From assembly GCA_019456225.1 (NCBI GenBank), contig VRUI01000041.1, positions 1 through 43,633 on the forward strand: a stretch of DNA of 43,633 nucleotides, in the 5' to 3' direction. Position 1 is the stretch's first letter; the number at the start of each line of letters is the position of its first letter. The notes under the pieces were generated by a model. That model worked only from the letters and a program-made list of their open reading frames with translations. It was not told the DNA's origin and did no database searches. The DNA comes from Planctomycetota bacterium. Its GTDB lineage: Bacteria > Planctomycetota > Phycisphaerae > Sedimentisphaerales > Anaerohalosphaeraceae. A program made the position numbers and the translations under genes. This document shows positions 1 through 43,633 of this stretch, one piece after another.

Positions 1-131
1 CAGCTTCATTTTGAGGCTGTTTCTGCCAAAATAATAGTCAAAACACGAATTTGGCAACTGACTATCGTTTCTTTGACGTACCTCACCCAGTGTATCCGTC
101 TGAAATCCAAGTTTTTCAGCAATTCTTTGCA

Positions 132-683
132 TTAGCCATACCCGTTGGACACAGGCTTCAATCGATGGATACGTTCAAGGATTTCCTCAAACAACCTTCT
201 TGAAACCAACACCTCTGCCATCTGAAAAGTTACATATCGAGCATGCTTGACAACTTTGGCTCCGATCTTAATCAATTTCACTCTGAGAGTTCGCAGTGAC
301 CATTCCCTTACTCTCTTTGGTAAAGCCAAACGTCTCAGGAAATTGCCGAGGTTATAAGCCAAGGCAAATAGTTGGAGCCGAACCTGATTATCATTGAAAT
401 CATGGCACGAAAGCCGTGTCCAGTTCAAGGCGTATTTACCTTCCTTGATCCACTGCTCTGCGGTTCCACGCTTGTTGTAAAACTTTACCACATTGCTGGA
501 TTTCCAGCGAAGGTTCGTAACTATAAAACCTACTCTTGGAAACAATTCGCCTGCGTGCCATTCAATCTTAGCAACTACTCTGCGATCTATACTCCAACTG
601 GCTGCCTGATACCTAAAACTGTGATATTGAACAAACGGCTTTTTGGGTGGACGGCCTACGGGTCGAGTCAATATAAAGGCCAA
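132..683 (-). pseudogene. IS1380-family transposase, C-terminal fragment
   Basis: The 183 residues read like the C-terminal half of an IS1380-type DDE transposase. Recognisable stretches are WSIDRRVVAKIEWH, VVKFYNKRGTAEQWIKEGK and QVRLQLFALAYNLGNFLRR; the last holds the conserved Y-N-L-G-N region near the end of the family. Full-length members are roughly 430-500 residues, so the N-terminal half with the first catalytic Asp residues is missing. Homology stops near 683, where unrelated plus-strand coding sequence starts. The gene therefore cannot encode an active transposase. The first 131 bases probably belong to the same element's end, but I could not define a terminal repeat. Plus-strand reading frames over this stretch are shadows. 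Confidence 0.8.
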
Positions 684-834
684 TATTGAGAAGACTAATA
701 AAGCTGGATTTGACCGTGTTGTGATGGTGGCAACTTCGCCGACTGCGATTTCGGCTTGTCAGAAAGCGATTGATTCCGTGCCTAAGGAGGATCTTCCCAT
801 TGTGGAGTTGTGGACCTGGTTGGATGTGGGATAG
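682..834 (+). pseudogene. orphan C-terminal protein fragment, family unknown
   Basis: About 50 residues in one frame with good coding character (key stretch KAGFDRVVMVATSPTAISAC, ending ELWTWLDVG) start exactly where the IS1380-type fragment ends. The sequence looks like an alpha/beta fold C-terminus, but I do not recognise the family. It has no start of its own; a possible upstream ATG at 643 lies inside the transposase fragment. It is best read as the 3' end of a gene cut by the insertion. From 835 to 1065 I see nothing coding. Confidence 0.45.
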
Positions 835-1065
835 TATCAATAATTTATTGGATTGATTGTATGTTGACTTCTGAATATTGTAGGAGAGGCATCCGTATTC
901 AATTACCTGACATATGTCAGGAAGGTATATCCTATTTCGTGCAAAGTTTTTTGAAAAAGTTGAATATTTGGCTAAACACATCGCTGTTTTTTAGCATTTA
1001 TGCTGAAAATCTTTTCAAATGGAGACAAAATAGAGACATACTTTTATCGAAGATTATTGGATTGA

Positions 1066-1287
1066 AAATATGAGATCAAAGCCTTAGTAACCGAAGCTAT
1101 GCAGTTTATCTCAGGGCTTGAGTCTACTCTGACCCAGGGTCTGCCACAGGAATAACTTGTAGCTCTGAGGCAGTGTATCGAAAGGATTCATATCAACAAG
1201 CCCGGCAATGAGATCAAAATACAAATCCGTGAAGTTCCGACGGGAAGCATTCCAAGCCAAAGAAAGATGGTATGGCGTATACCGTAA
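1066..1287 (+). pseudogene. serine-recombinase C-terminal remnant with internal stop
   Basis: One frame reads about 29 codons (including TEAMQFISGLESTLTQGLPQ), meets TAA at 1153-1155, and continues in the same frame as LVALRQCIERIHINKP...IREVPTGSIPS to a stop at 1285-1287. The part after the stop matches the conserved C-terminus of large serine site-specific recombinases (resolvase family), where an LRQCIERI-like helix is followed by a basic strand and a V-P-x-G end. The upstream catalytic domain is absent. It is dead both by truncation and by the in-frame stop, and is evidence of an old integrated element. I am confident of the family resemblance, less so of the exact element. Confidence 0.6.
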
Positions 1288-1389
1288 CCTGCAGATAATA
1301 GTAAATTATCTGAAATACTGTAATATTTTCAAAATGAAGCTGGAAAGCTTGAGTTTTTGAGATCAATCTGGTATTCTATTGGAAAAGAG

Positions 1390-1409
1390 GCTCAGCGGCG
1401 TAGCTGAGC
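1390..1409. promoter_or_regulatory. 7-bp stem-loop upstream of the HzsA-like gene
   Basis: GCTCAGC (1390-1396) pairs perfectly with GCTGAGC (1403-1409) across a 6-base loop. No T-run follows on either strand, so a classical intrinsic terminator is unlikely. It lies 90 bases before the chosen start of the cytochrome gene, near the left edge of the GC-rich block, and could be an insertion boundary or a leader structure. The stretch 1288-1427 holds nothing else I can name. Confidence 0.35.
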
Positions 1410-1499
1410 TAAGATATATAAGGTTATATGGGAAATCCCAAGTTGATGTGGCATTGTCGCTGGAAAGCAGTAGAACATCGCAATAGACTGGAGTTTGCA

Positions 1500-4403
1500 A
1501 TGAAGAATGAAACCGCTTTGACTTGGTCTTACAGGAGTCTAATGTCGGTAGCGCTGGTTGCAGCCGTTTCGGGCCTGACGCTGGCGCCGGTGGCGGTCTG
1601 GGCTAAGGCGGCCGGATCGCTGACCATCAACGCGTGGGAATTTGATCGCGGTAACGCGCGGGTCTCCGAGAATCCGGGCCTGTATGGCGATTACCGGGAC
1701 AGACATCCTGAACTCATGCTGATCGCGGGCGATAAGACGCCGTGGGTGGTGGAATATGACTTCGAGATGCCCGTCGACGCAACCTGCACACTGAAGGTGC
1801 GCTACGCGTCGGCCGGCGTGCGACCGGCGGAAATCCTGCTCGACAACAAGTCCGTGGGCAAGTGCTGCCTCAAGATGACCTGCAATGCGCCGCCATACCC
1901 TGATCGCCATCCCGCTGTATGGGAAGGGCTGCCTGAACGCACATGGGACAAGCATGGCGCGGAGTGGGAAACGGTTGCTGAGATACCGATAACCCAGGGC
2001 AAGCATACGTTGAAGCTGACCCGAAACGGGCAGCCGCCCAACCTGACAACGATCATGCTGGAATCGCCGGTGGCGTTTCCCAAGGGATGGAAGCCGGCAG
2101 AGCGCAAGTTCGACCTTAAGAGAATCCCGGTCCGATATCGTAACGTTTTCCTGCCTCCAGACGCCGTGAACACCGAAGCCCTGCGGCTGTCTATCGAGGA
2201 TAACATCAAAGACTTCGGCCCGCAGTACGCCAATGGTCCGCGGTACTTGGCGAAACTGGCCGATCTGGAGAAGAAACAAATAAAAGCCGCCGCTGGCACA
2301 CCAGATGAACAGCAGGCAGTCGCGACATCGATGAAATCACTCCGGAGCCGGGCCATGCTGGAGCATCCGGCGTTGAATTTCGACAAGCTCCTGTTTGTCT
2401 CGCAGGAGTATGCCAACGCAAGCACCTATACCCTCCAGAGGACCCACTATAAGCCCGACAGCCAACCCAGTAATCTCTGTCTGCTCTCCCCGGTTAGTGC
2501 CGAGGGCCGGGTCACGAAACTGGTTCCGGAGTTGACCGGCGGGGGGTACGGGCGGTTCGATCTGTCATTTGACGCAACCAAGATTGTGTTTTCTTACGGC
2601 AAGGACAAACATTATCGCATCTACGAAATTGACATTGACCCGAAGACCGGGTTGAGGGCAGGCGGCAACAGCTTTCGCCAGCTCACCTTCGGAGGAGCTG
2701 AGGAAACGGATACCATGCAGCGATACGCGGGCACTCACTGCGCGGTGGGATTTCACGACCTGGACCCGGTCTATCTGCCCAATGGCAAGATCATGTTCGC
2801 ATCCACACGCTCCCAGCGGTCGGTTCTCTGTAACCCGACGACCGTGACGACGCTGCACGTCATGGATGCCGACGGTAAGAATATCAAGTGTATATCGCAA
2901 GGTCAGGTCAACGAAATCAGCCCTTGCGTGTTGGATGACGGCCGGGTGATCTACATGCGTTGGGAGTATGTCGATAAGGGGTTCGGCAACGTTCAGAGCC
3001 TGTGGGCGGTGCGACCCGACGGCAGCGGCTCGGACCATGTCTACAAGAACATGATCGTTTGTCCGGGCGCCATGCTTCACGCGCGCAGCATCCCCGGCAG
3101 CCGCAAGATTGTCACGACGGCGGCGGGGCATCATGGCGGGCTGCATGGCCCGATTGTACTGCTTGATACTCGCCGCCATCGGCGCACAGCTGACGCGATG
3201 CATAACCTCACGCCAGAGATCAGGTATCCCGGCCTGTTCCCCATGCCCGGCAGCATCGGCGCTTTCCGGGAGCCCTACCCATTCTCGGAAAAGTTTTTCC
3301 TCGTCTCTCATAGACCCGACGGCGTTGAATATCCCAAAAGGGCCGGGTTCGGGATCTACGCGTTGGACGCATGGGGCAACCGGGCAGAACTGTACCGGGA
3401 TCCGGAAGTGTCCTGTCTGGAGCCGATTCCGCTTCGGCCGCGGCGTCGGCCGGTGGAGATTTATCCGGTGGTAGCGACGGCCGACGAAGAAAGAAAGCAG
3501 TTGGCAACGATGTTCATGCTCGACGTGTACCAGGGGTTGCCGGGTATCGAACGCGGCCGAGTCAAGCACCTGCGCGTAATGGAGGCCATGAACCTGAATT
3601 GGCAGGACACATGGCGGGCGGTCAAGCAAGAGGACGGTGGGCCGTCCCAGCAGTTATCGATAGTTAGCAATGGCGGAGATGTCGCGGTGAAATATATGCA
3701 TGGCATCGTTGCGGTTCACGAAGACGGATCAGCGTTCTTTACCGTACCGGCTAACAAAAACCTCTACTTCCAGGCGTTGGACGAAAACTACATGGAACTG
3801 CACCGCATGCGAACGTTCATCAATCTCATGCCGGGCGAAAAGCGGTCCTGCGTCGGCTGTCATGAAGTACGGCGCAAGGCACCACATTTGAGAGATGCGG
3901 CCCGGCCCCAAGCCATGAGCCACGCTGTGCAGGCCCTCTATCCGCAGCCGGGCGATACCGGCCCTCGTGCGGTTCACTACCCCAAGGACGTGCAGCCGAT
4001 ACTCGATAAGCATTGTATTTCCTGTCATAGCGGCGAGACGCCCAAGGGCGACCTGGTTCTCTCCGGCGAGCATGAGGGGCGATTTTTCACCCGCTCCTAC
4101 ATGGCGTTGACCGGTTTCGACCATAAGACAAAGAAGCGGTATGTCAGCTACCTGCGGACCTCCGGTTTCGGTAGCTCCCATGTCCCGCTGGAACCGCCGC
4201 TGACCTTCGGGTCGCATCGCAGCAAGCTGGTCGAGCGGATTCGCGAGAAGCCCTGCAAGGCCGGGATCAGCCGCGAAGAGTTCATCAAAATCGTCACCTG
4301 GATCGACGCCAATGTCCCGTTCTACGGCACTCACAACGGCAAGAAGAACATCAAATGGAAAGACGATCCTGACTTCCGGCCGATGCCGGTCGCTGGAAAA
4401 TAG
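1500..4403 (+). CDS. HzsA-related diheme c-type protein (PD40/beta-propeller plus cytochrome domain)
   Basis: A 967-residue exported protein. The ATG at 1500 is preferred over one at 1428 because GGAG sits 7 bases upstream and the protein then begins directly with a signal peptide (hydrophobic SVALVAAVSGLTLAPVAV, AWA-like cleavage). A beta-sandwich-like region follows, then WD40-like/PD40 repeats (DPVYLPNGKIMFASTR, LHVMDADGKNIKCIS, SPCVLDDGRVIYMRWEY), and a C-terminal part with two heme-binding motifs, CVGCH (about residue 784) and CISCH (about 839), the second in the PSCyt1-like context DVQPILDKHCISCHSG. This order matches planctomycete proteins annotated as related to the hydrazine synthase alpha subunit. 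These are widespread outside anammox bacteria and have no known activity, so hydrazine synthesis should not be assumed. The gene is visibly richer in GC than its neighbours, suggesting transfer. A decayed relative lies at 16.6-17.4 kb. Confidence 0.85.
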   Translation: MKNETALTWSYRSLMSVALVAAVSGLTLAPVAVWAKAAGSLTINAWEFDRGNARVSENPGLYGDYRDRHPELMLIAGDKTPWVVEYDFEMPVDATCTLKVRYASAGVRPAEILLDNKSVGKCCLKMTCNAPPYPDRHPAVWEGLPERTWDKHGAEWETVAEIPITQGKHTLKLTRNGQPPNLTTIMLESPVAFPKGWKPAERKFDLKRIPVRYRNVFLPPDAVNTEALRLSIEDNIKDFGPQYANGPRYLAKLADLEKKQIKAAAGTPDEQQAVATSMKSLRSRAMLEHPALNFDKLLFVSQEYANASTYTLQRTHYKPDSQPSNLCLLSPVSAEGRVTKLVPELTGGGYGRFDLSFDATKIVFSYGKDKHYRIYEIDIDPKTGLRAGGNSFRQLTFGGAEETDTMQRYAGTHCAVGFHDLDPVYLPNGKIMFASTRSQRSVLCNPTTVTTLHVMDADGKNIKCISQGQVNEISPCVLDDGRVIYMRWEYVDKGFGNVQSLWAVRPDGSGSDHVYKNMIVCPGAMLHARSIPGSRKIVTTAAGHHGGLHGPIVLLDTRRHRRTADAMHNLTPEIRYPGLFPMPGSIGAFREPYPFSEKFFLVSHRPDGVEYPKRAGFGIYALDAWGNRAELYRDPEVSCLEPIPLRPRRRPVEIYPVVATADEERKQLATMFMLDVYQGLPGIERGRVKHLRVMEAMNLNWQDTWRAVKQEDGGPSQQLSIVSNGGDVAVKYMHGIVAVHEDGSAFFTVPANKNLYFQALDENYMELHRMRTFINLMPGEKRSCVGCHEVRRKAPHLRDAARPQAMSHAVQALYPQPGDTGPRAVHYPKDVQPILDKHCISCHSGETPKGDLVLSGEHEGRFFTRSYMALTGFDHKTKKRYVSYLRTSGFGSSHVPLEPPLTFGSHRSKLVERIREKPCKAGISREEFIKIVTWIDANVPFYGTHNGKKNIKWKDDPDFRPMPVAGK

Positions 4404-4662
4404 GCGACGGCAACGACAACCGTTTTAAGCTTCGTTTGCGGGCTCTTCCGGAGAATCTGGCCGCGAGAAGGGCGGCTTTAATGATCAGGCTAACCGCGGC
4501 ATTGACAATATCGAGATTTGTTGTCATAATCCACACTTGTAGCTTAATAAAATGATGAAAAATACGAATCCAGAAGAGCATTATAGCATTTTAAAGCAGA
4601 ATTCGCCAGTTTGTCTTAGTGAGTTATAAGTGCTTATTTTTAAAAGAGATGTGCATGTGATC

Positions 4663-4688
4663 TGGGGTGTCCTACGACCGCTTGACAA
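4663..4688. repeat. insertion-sequence end, copy 1
   Basis: These 26 bases match 14884-14909 at 23 of 26 positions, all differences being transitions, and the match ends abruptly at both edges. Read inward on the minus strand it starts TTGTCAAGCG and continues to GTAGGACACCCCA. At the second copy a truncated integrase-type transposase begins about 75 bases inside this end, which identifies it as an IS terminus. Here only the end survives; 4404-4662 contains no recognisable transposase and no convincing gene. The insertion cut the symporter gene next door and supplies its stop codon. Confidence 0.6.
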
Positions 4689-4821
4689 CTACAACATCGC
4701 CCAAAGGCTTTAACACCTTTGCCTCAGGCCCGGCGAAATACCCGATCAACGAACCAGCCACTACCGCAGCCAGCAGGATCAAGGTAAATCGCCAACGCCT
4801 GAGAAAGGTTTTCATACTCAT
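4672..4821 (-). pseudogene. dicarboxylate/amino-acid:cation symporter, N-terminal fragment cut by an IS
   Basis: The ATG at 4821 is preceded by AGGA at a good distance and lies 15 bases after the acetylesterase stop, so the gene was translated from the same transcript. The 49 residues are a short basic start, one hydrophobic segment (FTLILLAAVVAGSLIGYF) and the motif VLKPLGD that precedes the second membrane segment in sodium/proton:dicarboxylate or glutamate symporters (DAACS family, normally about 400-450 residues). Straight after GDV the reading enters the IS end at 4688 and stops (VVKRS). The rest of the transporter is missing, so this glycan operon has lost the carrier it once had. Confidence 0.55.
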
Positions 4822-4836
4822 AAAAAATCCTGACCT

Positions 4837-6786
4837 CTACCAGCTGTCGGTTCTAAATGACGATGCGGGAAGGCCTGCCTTGTTGAACAAATTCGGCTCA
4901 GCTGAATTCGTAAATCCATACCGCACAGCAACCGGCACAGGTACATCTTCGCTGCTGACAACAATAGTATCGCCATCAATAACCGCTTTTGCCGGAACAA
5001 ACTTTTTATCATAGCCAGCAATCGCAAAGTGCGTAAGCTCGCCATCTTTCGCAACCAGGCCGCCATTAACATAATCAAACATCAAACGCATCTTTCCGCC
5101 TTCAACAAGTTTCGACTTATAGATCGGCCCGCTATAGGCAAGCCCAACTCGACCATAATCTTTCGCAAGTGCCCAAAGTGCCAGCCGATTACCAACATCA
5201 AGTTTGTTCCGCGGATGAATATCCCGAACATTACCGATGTCCATCGTCACAGCCATGCCGACGTTTTTATACGCCAGCGTTTGCATCTGTGCCTCACGCA
5301 AAAACGCACTTGCAGGTGCATCCGGATTGCCATACTTATAAGGCGCGATCTGCACATAGTAGAACGGGAAATCGCCTCTGCCCCAGTCATCACGCCAGTT
5401 CTGTATCATCGCCGGGAACAGCCTGCTATACTGTTCATCCCTGCCGATATTCGATTCACCCTGATACCATATCGCACCCTTAATGCCATAAGGCAACAGC
5501 GGCGAGATCATACCATTATAAAGCATCGTCGGCATATTAACATGCAGCCGTGTTTTTACCGGCTTCGGCGGCAGTTTTCTAAAGTTTACAGAGGCCTTAT
5601 ACTTCCACATCCCAGCAAGGCTGATAGCCTTATCCTTTTTGCCCTTGGGATAAATCTTCATCGCATCCGGGGCCGAATGGAACCCGCCGCCCCAACCGCT
5701 ATCAGTGATCTTAACAGCAATAATATTTTTGCCTTCCTTAACCAGATCAGCAGGCACATCATACTTACGCACAGCCCTGTAATGAACGGTCCGACCGATC
5801 TCTTTGCCGTTAAACCACGTAATATCGTCATCGTCGATCATGCCAAGTTCAACAACAAGCTCTTTGCCATTCCACGCCGGTGGTATTTCAATAGTCTTAC
5901 GGTTCCACAGAACACCGTCAAAACCCTTAAGCTCGGCGCTATCCCAAAGTTTCGGCGTCTGCATGTCACCCCATGCCGAATCATCAAATACTTCTGCCTG
6001 CCAGTTCTCACCAACACCGACATCAAGTGCGTCAGCAACTTTCTGCCACTCTTCGATCTGCTGAGCAAGTTCGGCATCTGTCGGAATACCATTTTCCAGA
6101 ACATCGTCGATGACTTTCAACTTATCTTCAAACTCACCAAACTCCTCGATAACTTCTCGCTTTGTCCATGACTCAGCAACAGTGCCGCCCCACGAAGTAT
6201 TTATAAGCCCAACAGGGATTTTCAGCTCCTCTTGAAGTTTTTTGCCAAAATAATACCCAACCGCAGAAAAATCTCTAACACTCTCCGGCGTACATGCCGC
6301 CCAGCTGCCCGTGCAATCTTCTACTGGCGTAGGATTGATATTCTTTGCAACCGTAAACAAACGGATCTTTGGATAATTAGCCACCGCGATCTCAGCTTCG
6401 GCATTATCAACTTTACTCATGGGCCATTCCATGTTCGACTGCCCCGAGCAAACCCAGACCTCGCCGACCAAAATATCTTTAAGAACGATCTCATTATTAC
6501 CCGTAATCGTCACGGTATACGGCCCGCCAGCGCCTGACGTTTTCAGCATCACCTGCCACTTGCCATCGGCATCAGCAACAGTCTTTTTGCCCCCATCGAA
6601 AAACCGGCTCCACGAACCCCGCACTTTTACTTCTTCGCCCGCATCGGCCCAGCCCCAGATCGCAACCTCGCCCCCGCGCTGCAAAACCATGGAATCGCCA
6701 ATAACGGCAGGCAATTTAACGTCCGCCACAGCGACAACGCTCGCAAAAAGCAAAACCGCCAACAAAACTCTAATCATTTTAGTCAT
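4837..6786 (-). CDS. sialate O-acetylesterase-like carbohydrate esterase (SASA/SGNH fold)
   Basis: A 649-residue exported protein with a clear signal peptide (IRVLLAVLLFASVVAVADV) and GGAG before the ATG. The SGNH-type catalytic blocks are present: CSGQSNMEW with the nucleophile Ser at residue 117, a second block IWYQGESN, and the Asp-His block DIGNVRDIHPRNK. A beta-sandwich insertion (about residues 270-385, AGMWKY at its end) is typical of the two-part sialate O-acetylesterase family. In polysaccharide-degrading bacteria these enzymes remove acetyl groups from many sugars, so the name need not mean sialic acid. It is the last intact gene of the minus-strand operon with GH78, the URO-D protein and the DUF1080 protein, which suggests an acetylated rhamnose-containing glycan. 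Confidence 0.88.
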   Translation of the reverse strand: MTKMIRVLLAVLLFASVVAVADVKLPAVIGDSMVLQRGGEVAIWGWADAGEEVKVRGSWSRFFDGGKKTVADADGKWQVMLKTSGAGGPYTVTITGNNEIVLKDILVGEVWVCSGQSNMEWPMSKVDNAEAEIAVANYPKIRLFTVAKNINPTPVEDCTGSWAACTPESVRDFSAVGYYFGKKLQEELKIPVGLINTSWGGTVAESWTKREVIEEFGEFEDKLKVIDDVLENGIPTDAELAQQIEEWQKVADALDVGVGENWQAEVFDDSAWGDMQTPKLWDSAELKGFDGVLWNRKTIEIPPAWNGKELVVELGMIDDDDITWFNGKEIGRTVHYRAVRKYDVPADLVKEGKNIIAVKITDSGWGGGFHSAPDAMKIYPKGKKDKAISLAGMWKYKASVNFRKLPPKPVKTRLHVNMPTMLYNGMISPLLPYGIKGAIWYQGESNIGRDEQYSRLFPAMIQNWRDDWGRGDFPFYYVQIAPYKYGNPDAPASAFLREAQMQTLAYKNVGMAVTMDIGNVRDIHPRNKLDVGNRLALWALAKDYGRVGLAYSGPIYKSKLVEGGKMRLMFDYVNGGLVAKDGELTHFAIAGYDKKFVPAKAVIDGDTIVVSSEDVPVPVAVRYGFTNSAEPNLFNKAGLPASSFRTDSW

Positions 6787-6928
6787 TTCAATTCTCCAAA
6801 AAAAAAATCATGCAATCCGATATTATAAACACCAAAACAAACAAACGCAAGAACTTTTTATTAAACCTGAGTTTTGTATATTTCAATAAGCTCACCGATA
6901 TCCTTATGGCAACACTTGCCTGCCGGGT

Positions 6929-6985
6929 TCAGTTCTTTACAGCGGTTAAGAAAAACGTAAGCGTAAAACCTCTTTTAGTTCTCAT
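6929..6985 (-). pseudogene. possible prepilin-like leader remnant
   Basis: The ATG at 6985 follows AAAGGG at a usable distance and opens with MRTKRGFTLTF, closely resembling the K-R-G-F-T-L type IV prepilin/pseudopilin leader found on many planctomycete and lentisphaeral proteins (normally followed by I-E-L-L). Here the hydrophobic helix is lost and translation stops after 18 residues. It lies in the 246-base gap between the methyltransferase and the esterase. The rest of the gap shows no gene. It may be the stub of a deleted pseudopilin gene, or chance. Confidence 0.3.
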
Positions 6986-7032
6986 GATCAGTACCCTTTA
7001 AATTGAACGTCAAATTGACAAGTATGCAAATC

Positions 7033-8166
7033 TTAATATAGTTTCGACATATTGATCTTGTCTACATCGCCTTCGTCTTCCTGAATGCTCAGGATCGAAT
7101 CGTCAATGTTCTCAGTCAGACTGCCTGCCGCCCTGTACAGTGCGAGGATGTTTTCCAGCGGCGAGCCTACCTGTATCGCGTGCGTTGGGCCCAGGAAAAG
7201 GCCGCCCTTTGGAAATATATCCAGGCGGCGTTTTACTTCTCTTTCTACGTCTTCTGGTTTGTCCCACGCCAAAGTACTCTGAACGCACATCGACCCGCAG
7301 AATACCAGCTTATCGCCAAATTGCTTTTGCAGATTGGCGATATCCATCTCGGGCGTGGTCGGCTGAACAACATCGTATACGTCAAGGCCCAACTCTATCA
7401 GCCGTGGAAGCAGTTCGTAACAACAGCCGCAAATATGCTGCATAACCTTGGCGCCGTAGCTGTGCGCCATGTCGGCGTATTTTTTATACTTTTCGGCAAA
7501 ATGCTTTTCGAAAATATCCTTGCTGATCATCAAACCGTTTTGCGTACCGTAATCCTCTCCGATATGAGCAAAATCGATCAGGCCGCCTCCTGCCTCCAGC
7601 GTCCGGCGGTGCTGCTCGTAATAGAATTCAAACCGCGCATCCATTATTGCCAGGTACACAGGATTGCTGTCGATCAGATCCATCAACACCTGCTCCATGC
7701 CGCGGGCCCGCGCAATACCGTTAATAAAATCAGTATCGCCCGGAGTGCCGCAGACAACCGCGTAATCTTTAAGCTTTTCGCATTGCTGCTTGATGGTCGA
7801 GTAGTCAAACCAATCGGCGGTCGGAAAATGCGAACGATCCAGGTCCTCAAGCTTATTGATACCGGCAAAGGGCATATAACTGGCCTCAAGGTATTTGCCG
7901 CCTTCGAACTCGGCATAGGTATACCGCTCGCCAAAATAGCCTTCAACACTGCCATCGGGAAAAGTCCGAAGCTCCGGGCCGATATATTCAGGCTCGACAT
8001 AACGAAAGTCCTCGCCAACAACGCGCAAAAGCTGCTCCATGTTCGTTAAGCCAAAATGATCCATGATCATATGGTTGATCTCAGGAGTCCCCTCATGCTT
8101 GATCGGAATGCGATCGTAACCAGTTCGATTAAAAGCTCCCAAAACACGTTCTTTTGATGTCATCAT
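7033..8166 (-). CDS. URO-D-superfamily corrinoid-type methyltransferase, paralogue 1
   Basis: 377 residues opening TSKERVLGAFNRTGYDRIP, the usual start of the uroporphyrinogen-decarboxylase/methylcobamide methyltransferase superfamily. The strand carrying the first zinc ligands is present as QHICGCC (His 244, Cys 246), i.e. the H-x-C-G pattern of MtaA/MtbA-type enzymes. The third, C-terminal Cys is not in its usual place: the equivalent loop reads LFLGPTHAIQ. It is therefore unlikely to be heme-pathway HemE and more likely a methyl transferase with a corrinoid or similar cofactor; the substrate is unknown. It starts 28 bases after the rhamnosidase and precedes the acetylesterase, so it is part of a glycan operon. 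No corrinoid-binding partner is adjacent. Confidence 0.75.
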   Translation of the reverse strand: MMTSKERVLGAFNRTGYDRIPIKHEGTPEINHMIMDHFGLTNMEQLLRVVGEDFRYVEPEYIGPELRTFPDGSVEGYFGERYTYAEFEGGKYLEASYMPFAGINKLEDLDRSHFPTADWFDYSTIKQQCEKLKDYAVVCGTPGDTDFINGIARARGMEQVLMDLIDSNPVYLAIMDARFEFYYEQHRRTLEAGGGLIDFAHIGEDYGTQNGLMISKDIFEKHFAEKYKKYADMAHSYGAKVMQHICGCCYELLPRLIELGLDVYDVVQPTTPEMDIANLQKQFGDKLVFCGSMCVQSTLAWDKPEDVEREVKRRLDIFPKGGLFLGPTHAIQVGSPLENILALYRAAGSLTENIDDSILSIQEDEGDVDKINMSKLY

Positions 8167-8194
8167 ATTTATATTCCTTAAAATATTTTCAGTT

Positions 8195-10978
8195 TTACTT
8201 TACAACAGACTTAAACTCGTATTTCCCCGATTCTACTTTAAACACGGCTTTATTCTTTTCCATACGCAGGAAGGTAACACCCTCAGCGTCGGAAGCAGAC
8301 AATCCAGCTTCGGTTATATTTTTTCCGGGCACATAAACCGTTGCCGTGCTATTTGGCGGGACGGTTACTTTCCACTTAAAAGTGTCATCTATTATCTTCC
8401 AGTCACTAACGATCTTGCCGTACATAGACTTATAAGATGCTTTGGCCCAGGTAAGGTCGCCTACCGGATTCGGGCGTAAAATTACATGCTTGAATCCCGG
8501 ATTCTGCGGGTCGTGGTTTATGCCTGCCAATGTCTTATAGAACCACGCTTCGAGATTACCGGCCAGGACCAACAAGCCCTCGCTATTCATGCCGGCACCT
8601 GCTGTGTCTGAGTCCCAGCGTTCCCAAACGGTTGTCGCGCCTTTACTAACCATATATCCCCAACTGGGTCGTGTTTCCTGTGCAGCAATGGTGTAAGCCA
8701 CCTCCGGGTAGCCGGTGTCTGTGAGTACCTGCATTAGATAAAGCATTCCAACCATGCCCACAGACAGATGCTTATTGTGGGTTACCATGATGTCATCAAC
8801 GAGCCTTGCCGCAACTGCGTCCCGCCTGTCCGGGTCAACCATGTCAAATGCCAGCGGAAGTATGTAGGATGTTTGAGTACCGTTACCATACCGGTTCTTT
8901 TTCGGGTCGAAGAAACGCTTGTTGAAACCCTGCTTGATTTTCCCGCCCAGATCCTTAAAATGCTCCTGATCGGCTGTCTTACCCAGCAATCCCGCTACAC
9001 GGGCCATTGTCCGGCAGTTGTTGTAATAATATGCCGTTGAGAGCAATGGTGGTGGAGTATGCCCTTTCGTCTTGCCCTTTCCGTCCATCGAGTACACATC
9101 GACCCAATCACCGTAGCGATTGTGGTCTACCGTGAAGTCTGGTTTCAGATAGCCGGATATGAACTTCATCCACTTCTTCATCGTATCGTAATTATGCTCC
9201 AATGCCCGACGATCGCCGTAGAAATCATGTTGGATCTCAGGTAGAATTACTATATTGCTTGGCCAGACGATACCCTTGTGGTAAAGCGACCAGTAGGTCG
9301 GCGAAACATCTGGAATCTGCCCGTCGTCAAGTTGATCGAGACGGATATCGCCGAGCCATTTGGTCAATAGCCCCGCCATGTGAAAATTGTAAGCGTTACT
9401 TTCAAAATCCTTGGCCTGGGTTCCCAGCCAGCCCTGGCGTTCGTCTCGGTCGGGTTCCATGGAAAGACTTCGAATATAGGCGCGTTGAGTCCATCGGATA
9501 TTACTAAAGATTCTGTTGATCAGAGGGTTTGAGCAGGAAAATTCGCCATGGTTTTCAAAATCAGTATGGATCACCAGGCCTTCGAAGTTGTCAGATTTCG
9601 GCTCGCCGCCAAATCCCGTAACCTCCACGTAGCGATAGCCCTGACCCTTGAATCGCGGGTGCCAGGTTTCTATCCCTTTGCCTTTGAGAATATACACATC
9701 GGTGGAAAGTGCCGTGCGATTGTCTCTCATTCGCAGGGTGCCGTCGGGGTTTACATTGTATGCGCTGCGCATCTGAACTCGTATTCCCGCAGAGCCGGAC
9801 ACTTTAAGTCGCACACTGCCGTAGTAGGCCTGTCCCATATCTACGATGTACATTCCGGGTTTGGGACTGGTTATCTTTTGCGGGTTTCTGGTTTCGATGA
9901 TACGCATCGGCTCTATCATTTGCGATTGTAAAACTCCGCCGGGCGGTTGAACCAATTCAACCTTTTTCCATTTCGAATCATCAAAATTGGCACTATCCCA
10001 TCCGGGCATTTCCATGCGAGCGTCATATTCTTCACCGTCGAATTCATTATTACTGCGAATGGGACCCCGGGTCGTCACCTTCCACTCGGGGCCACTGACA
10101 AAGTCCTGTATCGTGCCGCCCTCGTATTCAACACGCATGTGCATCATTAATTTCGGATAGCCCATACTTTTTACGTTTCCCGGAGACGTCTCTCTGGGCG
10201 CGAAGTATCGACCATTACCAAGCACGATGCCTACGCAGTTCTTGCCTGATGCCAGGTAATCGCCCACATCAAACGTCACATAGAACGCACGTTTTCTGTA
10301 GTCCGTCAATCCAGGGTCCATGATATGATCACCGACCTTGCGGCCATTGATATGAAGATCAAAAAACCCCAGGCCGCATACATAGGCCGTCGCCCGGGCA
10401 ACTTTTTTCGTAACCTCAAAGTCACGACGCAGATAACGCGCCGAAAGGCGAGTACGGTTGTCTTTGCTTTTATTTACGGCAATATCCTGCTTTTCAATGC
10501 CGATCCATCTGGCCCCTTGCCAGTCGACGGGTTTCAGCAGTCCCATCGACCACATGCCAGGTTCACTCCACTTCGAAGACTTGCCGTCCATATCCCATAC
10601 CATGACTTTCCAGAAGCATTGCATTGAAGACACAAGCTCCTTGCCATCGTAAGCAACATGAATAGACCGATCCGATTGCACCTTACCGGTGTCCCATAGA
10701 TCGCCTACGTTCTTAGCAAGTTTTTCACGAGAACTTGCCACAAGCACATGATAGGCGGTCTGCTTCTGACCACGATGACTAGATTTGCATATCCAACTCA
10801 ATCGAGGCTTGTCCACATCAACACCCAAAGGATTAACAAGATACTCGCATCGAAGACCGGCAGGGCTGAGCAGTTCAGAACCTGATGATTGTATGCTGAC
10901 ATTAAATCCAGTGCAGGATGTCATTGCTAAAAGTGCACATATCAGGATTACTGCCGAGATTATTTTGATTCGGTTCAT
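8195..10978 (-). CDS. alpha-L-rhamnosidase (GH78), lipoprotein
   Basis: 927 residues. The N-terminus has a lipoprotein signal (LICALLAMTSC, lipobox Cys about residue 22), so the enzyme is probably anchored to a membrane facing the periplasm or outside. Domains follow GH78: an N-terminal beta-sandwich from PAGLRCEYLVNPLGVD, a Bac_rhamnosid_N-like domain (TAYVCGLGFFDLHINGRKVG), the (alpha/alpha)6 catalytic domain with the acidic signature DRDERQGWLG, then TTVWERWDS, and a C-terminal beta-sandwich. In most members the residue after GWLG is Asp; here it is Thr. I flag this as odd but cannot tell whether activity is affected. It releases terminal rhamnose. The AAGGAAAAG ribosome site supports the start. 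It lies between the DUF1080 and methyltransferase genes with small gaps. Confidence 0.9.
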   Translation of the reverse strand: MNRIKIISAVILICALLAMTSCTGFNVSIQSSGSELLSPAGLRCEYLVNPLGVDVDKPRLSWICKSSHRGQKQTAYHVLVASSREKLAKNVGDLWDTGKVQSDRSIHVAYDGKELVSSMQCFWKVMVWDMDGKSSKWSEPGMWSMGLLKPVDWQGARWIGIEKQDIAVNKSKDNRTRLSARYLRRDFEVTKKVARATAYVCGLGFFDLHINGRKVGDHIMDPGLTDYRKRAFYVTFDVGDYLASGKNCVGIVLGNGRYFAPRETSPGNVKSMGYPKLMMHMRVEYEGGTIQDFVSGPEWKVTTRGPIRSNNEFDGEEYDARMEMPGWDSANFDDSKWKKVELVQPPGGVLQSQMIEPMRIIETRNPQKITSPKPGMYIVDMGQAYYGSVRLKVSGSAGIRVQMRSAYNVNPDGTLRMRDNRTALSTDVYILKGKGIETWHPRFKGQGYRYVEVTGFGGEPKSDNFEGLVIHTDFENHGEFSCSNPLINRIFSNIRWTQRAYIRSLSMEPDRDERQGWLGTQAKDFESNAYNFHMAGLLTKWLGDIRLDQLDDGQIPDVSPTYWSLYHKGIVWPSNIVILPEIQHDFYGDRRALEHNYDTMKKWMKFISGYLKPDFTVDHNRYGDWVDVYSMDGKGKTKGHTPPPLLSTAYYYNNCRTMARVAGLLGKTADQEHFKDLGGKIKQGFNKRFFDPKKNRYGNGTQTSYILPLAFDMVDPDRRDAVAARLVDDIMVTHNKHLSVGMVGMLYLMQVLTDTGYPEVAYTIAAQETRPSWGYMVSKGATTVWERWDSDTAGAGMNSEGLLVLAGNLEAWFYKTLAGINHDPQNPGFKHVILRPNPVGDLTWAKASYKSMYGKIVSDWKIIDDTFKWKVTVPPNSTATVYVPGKNITEAGLSASDAEGVTFLRMEKNKAVFKVESGKYEFKSVVK

Positions 10979-11038
10979 TTCTTTTCCTTAAAGTATAATT
11001 TAAGGTACCTAGTACAATTTTCTCAATTTTCTTTGCTT

Positions 11039-11866
11039 TTAATTTTCTTTGTTGTTTAGTGTTCGAATCCAGATGTTTCGGAATTGTACTGGGCTGTTGT
11101 GGCCCATTAATATGAGGGGCAGTTTTTCTGCGTGAGGTTTATACTCAGAGATTGCCCGCCAAGTCATGGGGCCATGGATCGTCGTATTTAAATGGACAAG
11201 CACTCCGTTGTGCAGCATTGTGACGCTAGCTGGTTTTAAGAGTTTGCCGTCTTTGAAAACGGGTGCGGTAAAGATAATATCAAAACTCTGCCATATCCCA
11301 GGCAGACGGCAGGCATTTAACAGAGGCGGGGTTTCACCGTATATAGCAGCACATTGACCATCGGGGTAAATCTGTTTTTTATGCGATGGATGAGAGTCGA
11401 ATATCTGAATTTCATAAAGGCCCATTAATAGCACGCCGTTGTTGCCCCGATTGCTGAACACCGGGCTGGGCTTCTGAGGGGTCATAAACTCTAAATGAAG
11501 TTGGCAATCACCAAATGAATCGCGTGTTGTCAGGCTGCCGCTGGCAGAAACTATTGCCCCATCAGATAATTCACAATCGCTCTTATGCCACTGAGATAAA
11601 TTTTTGCCGTCAAAAAGTATCTTCGCATCCGAGGGCGGAGCAATGGATATATCGGCAGTACCTGTGTCGACAAAGGGTGGGATCGGACGATAAGGGTCGT
11701 GCTTAATGTAGCTGCACCATGGGAGTTTTGGGGTATCAGGATGGCCATAGACGCCTTGAGGGGTCACAATGGATTTGACCGCTTCAACGTTGGAGGCCAG
11801 AATGAAAACGATGCAGATGCATATTGGCAAAGCATGCAGAAGACGAAATATGCGAGATTTATTCAT
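11039..11866 (-). CDS. DUF1080 protein (3-keto-disaccharide hydrolase-like domain), exported
   Basis: 275 residues from the ATG at 11866; an upstream TTG would add 9 residues but lacks a ribosome site and would bury the signal peptide. The signal peptide is LLHALPICICIVFILASNVEA. The mature part holds the DUF1080 laminin-G-like fold: AKILFDGKNLSQWHKSD, then the aromatic/acidic strand LHLEFMTPQ, NRGNNGVLLMGLYEIQIFDS and the C-terminal QFRNIWIR strand. Some family members cleave 3-keto-glycosides made by periplasmic sugar dehydrogenases; others are only predicted carbohydrate binders or hydrolases. It is the first gene of the minus-strand glycan operon, 60 bases before the rhamnosidase. Confidence 0.85.
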   Translation of the reverse strand: MNKSRIFRLLHALPICICIVFILASNVEAVKSIVTPQGVYGHPDTPKLPWCSYIKHDPYRPIPPFVDTGTADISIAPPSDAKILFDGKNLSQWHKSDCELSDGAIVSASGSLTTRDSFGDCQLHLEFMTPQKPSPVFSNRGNNGVLLMGLYEIQIFDSHPSHKKQIYPDGQCAAIYGETPPLLNACRLPGIWQSFDIIFTAPVFKDGKLLKPASVTMLHNGVLVHLNTTIHGPMTWRAISEYKPHAEKLPLILMGHNSPVQFRNIWIRTLNNKEN

Positions 11867-12016
11867 ATGTAAAACTTTCTTTTTTGAATACAAAGAAGAG
11901 GTGTCGCGGGCATAGTTAGCCCTGATTCATTTTGTTATCATTTTAAAGAGCGATGTCTGCCCAAGCCTATCAAGAGTATACCAATACCATGTTTGGGCGA
12001 TAGAGTCAATTTAATT

Positions 12017-12229
12017 ATGGGGGCGTATGAGCGTCAGAGTTTGATTATTACGGCCAACCTGCCGTTTGAGAGTTGGACGGAAGTGTGCGGCTCTGAGAGA
12101 CTGACCGGTGCAATGCTGGATCGACTGACGCACAGGGTGCATATAATCGAGGCCAATGGTGAGAGTTATCGACTTAGCCAAAGCCGAAAACGCCTTGCAA
12201 GACGCAAAAAGACGACAAAAAAGAATTAA
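12017..12229 (+). pseudogene. IS21-family IstB C-terminal remnant
   Basis: About 70 residues (GAYERQSLIITANLPFESW, then SERLTGAMLDRLTHRVHI, then NGESYRLSQ) are the conserved C-terminal end of the IS21 helper ATPase IstB. The Walker A and B parts of the roughly 250-residue protein are missing. Just downstream lie two tandem 23-bp units at the position expected for an IS21 right end, so this is the 3' tail of an IS21 element whose body is gone. Confidence 0.8.
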
Positions 12230-12231
12230 TA

Positions 12232-12260
12232 TTGACAGCCGGGGCGGTCTCGGCTATACA
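12232..12260 (+). promoter_or_regulatory. consensus sigma70-type promoter in the IS21 remnant
   Basis: TTGACA (12232-12237), a 17-base spacer and TATACA (12255-12260). It points toward the GH127 gene, whose start is 237 bases after the -10 box. It overlaps the end of the IS21 remnant, so an outward promoter from mobile DNA may drive the glycosidase. Planctomycetes do not always keep classic hexamers, so activity is inferred. Confidence 0.45.
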
Positions 12261-12267
12261 GTAAAAG

Positions 12268-12313
12268 GGTGGTACATTTTTGCTCCGCCAGGTGGGACAA
12301 TTTTACTCCGCCG
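12268..12313 (+). repeat. IS21-type right-end tandem 23-bp repeats
   Basis: Two adjacent 23-bp units, 12268-12290 and 12291-12313, share GGTGG(T/G)ACA(T/A)TTTT and CTCCGCC. Multiple terminal repeats of this sort are a hallmark of IS21-family ends, and the position downstream of the IstB tail agrees. Confidence 0.65.
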
Positions 12314-12328
12314 TTTACATTTGTTATA

Positions 12329-12391
12329 TAGGGCGGATTCAACTCTCAAGCGTGACATAAGAGTACGTTACGCTTGAGGGTTGAATCCGCC
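12329..12391. repeat. 25-bp inverted-repeat element (MITE-like), copy 1
   Basis: The arm GGCGGATTCAAC...GTGAC (12332-12356) pairs with 12367-12391 at 23 of 25 positions, with a 10-base loop. The stretch 12329-12364 occurs again, exactly and in inverted orientation, at 20601-20636 (36 of 36 bases). This could be a palindromic miniature element, two abutted transposon ends, or a strong bidirectional hairpin. Confidence 0.65.
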
Positions 12392-12399
12392 TAGTAAAA

Positions 12400-12462
12400 A
12401 AAATGGGTATTTTAATTTTGGTTCTGTTACCCAATATGGCCAAAGTACCCGCGAACGATTAC
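12400..12462. repeat. conserved 63-bp element upstream of GH127 (IS66-like end?), copy 1
   Basis: Aligned without gaps, 46 of 63 bases match 17491-17553. Read from its right edge on the minus strand it begins GTAATCGTTCGCGGG; IS66-family termini commonly begin GTAA. Similarity ends at 12462, 34 bases before the GH127 ATG. It is therefore probably a transposon end inserted just upstream of the gene, though a shared leader or operator is possible. Confidence 0.5.
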
Positions 12463-12496
12463 TTGTATTCTATATTCTGATTGAGGATATTTTATA

Positions 12497-14419
12497 ATGG
12501 ATGCCAAATTCTATTTGCTAACAGTTCTTATCCCCTTGCTATCGCTCCATTCTACTTTGGCAGCGAGAGTCCCAAAGAAAGTTGTTGTCGGGCAGGATGT
12601 GTATGAGGCGCCTGAACCGGGGCAGGTCTCGATGGAAGGTTTTTTGGGTAATCGTATGGAGATCAGCCTCCAAGGTCGGCTAAAGAGGCATACCTATCAA
12701 GAGGATCGGCTGTTGGCCGGTTTTCGTAAACGTCCCGGCTCTGGTTCGTGGCACAAGTCGTTGAACGCTGCGTATGCCGGTGAGTTTGTTGGAAAATGGC
12801 TTCATTCAGCAACGCTGGCGCTGGAAAATAAGCCCAATGACACAGTTCTGGCCGAAAGAATCCAACAAATCGCTAACGGCTTGATGGATTGTCAGATGAA
12901 AGATGGTTACCTCGGGACCTATGTGAAGAAAGACAGATGGAAGTCAGAGTTTGAACACGGCTGGGATGTCTGGGTCCACAAATATGTGCTTATCGGCCTA
13001 CTGAGTTACTATCGTACCACAGGTGACCAGCGAGCCTTGGAAACTTGTCGTCGAGTCGGGGATTTACTTATCCAAACATTTGGAGACGACAAAAGGGACA
13101 TTGCCAAAAGCGGAACGCATACTGGTTTGGCCTCAACGTCCGTGCTGGAACCGATGAGTCTCCTATACCAGTACACGGGCGAAGAAAAGTATCGTGAATT
13201 TTGCGAATATATCATACGTCGGGCCGATGCAGGCCCTAAGCTCATGACTAATATAGAAAATACACGTTCCGTGGCTAACGTTGGAAACGGAAAAGGCTAC
13301 GAGATGATGAGCACTTATGTCGGGCTGGTGGAAAATTGGCGCGGCACAGGGTTCGAACGTGGCCTCAATGCAGCAAAACTGGCTTGGGAAAGTATAGCCA
13401 ACGACCATCTGTACATAACCGGCGCCCCGGCTTCAGATCCACATTTCCGCAGCGAACCTATTAATACATCCGGTAAATGTGTTGAAACATGCGACCAGGT
13501 CATGTGGATTCAGATGAACTGGCAGTTTTTGCGTGCCACGGGCGATAGCCGCTATGGGGCAATGCTCCATCGTCACATCTACAACCATATGCTCGCCGCC
13601 CAGCATCCAGACGGCATCAAATGGTGTTACTATAATCATATGGAAGGTACACACTATCTGCCACCGGAGGGCGGTGATTGGTGGACGATGGGTTATTCCG
13701 ACGCGATTCACTGCTGCGGCTCGAACGGGCCGAGGGCCATTGCACTTATCCCAACCTTCGCATACATGACCGGCAAAGACAAGCTGGCTATCAATCTGTA
13801 TGAAACCTCCACCTTCAGGGCAAGCGTAAACGGAATCCCTGTCGTCATTAGTCAGCAAACCAATTACCCCTGGGATGGACATATTGCCATCGACCTTGAA
13901 GTTGAACAACCAACAGAGTTTGACCTGCAACTGCTTATCCCCAACTTCGCCAAATCAGCAACGATCCATGTCGCCGGAAAAAAGCAGAACTTACCCATCA
14001 AGGCAGGCGAATATGCTACTGTTAATCGGAGATGGTCAGGTAAAACTAAAATCATCCTGAATCTTCCCATGCCCATTGTTGCGCACCAACGTAATGAAAG
14101 GTATGCATTATCACGAGGACCAATTATCTTTGCCTTGGAAGAAATCCAGGGAAAAGCTGCAACATTCCAGAATGTAATACCGGATTTATCATCCCCGCAA
14201 AAAGCATCCTGGAAACAAGGAGAAACAGGATTTGAAACTGCCAACCAACGTATTTGGGCAATAGAACGCCACCCCATATACCTCAAAGGAAAGAAAACTA
14301 ACCTTGAAAACAAAACTTCTTCCGGCGAATTAACTCTGGTTTATAGACCTTACTGTGAAGCTGGAACATCTGGACAAACATTCAGTATTTGGGTGCCGAT
14401 GTTGGTTCACAATAAGTAG
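12497..14419 (+). CDS. beta-L-arabinofuranosidase-like glycosidase (GH127/DUF1680)
   Basis: 640 residues with a signal peptide (LLTVLIPLLSLHSTLA) and GAGG before the ATG. The fold is the DUF1680 (alpha/alpha)6 barrel with a C-terminal beta-sandwich. The family's zinc/catalytic set is visible: Glu 330 and Cys 332 in CVETC, and the Cys pair 406/407 in HCCGSNG; the spacing closely matches the known Cys3-Glu site in which one Cys is the nucleophile. Members release beta-L-arabinofuranose from arabinan or glycoproteins; DUF1680 also covers GH146 and other activities, so the sugar is not certain. Two mobile-element fragments sit directly upstream, so its promoter is probably not the ancestral one. 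The stop at 14419 runs close to the transposase fragment on the opposite strand. Confidence 0.85.
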   Translation: MDAKFYLLTVLIPLLSLHSTLAARVPKKVVVGQDVYEAPEPGQVSMEGFLGNRMEISLQGRLKRHTYQEDRLLAGFRKRPGSGSWHKSLNAAYAGEFVGKWLHSATLALENKPNDTVLAERIQQIANGLMDCQMKDGYLGTYVKKDRWKSEFEHGWDVWVHKYVLIGLLSYYRTTGDQRALETCRRVGDLLIQTFGDDKRDIAKSGTHTGLASTSVLEPMSLLYQYTGEEKYREFCEYIIRRADAGPKLMTNIENTRSVANVGNGKGYEMMSTYVGLVENWRGTGFERGLNAAKLAWESIANDHLYITGAPASDPHFRSEPINTSGKCVETCDQVMWIQMNWQFLRATGDSRYGAMLHRHIYNHMLAAQHPDGIKWCYYNHMEGTHYLPPEGGDWWTMGYSDAIHCCGSNGPRAIALIPTFAYMTGKDKLAINLYETSTFRASVNGIPVVISQQTNYPWDGHIAIDLEVEQPTEFDLQLLIPNFAKSATIHVAGKKQNLPIKAGEYATVNRRWSGKTKIILNLPMPIVAHQRNERYALSRGPIIFALEEIQGKAATFQNVIPDLSSPQKASWKQGETGFETANQRIWAIERHPIYLKGKKTNLENKTSSGELTLVYRPYCEAGTSGQTFSIWVPMLVHNK

Positions 14420-14474
14420 ACAAAAATTTTGCGCCTATTATTGTATTCGGGCGTATAGTTAATAGGTGCAGTGT

Positions 14475-14807
14475 TTACTTTGGCCTGCCAACTCTTCGAG
14501 ATTTCCTTTTCCAGTAAAGCTTGAAGCCTTTCCTGTGCCAGCCGATCAAGGTTGCAGCTTTGGCAACAACAAGAACCGACTTCCATTTGCTGAATACCCT
14601 TGATATCCAAACAAGTATGATCCTGTCAATATTTTCAAGTTTGGGCCTTTTGTTTTTGCGTTTATAAATGGCAAGCTGCTGCCTGAGCATGAGATTTTCA
14701 AGAACCAGGCTTTTTTTAGTCTTAAATAATGACCAACAAAATTGAAAGGTAAGCAAAACAATATTCTTCAAAGGATTTTCTCCGACAGAATCATAATATA
14801 ATTGCAA
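14475..14807 (-). pseudogene. integrase-type transposase, N-terminal fragment
   Basis: 110 residues with the HTH region typical of rve-domain transposases of the IS3/IS481-like group: SLVLENLMLRQQLAIYKRK, RIILVWISRVFSKW, AATLIGWHRKGFKLYWKRKS and RVGRPK. The protein stops right after GRPK, where complete members enter the DDE integrase core, so the catalytic two thirds are missing. The start lies about 75 bases inside the IS end at 14884-14909, as expected for such an element. The left part of the IS up to the GH127 gene is deleted. Confidence 0.75.
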
Positions 14808-14883
14808 TTATAAACGAAACTGCTATTCTACATAAGTCCTTTAATAATAACAAGTTCGAATTATTGAGTAGGACAACTGTTTT

Positions 14884-14909
14884 TGGGGTATCCTACAATC
14901 GCTTGACAA
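14884..14909. repeat. insertion-sequence end, copy 2
   Basis: 23 of 26 bases match 4663-4688. Here the end is still joined to its transposase fragment (14475-14807). The insertion reaches into the last codons of the DUF4380 gene: the final residues LVKRL and the TAG stop are encoded by the IS end, as VVKRS and its stop are at copy 1. Confidence 0.65.
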
Positions 14910-16212
14910 GCGCAAGTTGTCCGATATCCCGGTCCGTCTTGTCATAAAGATGCAGGGAAACAGATGCTGTATTTTCGATAGCCTGTACTGTATGTGATAA
15001 AATAATCGCCTTTAGTGGACTGACCTGCGGGGCAATGGTTTCAGTGCGAATGTTTTTCCCGGCAGCATCGAAATAATGTAGCACCAAGCTGCCTTCGTAG
15101 AATACACCGAACTTGCCTTTGATCTTGAGGGATTTGCCATTTCGTACTGCGGCCAGATCTTCGCAAACTACTCCCACATCGCTGCAATTAAGAACACTCG
15201 TCCCTGCCGGTATTTTGGCTGCGTACCACTTGTATTTATAGGTATATTCCTCGCCTGGCTTGAGATTGGCATAAGGACTGATGACCTCACTTTCAAAATT
15301 GTACGGATTGTCCTTGATATCTTCAGGCAACTTGTTGACCTTGCCCCAGGCAACAAATTCACCAAGACCGTTCATCCAGATTTCTACTGATGAGTTGTCG
15401 GGGTACGGTTCGCCTGGCTCATACTCAAAGCGATGGACAAAGACATAACCGTCAGTAGCGTCAACCGTTGCGACCCAGCCAGCTGGGCTGTCGATACCGA
15501 TCTTGCCGACACGCCTTTGATAATGAACTTTCATCATTGAGTTATCATAATCGGGCTTAAAGGACATGTTGTTGACCAATCCATATTGAACCGAATAGCC
15601 TTTCGGAAAGATACTGTTTTTGTTTAGCGGGCAGTAGGCCCAGTAATTTTCATTGTGACCTTTTCCATGCCTGTTGCCTGCATTGAATTGGGTGTGCGCC
15701 CAGATGCCCCACCTGCGCGGTTTGGTGCCAATGTTTTTCATAGTAGCAGCAATGTCAACACGAGTACTGTTTTCATGCACCTTTATCACCCTTGACAATT
15801 GGACACCGCCTCGATGATCCTTTCGGCTAGTCAACCGAATTTCATTATTTCCAAGTGTTTCCATAGCATAGGGCTGACCGTCAAGTACCGGATCCGGCGG
15901 GCCAGGCCACTGCTGATCGTTATCCCAGCCTTGAGGCGCAAGCCAGAGCTTATCGCCTCCATAATTGAGCCATGCATCGTCCGGTCCAACACCGCTGACA
16001 GGAGGCTCCTGACCATAAAGATCGTCGTTTACAAGGAAGAAACCATAATCGCCTAGCTTGTATTGAAGAACTCTTCCGCCAATTTCCGGAACAACCTGTA
16101 ATTGAATCAAATCATTGCCCATATATTGCGAGGTCCAACTGGATGTCTCTGTCTGACAACCAGAAAATACAATTGCAAAAGCAATTAATGATGCGAAGGT
16201 AACTTTTCTCAT
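14893..16212 (-). CDS. DUF4380 lipoprotein, C-terminus altered by an IS end
   Basis: 439 residues. The lipoprotein signal is IAFAIVFSGC with Cys 19. The mature protein looks like the DUF4380 family, a galactose-mutarotase-like beta-sandwich: VVPEIGGRVLQYKLGDYGF near the start, NYGGDKLWLAPQGW, IWAHTQFN and NSSVEIWMNG later. Family members are near glycosidases and are thought to bind or modify sugars; the reaction is unknown. AAGGAT before the ATG supports the start. The last five residues are read from an inserted IS end, so a few native C-terminal residues were replaced, probably with little effect on the fold. A palindrome CCACGTGG at 16285-16292 upstream could be an operator. Confidence 0.75.
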   Translation of the reverse strand: MRKVTFASLIAFAIVFSGCQTETSSWTSQYMGNDLIQLQVVPEIGGRVLQYKLGDYGFFLVNDDLYGQEPPVSGVGPDDAWLNYGGDKLWLAPQGWDNDQQWPGPPDPVLDGQPYAMETLGNNEIRLTSRKDHRGGVQLSRVIKVHENSTRVDIAATMKNIGTKPRRWGIWAHTQFNAGNRHGKGHNENYWAYCPLNKNSIFPKGYSVQYGLVNNMSFKPDYDNSMMKVHYQRRVGKIGIDSPAGWVATVDATDGYVFVHRFEYEPGEPYPDNSSVEIWMNGLGEFVAWGKVNKLPEDIKDNPYNFESEVISPYANLKPGEEYTYKYKWYAAKIPAGTSVLNCSDVGVVCEDLAAVRNGKSLKIKGKFGVFYEGSLVLHYFDAAGKNIRTETIAPQVSPLKAIILSHTVQAIENTASVSLHLYDKTDRDIGQLALVKRL

Positions 16213-16346
16213 TAAATAATCCTTTTCAAATATTACTTCGTGATATTTTTTATAAAAGCCACTTCATCTTCACTAAATGGAGTACCACGTGGGGTACAAA
16301 TATATATAGCCATCCTGAATTATGCTAACACAATAACAGATAATCC

Positions 16347-16374
16347 TTGAGAAATCAAGAAGTTATGATACAAT
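16347..16374 (+). promoter_or_regulatory. promoter-like hexamers before the IS transposase fragment
   Basis: TTGAGA (16347-16352), 16 bases, TACAAT (16369-16374). The ATG of the transposase fragment follows only 6 bases after the -10 box, so any transcript would be leaderless or start inside the gene. It probably belongs to the IS. Confidence 0.3.
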
Positions 16375-16380
16375 TGGCTC

Positions 16381-16554
16381 ATGGAAAATGCGTCGAATCA
16401 AAAAACTGCCAACAAATGGTTAAGTATACCGATCATTGCTACGATCACTCGGTTATTGTGCCGTGAATTGACACTCCAGAACGAATATCTCCGACAGGAA
16501 AACAAACTTCTCAAGTCCAAGATCAAAAAACGTATTATCTTTACCGACGATGAA
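16381..16554 (+). pseudogene. integrase-type transposase, N-terminal fragment (second IS)
   Basis: The first 58 residues from the ATG at 16381 (ITRLLCRELTLQNEYLRQEN, KLLKSKIKKRIIFTDDE) match the start of another rve-type transposase, the class with L-L-Q-N-E-Y-L followed by a Q-E-N coiled stretch. After TDDE the same frame runs into unrelated decayed sequence without a stop, giving a 278-codon open frame that is a chimera and not a real protein. The element is a different lineage from the one at 14475-14807. Confidence 0.7.
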
Positions 16555-17416
16555 GGTTCTTGTCGAAGGGGGCGGTTATGGAAATGCCTGGATCGAGACT
16601 CAGCCTATGGGCGGCGAGACGGATGGAAAGAGCGTCTAAGCCAAACGGTCGAGACCTATCCGGTGCTTAAGGGCATGAAGATTCTCTGCGTTAAGCGCGC
16701 GATGCCGAAGGCCGCAAACAAAAAGACTAATAAGGCGCCAATCGCGCTGCTGAAAAACCTGGGGTTTCCCACCAACCATGAATGCAATTCCTCGCTGAAG
16801 CGCGAGATCTACAACAATGAAATCGGCATCATTGAAGCGGCCACGGGAAAATACACCACGCTCTACAAACCTATAGGCCGTCGCTTCGTCGGCAATATCA
16901 ACCTCCACTGGAATGCGGACAAATTCCTGTTCACCCAGTCCGATGCAGCCAACTGGAAAATCTTTGAGATGAACATCGACGGCACCGGCATGCGGCAGGT
17001 TTCGCGGACGCCGGACGATGTCGACTGCTTCGAGCCGTGTTACCTGCCGGACGGGCGCATTATCTTCAACTCCAACGCTCCCTACCAGTGCGTTCCATGC
17101 TGGCATGGCACTAAGCAGAAGTTTGTGGCCAACCTTTATATTATGAATGCAGACGGTTCCGGCATGCGTCGTCTAACCTTCGACCAGGACCACGACTTCC
17201 ACCCCCATCACGGATAAAATTTTTCTGGCATCGGCATGGAATAACCCCAGGCACAGCAATATCAGCATCTACGTGGGCGACACCGACGACAACGTAACTT
17301 TCCTGCATGGCAAGAAAGGTTTCGCCTATCTCGAACCGATCCCGCTGATCAAACGTAAAATGCCGCCCGCTCTGCCCGACCGCGTGGATATCGGACAAAT
17401 TCAGGGCTTTGCTTGA
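16555..17416 (+). pseudogene. decayed HzsA-related (PD40) gene
   Basis: Several frames hold pieces of exported planctomycete proteins. A short piece at about 16553-16639 (VLVEGGGYGNAWIETQPMGG) is from a gene I cannot name. From about 16645 a long stretch resembles HzsA-related proteins: EIGIIEAATGKYTTLY, CYLPDGRIIFNSNAP, NLYIMNADGSGMRRLTFDQ and DHDFHP. It stops at 17217. A later frame (17218-17416) keeps a more C-terminal piece, YVGDTDDNVTFLHGKKGFAY and EPIPLIKRKMPPALPDRVD, so the middle is deleted. No CxxCH motif remains. It is homologous to the intact gene at 1500-4403 and similarly GC-rich. Confidence 0.7.
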
Positions 17417-17424
17417 GACAAATA

Positions 17425-17453
17425 TTGACATACCACCTTGAATATGCTATAAC
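17425..17453 (+). promoter_or_regulatory. consensus sigma70-type promoter upstream of GH2
   Basis: TTGACA (17425-17430), a 17-base spacer and TATAAC (17448-17453). It sits between the end of the decayed HzsA-like gene and the repeat at 17491-17553, pointing at the GH2 gene; the ATG is 128 bases after the -10 box. Confidence 0.5.
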
Positions 17454-17490
17454 TCATCAAAAGCATAGGGATTTGTATTTGATCGAGTCG

Positions 17491-17553
17491 AAAATGGGCA
17501 TTTTGACATTGAGTGCGTTGCTCAATACGCTCAAAATTCCCGTGAACGGTTAC
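17491..17553. repeat. conserved 63-bp element upstream of GH2 (IS66-like end?), copy 2
   Basis: 46 of 63 bases match 12400-12462. Its outer edge on the minus strand reads GTAACCGTTCACGGG. It ends 28 bases before the GH2 start codon, nearly the same position as copy 1 before GH127. Confidence 0.5.
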
Positions 17554-17581
17554 CTTTTATCCTTCAACAGTAAAGTTTTTT

Positions 17582-20521
17582 ATGAAATCATTATCATGTT
17601 TACTGGTATTATTTGCATTTAGCTGTGCATCTTATGCTGAAGGAGCAAAGCCGCTTTTTGATACGGTCCCAATCCCTCGTATATCACCGATCCCTTCTGG
17701 TGTATCTGGCGTGAAAACATTGAAACAAGGCCTTGATGGGACATGGAAGTTCAGTGCGACTGCTAAAGCTGGATTTGAAACGGCCGCTTCGGCTGATGAA
17801 TGGGCTGATATTAAAGTCCCCGGCGAATGGGCAATGCAGGGATTCGATGTCGAGAAAGGAAAAGCGGCAGGTTATTTCAGAACTTTTACTGTTCCTTCAG
17901 ACTGGAAAAATAAACGTGTCAAGCTTCGTTTTAATGCTGTTTACAGTGATGCGACGGTTTATGTTAACGGGACAAAAGCGGGTACACATGTCGGTGGATT
18001 TACCGCGTTTGAGCTTGATGTCACAGAGCTAATTAAATTTGACAAGGAAAACACTCTAAGTTTAGCTGTAAAAAATGAATCTGTCGCAGATAGCCTTGCC
18101 AGCGGCAGCAAATATGCCTGCCATCCGCTTGGTGGTATTTCTCGCTCTGTTTCTTTAATAGCCTTGCCGCAAGTCAATATCAGTTCCCTGGCGGTGCAGA
18201 CGGTTTTCGATAAAGAATTCAAAAATGCGACATTGACAGCATTAATTGATATCAGCAATGAAAGCAAGATTGATGTTTCCGGCATGAAAGTAAATTTTGA
18301 GTTGTCTCCATGGAAAAGTAATAAAAATATAACGTTTGATAATTCTAATATTGCCTCTGAAGTCGTAAAGGCGGGACAAAGTGCTAAACTGAAATTTTCT
18401 GCAAACGTTATCAGTCCGAAGAAATGGGATTGCGAAAATCCAAACCTGTATGTATTGACATGCAAATTAATTAAAGGTGGTAAGGTTATTGAGACGGTCA
18501 AACAGCGTTTCGGATTTCGCCAGTCTGAGGTGATCGGAAACCAATTATTAATCAATGGCATGCCTGTCAAACTTAGGGGTGTAAATCGTCACGAAGTGTA
18601 TCCATTAACCGGCCGCAGCGTCCCAAAAGAGATGTATCGTAAAGATATTTTGCTATTCCGTGAAGGCAACGTCAATCATATTCGCACCTGCCATTATCAA
18701 CCGGACGAAGCACTAATGGAAGCGGCTGATGAACTTGGTATGCTGATAGAGTGTGAAGGACCGTTCTGCTGGGCGCACAATACCAAGGCAGATCAGAAAG
18801 TAATTAGAGAAGCAACCATTCGTCAGAATCTTGAGATGGTGGTTTTAAACCGTAATCATCCAAGCATTATCTTCTGGTCGCTGGCCAACGAATCGCACTG
18901 GAACGGACACTTTGATGCGTCAGGTAAAGCTGTTGCGGCACTTGATCCGACCCGCCCGCGCACTTTTAATTTTTTTCCATGGGGTTCGGCCGATCGTAAG
19001 CCTGATGAACATATTTGCCAAATCGGTTCCGATCACTATCCGGGGTTTGCAGGTGCTGCAAAATTTGCGAACTACCACCGCCCGGTCAGTTTTGGAGAGT
19101 TTTCTCATCTGAACGCTTACAACCGTTTTGAGCTTGCGACTGATGTTGCACTTCGTGATAAATGGGGTAAATACTTTCACCAGATGTGGGAAGATATGTA
19201 TAAATCAAAAGGGTGCCTGGGTGGTTCTATCTGGGCCGGTATTGATGACACTTTTTACTGGGACTTCAAGAAGGCCGACGGCTCTATTGAAGAGCGAACG
19301 GTTGGTTACGGCACTTGGGGACCGATAGACGGCTGGCGTCGACGTAAGCCCGAATGGTGGTCTATGAAGAAGACGTATTCGCCTGTTAAAGTGGCAATAA
19401 ACAAAGAGAAAAGAGTCGGCGGTGAGATAGTCGTAGATATTGAAAACCGCCAGGACTTTTCGAATCTTAACAGATTGAAGATCAGTTGGCAGATCGACCA
19501 GGACAGCGGTACGGTTAAAGCCGATATAAAACCCAGGTCCGGCGGCAAACTGGTTATTAAGCCGAAGACTAAAATAACTGCTTCAAGTAAATTGAAACTG
19601 GTTTTTGATGATCCCAGGGGCTTTAATATTGATTCATTTCTCCTGCCGCTGGGTAAGGAAGAAATTAAACCAATCGCAATCAATAAAAAAGAGCGATATA
19701 AAGTCAAAAAGTCCGGCGATAATATTTTGATTTCCGGAAGCAGTGTTACATATACGATTGATTCTAAAACAGGCTTGATCCGATGCCCCGAGTTTACCGG
19801 GCCGCATCTGATGATTCTCCCTGTAAATGGCGGCGGAGGAACTCAAATGCATGGACCGACAAAATACTATGAACCTTTTACCGATACATGCAGCCAATGG
19901 AAAGCTGAGTCTGTTAATGCTAAAATAGAAAATGGTTTGCCGATTGTTACAGTGGTTGGAAGCTACAAAGAGGCAACCGGGAAATATGTCTACAACTTTA
20001 ATGTGGACGGTACTTTTACGATTGATTATTATTTCCAGACCACAGGAAAAGTAAATCCGCGTCAATTGGGGATTGTCTTCGATTTGCCGAAGTCGTATGA
20101 AAATCTGAGCTGGAAGCGTCAAGGGTATTGGACAGTATATCCAGATTGGCACATCGCACGGCTGGAGGGAACAGCCAAAGCAAGCGAAGGTTTCAATGCT
20201 ACACCGGTTGGCCCGCGAAAAAAGCCCGGCCACCAGTGGCGTCACGACCGTACAAAGATTGGCAGCAACGATTTTGCGTCAATTAAACATAATGTGTATA
20301 ATGTGTCATTGACAAATAGCCGTGGAAAAGGTCTGCATGTTTACGCCCGCGCCGATAAACACACACGCAGCTGGAATAACGGCGATATGATCCGTATGCT
20401 GATCGCCCATTACTCCAATGGCGGCGGTGAAAGGTTCCTGCGCCGTTTGGTTAAAAAAGACAATCTACCACTAAGCAAGGGCGATACGGTAAAAGGTTCG
20501 GTTACATTGAACGTGAAATAA
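17582..20521 (+). CDS. glycoside hydrolase family 2 (beta-galactosidase-like), exported
   Basis: 979 residues with a signal peptide (LSCLLVLFAFSCASYAEG). The order is GH2: N-terminal jelly-roll (WADIKVPGEWAMQGFDVEKG, GYFRTFTVP, DATVYVNGTKAGTHVGGF), an Ig-like domain, a TIM barrel starting LINGMPVKLRGVNRHEVYP, and a C-terminal LacZ-like small-chain domain with MHGPTKYYEPFTD. The acid/base Glu 437 is in WSLANESH and the nucleophile Glu 506 in FGEFSH. The length and C-terminal domain favour beta-galactosidase over beta-glucuronidase, but GH2 also covers mannosidases and others. The ribosome site is weak. It lies between mobile-element pieces upstream and a 36-bp repeat downstream; the next gene is a URO-D methyltransferase 156 bases on. 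Confidence 0.88.
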   Translation: MKSLSCLLVLFAFSCASYAEGAKPLFDTVPIPRISPIPSGVSGVKTLKQGLDGTWKFSATAKAGFETAASADEWADIKVPGEWAMQGFDVEKGKAAGYFRTFTVPSDWKNKRVKLRFNAVYSDATVYVNGTKAGTHVGGFTAFELDVTELIKFDKENTLSLAVKNESVADSLASGSKYACHPLGGISRSVSLIALPQVNISSLAVQTVFDKEFKNATLTALIDISNESKIDVSGMKVNFELSPWKSNKNITFDNSNIASEVVKAGQSAKLKFSANVISPKKWDCENPNLYVLTCKLIKGGKVIETVKQRFGFRQSEVIGNQLLINGMPVKLRGVNRHEVYPLTGRSVPKEMYRKDILLFREGNVNHIRTCHYQPDEALMEAADELGMLIECEGPFCWAHNTKADQKVIREATIRQNLEMVVLNRNHPSIIFWSLANESHWNGHFDASGKAVAALDPTRPRTFNFFPWGSADRKPDEHICQIGSDHYPGFAGAAKFANYHRPVSFGEFSHLNAYNRFELATDVALRDKWGKYFHQMWEDMYKSKGCLGGSIWAGIDDTFYWDFKKADGSIEERTVGYGTWGPIDGWRRRKPEWWSMKKTYSPVKVAINKEKRVGGEIVVDIENRQDFSNLNRLKISWQIDQDSGTVKADIKPRSGGKLVIKPKTKITASSKLKLVFDDPRGFNIDSFLLPLGKEEIKPIAINKKERYKVKKSGDNILISGSSVTYTIDSKTGLIRCPEFTGPHLMILPVNGGGGTQMHGPTKYYEPFTDTCSQWKAESVNAKIENGLPIVTVVGSYKEATGKYVYNFNVDGTFTIDYYFQTTGKVNPRQLGIVFDLPKSYENLSWKRQGYWTVYPDWHIARLEGTAKASEGFNATPVGPRKKPGHQWRHDRTKIGSNDFASIKHNVYNVSLTNSRGKGLHVYARADKHTRSWNNGDMIRMLIAHYSNGGGERFLRRLVKKDNLPLSKGDTVKGSVTLNVK

Positions 20522-20600
20522 AGGAAAACTTAAAGTGTCAGATTCGCTGCGTATTGGCGGAGGGACAAGAGTCCTTATACCCGCTCACCACTATTTTTCC

Positions 20601-20636
20601 ACTCTTATGTCACGCTTGAGAGTTGAATCCGCCCTA
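20601..20636. repeat. 36-bp repeat, inverted copy of 12329-12364
   Basis: Every base from 20601 to 20636 is the reverse complement of 12329-12364; both flanks differ immediately. Only one arm of the palindrome seen at copy 1 is present. It lies in the 156-base gap between GH2 and the next gene. Confidence 0.7.
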
Positions 20637-20677
20637 CAATAAAATAAAAATAACAAGACTTTTGTCATGGAGTGAAT

Positions 20678-21778
20678 ATGACCAAGAGTGAGAAACTGTT
20701 GAAACTGTATCGCCGGGAAGGGACCCTTGAGGTTCCGGTCGGAATGCATTTTTGTCCGTCATTGGAAGAGGAATTTGCCCGCCAATATCCCAATGAAGAA
20801 AGCTACCTGGATTATTTCGGTGCGCCGTACCGGATCATCTATGACCCGGGATTCCCGTGGAACTTCGATGCCAAGTGGCGTGTGCCCGGCAGGGACGGTA
20901 TCGACTGGATGAAGTATTACTGCGAAGATGAGTTTCAGCGTGACAAGAAATTCGATCTGTGGGGGACCGCACATGAGGACGGCTCCGAAGCGGCTAAGCA
21001 CATGACGCAGATGCACCACCCGCTGAAGAATGCCCGTACGCTTGAAGATATACAGGATTACCCATGGCCGGACTTTACGACGGTTGATTTTTCCTATCTC
21101 GATGGCGAGGTCAGGGAGATTCACGATAAAGGCCTTGCTGTTTTCGTCTGGGCCGAATGCACCATCTGGGAGACTGCCTGGTATATACGCGGGATGGACA
21201 ATATCATGATGGATATGGCGATGGAAGATGAAAAGGCGATTTGGATGCTGGATACGATCACCGAAAAGGCCTGCCAGCGGGCGCGTGCCTTTGCAAAGGC
21301 CGGTGTGGACATCCTTGGCCTTGGCGATGATGTAGGCATGCAGGAGGCGCTGATGGTCTCGCAGGAGATGTACCGGCAGTGGTTTAAACCGAGACTGGCA
21401 AAAGTGATCGCGGCTGCTAAGGAAATAAAACCCGATATCCTGATCAGCTATCATTCTTGCGGATATGTAACGCCGCTGATCGGTGACTTTATCGAAGCCG
21501 GTGTCGATATCCTCAATCCCGTCCAGCCGGAGTGTATGGATTTTAAGGAAGTCTTCGCCGAATACGGCGGACGCATTTCATTTAACGGAACAATAGGAAC
21601 CCAGCAGCTCATGCCGCATGGAACACCCGAAGAAGTCAAGGCCGAGGTTCGCCGAAATCTCGAGATCGCCGGCGAACAGGGCGGTTTGTTCTGCTGCCCG
21701 ACCCACATGCTCGAACCGGAAGTGCCCTGGGAAAATATCGAGGCGTATGTTCAGGCTTGTCGCGAGTTCTTGAAGTAA
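20678..21778 (+). CDS. URO-D-superfamily corrinoid-type methyltransferase, paralogue 2
   Basis: 366 residues from the ATG at 20678; GGAG at 20669-20672 gives a proper spacing, whereas the GTG at 20672 overlaps it. The protein keeps a complete three-ligand metal site of the methylcobamide:CoM methyltransferase kind: His 259 and Cys 261 in YHSCG, and a C-terminal Cys at 339 or 340 in GGLFCCPTH. The E-W-E/N-rich stretches (VFVWAECTIWETAWYIRG) are typical of the sugar-associated URO-D proteins of Planctomycetes and Lentisphaerae, whose substrates are unknown. It probably transfers a methyl group rather than decarboxylating uroporphyrinogen. Downstream, 21 bases on, lies a tiny membrane protein. 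Confidence 0.75.
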   Translation: MTKSEKLLKLYRREGTLEVPVGMHFCPSLEEEFARQYPNEESYLDYFGAPYRIIYDPGFPWNFDAKWRVPGRDGIDWMKYYCEDEFQRDKKFDLWGTAHEDGSEAAKHMTQMHHPLKNARTLEDIQDYPWPDFTTVDFSYLDGEVREIHDKGLAVFVWAECTIWETAWYIRGMDNIMMDMAMEDEKAIWMLDTITEKACQRARAFAKAGVDILGLGDDVGMQEALMVSQEMYRQWFKPRLAKVIAAAKEIKPDILISYHSCGYVTPLIGDFIEAGVDILNPVQPECMDFKEVFAEYGGRISFNGTIGTQQLMPHGTPEEVKAEVRRNLEIAGEQGGLFCCPTHMLEPEVPWENIEAYVQACREFLK

Positions 21779-21799
21779 AAGACCACAGGGGAATATATC

Positions 21800-21952
21800 A
21801 TGGGAAAAAACGAACTCCTGCAACAGATCGGCAGAAGACTGGCACTTGCCGGTTTTTGGCTGCCGCTTTGGCTGGGTTTCAGGGGGACCTGTGCAGGGGC
21901 CATGGCCATCACAACGCTGATCGCGATCTCAGCTTTGCTTCTGTCACGCTAG
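21800..21952 (+). CDS. 50-residue putative membrane protein
   Basis: ATG at 21800 with GGGGAA 8-12 bases before it, 50 codons, stop at 21950-21952. It opens with a polar, basic helix (MGKNELLQQIGRRLALAG) and carries two hydrophobic stretches (FWLPLWLG and AMAITTLIAISALLL). No family recognised. It follows the URO-D gene after 21 bases and may be co-translated. A truncated end of a larger membrane protein is the alternative. Confidence 0.45.
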   Translation: MGKNELLQQIGRRLALAGFWLPLWLGFRGTCAGAMAITTLIAISALLLSR

Positions 21953-22004
21953 GGTTTACGGCAATTTCCGGATTGTAACTCATTATCATGGGAAAAATCA
22001 ATAC

Positions 22005-22032
22005 TTGAAAGAAATGAATTTAATGGTATAAT
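22005..22032 (+). promoter_or_regulatory. sigma70-type promoter of the VOC-glpD-URO-D-kinase-dehydrogenase operon
   Basis: TTGAAA (22005-22010), 16 bases, TATAAT (22027-22032), with the first ATG of the operon 45 bases after the -10 box. The position, perfect -10 box and AT-rich context make this one of the most convincing promoters in the window. Confidence 0.55.
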
Positions 22033-22076
22033 TAACTATTTAAGCAATTTTGTTAACTTATGGAAAGGATTTATTT

Positions 22077-22397
22077 ATGAAGATTGGCAAATACAACCAT
22101 TTTGGCGTTCCGACAAGCACAAAAAAGGAAAAAGAAACTTATTACGAAGACATGAAAGTCTACGCTACCAGCCCCGATGACCATACCTACGGGGTCGAGT
22201 TTTTGCGTTTTGAAGACAACAGCCCGCTGCCTGAGGAAATCCAGACAATGTGCCATGCCGCTTTTGAAGTTGAAGATATCGAAGAAGCGATCAAAGGATA
22301 CAAAGTTGTCATGGAACCGTTTAATGTAAACGAAACCCTCAAGTGTGCGTTTGTAATGGATGACAAGGCTCTTTTAGAGCTTATGCAGATTTCGTAG
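22077..22397 (+). CDS. VOC-superfamily (glyoxalase-like) small protein
   Basis: 106 residues from the ATG at 22077, with GGAAAGGA just upstream (an ATG-less extension to 22050 has no ribosome site). It begins MKIGKYNHFGVPT and continues through VEFLRFEDNSPLPEEIQT, CHAAFEVEDIEEAIKGY and AFVMDDKALLELMQ, the beta-alpha-beta-beta-beta pattern of a vicinal-oxygen-chelate domain. Candidate metal ligands are His 8, His 61 and Glu 103. VOC proteins isomerise, epimerise or cleave small oxygenated substrates. As first gene of a five-gene operon with a polyol dehydrogenase, a kinase and a methyltransferase, an isomerase or epimerase role on a sugar or keto-polyol is plausible but not shown. Confidence 0.7.
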   Translation: MKIGKYNHFGVPTSTKKEKETYYEDMKVYATSPDDHTYGVEFLRFEDNSPLPEEIQTMCHAAFEVEDIEEAIKGYKVVMEPFNVNETLKCAFVMDDKALLELMQIS

Positions 22398-22473
22398 TCA
22401 GCCGGCAAAGAAAAAAAAAGACTAATAGGTATCACTGAAAACGAAAACCTGTTACATATATAAAAGAGTAGTA

Positions 22474-24147
22474 ATGAAAAAACATGATGCGATATGGCAG
22501 CAGCTTAAAGATAAAGATTCGTGTGAGGTGCTGATCCTTGGAGGCGGCATTAACGGGACCGGTCTTTTACGGGATCTTGCGGCCCAGGGGATTTCATGCG
22601 TTCTGGTAGACAAAGCCGATTTTACGGCAGGCGCCAGTTCGACATCATCAAGAATGATCCACGGAGGATTGCGTTATCTTGAGAACGCTGAGTTTAAGCT
22701 TGTTAGTGAGGCCGTTGCTGAGCGTAATCGACTGCTGCAGTATGCAAATCATTACGTAAAACCTTTAAAGACAAGCATTCCGCTTGATTCGTGGTTTGCC
22801 GGTCTGATAAAATCTCCAATGGTTTTTCTGGGGCTTCCCGTTACTGTCGGCGGCAGGGGGGCTTTTGTTGTCGAGATAGGTTTGTGGTTTTATGATTTTA
22901 TCACGCGAAAAAAGCGGCAGACACCCCGTCATTTTTTTATGTCCAAAACAAAATCCCTCAAAGAGATCCCCGGTCTCAGGTCCAATATCACCTGCACAGC
23001 GAATTACTGGGACGCATGGATCAGCCAGGCAGAGAGACTGTGTGTCGAGATGATACGCGAAGGGGTTATGGACAATCCTGACTGCGATGCGATCAATTAT
23101 GTTACCGCAAGTAAAACATCGGCCGATGAGATAACACTGACCGATACGCTTACAGGTGAAGAAACCGTTATCAAACCTCAGGCCGTAGTTAACGCGACAG
23201 GTGCGTGGGTGGACTTTGCCAATAAAGACCTTGGCCTCGATTCACAGTTTATGGGAGGGACCAAAGGCTCTCATCTGGTCATTGAAAACAAGCAATTGTA
23301 CGATGCACTCGGCGACAGAATGGTATATTACGAGCACACCGACGGCCGTATATGCATTACCTTCCGCTTTATGGACAGGGTTATCATGGGATCTACCGAT
23401 ATTAGCGTGGGAAATCCCGATAATGCGGCATGTGATAATGACGAAATCGACTATATGATGTCAACGCTTAAGGGCGTTTTCCCGAACCTGGAACTAAGCA
23501 AAGGCGACATCGTCTATACATTCTGCGGAGTAAGGCCCTTGCCGTCTTCCGGTCTGGACTATACAAGTCGCGTCTCAAGGGCACATCGGATTGAGGACTC
23601 GGCACCCGATGAAAATCGCAGTTTCCCGATCTACAGTATGATTGGCGGCAAGTTGACTACCTTCGGAGCATTTGCCCGGCAGACAGCCGATAAGGTTCTC
23701 GACAAGCTTGGAAAAAAACGTACAGTCTCTGTTTCCGAGCGTCCATATCTCGGTGCGGTTAATTATCCGGCAGACGAGACTGCAAAACAAGCATGGATTG
23801 AAAGAGTCGCATCGGCTAATAATCTCCAGCAGGACCGAGTCGCTGAGCTTCTTGAGAGATATGGAACCGAAGCCGAAAAGATAGCCTCTGAGACAAACAA
23901 TACCCCTTTAGAAAACCTAGGCGAATATTCGGTTGGCGAAATCGAATATATTGCCGAAAACGAATGTATTCAGCACCTATTGGATATTACAAGGCGACGC
24001 AGCATAATTACCATTACCGGCAGGGGGCAAAAACCCGCACTTGAAGAAATAGCTAAAGTAGCAGGAAACATCCTCGGCTGGGATAGCGAGCGTCAAACCA
24101 AAGAAGCAGAACAGGCGTTTAATGAACAGAAGGTTTCCTGCTCGTAA
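22474..24147 (+). CDS. glpD: FAD-dependent glycerol-3-phosphate dehydrogenase
   Basis: 557 residues. The Rossmann FAD site is VLILGGGINGTGLLRDLAAQ at the N-terminus. The GlpD/GlpA signature follows: TAGASSTSSRMIHGGLRYLE, then LPVTVGGRGAFVVE, TANYWDAWISQAERLC, VVNATGAWVD, TKGSHLVIEN, VIMGSTDIS and the C-terminal VRPLPSSG and IYSMIGGKLTTFGAFA. A C-terminal DAO_C-like helical domain closes the protein. It oxidises sn-glycerol 3-phosphate to dihydroxyacetone phosphate, passing electrons to quinone or an Fe-S partner; no GlpB/GlpC is adjacent. Its place between a VOC protein and a methyltransferase/kinase/dehydrogenase trio leaves open that the true substrate is a modified glycerol phosphate or another polyol phosphate. 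Confidence 0.82.
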   Translation: MKKHDAIWQQLKDKDSCEVLILGGGINGTGLLRDLAAQGISCVLVDKADFTAGASSTSSRMIHGGLRYLENAEFKLVSEAVAERNRLLQYANHYVKPLKTSIPLDSWFAGLIKSPMVFLGLPVTVGGRGAFVVEIGLWFYDFITRKKRQTPRHFFMSKTKSLKEIPGLRSNITCTANYWDAWISQAERLCVEMIREGVMDNPDCDAINYVTASKTSADEITLTDTLTGEETVIKPQAVVNATGAWVDFANKDLGLDSQFMGGTKGSHLVIENKQLYDALGDRMVYYEHTDGRICITFRFMDRVIMGSTDISVGNPDNAACDNDEIDYMMSTLKGVFPNLELSKGDIVYTFCGVRPLPSSGLDYTSRVSRAHRIEDSAPDENRSFPIYSMIGGKLTTFGAFARQTADKVLDKLGKKRTVSVSERPYLGAVNYPADETAKQAWIERVASANNLQQDRVAELLERYGTEAEKIASETNNTPLENLGEYSVGEIEYIAENECIQHLLDITRRRSIITITGRGQKPALEEIAKVAGNILGWDSERQTKEAEQAFNEQKVSCS

Positions 24148-24177
24148 TTTGTAACAGACATTAAGGAGTTTTGTTTT

Positions 24178-25245
24178 ATGGCCGCGATGACATCGCAAGA
24201 AAGAGTAATGACGGTTCTTAAGGGGCAGGTGCCCGACCGTATACCGCATTTTGAGTGGATTATCGATCAACGTGTACGTGAGGTTATTTGCCCGGGTGGA
24301 TCGATGGAGGAGTTTACGGTGCGGATGGGGCTTGACGCGATGCTGACGTCACCGGATTATACAACCGAACAGCTCAGTCCGGATACTTTCAGAAACGAAT
24401 GGGGATGCGTTATGGAGAAGGGCGCCGAGCAGCACTCAACTACGCTTGAAGGGCCGATTCAGTCTCTCGACGATTTCAAAAACTACACCCCGCCGGACCC
24501 TTACGCGCCGCACAGGTATGAGAGCTTAAAGAAAATCGTCGCCAAATATAAGGGCCGGTATGCTATCGGTGTTCACCTTAACGACGTGCTTTCTGTTCCA
24601 CGAAACCTGATGGGTTTTCAGCAGCTTATGATGGCGTTCGCCCAGCCCGAACTGATCAAGGGACTCGTGGATATGTCGGTAAAGCTTAACATCGAACTGG
24701 CAAAAGAAGCGGCCCGTCTTGGTGCGGACTTTGTATTTACCGGTGACGACTATGCCTCTACCGAAGCGTTGTTTATTTCGCCTGCGATGTTTGAAGAGTA
24801 TCTTTATCCCGGCCTGAAAGAAGTAATAGCCGGTTTTCACGAGTGCGGTATGCCCGTCATCAAACACACAGATGGAAACATTACCGCGATACTTGATATG
24901 CTTATTGACAGTGGAATCGACTGCCTCGACCCGATCGACCCTGTAGCCGGCATGGATATTGCGATGATCAAAGAAAAGTATGGCGATAAGGTCGCGATAA
25001 AAGGTAATGTCGACTGTGCCCATACGCTGACTTTTGGATCTGTCGGAGATGTCATTAATGAAACACTCGATGTGATCAGAAAAGCCGCAGACGGTGGCGG
25101 ATTCATACTCTCGTCGAGTAACAGCATTCACTCCGCTGTAAAACCAGAGAATTACCTTGCAATGATAAACACAATAAGAGCATACGGCAACTATCCGATC
25201 AAACTGGACTTTGACTCTTCCGGAGCAGTAGAAGCATTTACATAA
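24178..25245 (+). CDS. URO-D-superfamily methyltransferase-like protein, paralogue 3 (HTDG type)
   Basis: 355 residues with AAGGAG before the ATG, opening TSQERVMTVLKGQVPDRIPH. The metal-ligand strand reads IKHTDGN (His 230, Asp 232): the Cys of the H-x-C-G motif is replaced by Asp. The C-terminal ligand loop, GGFILSSSNSIHSAVKPEN, has no Cys. So this is a separate branch of the superfamily whose metal site, if kept, uses oxygen ligands. Acidic/His sites occur in corrinoid O-demethylases, but I cannot assign it to one. It lies 30 bases after glpD and 33 bases before the kinase, clearly within the operon. Confidence 0.7.
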   Translation: MAAMTSQERVMTVLKGQVPDRIPHFEWIIDQRVREVICPGGSMEEFTVRMGLDAMLTSPDYTTEQLSPDTFRNEWGCVMEKGAEQHSTTLEGPIQSLDDFKNYTPPDPYAPHRYESLKKIVAKYKGRYAIGVHLNDVLSVPRNLMGFQQLMMAFAQPELIKGLVDMSVKLNIELAKEAARLGADFVFTGDDYASTEALFISPAMFEEYLYPGLKEVIAGFHECGMPVIKHTDGNITAILDMLIDSGIDCLDPIDPVAGMDIAMIKEKYGDKVAIKGNVDCAHTLTFGSVGDVINETLDVIRKAADGGGFILSSSNSIHSAVKPENYLAMINTIRAYGNYPIKLDFDSSGAVEAFT

Positions 25246-25278
25246 GAATCGCTAATCGCTAAAAAAGGATTATTTTCA

Positions 25279-26802
25279 ATGAGCTATTTACTGGGTATCG
25301 ATGTTGGATCAACGAATTTAAAAGCGGTACTGTACGACTTAAGCGGCAACGAAATTGCAAGTGCGTCAGAGCCGACGCAACGCGTCACCCCAGACGCCGC
25401 CCACCCCGACTGGGCCGTATGGCAGCCCGATCAGATATGGGATGGCATCGCCGGTTCCATCAAGCAGGTAGTCTCACAGATCAACGACCCCAAAGAGATC
25501 AAAGGCGTTGCGGTTACCGGCATGGGCATGGATGGTGTGCCCATCGATATCAATGGCGATTGGCTGTATCCGTTCATAAGCTGGCACTGCCCGCGCACAA
25601 AACCCCAGATGGAGCGATGGCTCAAAACCGTAGGAGCCGAAAAACAGTTCGCAATATCCGGAAGCCCGGTCTGGCCGTTTCACACATCCTTTCGTTTGAT
25701 GTGGATGAAGGAAAACCAGCCGGAGATATTAAGCAAAACACATAAATGGGTACTCATCGAAGATTTCATAAATCTAATGCTTTGCGGCGAGTACGTTACA
25801 GATTACAGCATGGCGTCTTCAACTTCGCTTTTTGACCAGAAGAAACAGCAATGGTCAGACGAGTTGATCGACCTTGCCGGCATCGACAAAAGTTTGCTCT
25901 GCGACGCAAAACCGGCGTCCACTGTGGTCGGCTCAGTCCATGACGGCGCATCGAAAAAAACCGGACTTGCCAAAGGCACCCCCGTTGTACTCGGCGGCCA
26001 CGATTACAGTTGCGGATGTCTTCCAACCGGAGCGTTTGTTCCCAATGTCATCCTCGATGTGATAGGCACATGGGAAATGATCGTCACAACGTTAGATCAG
26101 CCATTGCTTGACATCTCGCTTTGCAATGCCGGAGCGTTAATGGATTCGCATGTAGTTAATGGCAAGTGGGCGATAATGGCAGCTGCTGTTGCCGGCGATA
26201 TGACCGAATGGTTCAAATCGCAGTTTGCGTATGAAGATGTAAAACAAGCAATCGATGAAAAGAAATCCGAGTGGCATTATCTCGTCGAAAAAGCCTCGGC
26301 CAGCCCAACCGGTTCCAACGGCATTTTGTTCTTGCCGCACATGCTAGGCAGCTTTAGCCCCATCATCGACGCAGAATCAGCCGGGGCATTCATCGGCCTC
26401 AGAAACAACCACACCAGGGCCGACATGTTCAGGGCAGTAATAGAGGGAGTCAATTTCCAGTTCAAAGATATTATTGACAGTATTCAGGAAAGTCTAAGCG
26501 AAAAACCAGAGAAAATTATCGCAATCGGCGGTCCGACAAGAAACGATTTATGGATGCAAACCAAGGCCGATATAGCCTCAATGGCCGTAGAGATTCCCGA
26601 TGTCGCAGAACCCGTCACACTCGGCGCGGCAATGCTAGCCGGCATAGGCGCCGGAGTCTACGACGACCTGCAGCAGGCTTATGAGGCAGTCAGAAAGAAA
26701 ACCAGGGTCGTTGAACCAAACGAAAAAGAACACTCAAAATATGTTGACATCTATCAAAAATACAAAAAACTATATCCAGCACTGAAAGGAATTCGATCAT
26801 GA
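25279..26802 (+). CDS. FGGY-family sugar/polyol kinase (xylulokinase-like)
   Basis: 507 residues, AAAGGA before the ATG. The first ATPase motif is LLGIDVGSTNLKAVLYD, with VAVTGMGMDGVPID in the substrate region, GGHDYSCGCLPTGAF and LDVIGTWEM at the start of domain two, and AIGGPTRNDLWMQTKADI and LGAAMLAGIG in the C-terminal FGGY signature region. FGGY kinases phosphorylate glycerol, xylulose, ribulose, erythritol and related compounds. The substrate cannot be read from the motifs. Its stop overlaps the next start (ATGA), so kinase and dehydrogenase are translationally coupled. With glpD upstream, a C3-C5 polyol or keto-polyol is the best guess. Confidence 0.8.
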   Translation: MSYLLGIDVGSTNLKAVLYDLSGNEIASASEPTQRVTPDAAHPDWAVWQPDQIWDGIAGSIKQVVSQINDPKEIKGVAVTGMGMDGVPIDINGDWLYPFISWHCPRTKPQMERWLKTVGAEKQFAISGSPVWPFHTSFRLMWMKENQPEILSKTHKWVLIEDFINLMLCGEYVTDYSMASSTSLFDQKKQQWSDELIDLAGIDKSLLCDAKPASTVVGSVHDGASKKTGLAKGTPVVLGGHDYSCGCLPTGAFVPNVILDVIGTWEMIVTTLDQPLLDISLCNAGALMDSHVVNGKWAIMAAAVAGDMTEWFKSQFAYEDVKQAIDEKKSEWHYLVEKASASPTGSNGILFLPHMLGSFSPIIDAESAGAFIGLRNNHTRADMFRAVIEGVNFQFKDIIDSIQESLSEKPEKIIAIGGPTRNDLWMQTKADIASMAVEIPDVAEPVTLGAAMLAGIGAGVYDDLQQAYEAVRKKTRVVEPNEKEHSKYVDIYQKYKKLYPALKGIRS

Positions 26803-27914
26803 ATAATGTACTGATAACTCCGAGAAAATACGTACAAGGCCCAGACGCGTTAAAGGAAATTGGCTCTCTCATTTCGATACTTGGCAAAAAACCTATCCTG
26901 TTGTGGGACAAAACGGTAAAAGGTATTGTCAGCCAGACGGTTTTTGACAGCCTCAAGGCAGCAAAGATCGAGTATGTAGACGTAGACTTTCAGGGCGATT
27001 GTACCCATGGTGAAGTCGACAGAATCGTTGGGATCATCAAAGAATCAGGTGCGGACATCTCTATCGGCTTTGGCGGCGGAAAGACGCTCGATGCAGCAAA
27101 AGCAGCGGCGATAGAAACAGGTCTTCGTATTGTAACCTGCCCGACCATCGCTGCTACAGATTCGCCAACCAGTGCGGCGACCGTATGGTACGATGACGAT
27201 GGTAACTGTATAGGATTCGACTGCTGGTCGTTTAACCCCGACCTGGTGCTTGTAGATTCTGGAGTGATCGTAAAAGCCCCTGCCCGCACACTCGTCGCAG
27301 GTATGGGAGACACGCTCTCGACCTGGGTCGAAGCCAGAGTCGCACTAAAAACAGGAGGCGGAAACCTCGCAGGCGGAAGATCGACAATGGCCGCAATGGC
27401 TATCGCAAAGCTCGGCTATGACATTTTGATGGAACACGGAGTACAGGCAAAACTCGCCGCCGAATCAGGCGCACTAACCCCATCGGTTGAAAAAGTTATC
27501 GAAGCCAATATCCTTCATTCCGGCCTGGGCTTTGAAAGCGGCGGACTCGCCAGCGCACACATGATCGCAAACTGCCTGCCCTCGTTCAAACAATGCCGCC
27601 ATCTCATGCACGGCGAAGAAGTAGCCTTTGGTATCGCCGCCCAGCTTTGCATGGACAAGGCAGTAACGATGGAAGAAGTCTATGAAGCTTTCGATTTCAT
27701 GATAAGCGTTGGCCTGCCGGTCACTTTCGCAGAACTCAATCTTGATGGTGTCCAGCGCGAAAGCCTAAAGACCATCGGCGACGTATGTGCCGGCGAAGGC
27801 TCACTCTGTGTAAGCCATTGTTTCGAAGTAACCAGCGAAGCAGTTGTAGACGCCATGATCGCCGCCGACGCCCTGGGACGCCAACGCAAAGAGATGCTCT
27901 CAATCTCTCAATAG
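26799..27914 (+). CDS. iron/zinc-dependent alcohol dehydrogenase, glycerol-dehydrogenase-like
   Basis: 371 residues with GGA before the overlapping ATG. The NAD site is ISIGFGGGKTLDAAKAAA; the specificity loop is CPTIAATDSPTSAATVWY. The metal ligands of the GldA family are in place: Asp in VAGMGDTLSTW, His in GGLASAHMIAN and His in LMHGEEVAFG. GldA oxidises glycerol to dihydroxyacetone and related vicinal diols. Together with the kinase this suggests oxidation of a polyol to a ketone, then phosphorylation. Its last bases overlap those of the response regulator gene on the other strand by 7 bases, so the two operons converge tail to tail. Confidence 0.83.
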   Translation: MNNVLITPRKYVQGPDALKEIGSLISILGKKPILLWDKTVKGIVSQTVFDSLKAAKIEYVDVDFQGDCTHGEVDRIVGIIKESGADISIGFGGGKTLDAAKAAAIETGLRIVTCPTIAATDSPTSAATVWYDDDGNCIGFDCWSFNPDLVLVDSGVIVKAPARTLVAGMGDTLSTWVEARVALKTGGGNLAGGRSTMAAMAIAKLGYDILMEHGVQAKLAAESGALTPSVEKVIEANILHSGLGFESGGLASAHMIANCLPSFKQCRHLMHGEEVAFGIAAQLCMDKAVTMEEVYEAFDFMISVGLPVTFAELNLDGVQRESLKTIGDVCAGEGSLCVSHCFEVTSEAVVDAMIAADALGRQRKEMLSISQ

Positions 27915-28504
27915 CCCTCTAAATCCATGGCAGTGACCCTTTTAACCAAATCAACAACACTGTGGACGTCAAGCTTGCCCATGATATGGCTTCTATGAAC
28001 TTCTACTGTGCGTATTGATCTGTGTAGAATATTCGCTATTTCCTTGTTGGCCTTGCCCTGTAAAACCATGCTTAATATGATCTTCTCTGTTTTTGTAAGG
28101 TTTTTACCTCTGAGGAAATTGTTCGGATCGTTCTGCGTAATAGTTGATTGAGCGAGCGATATGAAGCTTTCCATATCCAGAGGTTTTTCTACAAAGTCGA
28201 CTGCTCCGGCCTTAACTGCCTTTATAGCAACCGGCACTTCGCTATAACTGGTTATTACAAGTACCGGCACCCATGGAGCGATGCGCTTGATCTCATCGAG
28301 AAGATCCAGGCCTGTCTTTCCCGGCATTACTACGTCTGTTATGAGTAAATCGCAGTGATGTTGACGAAAATGTTTAAGGCAGTCGTCGACATTTTCAAAG
28401 CATGTACACTCAAACCGTGCCTTCTTGAGATACACGCATAATGAATCTCTGATACAGGAATCATCATCTACCACAAAAACTTGAGGAGTAGTTTTATTAG
28501 CCAT
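27908..28504 (-). CDS. FixJ/NarL-type response regulator (REC-LuxR HTH)
   Basis: 198 residues. The receiver domain has the acidic pair VDDDS near the start, phosphoacceptor Asp 57 in LLITDVVMPGKTG, Thr/Ser in LVITSYSE and Lys in VDFVEKPLD. A LuxR-type helix-turn-helix closes the protein (KTEKIILSMVLQGKANKEIA, then HRSIRTVEVHRSHIMGKL). It starts 41 bases after acsE in the same direction, so it is probably the last gene of the Wood-Ljungdahl operon; no sensor kinase is nearby. Its ribosome site is weak. It could report on redox or a C1 substrate and control this operon or the converging one, but there is no direct evidence. Confidence 0.88.
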   Translation of the reverse strand: MANKTTPQVFVVDDDSCIRDSLCVYLKKARFECTCFENVDDCLKHFRQHHCDLLITDVVMPGKTGLDLLDEIKRIAPWVPVLVITSYSEVPVAIKAVKAGAVDFVEKPLDMESFISLAQSTITQNDPNNFLRGKNLTKTEKIILSMVLQGKANKEIANILHRSIRTVEVHRSHIMGKLDVHSVVDLVKRVTAMDLEGY

Positions 28505-28545
28505 ATTTCTAATCAGAATTTAGTATCGTGCTGTAATTAGCCTTC

Positions 28546-29358
28546 TTAAAAGCAAACCTTTAGAAAACTGTCAGAATATATCTGCTTGTTCATAAGCATC
28601 TCAGCGGTAGCAACTGCATTCATCAGCTCAGTGTCGAGTACATCGACAATTGCTGAATCCGCTCCACGCGAGATTGCCATTGCAAGATAAATGCGATTGA
28701 TCAAACTTCTCTCGCTGGTTCCCTGAGAAAGGTTTGACAGTCCCATTGTTATATGCGGAGCAGGGTCGCAAAGATATCGAATTTGTTCGATAGCTGCGAG
28801 AATGTTTTGCGGTTGGACCTGGGCATTAGGTACATTAACCGGCAAAATGATTGGGTCAATGAACAGCTTTTGAGTATCAAATCCTTTTTCCATCGCCTTT
28901 CCTACGATCTCGGCTGCAATCGCAACACGTGAATCAGTGTCCTGCGGCACGCCGTTTTTGTCCATAGTTAACGTGATGACTGAAACTTTAGGCCCGGCCT
29001 GCTGAGCAGCTTCGATAAACTTATCCAGGATCTCTTCGTCGTTCTTTTTGTTCAACGGGCTGGAGTTAAGCAGAACCCCATTGTCAGGATTAACCACTTT
29101 AAGGCCCGCCTGGATAACGTTGAATTTTTGCGAATCCAAACAAAGACTTGCCTGGCAGGTTTCCTGGATCGCTTCAACCAGCCATTGCATGGTTCCCTCT
29201 TGATCGGCCGCAGCGGTCCCAACATTTACATCCAAATATGCCGCGCCTGCTTTAACCTGACCTGCTGCCAGGTTCTGGATGACTGTTTTATCTTTATCCG
29301 CGATGGCTTGCTTGACATCTTCGAACATTCCATTGATTCGTTCACCAATAAGGAGCAT
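28546..29358 (-). CDS. acsE: methyltetrahydrofolate:corrinoid/iron-sulfur protein methyltransferase
   Basis: 270 residues, close to the 262 of the Moorella enzyme. It has the pterin-binding TIM barrel: LLIGERINGMFEDVKQAI at the start, YLDVNVGTAAADQEGTMQWL, LCLDSQKFNVIQAGL, LLNSSPLNKK, FIDPIILPVN and TMGLSNLSQGTSERSLINR. The conserved D-x-N around residues 43-45, GERIN, and the N-S / N-L-S-Q-G segments contact the folate. It passes the methyl group of methyl-H4folate to the cobalt of AcsCD. The gene follows acsD by 43 bases and the ribosome site AAAGG supports the start. Confidence 0.93.
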   Translation of the reverse strand: MLLIGERINGMFEDVKQAIADKDKTVIQNLAAGQVKAGAAYLDVNVGTAAADQEGTMQWLVEAIQETCQASLCLDSQKFNVIQAGLKVVNPDNGVLLNSSPLNKKNDEEILDKFIEAAQQAGPKVSVITLTMDKNGVPQDTDSRVAIAAEIVGKAMEKGFDTQKLFIDPIILPVNVPNAQVQPQNILAAIEQIRYLCDPAPHITMGLSNLSQGTSERSLINRIYLAMAISRGADSAIVDVLDTELMNAVATAEMLMNKQIYSDSFLKVCF

Positions 29359-29401
29359 TGTAACAACCTTTCTTTTTCTAATATATTCGTATACGTAAAA
29401 A

Positions 29402-30355
29402 TTATTTCCAGATTTGATTAATGAATTTCTTTACTGTAGCAACTGCTTTGGGGTGACGCATTCGGACAATATCTACGCCCGCCTGGAGCAGACAAATCGC
29501 CGTTGCCGCTTCCCACATTGGACCTCTGTCGTCGACCGGGCCCCATTGTTCTGCGTCCATCTTGGCTTCTTTAACCCGCCATGATTCGTATCCTGCGTCG
29601 CAGATTGCCGGCATAGCCATCATTTTATCGCCGCCCAAAGCCGCCATACGCTGACGTTCCTGAATCGAGTATGCATATTCAATACCATAACCCAATGCGC
29701 CGGTTGCCTGGAACGTCACTATCTTTTCGAGTGGAAAACCCATGTCAGATGTCAGGATATTAACTTGCTTTGCGATGTTAATATCCAGAGGAGCCTTGGT
29801 AATAAGGTGATGGCCGTCTGCAAGGGCAATCGCGGTAAGAGATTTGTAATTATCCTCTTCGACCGGTCCGATCAGGCAGTTTTCGCCTTTTGCCGCTTGA
29901 CTAACCATCGGCAGGATTTTGTTGTCTTTTTCATTGTTGCCGCAGCCCCACAGCACCAGCGGTACCCCGACAGCAGCGAGTACGTCCTGGGTAACTTTAA
30001 CAGCATGTCCGCCGTCTTTGTCGCCGGTGTCCGGGTGAATGCCGTCGAACGTCAGACAAATCATGTCTGCACCAGATTCTTCGACGCATTTCTTCGCCCA
30101 GTCGGCCGGACTGTCCAACACGCCCTCGTAGCTCTGTGCCAAAACGTCGGGCCAGGTTTCGGGCCTGGTGTCTATAACGTCCATCGCGATAACGGGTTTT
30201 TGCCCCGCATCGCTGCTTGAACCGCCATAAACAACATTTGTTGAGCCGCCTATGGTTACTGTTGAAGTCCGAGTACCGCCCGATTCTTTTGTTGCTCCGA
30301 GCGTAACACGATTAACCGATCCGGCAAAACTATTTGTAATTTCGGGTACTGGCAT
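29402..30355 (-). CDS. acsD: corrinoid/iron-sulfur protein small (delta) subunit
   Basis: 317 residues, the usual AcsD length. Typical stretches are VTLGATKESGGTRTSTVTIG near the start, PVIAMDVIDTRPETWPDVL, MICLTFDGIHPDTGDKDGG, VPLVLWGCGNNEKD, IVTFQATGALGYGIEYAYSI and MAMPAICDAGYESWRVKEAK. The TIM barrel pairs with AcsC and caps the corrinoid during methyl transfer between AcsE and the A-cluster of AcsB. GAGG precedes the ATG. It lies 37 bases after the second cooC-like gene and 43 before acsE. Confidence 0.94.
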   Translation of the reverse strand: MPVPEITNSFAGSVNRVTLGATKESGGTRTSTVTIGGSTNVVYGGSSSDAGQKPVIAMDVIDTRPETWPDVLAQSYEGVLDSPADWAKKCVEESGADMICLTFDGIHPDTGDKDGGHAVKVTQDVLAAVGVPLVLWGCGNNEKDNKILPMVSQAAKGENCLIGPVEEDNYKSLTAIALADGHHLITKAPLDINIAKQVNILTSDMGFPLEKIVTFQATGALGYGIEYAYSIQERQRMAALGGDKMMAMPAICDAGYESWRVKEAKMDAEQWGPVDDRGPMWEAATAICLLQAGVDIVRMRHPKAVATVKKFINQIWK

Positions 30356-30392
30356 TTGAGATCCTCTTATAGTTTAAATTCACATTATTGTT

Positions 30393-31118
30393 TCAGCTTA
30401 AATTAGTCCTGAGTATTTCCTTAACCGCAAGAAACGCGGGGTTATCTTTATCAAGATCAAAAATCGTATTGCTCTGCCTGGCAATATCGTAAAGTTCCTG
30501 ATCGAATGAAATACAGCCAAGCTCGTCTATACCGTCAATCGCGATACCATTATCCGCTCTGTTCCATATCACGCCTGACTGTTTGATTTCTATCGGCAGG
30601 TTACTTACAAGACCTGCAATCCTTTTGGCGGTAACCTCTCCGATAATGGTCGGTTCGGCAACAATGCAGAGCAGGTCAACATGGTTTGTCGTCCGCCGTG
30701 ACAGATGTTCCATCCCGGCTTCATTATCCAGAATAACAAAGTCATACGAGTTGCTCAGTTTATCGATATACCGCCTTAAAAGGTTGTTTGCCGCACAGTA
30801 ACACGAAGGCCCTTCAGGGTGTCCCATAGTCAACACGTCAAACCCTTTAGCCTCGGCTACGATCTTTTGGATACCGTATTCAAAAAACCGTGACCGATCC
30901 ATGCCGTCATTATCTTTCTTATCTCGTGTCAGATCACGAATTTCCGCAATCGTTCCCTCTACCTCTACGCCCATCGTCAGGGCAAGGCAGGAATTAGGGT
31001 CGGCATCAACGGCAAGAACGCTTCCCGCCGACTGCTCGACCAATGCACGTACTATCATAGACGAAATGGTGGTCTTACCGGATCCGCCTTTACCGCTTAT
31101 AGCGATTGTTGTTGCCAT
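30393..31118 (-). CDS. cooC: CooC-like nickel-insertion/maturation ATPase, second copy
   Basis: 241 residues from ATG 31118 (AAGGTAAATTG upstream). The deviant Walker A is ISGKGGSGKTT, the Walker B region FVILDNEAGMEHLSRRTT, and the metal-binding C-x-C pair is in PSCYCAANN. This matches the CooC/AcsF group of MinD-like ATPases that load nickel into CO dehydrogenase or acetyl-CoA synthase. Two such genes in one operon suggest division of labour, for instance C-cluster versus A-cluster, but the sequence cannot say which serves which. Confidence 0.82.
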   Translation of the reverse strand: MATTIAISGKGGSGKTTISSMIVRALVEQSAGSVLAVDADPNSCLALTMGVEVEGTIAEIRDLTRDKKDNDGMDRSRFFEYGIQKIVAEAKGFDVLTMGHPEGPSCYCAANNLLRRYIDKLSNSYDFVILDNEAGMEHLSRRTTNHVDLLCIVAEPTIIGEVTAKRIAGLVSNLPIEIKQSGVIWNRADNGIAIDGIDELGCISFDQELYDIARQSNTIFDLDKDNPAFLAVKEILRTNLS

Positions 31119-31157
31119 CAATTTACCTTACTTAATATCTAACCGTTCGCACCTAAA

Positions 31158-31340
31158 GAACAACGAATAGACACGAATGATTTATCTTAAAAATAATAAC
31201 TCGTAATACAATCTTGTACTACGTTGTTGTTGTTTTCTCTTTTAACTCTTTTTTATCTTTGTTTTTAATCCGCGTAATCTGCGAAATCCGCGGATTAATT
31301 CTTTTTATCTTTTTCTTTTATTAGTGTTAATTCGTGGTTC
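31158..31340. repeat. intergenic element with imperfect terminal inverted repeats
   Basis: Arms 31158-31178 and 31320-31340 match at 17 of 21 bases as inverted repeats (GAAC(A/C)ACGAAT core). Inside are T-rich DNA and a perfect 12-bp palindrome AATCCGCGGATT (31285-31296) with a second half-site at 31267-31274. The right arm runs into the reactivase gene and supplies its last codons and stop. It looks like a small non-coding mobile element in the 208-base gap between two operon genes. Confidence 0.5.
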
Positions 31341-33252
31341 CAATACCGTCAAATTCTACGCTTGGAAACAGAGACAAATCCGTGTGCGGAATAAACTTTG
31401 CACGGACAAACTCTTCCATGTAACTTGCATCACTCATTAAATCTACATACGTCATGCTTTGAGCGATCGTCTCGCATGTTTCAAACGATTTCCTGCTTAG
31501 CAATGCCTGCTTTGCGCCGGCGATGGTCGTATTGCCCACAAAATGAATTCTATCTCTCGACACATCAGGCAGCATCCCAATAACGATTGCCTGGTTGATA
31601 TCAAGAAAGTTTCCAAATCCGCCGGCGAGATACACCGATTCAAGGTCTTCCGGTTCAAGCTGTGTCGCCTTGAGCAATGCACGTATAGCCGAAAACACAC
31701 CGGCCTTTGACCGAATAAGATTATCGATATCCGCCTGCGTGATCACAATTTCCGAATGTTCTTCGGATGGAGGCGACAGTTGGAATTGCAATCCTTCGTC
31801 TGCCTCTGTCAATCTTTTGTCATCACTTTCGTAAAAACGCCCGGTCCTGTCGATCATACCATGTTTATACAATTCGGCTAGGACGTCAAGAAGTCCCGAC
31901 CCGCAAACACCTATCGGATGACCGCCGCCGATAGTATCAACTTCTATCGAGCCGTCTTCAGTAATTCTAAGTTTCTCGATTGCTCCGCTGCCGGCTCGCA
32001 TACCGTGTTTAACGCCGCTGCCTTCAAACGCCGGCCCTGCCGAACTGGACGCACAGATTAGCCACTCTTTATTGCCAAGGACAACCTCGCCGTTGGTACC
32101 TATATCAGCGAGAAGAGATATCCCGCCCCCGTTATTCATACCAGTCGCCAGAACTCCGGCGACAATATCGCTTCCAACATACGCCGCAACTCCGGGCAGA
32201 CAATACAGCAGGCCCCGTTTGTTGATCTGAACGCCTGCTTCGGCGGCCCTTATAGCCGGAACAAACGCTGCCGATGCCGCAAACGGTTCTCTGCGAATGC
32301 CCGTCGAATCCAGGTTTAGCAGAAAATGCACCATCGCCGTATTACCGGCACATACGCATGCAGTAATGTCCTGCAGATCAACCTTTTGCCTGACTGCCAG
32401 AGTCACGATCAAATCGTTGACATCATGGACAATCCGATTTTGCAGTTCATCGAAAGCATTGTTTTGCTCACCGTAAATAATTCTGCGAATATAATCTTCG
32501 CCAAAACTTATCTGGCTGTTATACGTAGCCTCAGTATCGACCGTTTTGCCGATGGTCAGATCTATCAGATGGGCAACTACCGTAGTGGTACCAAGATCAA
32601 CGGCAACAGCGTAATTCGTCTTGCTATGGTCGCCTGATTCGATATCGACAAGCTCCAAAGTCCCGCCTCTGCTGCCAACAGTAACCGTTACCTTATAGTC
32701 GGTTTTTTTTAATTCCGGCGAAAGTTTTTGCAGTACGCGAAACCCCGTTTGAATTATCGGGGCATCAATGCTTTCACGAATCCCGAGGTACAAACGTTCA
32801 TGGTCGGCTGTATGGTCCTGTATGCTCGGCGGCGGCAATTCAAGATATATCTTTTGAATAAGGCTGTCCAGTTCGAGGGCGCCCTCATCCGTATCGCCCC
32901 TGATATCGCCAAACCGTTTTGCATCGCTGTCTGTAAGGATCTGACCTGCTTCAAGGCGATGCCACTTTGGGACTATCAGAGTCATGTCAGACAGCACTTT
33001 TGTCTGACACGCCAGTACAATACCTTCGCGAATTTCTTCCGGCGACAACAAACCCGTAGGCCTGCTCTTAAAATGCCCGTCGCTGACAACCACTTTGCAC
33101 TTACCGCAATACCCGTCTCCGCCGCATACGCTCGACAGGTACACACCGACCTTATGAGCAGCTTCAAGGACAGTGCTGCCCTTAGCTACTTCGGTCTTAA
33201 GTCCGCTAGGCTCAAAGCGAACAACACATTTTTTTTCTACAGATTTCACCAT
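31327..33252 (-). CDS. acsV: ASKHA-type reductive activator of the corrinoid/iron-sulfur protein (RACo)
   Basis: 641 residues. The N-terminal ferredoxin-like domain binds a [2Fe-2S] cluster through SVCGGDGYCGKC (about residues 42-53) plus a later Cys in IVLACQTKV. A linker and middle domain follow, then the DUF4445/ASKHA ATPase domain: YAVAVDLGTTTVVAHLIDL, ADIGTNGEVVLGNKEW, SSAGPAFEGSGVKHGMRAG, GVCGSGLLDVLAELY and VYLAGGFGNFLD. Such proteins use ATP to drive reduction of inactive Co(II) in AcsCD back to Co(I), and related ones serve corrinoid O-demethylases. GAGGC precedes the ATG. The last three residues and stop derive from an intergenic repeat, so the C-terminus has probably been slightly changed. 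Confidence 0.9.
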   Translation of the reverse strand: MVKSVEKKCVVRFEPSGLKTEVAKGSTVLEAAHKVGVYLSSVCGGDGYCGKCKVVVSDGHFKSRPTGLLSPEEIREGIVLACQTKVLSDMTLIVPKWHRLEAGQILTDSDAKRFGDIRGDTDEGALELDSLIQKIYLELPPPSIQDHTADHERLYLGIRESIDAPIIQTGFRVLQKLSPELKKTDYKVTVTVGSRGGTLELVDIESGDHSKTNYAVAVDLGTTTVVAHLIDLTIGKTVDTEATYNSQISFGEDYIRRIIYGEQNNAFDELQNRIVHDVNDLIVTLAVRQKVDLQDITACVCAGNTAMVHFLLNLDSTGIRREPFAASAAFVPAIRAAEAGVQINKRGLLYCLPGVAAYVGSDIVAGVLATGMNNGGGISLLADIGTNGEVVLGNKEWLICASSSAGPAFEGSGVKHGMRAGSGAIEKLRITEDGSIEVDTIGGGHPIGVCGSGLLDVLAELYKHGMIDRTGRFYESDDKRLTEADEGLQFQLSPPSEEHSEIVITQADIDNLIRSKAGVFSAIRALLKATQLEPEDLESVYLAGGFGNFLDINQAIVIGMLPDVSRDRIHFVGNTTIAGAKQALLSRKSFETCETIAQSMTYVDLMSDASYMEEFVRAKFIPHTDLSLFPSVEFDGIGTTN

Positions 33253-33261
33253 TAAACAGCC

Positions 33262-33316
33262 TCGGCCGAAAGGCCGAATCCATCATTATACATTAGACAA
33301 TAATCATTATACATTC
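33262..33316. repeat. intergenic repeat with GGCC hairpin, copy 1
   Basis: TCGGCC-GAAA-GGCCGA (33262-33277) forms a tight hairpin, preceded on the minus strand by AATG/ATAATG direct repeats (33278-33316). The same plan, in the same orientation, occurs at 39054-39090. It lies between acsC and the reactivase gene. Confidence 0.5.
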
Positions 33317-33317
33317 T

Positions 33318-33341
33318 CAAACCGGCCTTCTGGCCGGTTTG
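33318..33341 (-). terminator. strong stem-loop directly after acsC
   Basis: CAAACCGGCC (33318-33327) pairs perfectly with GGCCGGTTTG (33332-33341), a 10-bp stem with a 4-base loop, starting 1 base after the acsC stop. On the minus strand no T-run follows, so partial termination or protection of the upstream acsC/acsB message is more likely than a full stop of the operon. Confidence 0.45.
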
Positions 33342-33342
33342 T

Positions 33343-34680
33343 TTACTTCCATACTTCCTGCAGGTATTTAGCCAGCATTGAAGACTCTCTCGGTCCTACC
33401 ATGATCTCCCAGCCGGTAGCCTCTTCAAGCTTGCCGCTCATAACCGCGACATAGCCGGGGATTATCAGTTTACGATGTTTGACCTTATCTTCGACGCCGA
33501 GTTTGGTTATCGCATCGGCGACGGCTTTTTCATTGAGTTTGTCACCGGAATACGCGGTCAAGACACTCGTGCCCTCAGTATCAACAACGATGATATAGCA
33601 CGGAACTCTTGACGCCTCGACATCCGATTCGACGGTGTAATAGGTCAGCGAGAAATTCGTTGTAAAGATGACCGGAGAATTCTCGTCTGGCTCGCCGATT
33701 TCATACATTTTCGGTTCAACCTGGATAGGCTTCTGCGGATCGCTGTAAACGTTCATCACAGCAGTAAGCATTGGCAAGAGCGCGAACGGCTCAACTGTAT
33801 CGAGTATCACAATGCCGCTATACTTGCAGGCAAGGGCAATACCAGAGGCAGACTGCTCGGCTGCGTCACCTTCGCTAACGACTGAAAGTGTCGGATAACC
33901 CAAAGGCCTGAAAACTTTCTTAAGCGACAAAACACGTGCCTCGGTCAAGGATCTGAGTTCTTGTTCCAGACTCATCCCTTCAAAGGAAAGTACAATATCT
34001 TCAACGCCTAGTCCGGCGAGTTTTTCTGTAAGGTCTACAAGGTCTTTAAGCGAGCTTGCTTTAGCAACGACAGGACATTTGCTGTCGTTTGCGATTTTTG
34101 CCATTGCCTCTGCGTTATCAGCTGTCGCCGATGCGATCAAAGGTTTGCTGGCTGCTGTCTTGGCAACCGCAGCCGCCATCGCGTCGGCGCTGTCGGAACA
34201 AAGGATAAGTGCCAGATCGCTCGACTCATCGGCTTTTGCCGCCGCCGCCGCAAACGCATCAGCATCTCCGCTGTCGTTTACTACCGCAATAGCCCGGACA
34301 CCGATCTTACATCCGACCCGCTCAAACTGCAGGCCGCTTACAGTGTCTATGCGTTTTTGCAACTCATCGCCGGCCAGTTTATCCGAGACGGTTACAGCGA
34401 TAATCGTAGGGCTGTAAAATTTCTCGTCATGACGGAACAGGACGGTCTCCTGACCTGCCTGGACCTGGGTTTCCCCGGTCCCGAAAGTTATCTGACGCAT
34501 TGGCGGAGCCGCAGCCGCAGAAAGCGATTCTTTCGCCTCGTCAGAAGCACAAGGGCAATCGTCCAGTTTGGCCTTTTTCTGGGCCAGTTGCATTGCAAAT
34601 GCCAGACATGTCGGCTTGCCGCATTTTTTACAGTTTGTTTTTGGGAGAAGTTTAAAAATCTCTAGTCCAGTAAGAGCCAT
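33343..34680 (-). CDS. acsC: corrinoid/iron-sulfur protein large (gamma) subunit
   Basis: 445 residues from the ATG at 34680. That start is chosen because AAGGAA abuts the alternative ATG at 34686, and because MALTGLEIFKLLPKTNC is the conserved AcsC beginning. The N-terminal [4Fe-4S] motif is CKKCGKPTC followed 16 residues on by DDCPC. The TIM-barrel middle (LCSDSADAMAAAVAKTA, KCPVVAKASSLKDLVDLTE, DIVLSFEGMSLEQELRSL) is followed by a C-terminal corrinoid-binding domain (IIVVDTEGTSVLTAYSGDKL). It carries the methyl group as methyl-Co(III) between AcsE and AcsB. It lies 163 bases after acsB. Confidence 0.94.
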   Translation of the reverse strand: MALTGLEIFKLLPKTNCKKCGKPTCLAFAMQLAQKKAKLDDCPCASDEAKESLSAAAAPPMRQITFGTGETQVQAGQETVLFRHDEKFYSPTIIAVTVSDKLAGDELQKRIDTVSGLQFERVGCKIGVRAIAVVNDSGDADAFAAAAAKADESSDLALILCSDSADAMAAAVAKTAASKPLIASATADNAEAMAKIANDSKCPVVAKASSLKDLVDLTEKLAGLGVEDIVLSFEGMSLEQELRSLTEARVLSLKKVFRPLGYPTLSVVSEGDAAEQSASGIALACKYSGIVILDTVEPFALLPMLTAVMNVYSDPQKPIQVEPKMYEIGEPDENSPVIFTTNFSLTYYTVESDVEASRVPCYIIVVDTEGTSVLTAYSGDKLNEKAVADAITKLGVEDKVKHRKLIIPGYVAVMSGKLEEATGWEIMVGPRESSMLAKYLQEVWK

Positions 34681-34809
34681 AACCATTTCCTTTTCAGTTA
34701 CGCGGATTCAACCTGCAAAGCAAAGCCAAATCCAGTATTGTTATCCTGTTAATATTAACATTTTAGTTTCAGTTACTTCCACAAGTTAACTTCAACTTTC
34801 TATCTGCCG

Positions 34810-34839
34810 CTTGTCACTTTTTACCTGTCACTTGTCACC
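34810..34839. repeat. short direct repeats in the acsB-acsC gap
   Basis: Three degenerate units around TGTCACTT occur within 34810-34839, in the 163-base gap between acsB and acsC. There is no hairpin of note. The rest of the gap (34687-34809) shows nothing else. Confidence 0.35.
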
Positions 34840-34843
34840 AGTT

Positions 34844-37030
34844 TTAGAACATTGAGTCCATAGTCATCGCCGGGTGACCGTTTGCGCTGATCACTTCGAC
34901 AACTTCTTCTTCGGTTACCGCATTTGTCTCGTCAGCTATCTGGGTTACGAATTTTTCACCGTCGAGTCCCATTTCATTGGCCTTAGCGATAAGTTCGTCT
35001 TTGATCTCTTCTTTCAGTGCGGCCGGCATCCAGACTATACGTTGAATTCCGCCTTCCGCCGAGATGAATTTTTTCGACGCGATGTAATATTTCGAATGCC
35101 CAATGAATCCCGGCACCTGGTTTCCGCCGCCGACGGTTCCTGCCAGTGTAGAGAATTTCATGCCGCAAGGAGTCATGTCTGCAAACTCACGACCGACGAT
35201 CATGATCCCGTTAGTCGACGGCAGCAGGGCGGAGATGCACTCAAAACAACCGCAGCTGGTCATAGGGTCTTCGATCATTGAATACGCGCTCATCTTTTCG
35301 ATCTTACCCTGCGAAGCCGAGTTTATAAACTCATTGACCTTTTCCCATTGGCCAAGCTTGTTATCGACAGGTGCTCCTTTGCTGATAGGCTGGTTAGGCC
35401 CGGTAGGTGTTATTTCAAACGCCGCACGTCCGTCAAGCCACGTATAAGCACCGCAAAGACCGCTTCTTTCCGGGGTGATCACACACACGTGTGTCGGGGC
35501 AAAACTCTGACAAAGCGTACACGAATAAAACGTATCGACACTTTCGTCCGTCATGTCGGCAAGCCTTGCATTGCGAGCAGTATAAATCGCCAGTGCTTCT
35601 TCACGAAGTTTCAGAACCTCTTCTTCACCCGTATAGATTTTGACCTGCACTTTATCGACGATAGCTGAATACTGGTCATGCAGCATTCCATGAAGAATAG
35701 TTCCGAGATGGGCGATCTTAAAGCCTGCTTTAACCGCCTCGATACCCAGACGTACCCAGATAATGTCACGCTGGCCCATGTGCCAGATTCCCGACGCTTC
35801 ATTGATGAAAGTATGGAACTGTCTTTCGAGAACAGGCTCAAAATCAGACTGCATCTTTCTGCCCGAAACCTCAGCAACAATAGCAAGAGGAAGTTTTGCT
35901 CCAACTTCGACAGAATCAACCTCAGGCCCGAACACTTCAACCTTACCGTCTTCAACTTCGGAATTATCAAGCATCTTAAGCAATTCAAACGCAGGTGTCC
36001 TTTGGCCGCCGAATTCAACGTACATCTCATCCTTGCGAATTCTTTCACCCTCAAACGCCGGGCTGTAAGCTACGGGGATATCTATTTCAGATATCTTGAT
36101 CTTAAGACCGCGAACTTCGATACATTTTTCAACAATGCTCTCATGAGGAATATTAGAAACGACATGTTCGTATGTACATACGCCGGTCGGAAGGATTTCC
36201 GGAATATCGGTATCGGCAATTACCGGGAAGCCAAAGTTAATAGCACCCGCTGCCGTAGCATACCATCGGTCGGTTACTTCACCCAAAGCCATTACGAATG
36301 CGAACACCCTGTCTTTGTTATAGATAAGATTGCGATGGAAATCGCCGCACTGAACACCGCCAAAACTCAATGCCGCCCTGGCCGCAAATCCAAGAGCGTA
36401 TACTGCTGCTGTAATATCTTTGCCGAAAGGAACAAGTCTTGTTTCCCAGCCAAGCTGTATCCCGCCTTCGACGAGCTGCTCGGACATTGTTGTGCCGTTA
36501 GTTTCACCGGCCATGAATACGTACAGGCTTCTTTCCTGGCATTTCAGGGCAATATCGACTGCCGTTTGAACATCCGGTGCCGCACCTACGATAGCCGCAA
36601 AACCCGGAGCAGAACCGTCTACGAACTGAATGCCTCTTTCGCGAAGGATCAGGTCGTCGGCAGCACCAAGCCAGATACCGCTAACAGGATCAGGCCCAAC
36701 AAGGTACTTGCACGCTTCGATAATTTCCTCGGCGAACAAAGCTGCCATACCGGCATCGAGAGCAGGGCCCAGATACGGAGTCCACACATTTTCATCGACA
36801 TGCGGCGGAAGCAGACCGTCAATCTCTACGAGGACTGTTTCCATATCGGCGACAGTCGAAACCTCAATCCCGAGCATCGAATAAATAACCGGCAAACAAT
36901 AAGCGGTATTTGGGAATTCGACCGGGCAATCTTTACCTTTTTCTTCAATGACCTTAGCCAGCATTTCGCGGGCCTCGTTGGCCAAGTCATAAGCACCGCG
37001 GATAGCGGCAGAAGCAATAATTCTTGACAT
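34844..37030 (-). CDS. acsB: acetyl-CoA synthase catalytic subunit
   Basis: 728 residues, matching the bacterial (Moorella-type) alpha subunit of about 729 rather than the shorter archaeal form, because the N-terminal CODH-contacting domain is present (SAAIRGAYDLANEAREMLAK). The A-cluster ligands are visible: the [4Fe-4S] cysteines in YSCTLCQSFAPTHVC and GLCGAYTW (about residues 507-530) and the Ni-binding C-G-C in SCGCFEC (about 595-600). Near the C-terminus FADMTPCGMKFSTLAGTVGG and HSKYYIASKKF are also conserved. It makes acetyl-CoA from CO, a methyl group and CoA. AGGAG precedes the ATG; the gene follows cooS by 37 bases. Confidence 0.96.
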   Translation of the reverse strand: MSRIIASAAIRGAYDLANEAREMLAKVIEEKGKDCPVEFPNTAYCLPVIYSMLGIEVSTVADMETVLVEIDGLLPPHVDENVWTPYLGPALDAGMAALFAEEIIEACKYLVGPDPVSGIWLGAADDLILRERGIQFVDGSAPGFAAIVGAAPDVQTAVDIALKCQERSLYVFMAGETNGTTMSEQLVEGGIQLGWETRLVPFGKDITAAVYALGFAARAALSFGGVQCGDFHRNLIYNKDRVFAFVMALGEVTDRWYATAAGAINFGFPVIADTDIPEILPTGVCTYEHVVSNIPHESIVEKCIEVRGLKIKISEIDIPVAYSPAFEGERIRKDEMYVEFGGQRTPAFELLKMLDNSEVEDGKVEVFGPEVDSVEVGAKLPLAIVAEVSGRKMQSDFEPVLERQFHTFINEASGIWHMGQRDIIWVRLGIEAVKAGFKIAHLGTILHGMLHDQYSAIVDKVQVKIYTGEEEVLKLREEALAIYTARNARLADMTDESVDTFYSCTLCQSFAPTHVCVITPERSGLCGAYTWLDGRAAFEITPTGPNQPISKGAPVDNKLGQWEKVNEFINSASQGKIEKMSAYSMIEDPMTSCGCFECISALLPSTNGIMIVGREFADMTPCGMKFSTLAGTVGGGNQVPGFIGHSKYYIASKKFISAEGGIQRIVWMPAALKEEIKDELIAKANEMGLDGEKFVTQIADETNAVTEEEVVEVISANGHPAMTMDSMF

Positions 37031-37067
37031 ATGATAAATCTCCTATTCTATTTAAGGTCGGCGATTA

Positions 37068-38999
37068 TTATAATTCCAACGCCCGACGTTCTTCCATTGT
37101 GTAAAGTTTTCGTTCCTGCTTATCGCTTAATCCGAGCGCGTCGCGTTTGCTTTCGATATGGGCCAGCATCAGTTCAGCTGCCTTGATAGGGTCATTTTCC
37201 AATCCCCACTTACCGCCGAAATCCTCTTCGATTCCGCCAAGCAGGTAATTAGCAACATTTTCACTGCCCATATATTGGAAAAGGTCTTCGCCAAATATGA
37301 CATACACGCCGCTGGCGACAAAATACTGACCGATAGCCGTTGCTTTTTCGGTTACCGATTCCAGACACGCACCTGCAAGAGGCAGTTCGCTAAGATCTTC
37401 GCCAAGTCCGCCTTCAGCAACAATCTCAGAAGACGCCACAAGAAGTCGGCTGTTGTCAATACAGCTGCCGCATGCAAGGATCGGAGGCATACCGACAGTT
37501 TCGCAAACCTCTCTAAGCCCCTCACCAGCTAATTCTAACGCTTCCTTCGGGTGGAGCATCGCACACTTGCCGCATGCAACTGTTGCACATCCGGTAGTGA
37601 GCACAAGCACGTTTCGTTTGATCAATTCTTTGGACAATGCGATATGCGTTGAATCCATAGGCACCTTAGGATTGGTGCAGCCAACGATAGCAGCGATACC
37701 CCTGATCTTGCCGTTCATTATGTTATCGTTTAAAGGCCTGTAACTTGCCCTGAACCTTCCGCCGAGCATATATTTGATCGACTCGTTGGTAAAGCCCATA
37801 ACACCGGTTTCTTTTTCTTTGGGAATGTTAACATCGCCGCGATTCTTATAATTATCAATCGCCGCAATCACCATCTTTTTGGCCGTTTCCATAGCATTTT
37901 GTTCATCAAACGGAATATGTTCAACTCCAACCATTTCCGCCTGATGGGCAGTTGTAAACAGCTTCGTGTGGAATTTTTCCGCTACTTTGCCAATACCCTG
38001 CATAACGCACTGGACATCGACAGCCATCATTTCAATAGCACCCGTCGCGATAGCCAGTTCCTGACACATGAAATTACCGGCAATCGGCACACCATGTCGA
38101 ACCAGCATTTCGTTTGCAGTACAGCAAACGCCTGCAACGTTGATTCCTTTAGCACCTGCAGCCTTGGCTTTTTCAAGTATCTCAGGATCGTTAGCCGCAT
38201 CGACCATGATCTCGCTCATCAAAGGGTCGTGACCATGAACAATAATATTGACCTGATCGGAACTGATAACGCCAAGGTTTACCTCGCCTTTGCCGGGTGA
38301 AGGTGTTCCAAACAAAATATCCTGCAAATCGGTCGCAAGCATCGACCCGCCCCAACCATCTGCAAGTGCGGTTTTGCTGGCATGCCTGAGTAGACTCTTG
38401 TAATTCTGGTCGACGCCCATTGTGCTTCGATGCATCGCCTCGACAACTTCGCGGTCAATGGCACGGGGAGTAACACCTTGTTTCTCCCATATCTCCTGCC
38501 GCGGCTTTGGAGCACGCTTAACCATCAACTGGGTGCCTTCGCTTTTTCCGAATTCGCCAAGAGCGATCTTACCGACATCCTCAGCAATTTCATTATCGCT
38601 TCGATCTTTGGTTTCGACCTCAAGTTCCTTAGCCAGAACATGCAGTTTAACGCTGTCCTTAATGCGATAATCTTTCGCTTCGCCACGTGCAGCTGCAAGG
38701 AAAACCTCGGCAACTGTTCGCCCATGGTCGCTATGTGCGCTAGTACCGCCGGCTACTGCCCTGAGAAAGGCGCGGGCAACTATCGTATCAACATCCGCCC
38801 CGCAAACTCCGTGAGAAGCCTTCTTAGTGATGCGGCACGGTCCCATAGAGCATATACGGCAGCATACACCGCTTTTGCCGAAACCGCATTGCGGCTGCTG
38901 CTTTTCAAGCCGGTCCCATACGTTCTCAATACCGGCTTCATCCATAACATTTATCATCTTCTGTGCTGCTTTGTCAACACTACGTTTTTCTACATCCAT
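37068..38999 (-). CDS. cooS: anaerobic Ni-Fe CO dehydrogenase catalytic subunit
   Basis: 643 residues from the ATG at 38999; a GTG at 39011 overlaps the ribosome site GAGG and is rejected. Cluster D/B ligands are in CGFGKSGVCCRICSMGPC and CGADVDTIVAR. C-cluster and B-cluster-region residues are in IVHGHDPLMSE, INVAGVCCTANE, GCTNPKVPMDSTHI, VLTTGCATVACGKCAMLHP and ILACGSCIDNSR. It interconverts CO2 and CO and, with AcsB, channels CO to acetyl-CoA synthesis. The direct neighbour acsB indicates the CODH/ACS role rather than free CO oxidation. It follows cooC by 76 bases. Confidence 0.96.
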   Translation of the reverse strand: MDVEKRSVDKAAQKMINVMDEAGIENVWDRLEKQQPQCGFGKSGVCCRICSMGPCRITKKASHGVCGADVDTIVARAFLRAVAGGTSAHSDHGRTVAEVFLAAARGEAKDYRIKDSVKLHVLAKELEVETKDRSDNEIAEDVGKIALGEFGKSEGTQLMVKRAPKPRQEIWEKQGVTPRAIDREVVEAMHRSTMGVDQNYKSLLRHASKTALADGWGGSMLATDLQDILFGTPSPGKGEVNLGVISSDQVNIIVHGHDPLMSEIMVDAANDPEILEKAKAAGAKGINVAGVCCTANEMLVRHGVPIAGNFMCQELAIATGAIEMMAVDVQCVMQGIGKVAEKFHTKLFTTAHQAEMVGVEHIPFDEQNAMETAKKMVIAAIDNYKNRGDVNIPKEKETGVMGFTNESIKYMLGGRFRASYRPLNDNIMNGKIRGIAAIVGCTNPKVPMDSTHIALSKELIKRNVLVLTTGCATVACGKCAMLHPKEALELAGEGLREVCETVGMPPILACGSCIDNSRLLVASSEIVAEGGLGEDLSELPLAGACLESVTEKATAIGQYFVASGVYVIFGEDLFQYMGSENVANYLLGGIEEDFGGKWGLENDPIKAAELMLAHIESKRDALGLSDKQERKLYTMEERRALEL

Positions 39000-39053
39000 A
39001 AAAAACCTCACTAATAATTTAGTACAATCAAACTATCCAAAATTTAAACTTAG

Positions 39054-39090
39054 TCTCGGCCGTAGGCCGCATTCGTCATTCGTCATTAAC
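39054..39090. repeat. intergenic repeat with GGCC hairpin, copy 2
   Basis: CGGCC-GTA-GGCCG (39057-39069) with ATGACGA direct repeats on its minus-strand 5' side (39071-39090). It is the counterpart of 33262-33316, in the same orientation. The direct repeats overlap the last codons and the TGA stop of cooC. Confidence 0.5.
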
Positions 39091-39876
39091 TTCTAACATA
39101 TCAGTTAAAGCACCTTTCGCACCTCTGAGTTTCTCAACAAGTTCGGGACAAGCCTGGTAAGCACTTTTACGCTGCAGGTCTGCCTGCTGGATTTCGTTGG
39201 AATAACCGATATCTGCCAGAATGGGTAAATCCTTCAATTGTGACTTCACTTCTTCAAACTGATCGGCATTGGTAACCTTATTAATAATTGCCGCGATATA
39301 TTTAACACCAAGCTGCTTTGCCATCTGCGTTATATTTAAGGCCGTTTCAATACTCCGGCTCCCGGGCTCAACTACGATGACAAGAACATCAATGCCCAGA
39401 ATGCTGGCTCTTCCCATGCATTCAACCCCGGCATCAAGGTCAACAAAGATAACTTCCTGACGGTGCAGTATCGTATGACTCAGCAAAGCCTTAAGAAAAG
39501 CCCCCGCAGAGCACGCACACCCTTTACCAGCCGTCTTAATACCACCAAGAACCAGCAATTTAAGATTATCATCCCCAGCCTCTACGCAATATTCGTCAGG
39601 AAGGTCGCTAACTTCCGGATTAAGCTTAAAATAAGCACCGGTAGCATCACGCCCTGTCCCGGTACGTTCAGCTATCAAAGAAGTCATCTCGATCAGAGGT
39701 TTGGGACTTTGTTCGTAGGGTATGCCGAATGCATTGCATAAATTCGTATCCGGGTCCGCATCGACTGCGATAACGTCCAGTCCATCCTGAGCAAATAACT
39801 GTGCCAGAACTGCGCAAACCGTCGTTTTCCCTACTCCGCCTTTACCGCCTATTGCTATTTTTACACCTGTAAACAA
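39076..39876 (-). CDS. cooC: CO dehydrogenase maturation ATPase CooC
   Basis: 266 residues if it starts at the TTG at 39876, with AAAGG 7 bases upstream, just before the conserved VKIAIGGKGGVGKTT. An ATG at 39933 would add 19 residues with no family likeness. The Walker A is GGKGGVGKTT, then VIAVDADPDTNL, a C-x-C metal site in GKGCACSAGAF, Walker B EVIFVDLDAGVE and the VVEPGSRSIETA loop. It is a MinD-like ATPase that inserts nickel into CooS, and leads the operon directly ahead of cooS. The last residues fall in the GGCC/ATGACGA repeat. Confidence 0.88.
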   Translation of the reverse strand: MFTGVKIAIGGKGGVGKTTVCAVLAQLFAQDGLDVIAVDADPDTNLCNAFGIPYEQSPKPLIEMTSLIAERTGTGRDATGAYFKLNPEVSDLPDEYCVEAGDDNLKLLVLGGIKTAGKGCACSAGAFLKALLSHTILHRQEVIFVDLDAGVECMGRASILGIDVLVIVVEPGSRSIETALNITQMAKQLGVKYIAAIINKVTNADQFEEVKSQLKDLPILADIGYSNEIQQADLQRKSAYQACPELVEKLRGAKGALTDMLEVNDE

Positions 39877-40060
39877 ACAAACACCTTTATGTAATTTATA
39901 CGTAGTTGAAGTATCGTGGAAACTACGTACCATTATGGATAAAGTTCTTAATATTGCTATTGTGGTAAATACTTAATAATAACTAACAAATCAACTCTTG
40001 CTGAATCTGCAATAATTAAAAATAGAAGCATTTTGCTGCAAAAAACAATATAAATGCCTG

Positions 40061-40090
40061 ATTATAGAGCATTATTGACGGTTCAGACAA
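40061..40090 (-). promoter_or_regulatory. candidate promoter of the Wood-Ljungdahl operon
   Basis: On the minus strand, TTGTCT (40090-40085), 18 bases, TATAAT (40066-40061). It would give a 5' leader of roughly 180 bases before cooC. The gap 39877-40240 is AT-rich and otherwise holds no gene, riboswitch core or clear operator that I can recognise. Confidence 0.35.
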
Positions 40091-40240
40091 AAAAAACAGC
40101 AGGTTTGCGTTGCTTTCTTCTACTTTAGATATACCAACTTGACAATTACAGCTATTGCCGAGTTTCCTATTGTAATAGTAGTAATTCGTAAACACAAGGA
40201 CAATATGATATTTTGAGTTAATTATTGAGAATATCGATTC

Positions 40241-40840
40241 TTAAGAAGTTGACTGGATAATAGCGTCAACAACCAAATTCACAGTCGCCTGTAGTGAGTC
40301 GAGGGGTAATTGCTTTGATACTGTTTCATCGAAAAGAATTGATGCCCTGGCTCTGAATTCATCATCTCTGGCCCAAACAATAAACGTAATCTTAACCCGC
40401 GGAAGTACTTGCAATTCAATCGAAGCATCGCCAAAATCACATTTTTCAGCCCCCAAGCCCTCAATCGCCGAATAAAGCAGTTCAGGATTCGCCCCGAACA
40501 CATCTTCCAGCTTAGCCGTCGGCAGAACATGCGGACCGCGGAAAAAGAAGGCTCCCCCGGGAAGCGACTCAGCTTTGACCGGTTTTTTTGACGGAGGCAA
40601 TTGACTCGAGTTGATCAGATAGCTCAGGATGCAAAGCTGCTCGATAAAACCAGCTTTTACACTATCAGTTCCCGGTTGCAGCCGAGAAATATCCCTTTTC
40701 TCCATCTCAACCAAATACTCGCTCTTTAGCATTGTAATAATATGGCTGTCAGTCTCACAGCAATAGCTGCATATCGCTCTTTCGGCAGTATCCTGCCGGT
40801 CAAGTTTTAATAATTGATGCCAAAGTAATTCGTGAAACAT
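40241..40840 (-). CDS. DUF3786 protein
   Basis: 199 residues, GGAAAG before the ATG. The C-terminal half matches DUF3786: LPGGAFFFRGPHVLP, then FGDASIELQVLPRVKITFIV, WARDDEFRARASILFDE and KQLPLDSLQATVNLVVDAII. The N-terminal part carries C-x2-CC and other Cys (AICSYCCETDS). Function is unknown; the family occurs in anaerobes, often with corrinoid and methyl-transfer genes. Here it stands just upstream of the CODH/ACS operon in the same direction, with 364 bases between, so an accessory role in C1 metabolism is plausible. Confidence 0.75.
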   Translation of the reverse strand: MFHELLWHQLLKLDRQDTAERAICSYCCETDSHIITMLKSEYLVEMEKRDISRLQPGTDSVKAGFIEQLCILSYLINSSQLPPSKKPVKAESLPGGAFFFRGPHVLPTAKLEDVFGANPELLYSAIEGLGAEKCDFGDASIELQVLPRVKITFIVWARDDEFRARASILFDETVSKQLPLDSLQATVNLVVDAIIQSTS

Positions 40841-40943
40841 TTCTTTCCTTTCTGATAAGCCTGCCGGTGTATCTTACCGTTACCGGCAGTATTTTACCAG
40901 AGTTTACTCAATTAATATTTATACTCTTTGCATTGAAGAACAA

Positions 40944-40972
40944 TTTTTGTTGAATTTTCGTAGTTTTATAAT
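40944..40972 (+). promoter_or_regulatory. weak promoter candidate of the zinc-ribbon/HD gene
   Basis: A perfect TATAAT (40967-40972) lies 51 bases before the ATG at 41024; the -35 region at the 17-base position (40944-40949) is only TTTTTG, and TTGTTG lies at a short 14-base spacing. Confidence 0.3.
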
Positions 40973-41023
40973 ACAGTACATTAAGTTTTAATCTGAATCG
41001 ATATTTTTATTGAGGGTTGACTC

Positions 41024-41716
41024 ATGGCAAAGTGCCCCGGTCAGGATCAGAGATTCTGGAAACCGAAAGATATTTTTGAGATCAGTTGCCCCGACTGTTC
41101 CACTGCGATAGAGTTCTGGAAAGACGATCCGCAGGTCAAATGTCCCGGCTGCCAAAAGATGATTACAAATCCCAAGCTGGATATTAGTTGCGCCAAGTGG
41201 TGCAAATATGCCAAAGAATGCCTGGGCATTTCTTCCGTTAACGCCGATAGCGTTTTGTGCAATACCCTGGTTGTTGATATGAAAAGCATATGCCAGAACG
41301 ACCGGCAAAGGATAGATCATGCCTCTGAAACACTCAAATACGCTGAGATGATACAGCCCCAGGAAGGCGGAAATCCACTCATAGTAAAAGCGGCCGCGAT
41401 TCTTTACGATGTCGACGCGAGCGCAAATCCCGACGATCCCAATAGCCCCATCCTTGCAAGGCAAGTATTAGTAAAGCACGGAGTCGATGCTGATCTCATT
41501 GACAATATTTCTCAAATAATCAACGCCTGCCGCAACGCAATTGAAGTTGACTCGGTCGAATTTAAAATTGTCGCAGATGCACATCTCCTTGCGATATATT
41601 ATGAAAGATTTGCCGGAAAAAGCAGAAAAGAAATCGAAGAAGCAATCGACAAAACATTCAAAACTCAGCAGGGAAAGCAATTAGCAAGACAGTTGTTAAT
41701 AACAACTTACACATAA
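41024..41716 (+). CDS. zinc-ribbon protein with degenerate HD domain
   Basis: 230 residues, GAGGG before the ATG. N-terminal zinc ribbon CPDC...CPGC (about residues 23-45), followed by CAKWCKYAKECLG, another Cys-rich knuckle. The rest follows the plan of HD-domain phosphohydrolases found in anaerobes near C1 genes (RIDHASETLKYAEMI, then IVKAAAILYDVDA), but the His-Asp doublet that names the domain reads Tyr-Asp, and the later His-rich helix reads IINACRNA. The metal site is therefore probably lost and the protein may bind rather than hydrolyse a nucleotide. It is divergent from the DUF3786 gene, with 183 bases between them. Confidence 0.65.
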   Translation: MAKCPGQDQRFWKPKDIFEISCPDCSTAIEFWKDDPQVKCPGCQKMITNPKLDISCAKWCKYAKECLGISSVNADSVLCNTLVVDMKSICQNDRQRIDHASETLKYAEMIQPQEGGNPLIVKAAAILYDVDASANPDDPNSPILARQVLVKHGVDADLIDNISQIINACRNAIEVDSVEFKIVADAHLLAIYYERFAGKSRKEIEEAIDKTFKTQQGKQLARQLLITTYT

Positions 41717-41884
41717 GTCTCTTAATCGCAGTAACTTATGTCCCTTTCTCCAGGTTTTCGGTCAGTTTGAGAAATAAATGTATCAGACCATGCGTTGTAT
41801 ACTATTGTCGTCTTTGCATTTTAAATCCAGAATCGGAAAATTAACATGAAAGTATCTTAATACACTATTGACGGGGAGTATCAT

Positions 41885-43582
41885 ATGAAGAAGTTGACAA
41901 GGTTAACAATTATTGCCGTTGCTATTATGGCGGGAATCGGGGCGTTCGCATCCGCTGCTGAAAAATATGATGTTGCTGCCTTTTATTGGCCGTCGTTACA
42001 CTTCGATGAGCGTTGGGCGGAGTTTTTTCCTGACGGCAGTCAAGGCGAATGGGAAAGCATCCGCAACTGCAAACCGAAATGGCAGGGCCACTGGCAGCCT
42101 CGCGTACCTGCGTGGGGATATTTGATGGACAACGACCCGAAGGCGATGGAAAAGAAGATTGATGCCGCCACCAGCCACGGTGTTAATGTGATGATCTTTG
42201 ACTGGTACTGGTTCGAAAATAAACCGTTTTTGGAAAGTGCGCTCAACGACGGTTTTCTTAAGGCAAAAAATGTAGACAAGATGAAGTTTTATCTTATGTG
42301 GGCCAACCATGATGCTGAGACAGCCTGGGACATTCGCCGTTCGCACAAGATGGAAACTATCTGGCCGGGAAGCGTCGATCTGCCGACATTCAAGACGGTA
42401 GTGGCGCGCGTGATAAAGAAGTACTTCTCCCATCCCTCGTATTATAAGATCGACGGAAAGCCGGTGTTTTCTATTTACGATATGAACAATCTGATCAAGG
42501 GCCTTGGCGGGGTTAAACAAGCAGCCGAGGCGTTGGATTACTTTAGGGCTGAGGTCAAAAAGGCCGGTTTCCCCGGCCTGCATTTCCAGATGATCTACTG
42601 GTCAAGTGTTCCGAAAATCGACGACTCCGGTTTTGCCAGTGCAAAAGGTACCGCCGCAAATACCATCAAAACGTTTAAGGTAGATTCGCTTACAAATTAC
42701 CAGTTCGTTCATCTTTCAAGACCGGTTGCTGACTATGTCAAGTGGGCCGACAAGGCTCTTTCAAACTGGCCGAAATGGTCGAAGGATTTTGACGTACCGT
42801 ACTTTCCGCATGTATCGGTCGGCTGGGATAATAATGCCAGGTTTGTTGCCAAAAGGGGAGCGGTGACCGAAAACGTTAACCCTCAGACATTCAAAAAATA
42901 CCTGAAAAAAGCCAAAGCCTACGCCGACGCTCACCCGGACCAAACCAAACTGATCACCATCAACGCATGGAACGAATGGGTCGAGGGCAGCTATCTAGAG
43001 CCCGACAAGCGATTCGGTATGGGGTATCTCAAAGCTGTCAAAGATGTTTTTGTTTCGTCGGGAAAAACCCGGGATGCCAAGACCGACATTGCAACGCTGG
43101 TAAAGGATAAAGTTGCGGCCCGGCCAAATGTCCTGTTTATCGCTATTGACGATCTGCGGCCGGAGTTGGGATGTTACGGAGCCGATCATATTAAATCGCC
43201 AAATATCGACAAGCTTGCATCCCGGGGGATCGTATTCAATAGAGCATACTGCCAGTTCCCTATCTGTGGAGTCTCTCGTGCAAGTCTCTTTTCCGGAATG
43301 CGGCCTACTGCTAAACGTTTTAGTACATTCAATAACAGCCGGGTTGACAGGGATACTCCCAATATTCTTACCTTACCCGCCGCTTTCAGACGCGCCGGTT
43401 ATCACACGGTATCCAACGGGAAACTTTTTCATCATCTCGACGATACAGCCGGGCAAAGCTGGTCCCAGCCTCCGTTCTGGCTTGTTCATGGTGATAAAAA
43501 CAACAACCACCTTACATTTCATGACAAGGAATCTGCGAACTTTATTCTTAAAAAGAGGTTCAACTCCCAAAAAGTTGGTTAA
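41885..43582 (+). CDS. GH99-like/WbsX domain fused to a truncated sulfatase
   Basis: 565 residues, GGGGAG before the ATG, signal peptide LTIIAVAIMAGIGAFASA. Residues 25-400 form a GH99-like/WbsX TIM barrel: VAAFYWPSLHFDERW, GVNVMIFDWYWFENK, PVFSIYDM, VSVGWDNNARF and INAWNEWVEGSYLEPDK. From about 413 an iduronate-2-sulfatase-like N-terminus begins: RPNVLFIAIDDLRPELGCYG, SPNIDKLASRGIVFNRAYC. The formylglycine site reads CGVSRASLFSG (Cys 461), with Val where P or A is usual. The sulfatase stops after about 150 of the usual 450 or more residues, at TAA 43580-43582. No matching continuation is obvious in the last 50 bases, so a frameshift, early stop or insertion is likely. The barrel half could still be functional. 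Confidence 0.7.
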   Translation: MKKLTRLTIIAVAIMAGIGAFASAAEKYDVAAFYWPSLHFDERWAEFFPDGSQGEWESIRNCKPKWQGHWQPRVPAWGYLMDNDPKAMEKKIDAATSHGVNVMIFDWYWFENKPFLESALNDGFLKAKNVDKMKFYLMWANHDAETAWDIRRSHKMETIWPGSVDLPTFKTVVARVIKKYFSHPSYYKIDGKPVFSIYDMNNLIKGLGGVKQAAEALDYFRAEVKKAGFPGLHFQMIYWSSVPKIDDSGFASAKGTAANTIKTFKVDSLTNYQFVHLSRPVADYVKWADKALSNWPKWSKDFDVPYFPHVSVGWDNNARFVAKRGAVTENVNPQTFKKYLKKAKAYADAHPDQTKLITINAWNEWVEGSYLEPDKRFGMGYLKAVKDVFVSSGKTRDAKTDIATLVKDKVAARPNVLFIAIDDLRPELGCYGADHIKSPNIDKLASRGIVFNRAYCQFPICGVSRASLFSGMRPTAKRFSTFNNSRVDRDTPNILTLPAAFRRAGYHTVSNGKLFHHLDDTAGQSWSQPPFWLVHGDKNNNHLTFHDKESANFILKKRFNSQKVG

Positions 43583-43633
43583 TTTATCAGGCTGCGAAGG
43601 CCTGTTTTACTTTTAATGCGAAATATTTTGAGT

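Follow-up and report, generated by a model that had tools for sequence, protein, structure and literature searches.

The window analysed here comprises 43,633 nucleotides of a Planctomycetota bacterium genome (contig VRUI01000041.1, positions 1 to 43,633) and holds three divergent genes for URO-D-fold proteins, each lying among sugar or polyol genes, together with a CODH/ACS operon. All three score above the PF01208 cut-off of 23.9 bits, so that the genes reported by the first-pass annotation are truly present and not chance matches. P0001 (7033..8166, minus strand; PF01208 E 3.6e-15, 56.3 bits) bears an H-x-C-G...H site (H244, C246, H329) and sits in the rhamnosidase/esterase cluster in which it had been placed: a co-directional GH78 alpha-L-rhamnosidase gene (8195..10978, minus; Bac_rhamnosid6H 306.6 bits) lies 28 bp upstream of it, preceded on the same strand by a gene for a 3-keto-disaccharide hydrolase-family protein (11039..11893, minus; PF06439 112.3 bits), and a SASA-family carbohydrate esterase gene (4837..6786, minus; PF03629 66.1 bits) follows P0001 after a gap of 246 bp. 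P0002 (20672..21778, plus; PF01208 E 9.5e-27, 94.3 bits), which also has an H-x-C-G...H site (H261, C263, H345), starts 150 bp past a GH2 glycoside hydrolase gene (17582..20521, plus; PF02836 110.8 bits). P0003 (24178..25245, plus; PF01208 E 3.4e-32, 112.3 bits), of the H-x-D-G...N type (H230, D232, N315), lies inside a polyol kinase/dehydrogenase operon, between genes for a GlpD-like FAD-dependent dehydrogenase of the DAO family (22474..24147, plus; PF01266 127.6 bits; 30 bp away) and an FGGY-family carbohydrate kinase (25279..26802, plus; PF00370 213.9 bits; 33 bp away), and the last gene of this operon encodes a glycerol-dehydrogenase-like Fe-ADH (GldA-like; 26799..27914, plus; NF006941 403.4 bits, above the cut-off of 336). 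These two contexts had likewise been described correctly.

At distances of 3-20 kb from the three genes, within the 35 kb originally described, runs the CODH/ACS operon (28546-39933, minus), in which the bacterial gene set of CODH, ACS, CFeSP subunits, AcsE-like protein and RACo is found together. Its genes, all on the minus strand, encode an AcsE-like methyl-H4F:corrinoid methyltransferase (28546..29358; a Pfam family match with an NCBIfam score of 250.5 bits, below the cut-off of 259); the two CdhD-type subunits of the corrinoid iron-sulfur protein, small (AcsD-like, 29402..30355; PF03599 102.1 bits) and large (AcsC-like, 33343..34686; PF03599 346.8 bits and PF04060); a RACo/AcsV-like corrinoid activator of CODH/ACS (31327..33252; PF14574 308.2 bits; NCBIfam 588.2, below the cut-off of 800); acetyl-CoA synthase (AcsB-like, 34844..37030; PF19436 393.5 bits, PF03598 217.9 bits); carbon monoxide dehydrogenase (CooS/AcsA, 37068..39011; TIGR01702 635.8 bits, above the cut-off of 478); and two CooC-type ATPases, namely a CooC/AcsF-like P-loop ATPase (30393..31121; CbiA/AAA_31 matches) and a CooC-like maturation ATPase (39076..39933; PF01656 70.7 bits).

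Family placement of the URO-D-fold proteins

The genome encodes 16 URO-D proteins, and RQAGR, which we take to be the HemE motif, occurs in none of them. With the hemE model TIGR01464 (cut-off 302.95 bits), P0001 gave no match and P0002 and P0003 gave 23.4 and 32.9 bits; with TIGR01463 (MtaA/CmuA; cut-off 235.4 bits), P0001, P0002 and P0003 gave 34.4, 73.0 and 91.8 bits, respectively. Methylcobalamin methyltransferase models outscore hemE for all three proteins, every score lying below the cut-offs. The site residues of MtaA bind zinc; the H-x-C...C metal site of MtaA/CmuA is represented by H-x-C...H in P0001 and P0002 and by H-x-D...N in P0003, where Asp occupies the place of the Cys. The third site residue of P0001 and P0002 is His, as in HemE, vs Cys in most MtaA-like rows of the tree described below. 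The H-x-C-G...H pattern is found in 10 of the 16 proteins, with D220, H261, C263 and H345 (P0002 numbering) invariant in those 10, and H244, C246 and H329 of P0001 are conserved in 14/14 rows of alignment A4, which was built without L164 (URO-D frame broken in two), as alignment A5 was without L223 (internal stop).

In a 41-row tree, with two HemE reference rows chosen by RQAGR and two fusion proteins trimmed to the first 360 residues, P0001, P0002 and P0003 are grouped in a clade of 24 rows (support 100/98) that holds no HemE, and the corrinoid-adjacent MtaA-like rows stand on the other side of the split together with HemE and with C47a, another URO-D protein of this genome. Two AlphaFold models (pLDDT 91.5 and 92.7) both had the methyltransferase 4ay7 as their top Foldseek match, and for the P0001 model UroD structures equal 4ay7 by Z (24.2 and 23.7). 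A phylogeny placing the three within HemE-type decarboxylases, which the first-pass annotation had named as fatal to its proposal, was not seen: tree, motif and model scores all speak against it. Judged by their sequences, P0001, P0002 and P0003 are not HemE.

Neighbourhoods of orthologues and relatives

A public scan with P0001 (7033-8166) yielded 10 orthologues of 63-76% identity from several phyla. Genes for GH78, GH106 or RhaT lie within 5 kb at 6/10 of these outside loci vs 1/47 control loci, many of which end at contig ends (Fisher p 3.8e-5); some queries of this first count were drawn from the tested loci themselves, and a repeat in which every query originated outside the ten loci again gave 6/10 vs 1/47. 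Of the four orthologues lacking a rhamnose gene in the 5-kb range, two lie at loci truncated by a contig end. The P0001 paralogue of this genome, C47b (88% identity), has no rhamnose gene within 5 kb either. At further B12-protein loci from the genomes that bear P0001, rhamnose genes were found within 5 kb in 0/10 cases, a count that omits L187 and L188 (rhamnosidases present; query sources), L190 (same contig as L161) and L197. In 8/10 P0001-bearing genomes there are stand-alone corrinoid proteins that carry D-x-H-x-x-G, and in the other two a shuttle corrinoid protein was not found. As for P0003, all three of its closest orthologues (59-63% identity; neighbours identified by tblastn) adjoin FGGY, DAO or GldA-like genes, and a corrinoid-protein gene is not among the neighbours of P0003 or of these three.

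Several relatives are joined to corrinoid operons, as seen from Pfam matches of chosen neighbours (a scan that left aside the neighbours of C73c, C73d, C34 and C89). At L161, genes for MtaB, a corrinoid protein, an MtaA-like URO-D protein and a B12-activation-domain protein lie directly upstream of the P0001 orthologue, with RhaT 772 bp downstream of it. L187, from a Bacteroidales genome, carries on one strand genes for GH78, URO-D, GH106, PF02574, a corrinoid protein, an MtaA-like protein and an activation-domain protein; L188, from the same genome, holds a similar corrinoid-protein set with GH106, SASA and URO-D, of which Pfam confirms only SASA and URO-D, the SASA gene lying 33 bp from the URO-D gene and downstream of the corrinoid-protein gene set. 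The URO-D genes in these two operons belong to the same clade as the three of the window. In another genome (L189), a P0002 relative of 45% identity overlaps a corrinoid-protein gene by 8 bp. Linkage of the putative methyltransferase-I gene to the corrinoid-protein gene is seen for clade relatives in L187 and L188 and for the P0002 relative in L189; in L161 the P0001 orthologue lies directly behind the operon, and in this genome such linkage is absent. Homocysteine-methyltransferase-like PF02574 genes occur in the corrinoid operons of L187 and L189 (Pfam) and L188 (phmmer only), and at L198 AcsE-like and MTHFR genes stand beside a corrinoid protein. An MtaA-like neighbour was found at 7/19 corrinoid loci, a biased rate because L140-L146 were chosen for contigs that also carry a URO-D gene.

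Plasmid searches gave 2 and 7 records, of which two are worth noting: one from Thiodictyon shows a row of corrinoid-protein, URO-D and ASKHA-protein genes, and one from Chloroflexota a URO-D-like gene among sugar genes.

Shuttle, activase and methyl acceptors

No shuttle corrinoid protein was identified in the window, as the first-pass annotation had remarked, and the genome search that it recommended found one on contig C97 (6203-6835; 210 aa; PF02310 and PF02607, base-off motif DLHDIG), which adjoins no URO-D gene of this genome. Besides the activator of the CODH/ACS operon, a second RACo-family activase is encoded on contig C61 (PF14574 251.4 bits). MtrH, the other search target suggested, had 0 matches in the genome, and the only Pterin_bind proteins are the AcsE-like one and a presumed FolP. 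A B12 protein (L024:8970-9794, 274 aa) whose gene lies at a distance of 2.8 kb from C47a was rejected as a shuttle, its B12 matches being weak (45.3 and 38.5 bits); it may be another kind of B12 protein. Scans at Rfam gathering score found no cobalamin riboswitch or other match in seven stretches of this genome and eight P0001-related ones, and one tRNA in nine other sources (L024, L028, L031 and L163 lay outside the scan).

The single shuttle-type protein compares with 16 URO-D proteins in this genome; one relative has up to 85 first-look URO-D candidates vs 2 PF02607 matches among those listed. Seven retrieved loci with an orthologue of the C97 shuttle belong to genomes in which URO-D matches are lacking, and RACo is present in 8/10 URO-D-free genomes of the order. 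RACo is absent from 14/118 genomes of the order, and the three genomes with full-length MetH among the matches listed all fall within these 14. Because the shuttle has orthologues in URO-D-free genomes and MetH appears, among the matches listed, only where RACo is lacking, the main task of the C97/C61 pair is probably methionine synthesis.

Across the same 118 genomes, an acetyl-CoA synthase (CdhC) match was found in 29 and was absent from 89, and PF01208 genes occur in 108; CODH/ACS is therefore not obligatory for URO-D genes. At least eight URO-D matches were counted in 33 of the 89 genomes without CdhC. The median is 9 with CdhC vs 4 without (Mann-Whitney p 0.0098), on raw counts that disregard genome size and are lower bounds, at most 16 candidates having been scored per genome.

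Proposed function, rival readings and known systems

Taken together, these observations incline us slightly towards the view that P0001, P0002 and probably P0003 are corrinoid-dependent O-demethylases of sugars or polyols, with P0001 serving O-methyl-rhamnose. As methyltransferase-I enzymes of the URO-D superfamily, they would strip the O-methyl group from a methylated sugar or polyol taken up by the cell and load it onto a corrinoid shuttle protein in its Co(I) form, and the plain sugar so freed would be used by the operon that holds each gene. The substrate of P0001 would most likely be O-methyl-L-rhamnose released by the GH78 enzyme, and the shuttle would be the C97 protein, kept reduced by the C61 activase. 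From there the methyl group might pass to tetrahydrofolate (the AcsE-like enzyme working in reverse), to methionine, or to the corrinoid iron-sulfur protein and on to acetyl-CoA. Cobalamin use, substrate, sharing of the shuttle and the fate of the methyl group, including its link to acetyl-CoA, are what we infer from gene content, conserved residues resembling a metal site, conserved neighbourhoods and the corrinoid operons of relatives. The oxygen-independent corrinoid route into the Wood-Ljungdahl pathway advanced by the first-pass annotation holds up in part: it is favoured by the non-HemE URO-D proteins, the shuttle and the second RACo-family activase, the rhamnosidase/RhaT genes that track P0001 and the corrinoid operons of the clade; MtrH was not found, and CODH/ACS is dispensable for URO-D genes.

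That last point bears on a reading in which the enzymes are indeed sugar O-demethylases but deliver the methyl group to the methionine or folate pool, the nearness of CODH/ACS being incidental. The PF02574 genes in the corrinoid operons, the AcsE-like and MTHFR genes at L198 and the many URO-D-rich genomes devoid of CdhC fit it; the enrichment of URO-D matches in CdhC genomes and the AcsE-like protein as the sole Pterin_bind match here besides the FolP-like one tell against it, and we hold it to be unlikely, though deserving of weight. More doubtful still is that the URO-D fold serves some other, corrinoid-free sugar reaction here (that of a metal-dependent lyase, isomerase or decarboxylase), the relatives' corrinoid operons being a separate matter. 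One shuttle for so many URO-D proteins, the far greater excess in relatives, the retention of shuttle and RACo in most URO-D-free genomes and the HemE-like His at the third site would agree with this, but the P0002 relative overlapping a corrinoid-protein gene, the clade members sharing operons with corrinoid proteins and rhamnosidases in L187 and L188, and the P0001 orthologue behind the MtaB/corrinoid operon of L161 would be left without a ready place. Finally, HemE-type uroporphyrinogen decarboxylases, or decayed copies of them, are suggested by the Pfam name, the shared fold and the close UroD structure matches; set against the missing RQAGR motif, hemE scores of at most 32.9 bits, the tree and the sugar-operon contexts, this identity is exceedingly improbable.

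Returning to sugar O-demethylation, we venture a broader conjecture, and only tentatively: that the members of a large URO-D-fold clade, expanded to many copies in glycan degraders and found in different phyla, are O-demethylases that need no oxygen and are each specific for a sugar, every glycan operon having its own specificity and all sharing one shuttle, and that through them methyl groups bound as ethers in algal or plant glycans would here reach acetyl-CoA. If true, it would account for the complete breakdown of methylated glycans by bacteria in oxygen-free habitats and assign a role to a large family wrongly called uroporphyrinogen decarboxylase. It would also extend corrinoid ether cleavage, known for aryl ethers, to sugar ethers and supply acetogenesis and methionine with a further source of methyl groups. 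For P0001 the prediction is specific enough that a single enzyme and three or four sugars would suffice to test it. Papers on bryophyte, charophyte and fern glycans mention O-methyl-rhamnose, and no description of corrinoid O-demethylation of sugars was found in the open PubMed Central literature, subscription papers being outside its scope.

Among known systems, marine bacteria remove the methyl group of 6-O-methyl-D-galactose by oxidative P450 demethylation (PMC10033563); the purpose, a sugar freed of its methyl ether, is shared with the proposed system, but the P450 route is a monooxygenase reaction releasing formaldehyde without corrinoid. The split cobalamin methionine synthase with its DUF4445/RamA-like activator (PMC5764234) resembles the C97 and C61 proteins in pairing a separate corrinoid protein with a RACo-family activator, but would leave unexplained why URO-D genes of the clade stand in corrinoid operons with rhamnosidases. 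In a bacterial mlp cluster, MtaA-like proteins are encoded together with a corrinoid protein and a Ram-type activase (PMC10418091). MtaA, MtbA and CmuA belong to the same superfamily as P0001-P0003 and supply their best model matches and, with 4ay7, the top Foldseek match of both AlphaFold models, H-x-C being kept in P0001 and P0002; the window's proteins nevertheless score far below the curated cut-offs, form a separate clade and, in P0001 and P0002, carry His rather than Cys at the third site. Similar in design are the anaerobic three-component aryl O-demethylases OdmB, VdmB, MtvB and MtoB and the chloromethane system CdmBCA, in which, as described, a URO-D-superfamily methyltransferase I works alongside a small corrinoid protein, together with methyltransferase II and an activating enzyme (PMC13222342). 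By description, those act on methoxyaromatics or chloromethane, whereas here rhamnosidases, sugar transporters and polyol genes adjoin, and the shuttle of this genome, being unlinked, would need to be shared; the proposed system would likewise consist of a URO-D-superfamily methyltransferase I working with a small corrinoid protein.

URO-D-fold proteins of the window and their relation to HemE

The draft genome (4.45 Mb, 95.8% complete) holds the window as one entire contig. The three URO-D-fold (PF01208) genes and the CODH/ACS operon (28546-39933, minus strand) reported by the first-pass annotation are indeed present, with the operon about 3, 7 and 20 kb from the genes. According to the gene coordinates, P0001 (7033-8166, minus strand) is separated by 28 bp from the preceding GH78 gene and by 246 bp from the following SASA gene, P0002 (20672-21778, plus strand) follows a GH2 gene after 150 bp, and P0003 (24178-25245, plus strand) stands 30 bp after a DAO gene and 33 bp before an FGGY gene, which overlaps a GldA-like gene by 4 bp. 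The CODH/ACS operon is preceded, on its own strand, by a gene for a DUF3786 protein (40241-40840), and the C-terminal part of a DDE transposase lies close to the contig edge (132-683).

The genome encodes 16 URO-D proteins (17 matches, two within one gene). The RQAGR motif was found in none of the 16 in this 95.8% complete draft, and therefore the organism may be without a classical uroporphyrinogen decarboxylase. For P0001-P0003, methylcobalamin methyltransferase models outscored hemE, every score being below the curated NCBIfam cut-off. In a 41-row tree, whose two HemE reference rows were taken from relatives by the RQAGR motif, P0001-P0003 fell inside a 24-row clade (support 100/98), and the HemE and MtaA-like rows grouped together outside it; on the question of HemE ancestry raised by the first-pass annotation, the three are thus placed away from the HemE side. 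The AlphaFold models of P0001 (pLDDT 91.5) and P0003 (pLDDT 92.7) both had the methyltransferase 4ay7 as top Foldseek match. For P0001, UroD and 4ay7 were tied in VIA-align, so that the fold by itself decides nothing.

An H-x-C-G motif with a distant His is common to 10 of the 16 proteins, and a GDDxGxQ-like stretch occurs in most of these ten; among the others, C47a (on contig C47) reads H-x-C...C, three including P0003 read H-x-D-G, one reads H-x-D-A and one neither. In alignments, H244, C246 and H329 of P0001 are invariant across P0001 and 13 other rows, and H230, D232 and N315 across the 15 rows of the P0003 group. The residues of MtaA at the positions of the H-x-C...H site presumably bind zinc, and by analogy P0001 may do so as well.

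Sugar genes and corrinoid operons around the relatives

A P0001 search of public species genomes found 10 loci with 63-76% identity, their labels including Bacteroidota (five), Ignavibacteria (two), Pirellulales and Hydrogenedentota. The P0001 orthologue lies 11 bp downstream of a GH106 rhamnosidase in L157, between two GH106 genes with a GH78 in addition in L158, and between GH78-type genes in L160; RhaT follows it in L161 and, after 17 bp, in L159, where a GH106 match stands 1.3 kb upstream. At L164 there is an upstream GH106 fragment (160 bits by tblastn), in which Pfam named just a GH2-type domain. No rhamnosidase or RhaT was found within 5 kb at L156, L162, L163 and L165, L156 and L165 being cut by contig ends. 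By tblastn, a rhamnose gene was present at 1/19 corrinoid-protein loci, 0/14 loci of P0003 relatives and 0/14 other URO-D genes of this genome, against 6/10 P0001 loci (Fisher p 3.8e-5 versus all 47 controls; p 0.0026 versus the 19 corrinoid-protein loci alone), and queries drawn solely from outside the ten loci left 6/10 and 1/47 unchanged. The paralogue C47b (88% identical) showed no rhamnose-gene neighbour by tblastn. Papers on the glycans of bryophytes, charophytes and ferns mention 3-O-methyl-rhamnose.

A stand-alone corrinoid protein with D-x-H-x-x-G occurs in 8 of the 10 P0001-bearing genomes (in five a long MetH-like frame as well), and none was found in the other two, G121 and G126. 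L161 runs MtaB, corrinoid protein, MtaA-like URO-D, B12-activation-domain protein and, after 155 bp, the P0001 orthologue and RhaT. L187 belongs to the genome that also holds L158; on one strand, with gaps of -4 to 418 bp, it runs through GH78, URO-D, a GH106 broken into two frames, PF02574, corrinoid protein, MtaA-like, activation-domain protein, a small membrane protein and an AraA/FucI-like isomerase. L188 of that genome has GH106, PF02574-like, corrinoid protein, MtaA-like, activation protein, isomerase, SASA and URO-D, with Pfam covering the last two only. In L189, from another Bacteroidota genome, a corrinoid-protein gene and that of a P0002 relative (45% identical) share 8 bp; behind them stand an MtaA-like/thioredoxin fusion, CobW and PF02574, and no rhamnosidase was found at this locus; in L195, a relative (70%) of the C89 protein of our genome precedes a corrinoid protein. 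Members of the clade that holds the window's three proteins are thus linked with corrinoid proteins and, within a single operon of one genome, with rhamnosidases too, a connection that the window by itself could not have revealed.

Beside the corrinoid-protein, MtaA-like and activation genes, a membrane protein 174-182 aa long is conserved (L161:4454-5002, L187:11678-12202, L188:13036-13560); as a guess, it may be a small-molecule transporter. The MtaA-like/thioredoxin-like fusions near corrinoid-protein genes occur in two Bacteroidota-labelled genomes (L189:5667-7289, adjoined by CobW; L186:10621-12243).

P0003 matches at E 1e-40 were present in 12/392 genomes of the phylum, ours included. 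Its three nearest relatives (59-63%) all adjoin FGGY, DAO or GldA-like genes, one or two of the three per locus, every locus being cut by a contig end. A more distant relative (L226) adjoins an MttB-family gene, and no corrinoid protein was found beside P0003 relatives. A polyol role of P0003 is well supported, its chemistry much less so.

The neighbour scan covered 12 of the 16 URO-D genes. Nine of these, counting P0001-P0003, have sugar genes close by, in a genome that is itself glycan-rich. Two on C77 accompany an aldo-keto reductase, an alcohol dehydrogenase and a ribose-type ABC transporter; single genes lie near GH38 and PfkB (C73), near GH127, a sodium symporter, RraA-like, hydroxyacid dehydrogenase and glycerate kinase genes (C133), near a sugar MFS transporter and a sulfatase (C130), and near a sodium symporter and an AraA-like isomerase (C57). 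On C51 (L032:3177-8853), a URO-D gene of H-x-C-G...H type is flanked by HemB and by a gene for a glycyl radical enzyme resembling pyruvate-formate lyase, the latter accompanied by an activase-like gene. Two genomes of the order (G043 and G054, 4.8-4.9 Mb) gave 85 and 57 first-look URO-D candidates, 16 being scored per genome, possibly an extreme family expansion.

Corrinoid shuttle, possible methyl fate and known systems

The first-pass annotation, having seen no shuttle in the window, had proposed a genome-wide search for corrinoid proteins and MtrH. A PF02607 search returned the 210-aa corrinoid protein of contig C97, with DLHDIG, as well as a B12 protein with a weaker match, which C47 encodes at 2.8 kb from C47a; MtrH was not found in the genome, where the AcsE-like protein is the sole Pterin_bind match apart from one resembling FolP. 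The genome also encodes a second RACo-family protein (C61) and one MttB-family protein (C78). The latter gene stands in a row with RhaM (rhamnose mutarotase) and RhaT, followed by GH127 (L036:5183-8091), and would be a second candidate methyl-sugar enzyme from a different family.

No URO-D gene adjoins the C97 shuttle or C61 activase genes in the retrieved stretches. Among 118 genomes of the order, PF02607 occurs in 115 and RACo in 104, and 19 shuttle loci retrieved from relatives carry C97 orthologues (280-339 bits), seven of them from genomes without any URO-D match. Among the matches listed, full-length MetH (~1250 aa) is found in G004, G049 and G083, all three within the 14/118 genomes without RACo (chance probability 0.0014), which points to RACo standing in for the activation domain of MetH in this order. 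Since C97 orthologues occur without URO-D genes and the full-length-MetH genomes are without RACo, methionine synthesis is the probable task of the C97-C61 pair, in line with the role of DUF4445 proteins in other organisms according to passages of PMC5764234. The shuttle could be shared with the URO-D enzymes; a single shuttle serving 16 enzymes would be unusual.

As to the methyl group, gene content suggests transfer to methionine in the Bacteroidota operons (PF02574) and to folate in L198 (AcsE-like and MTHFR genes). In our genome a route to acetyl-CoA is possible and convenient, and unproved. CdhC is present in 29/118 genomes of the order, with a median of 9 URO-D matches versus 4 in the rest (p 0.0098; raw counts irrespective of genome size). 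We regard the reading of these proteins as corrinoid-dependent sugar O-demethylases as evenly balanced between right and wrong, and the acetyl-CoA route as less probable than that. No description of corrinoid O-demethylation of sugars was found in the open full-text literature. URO-D-type corrinoid methyltransferase systems are already known as a kind; what is new is the likely substrate class, sugar methyl ethers, with a specific prediction, O-methyl-rhamnose, for P0001.
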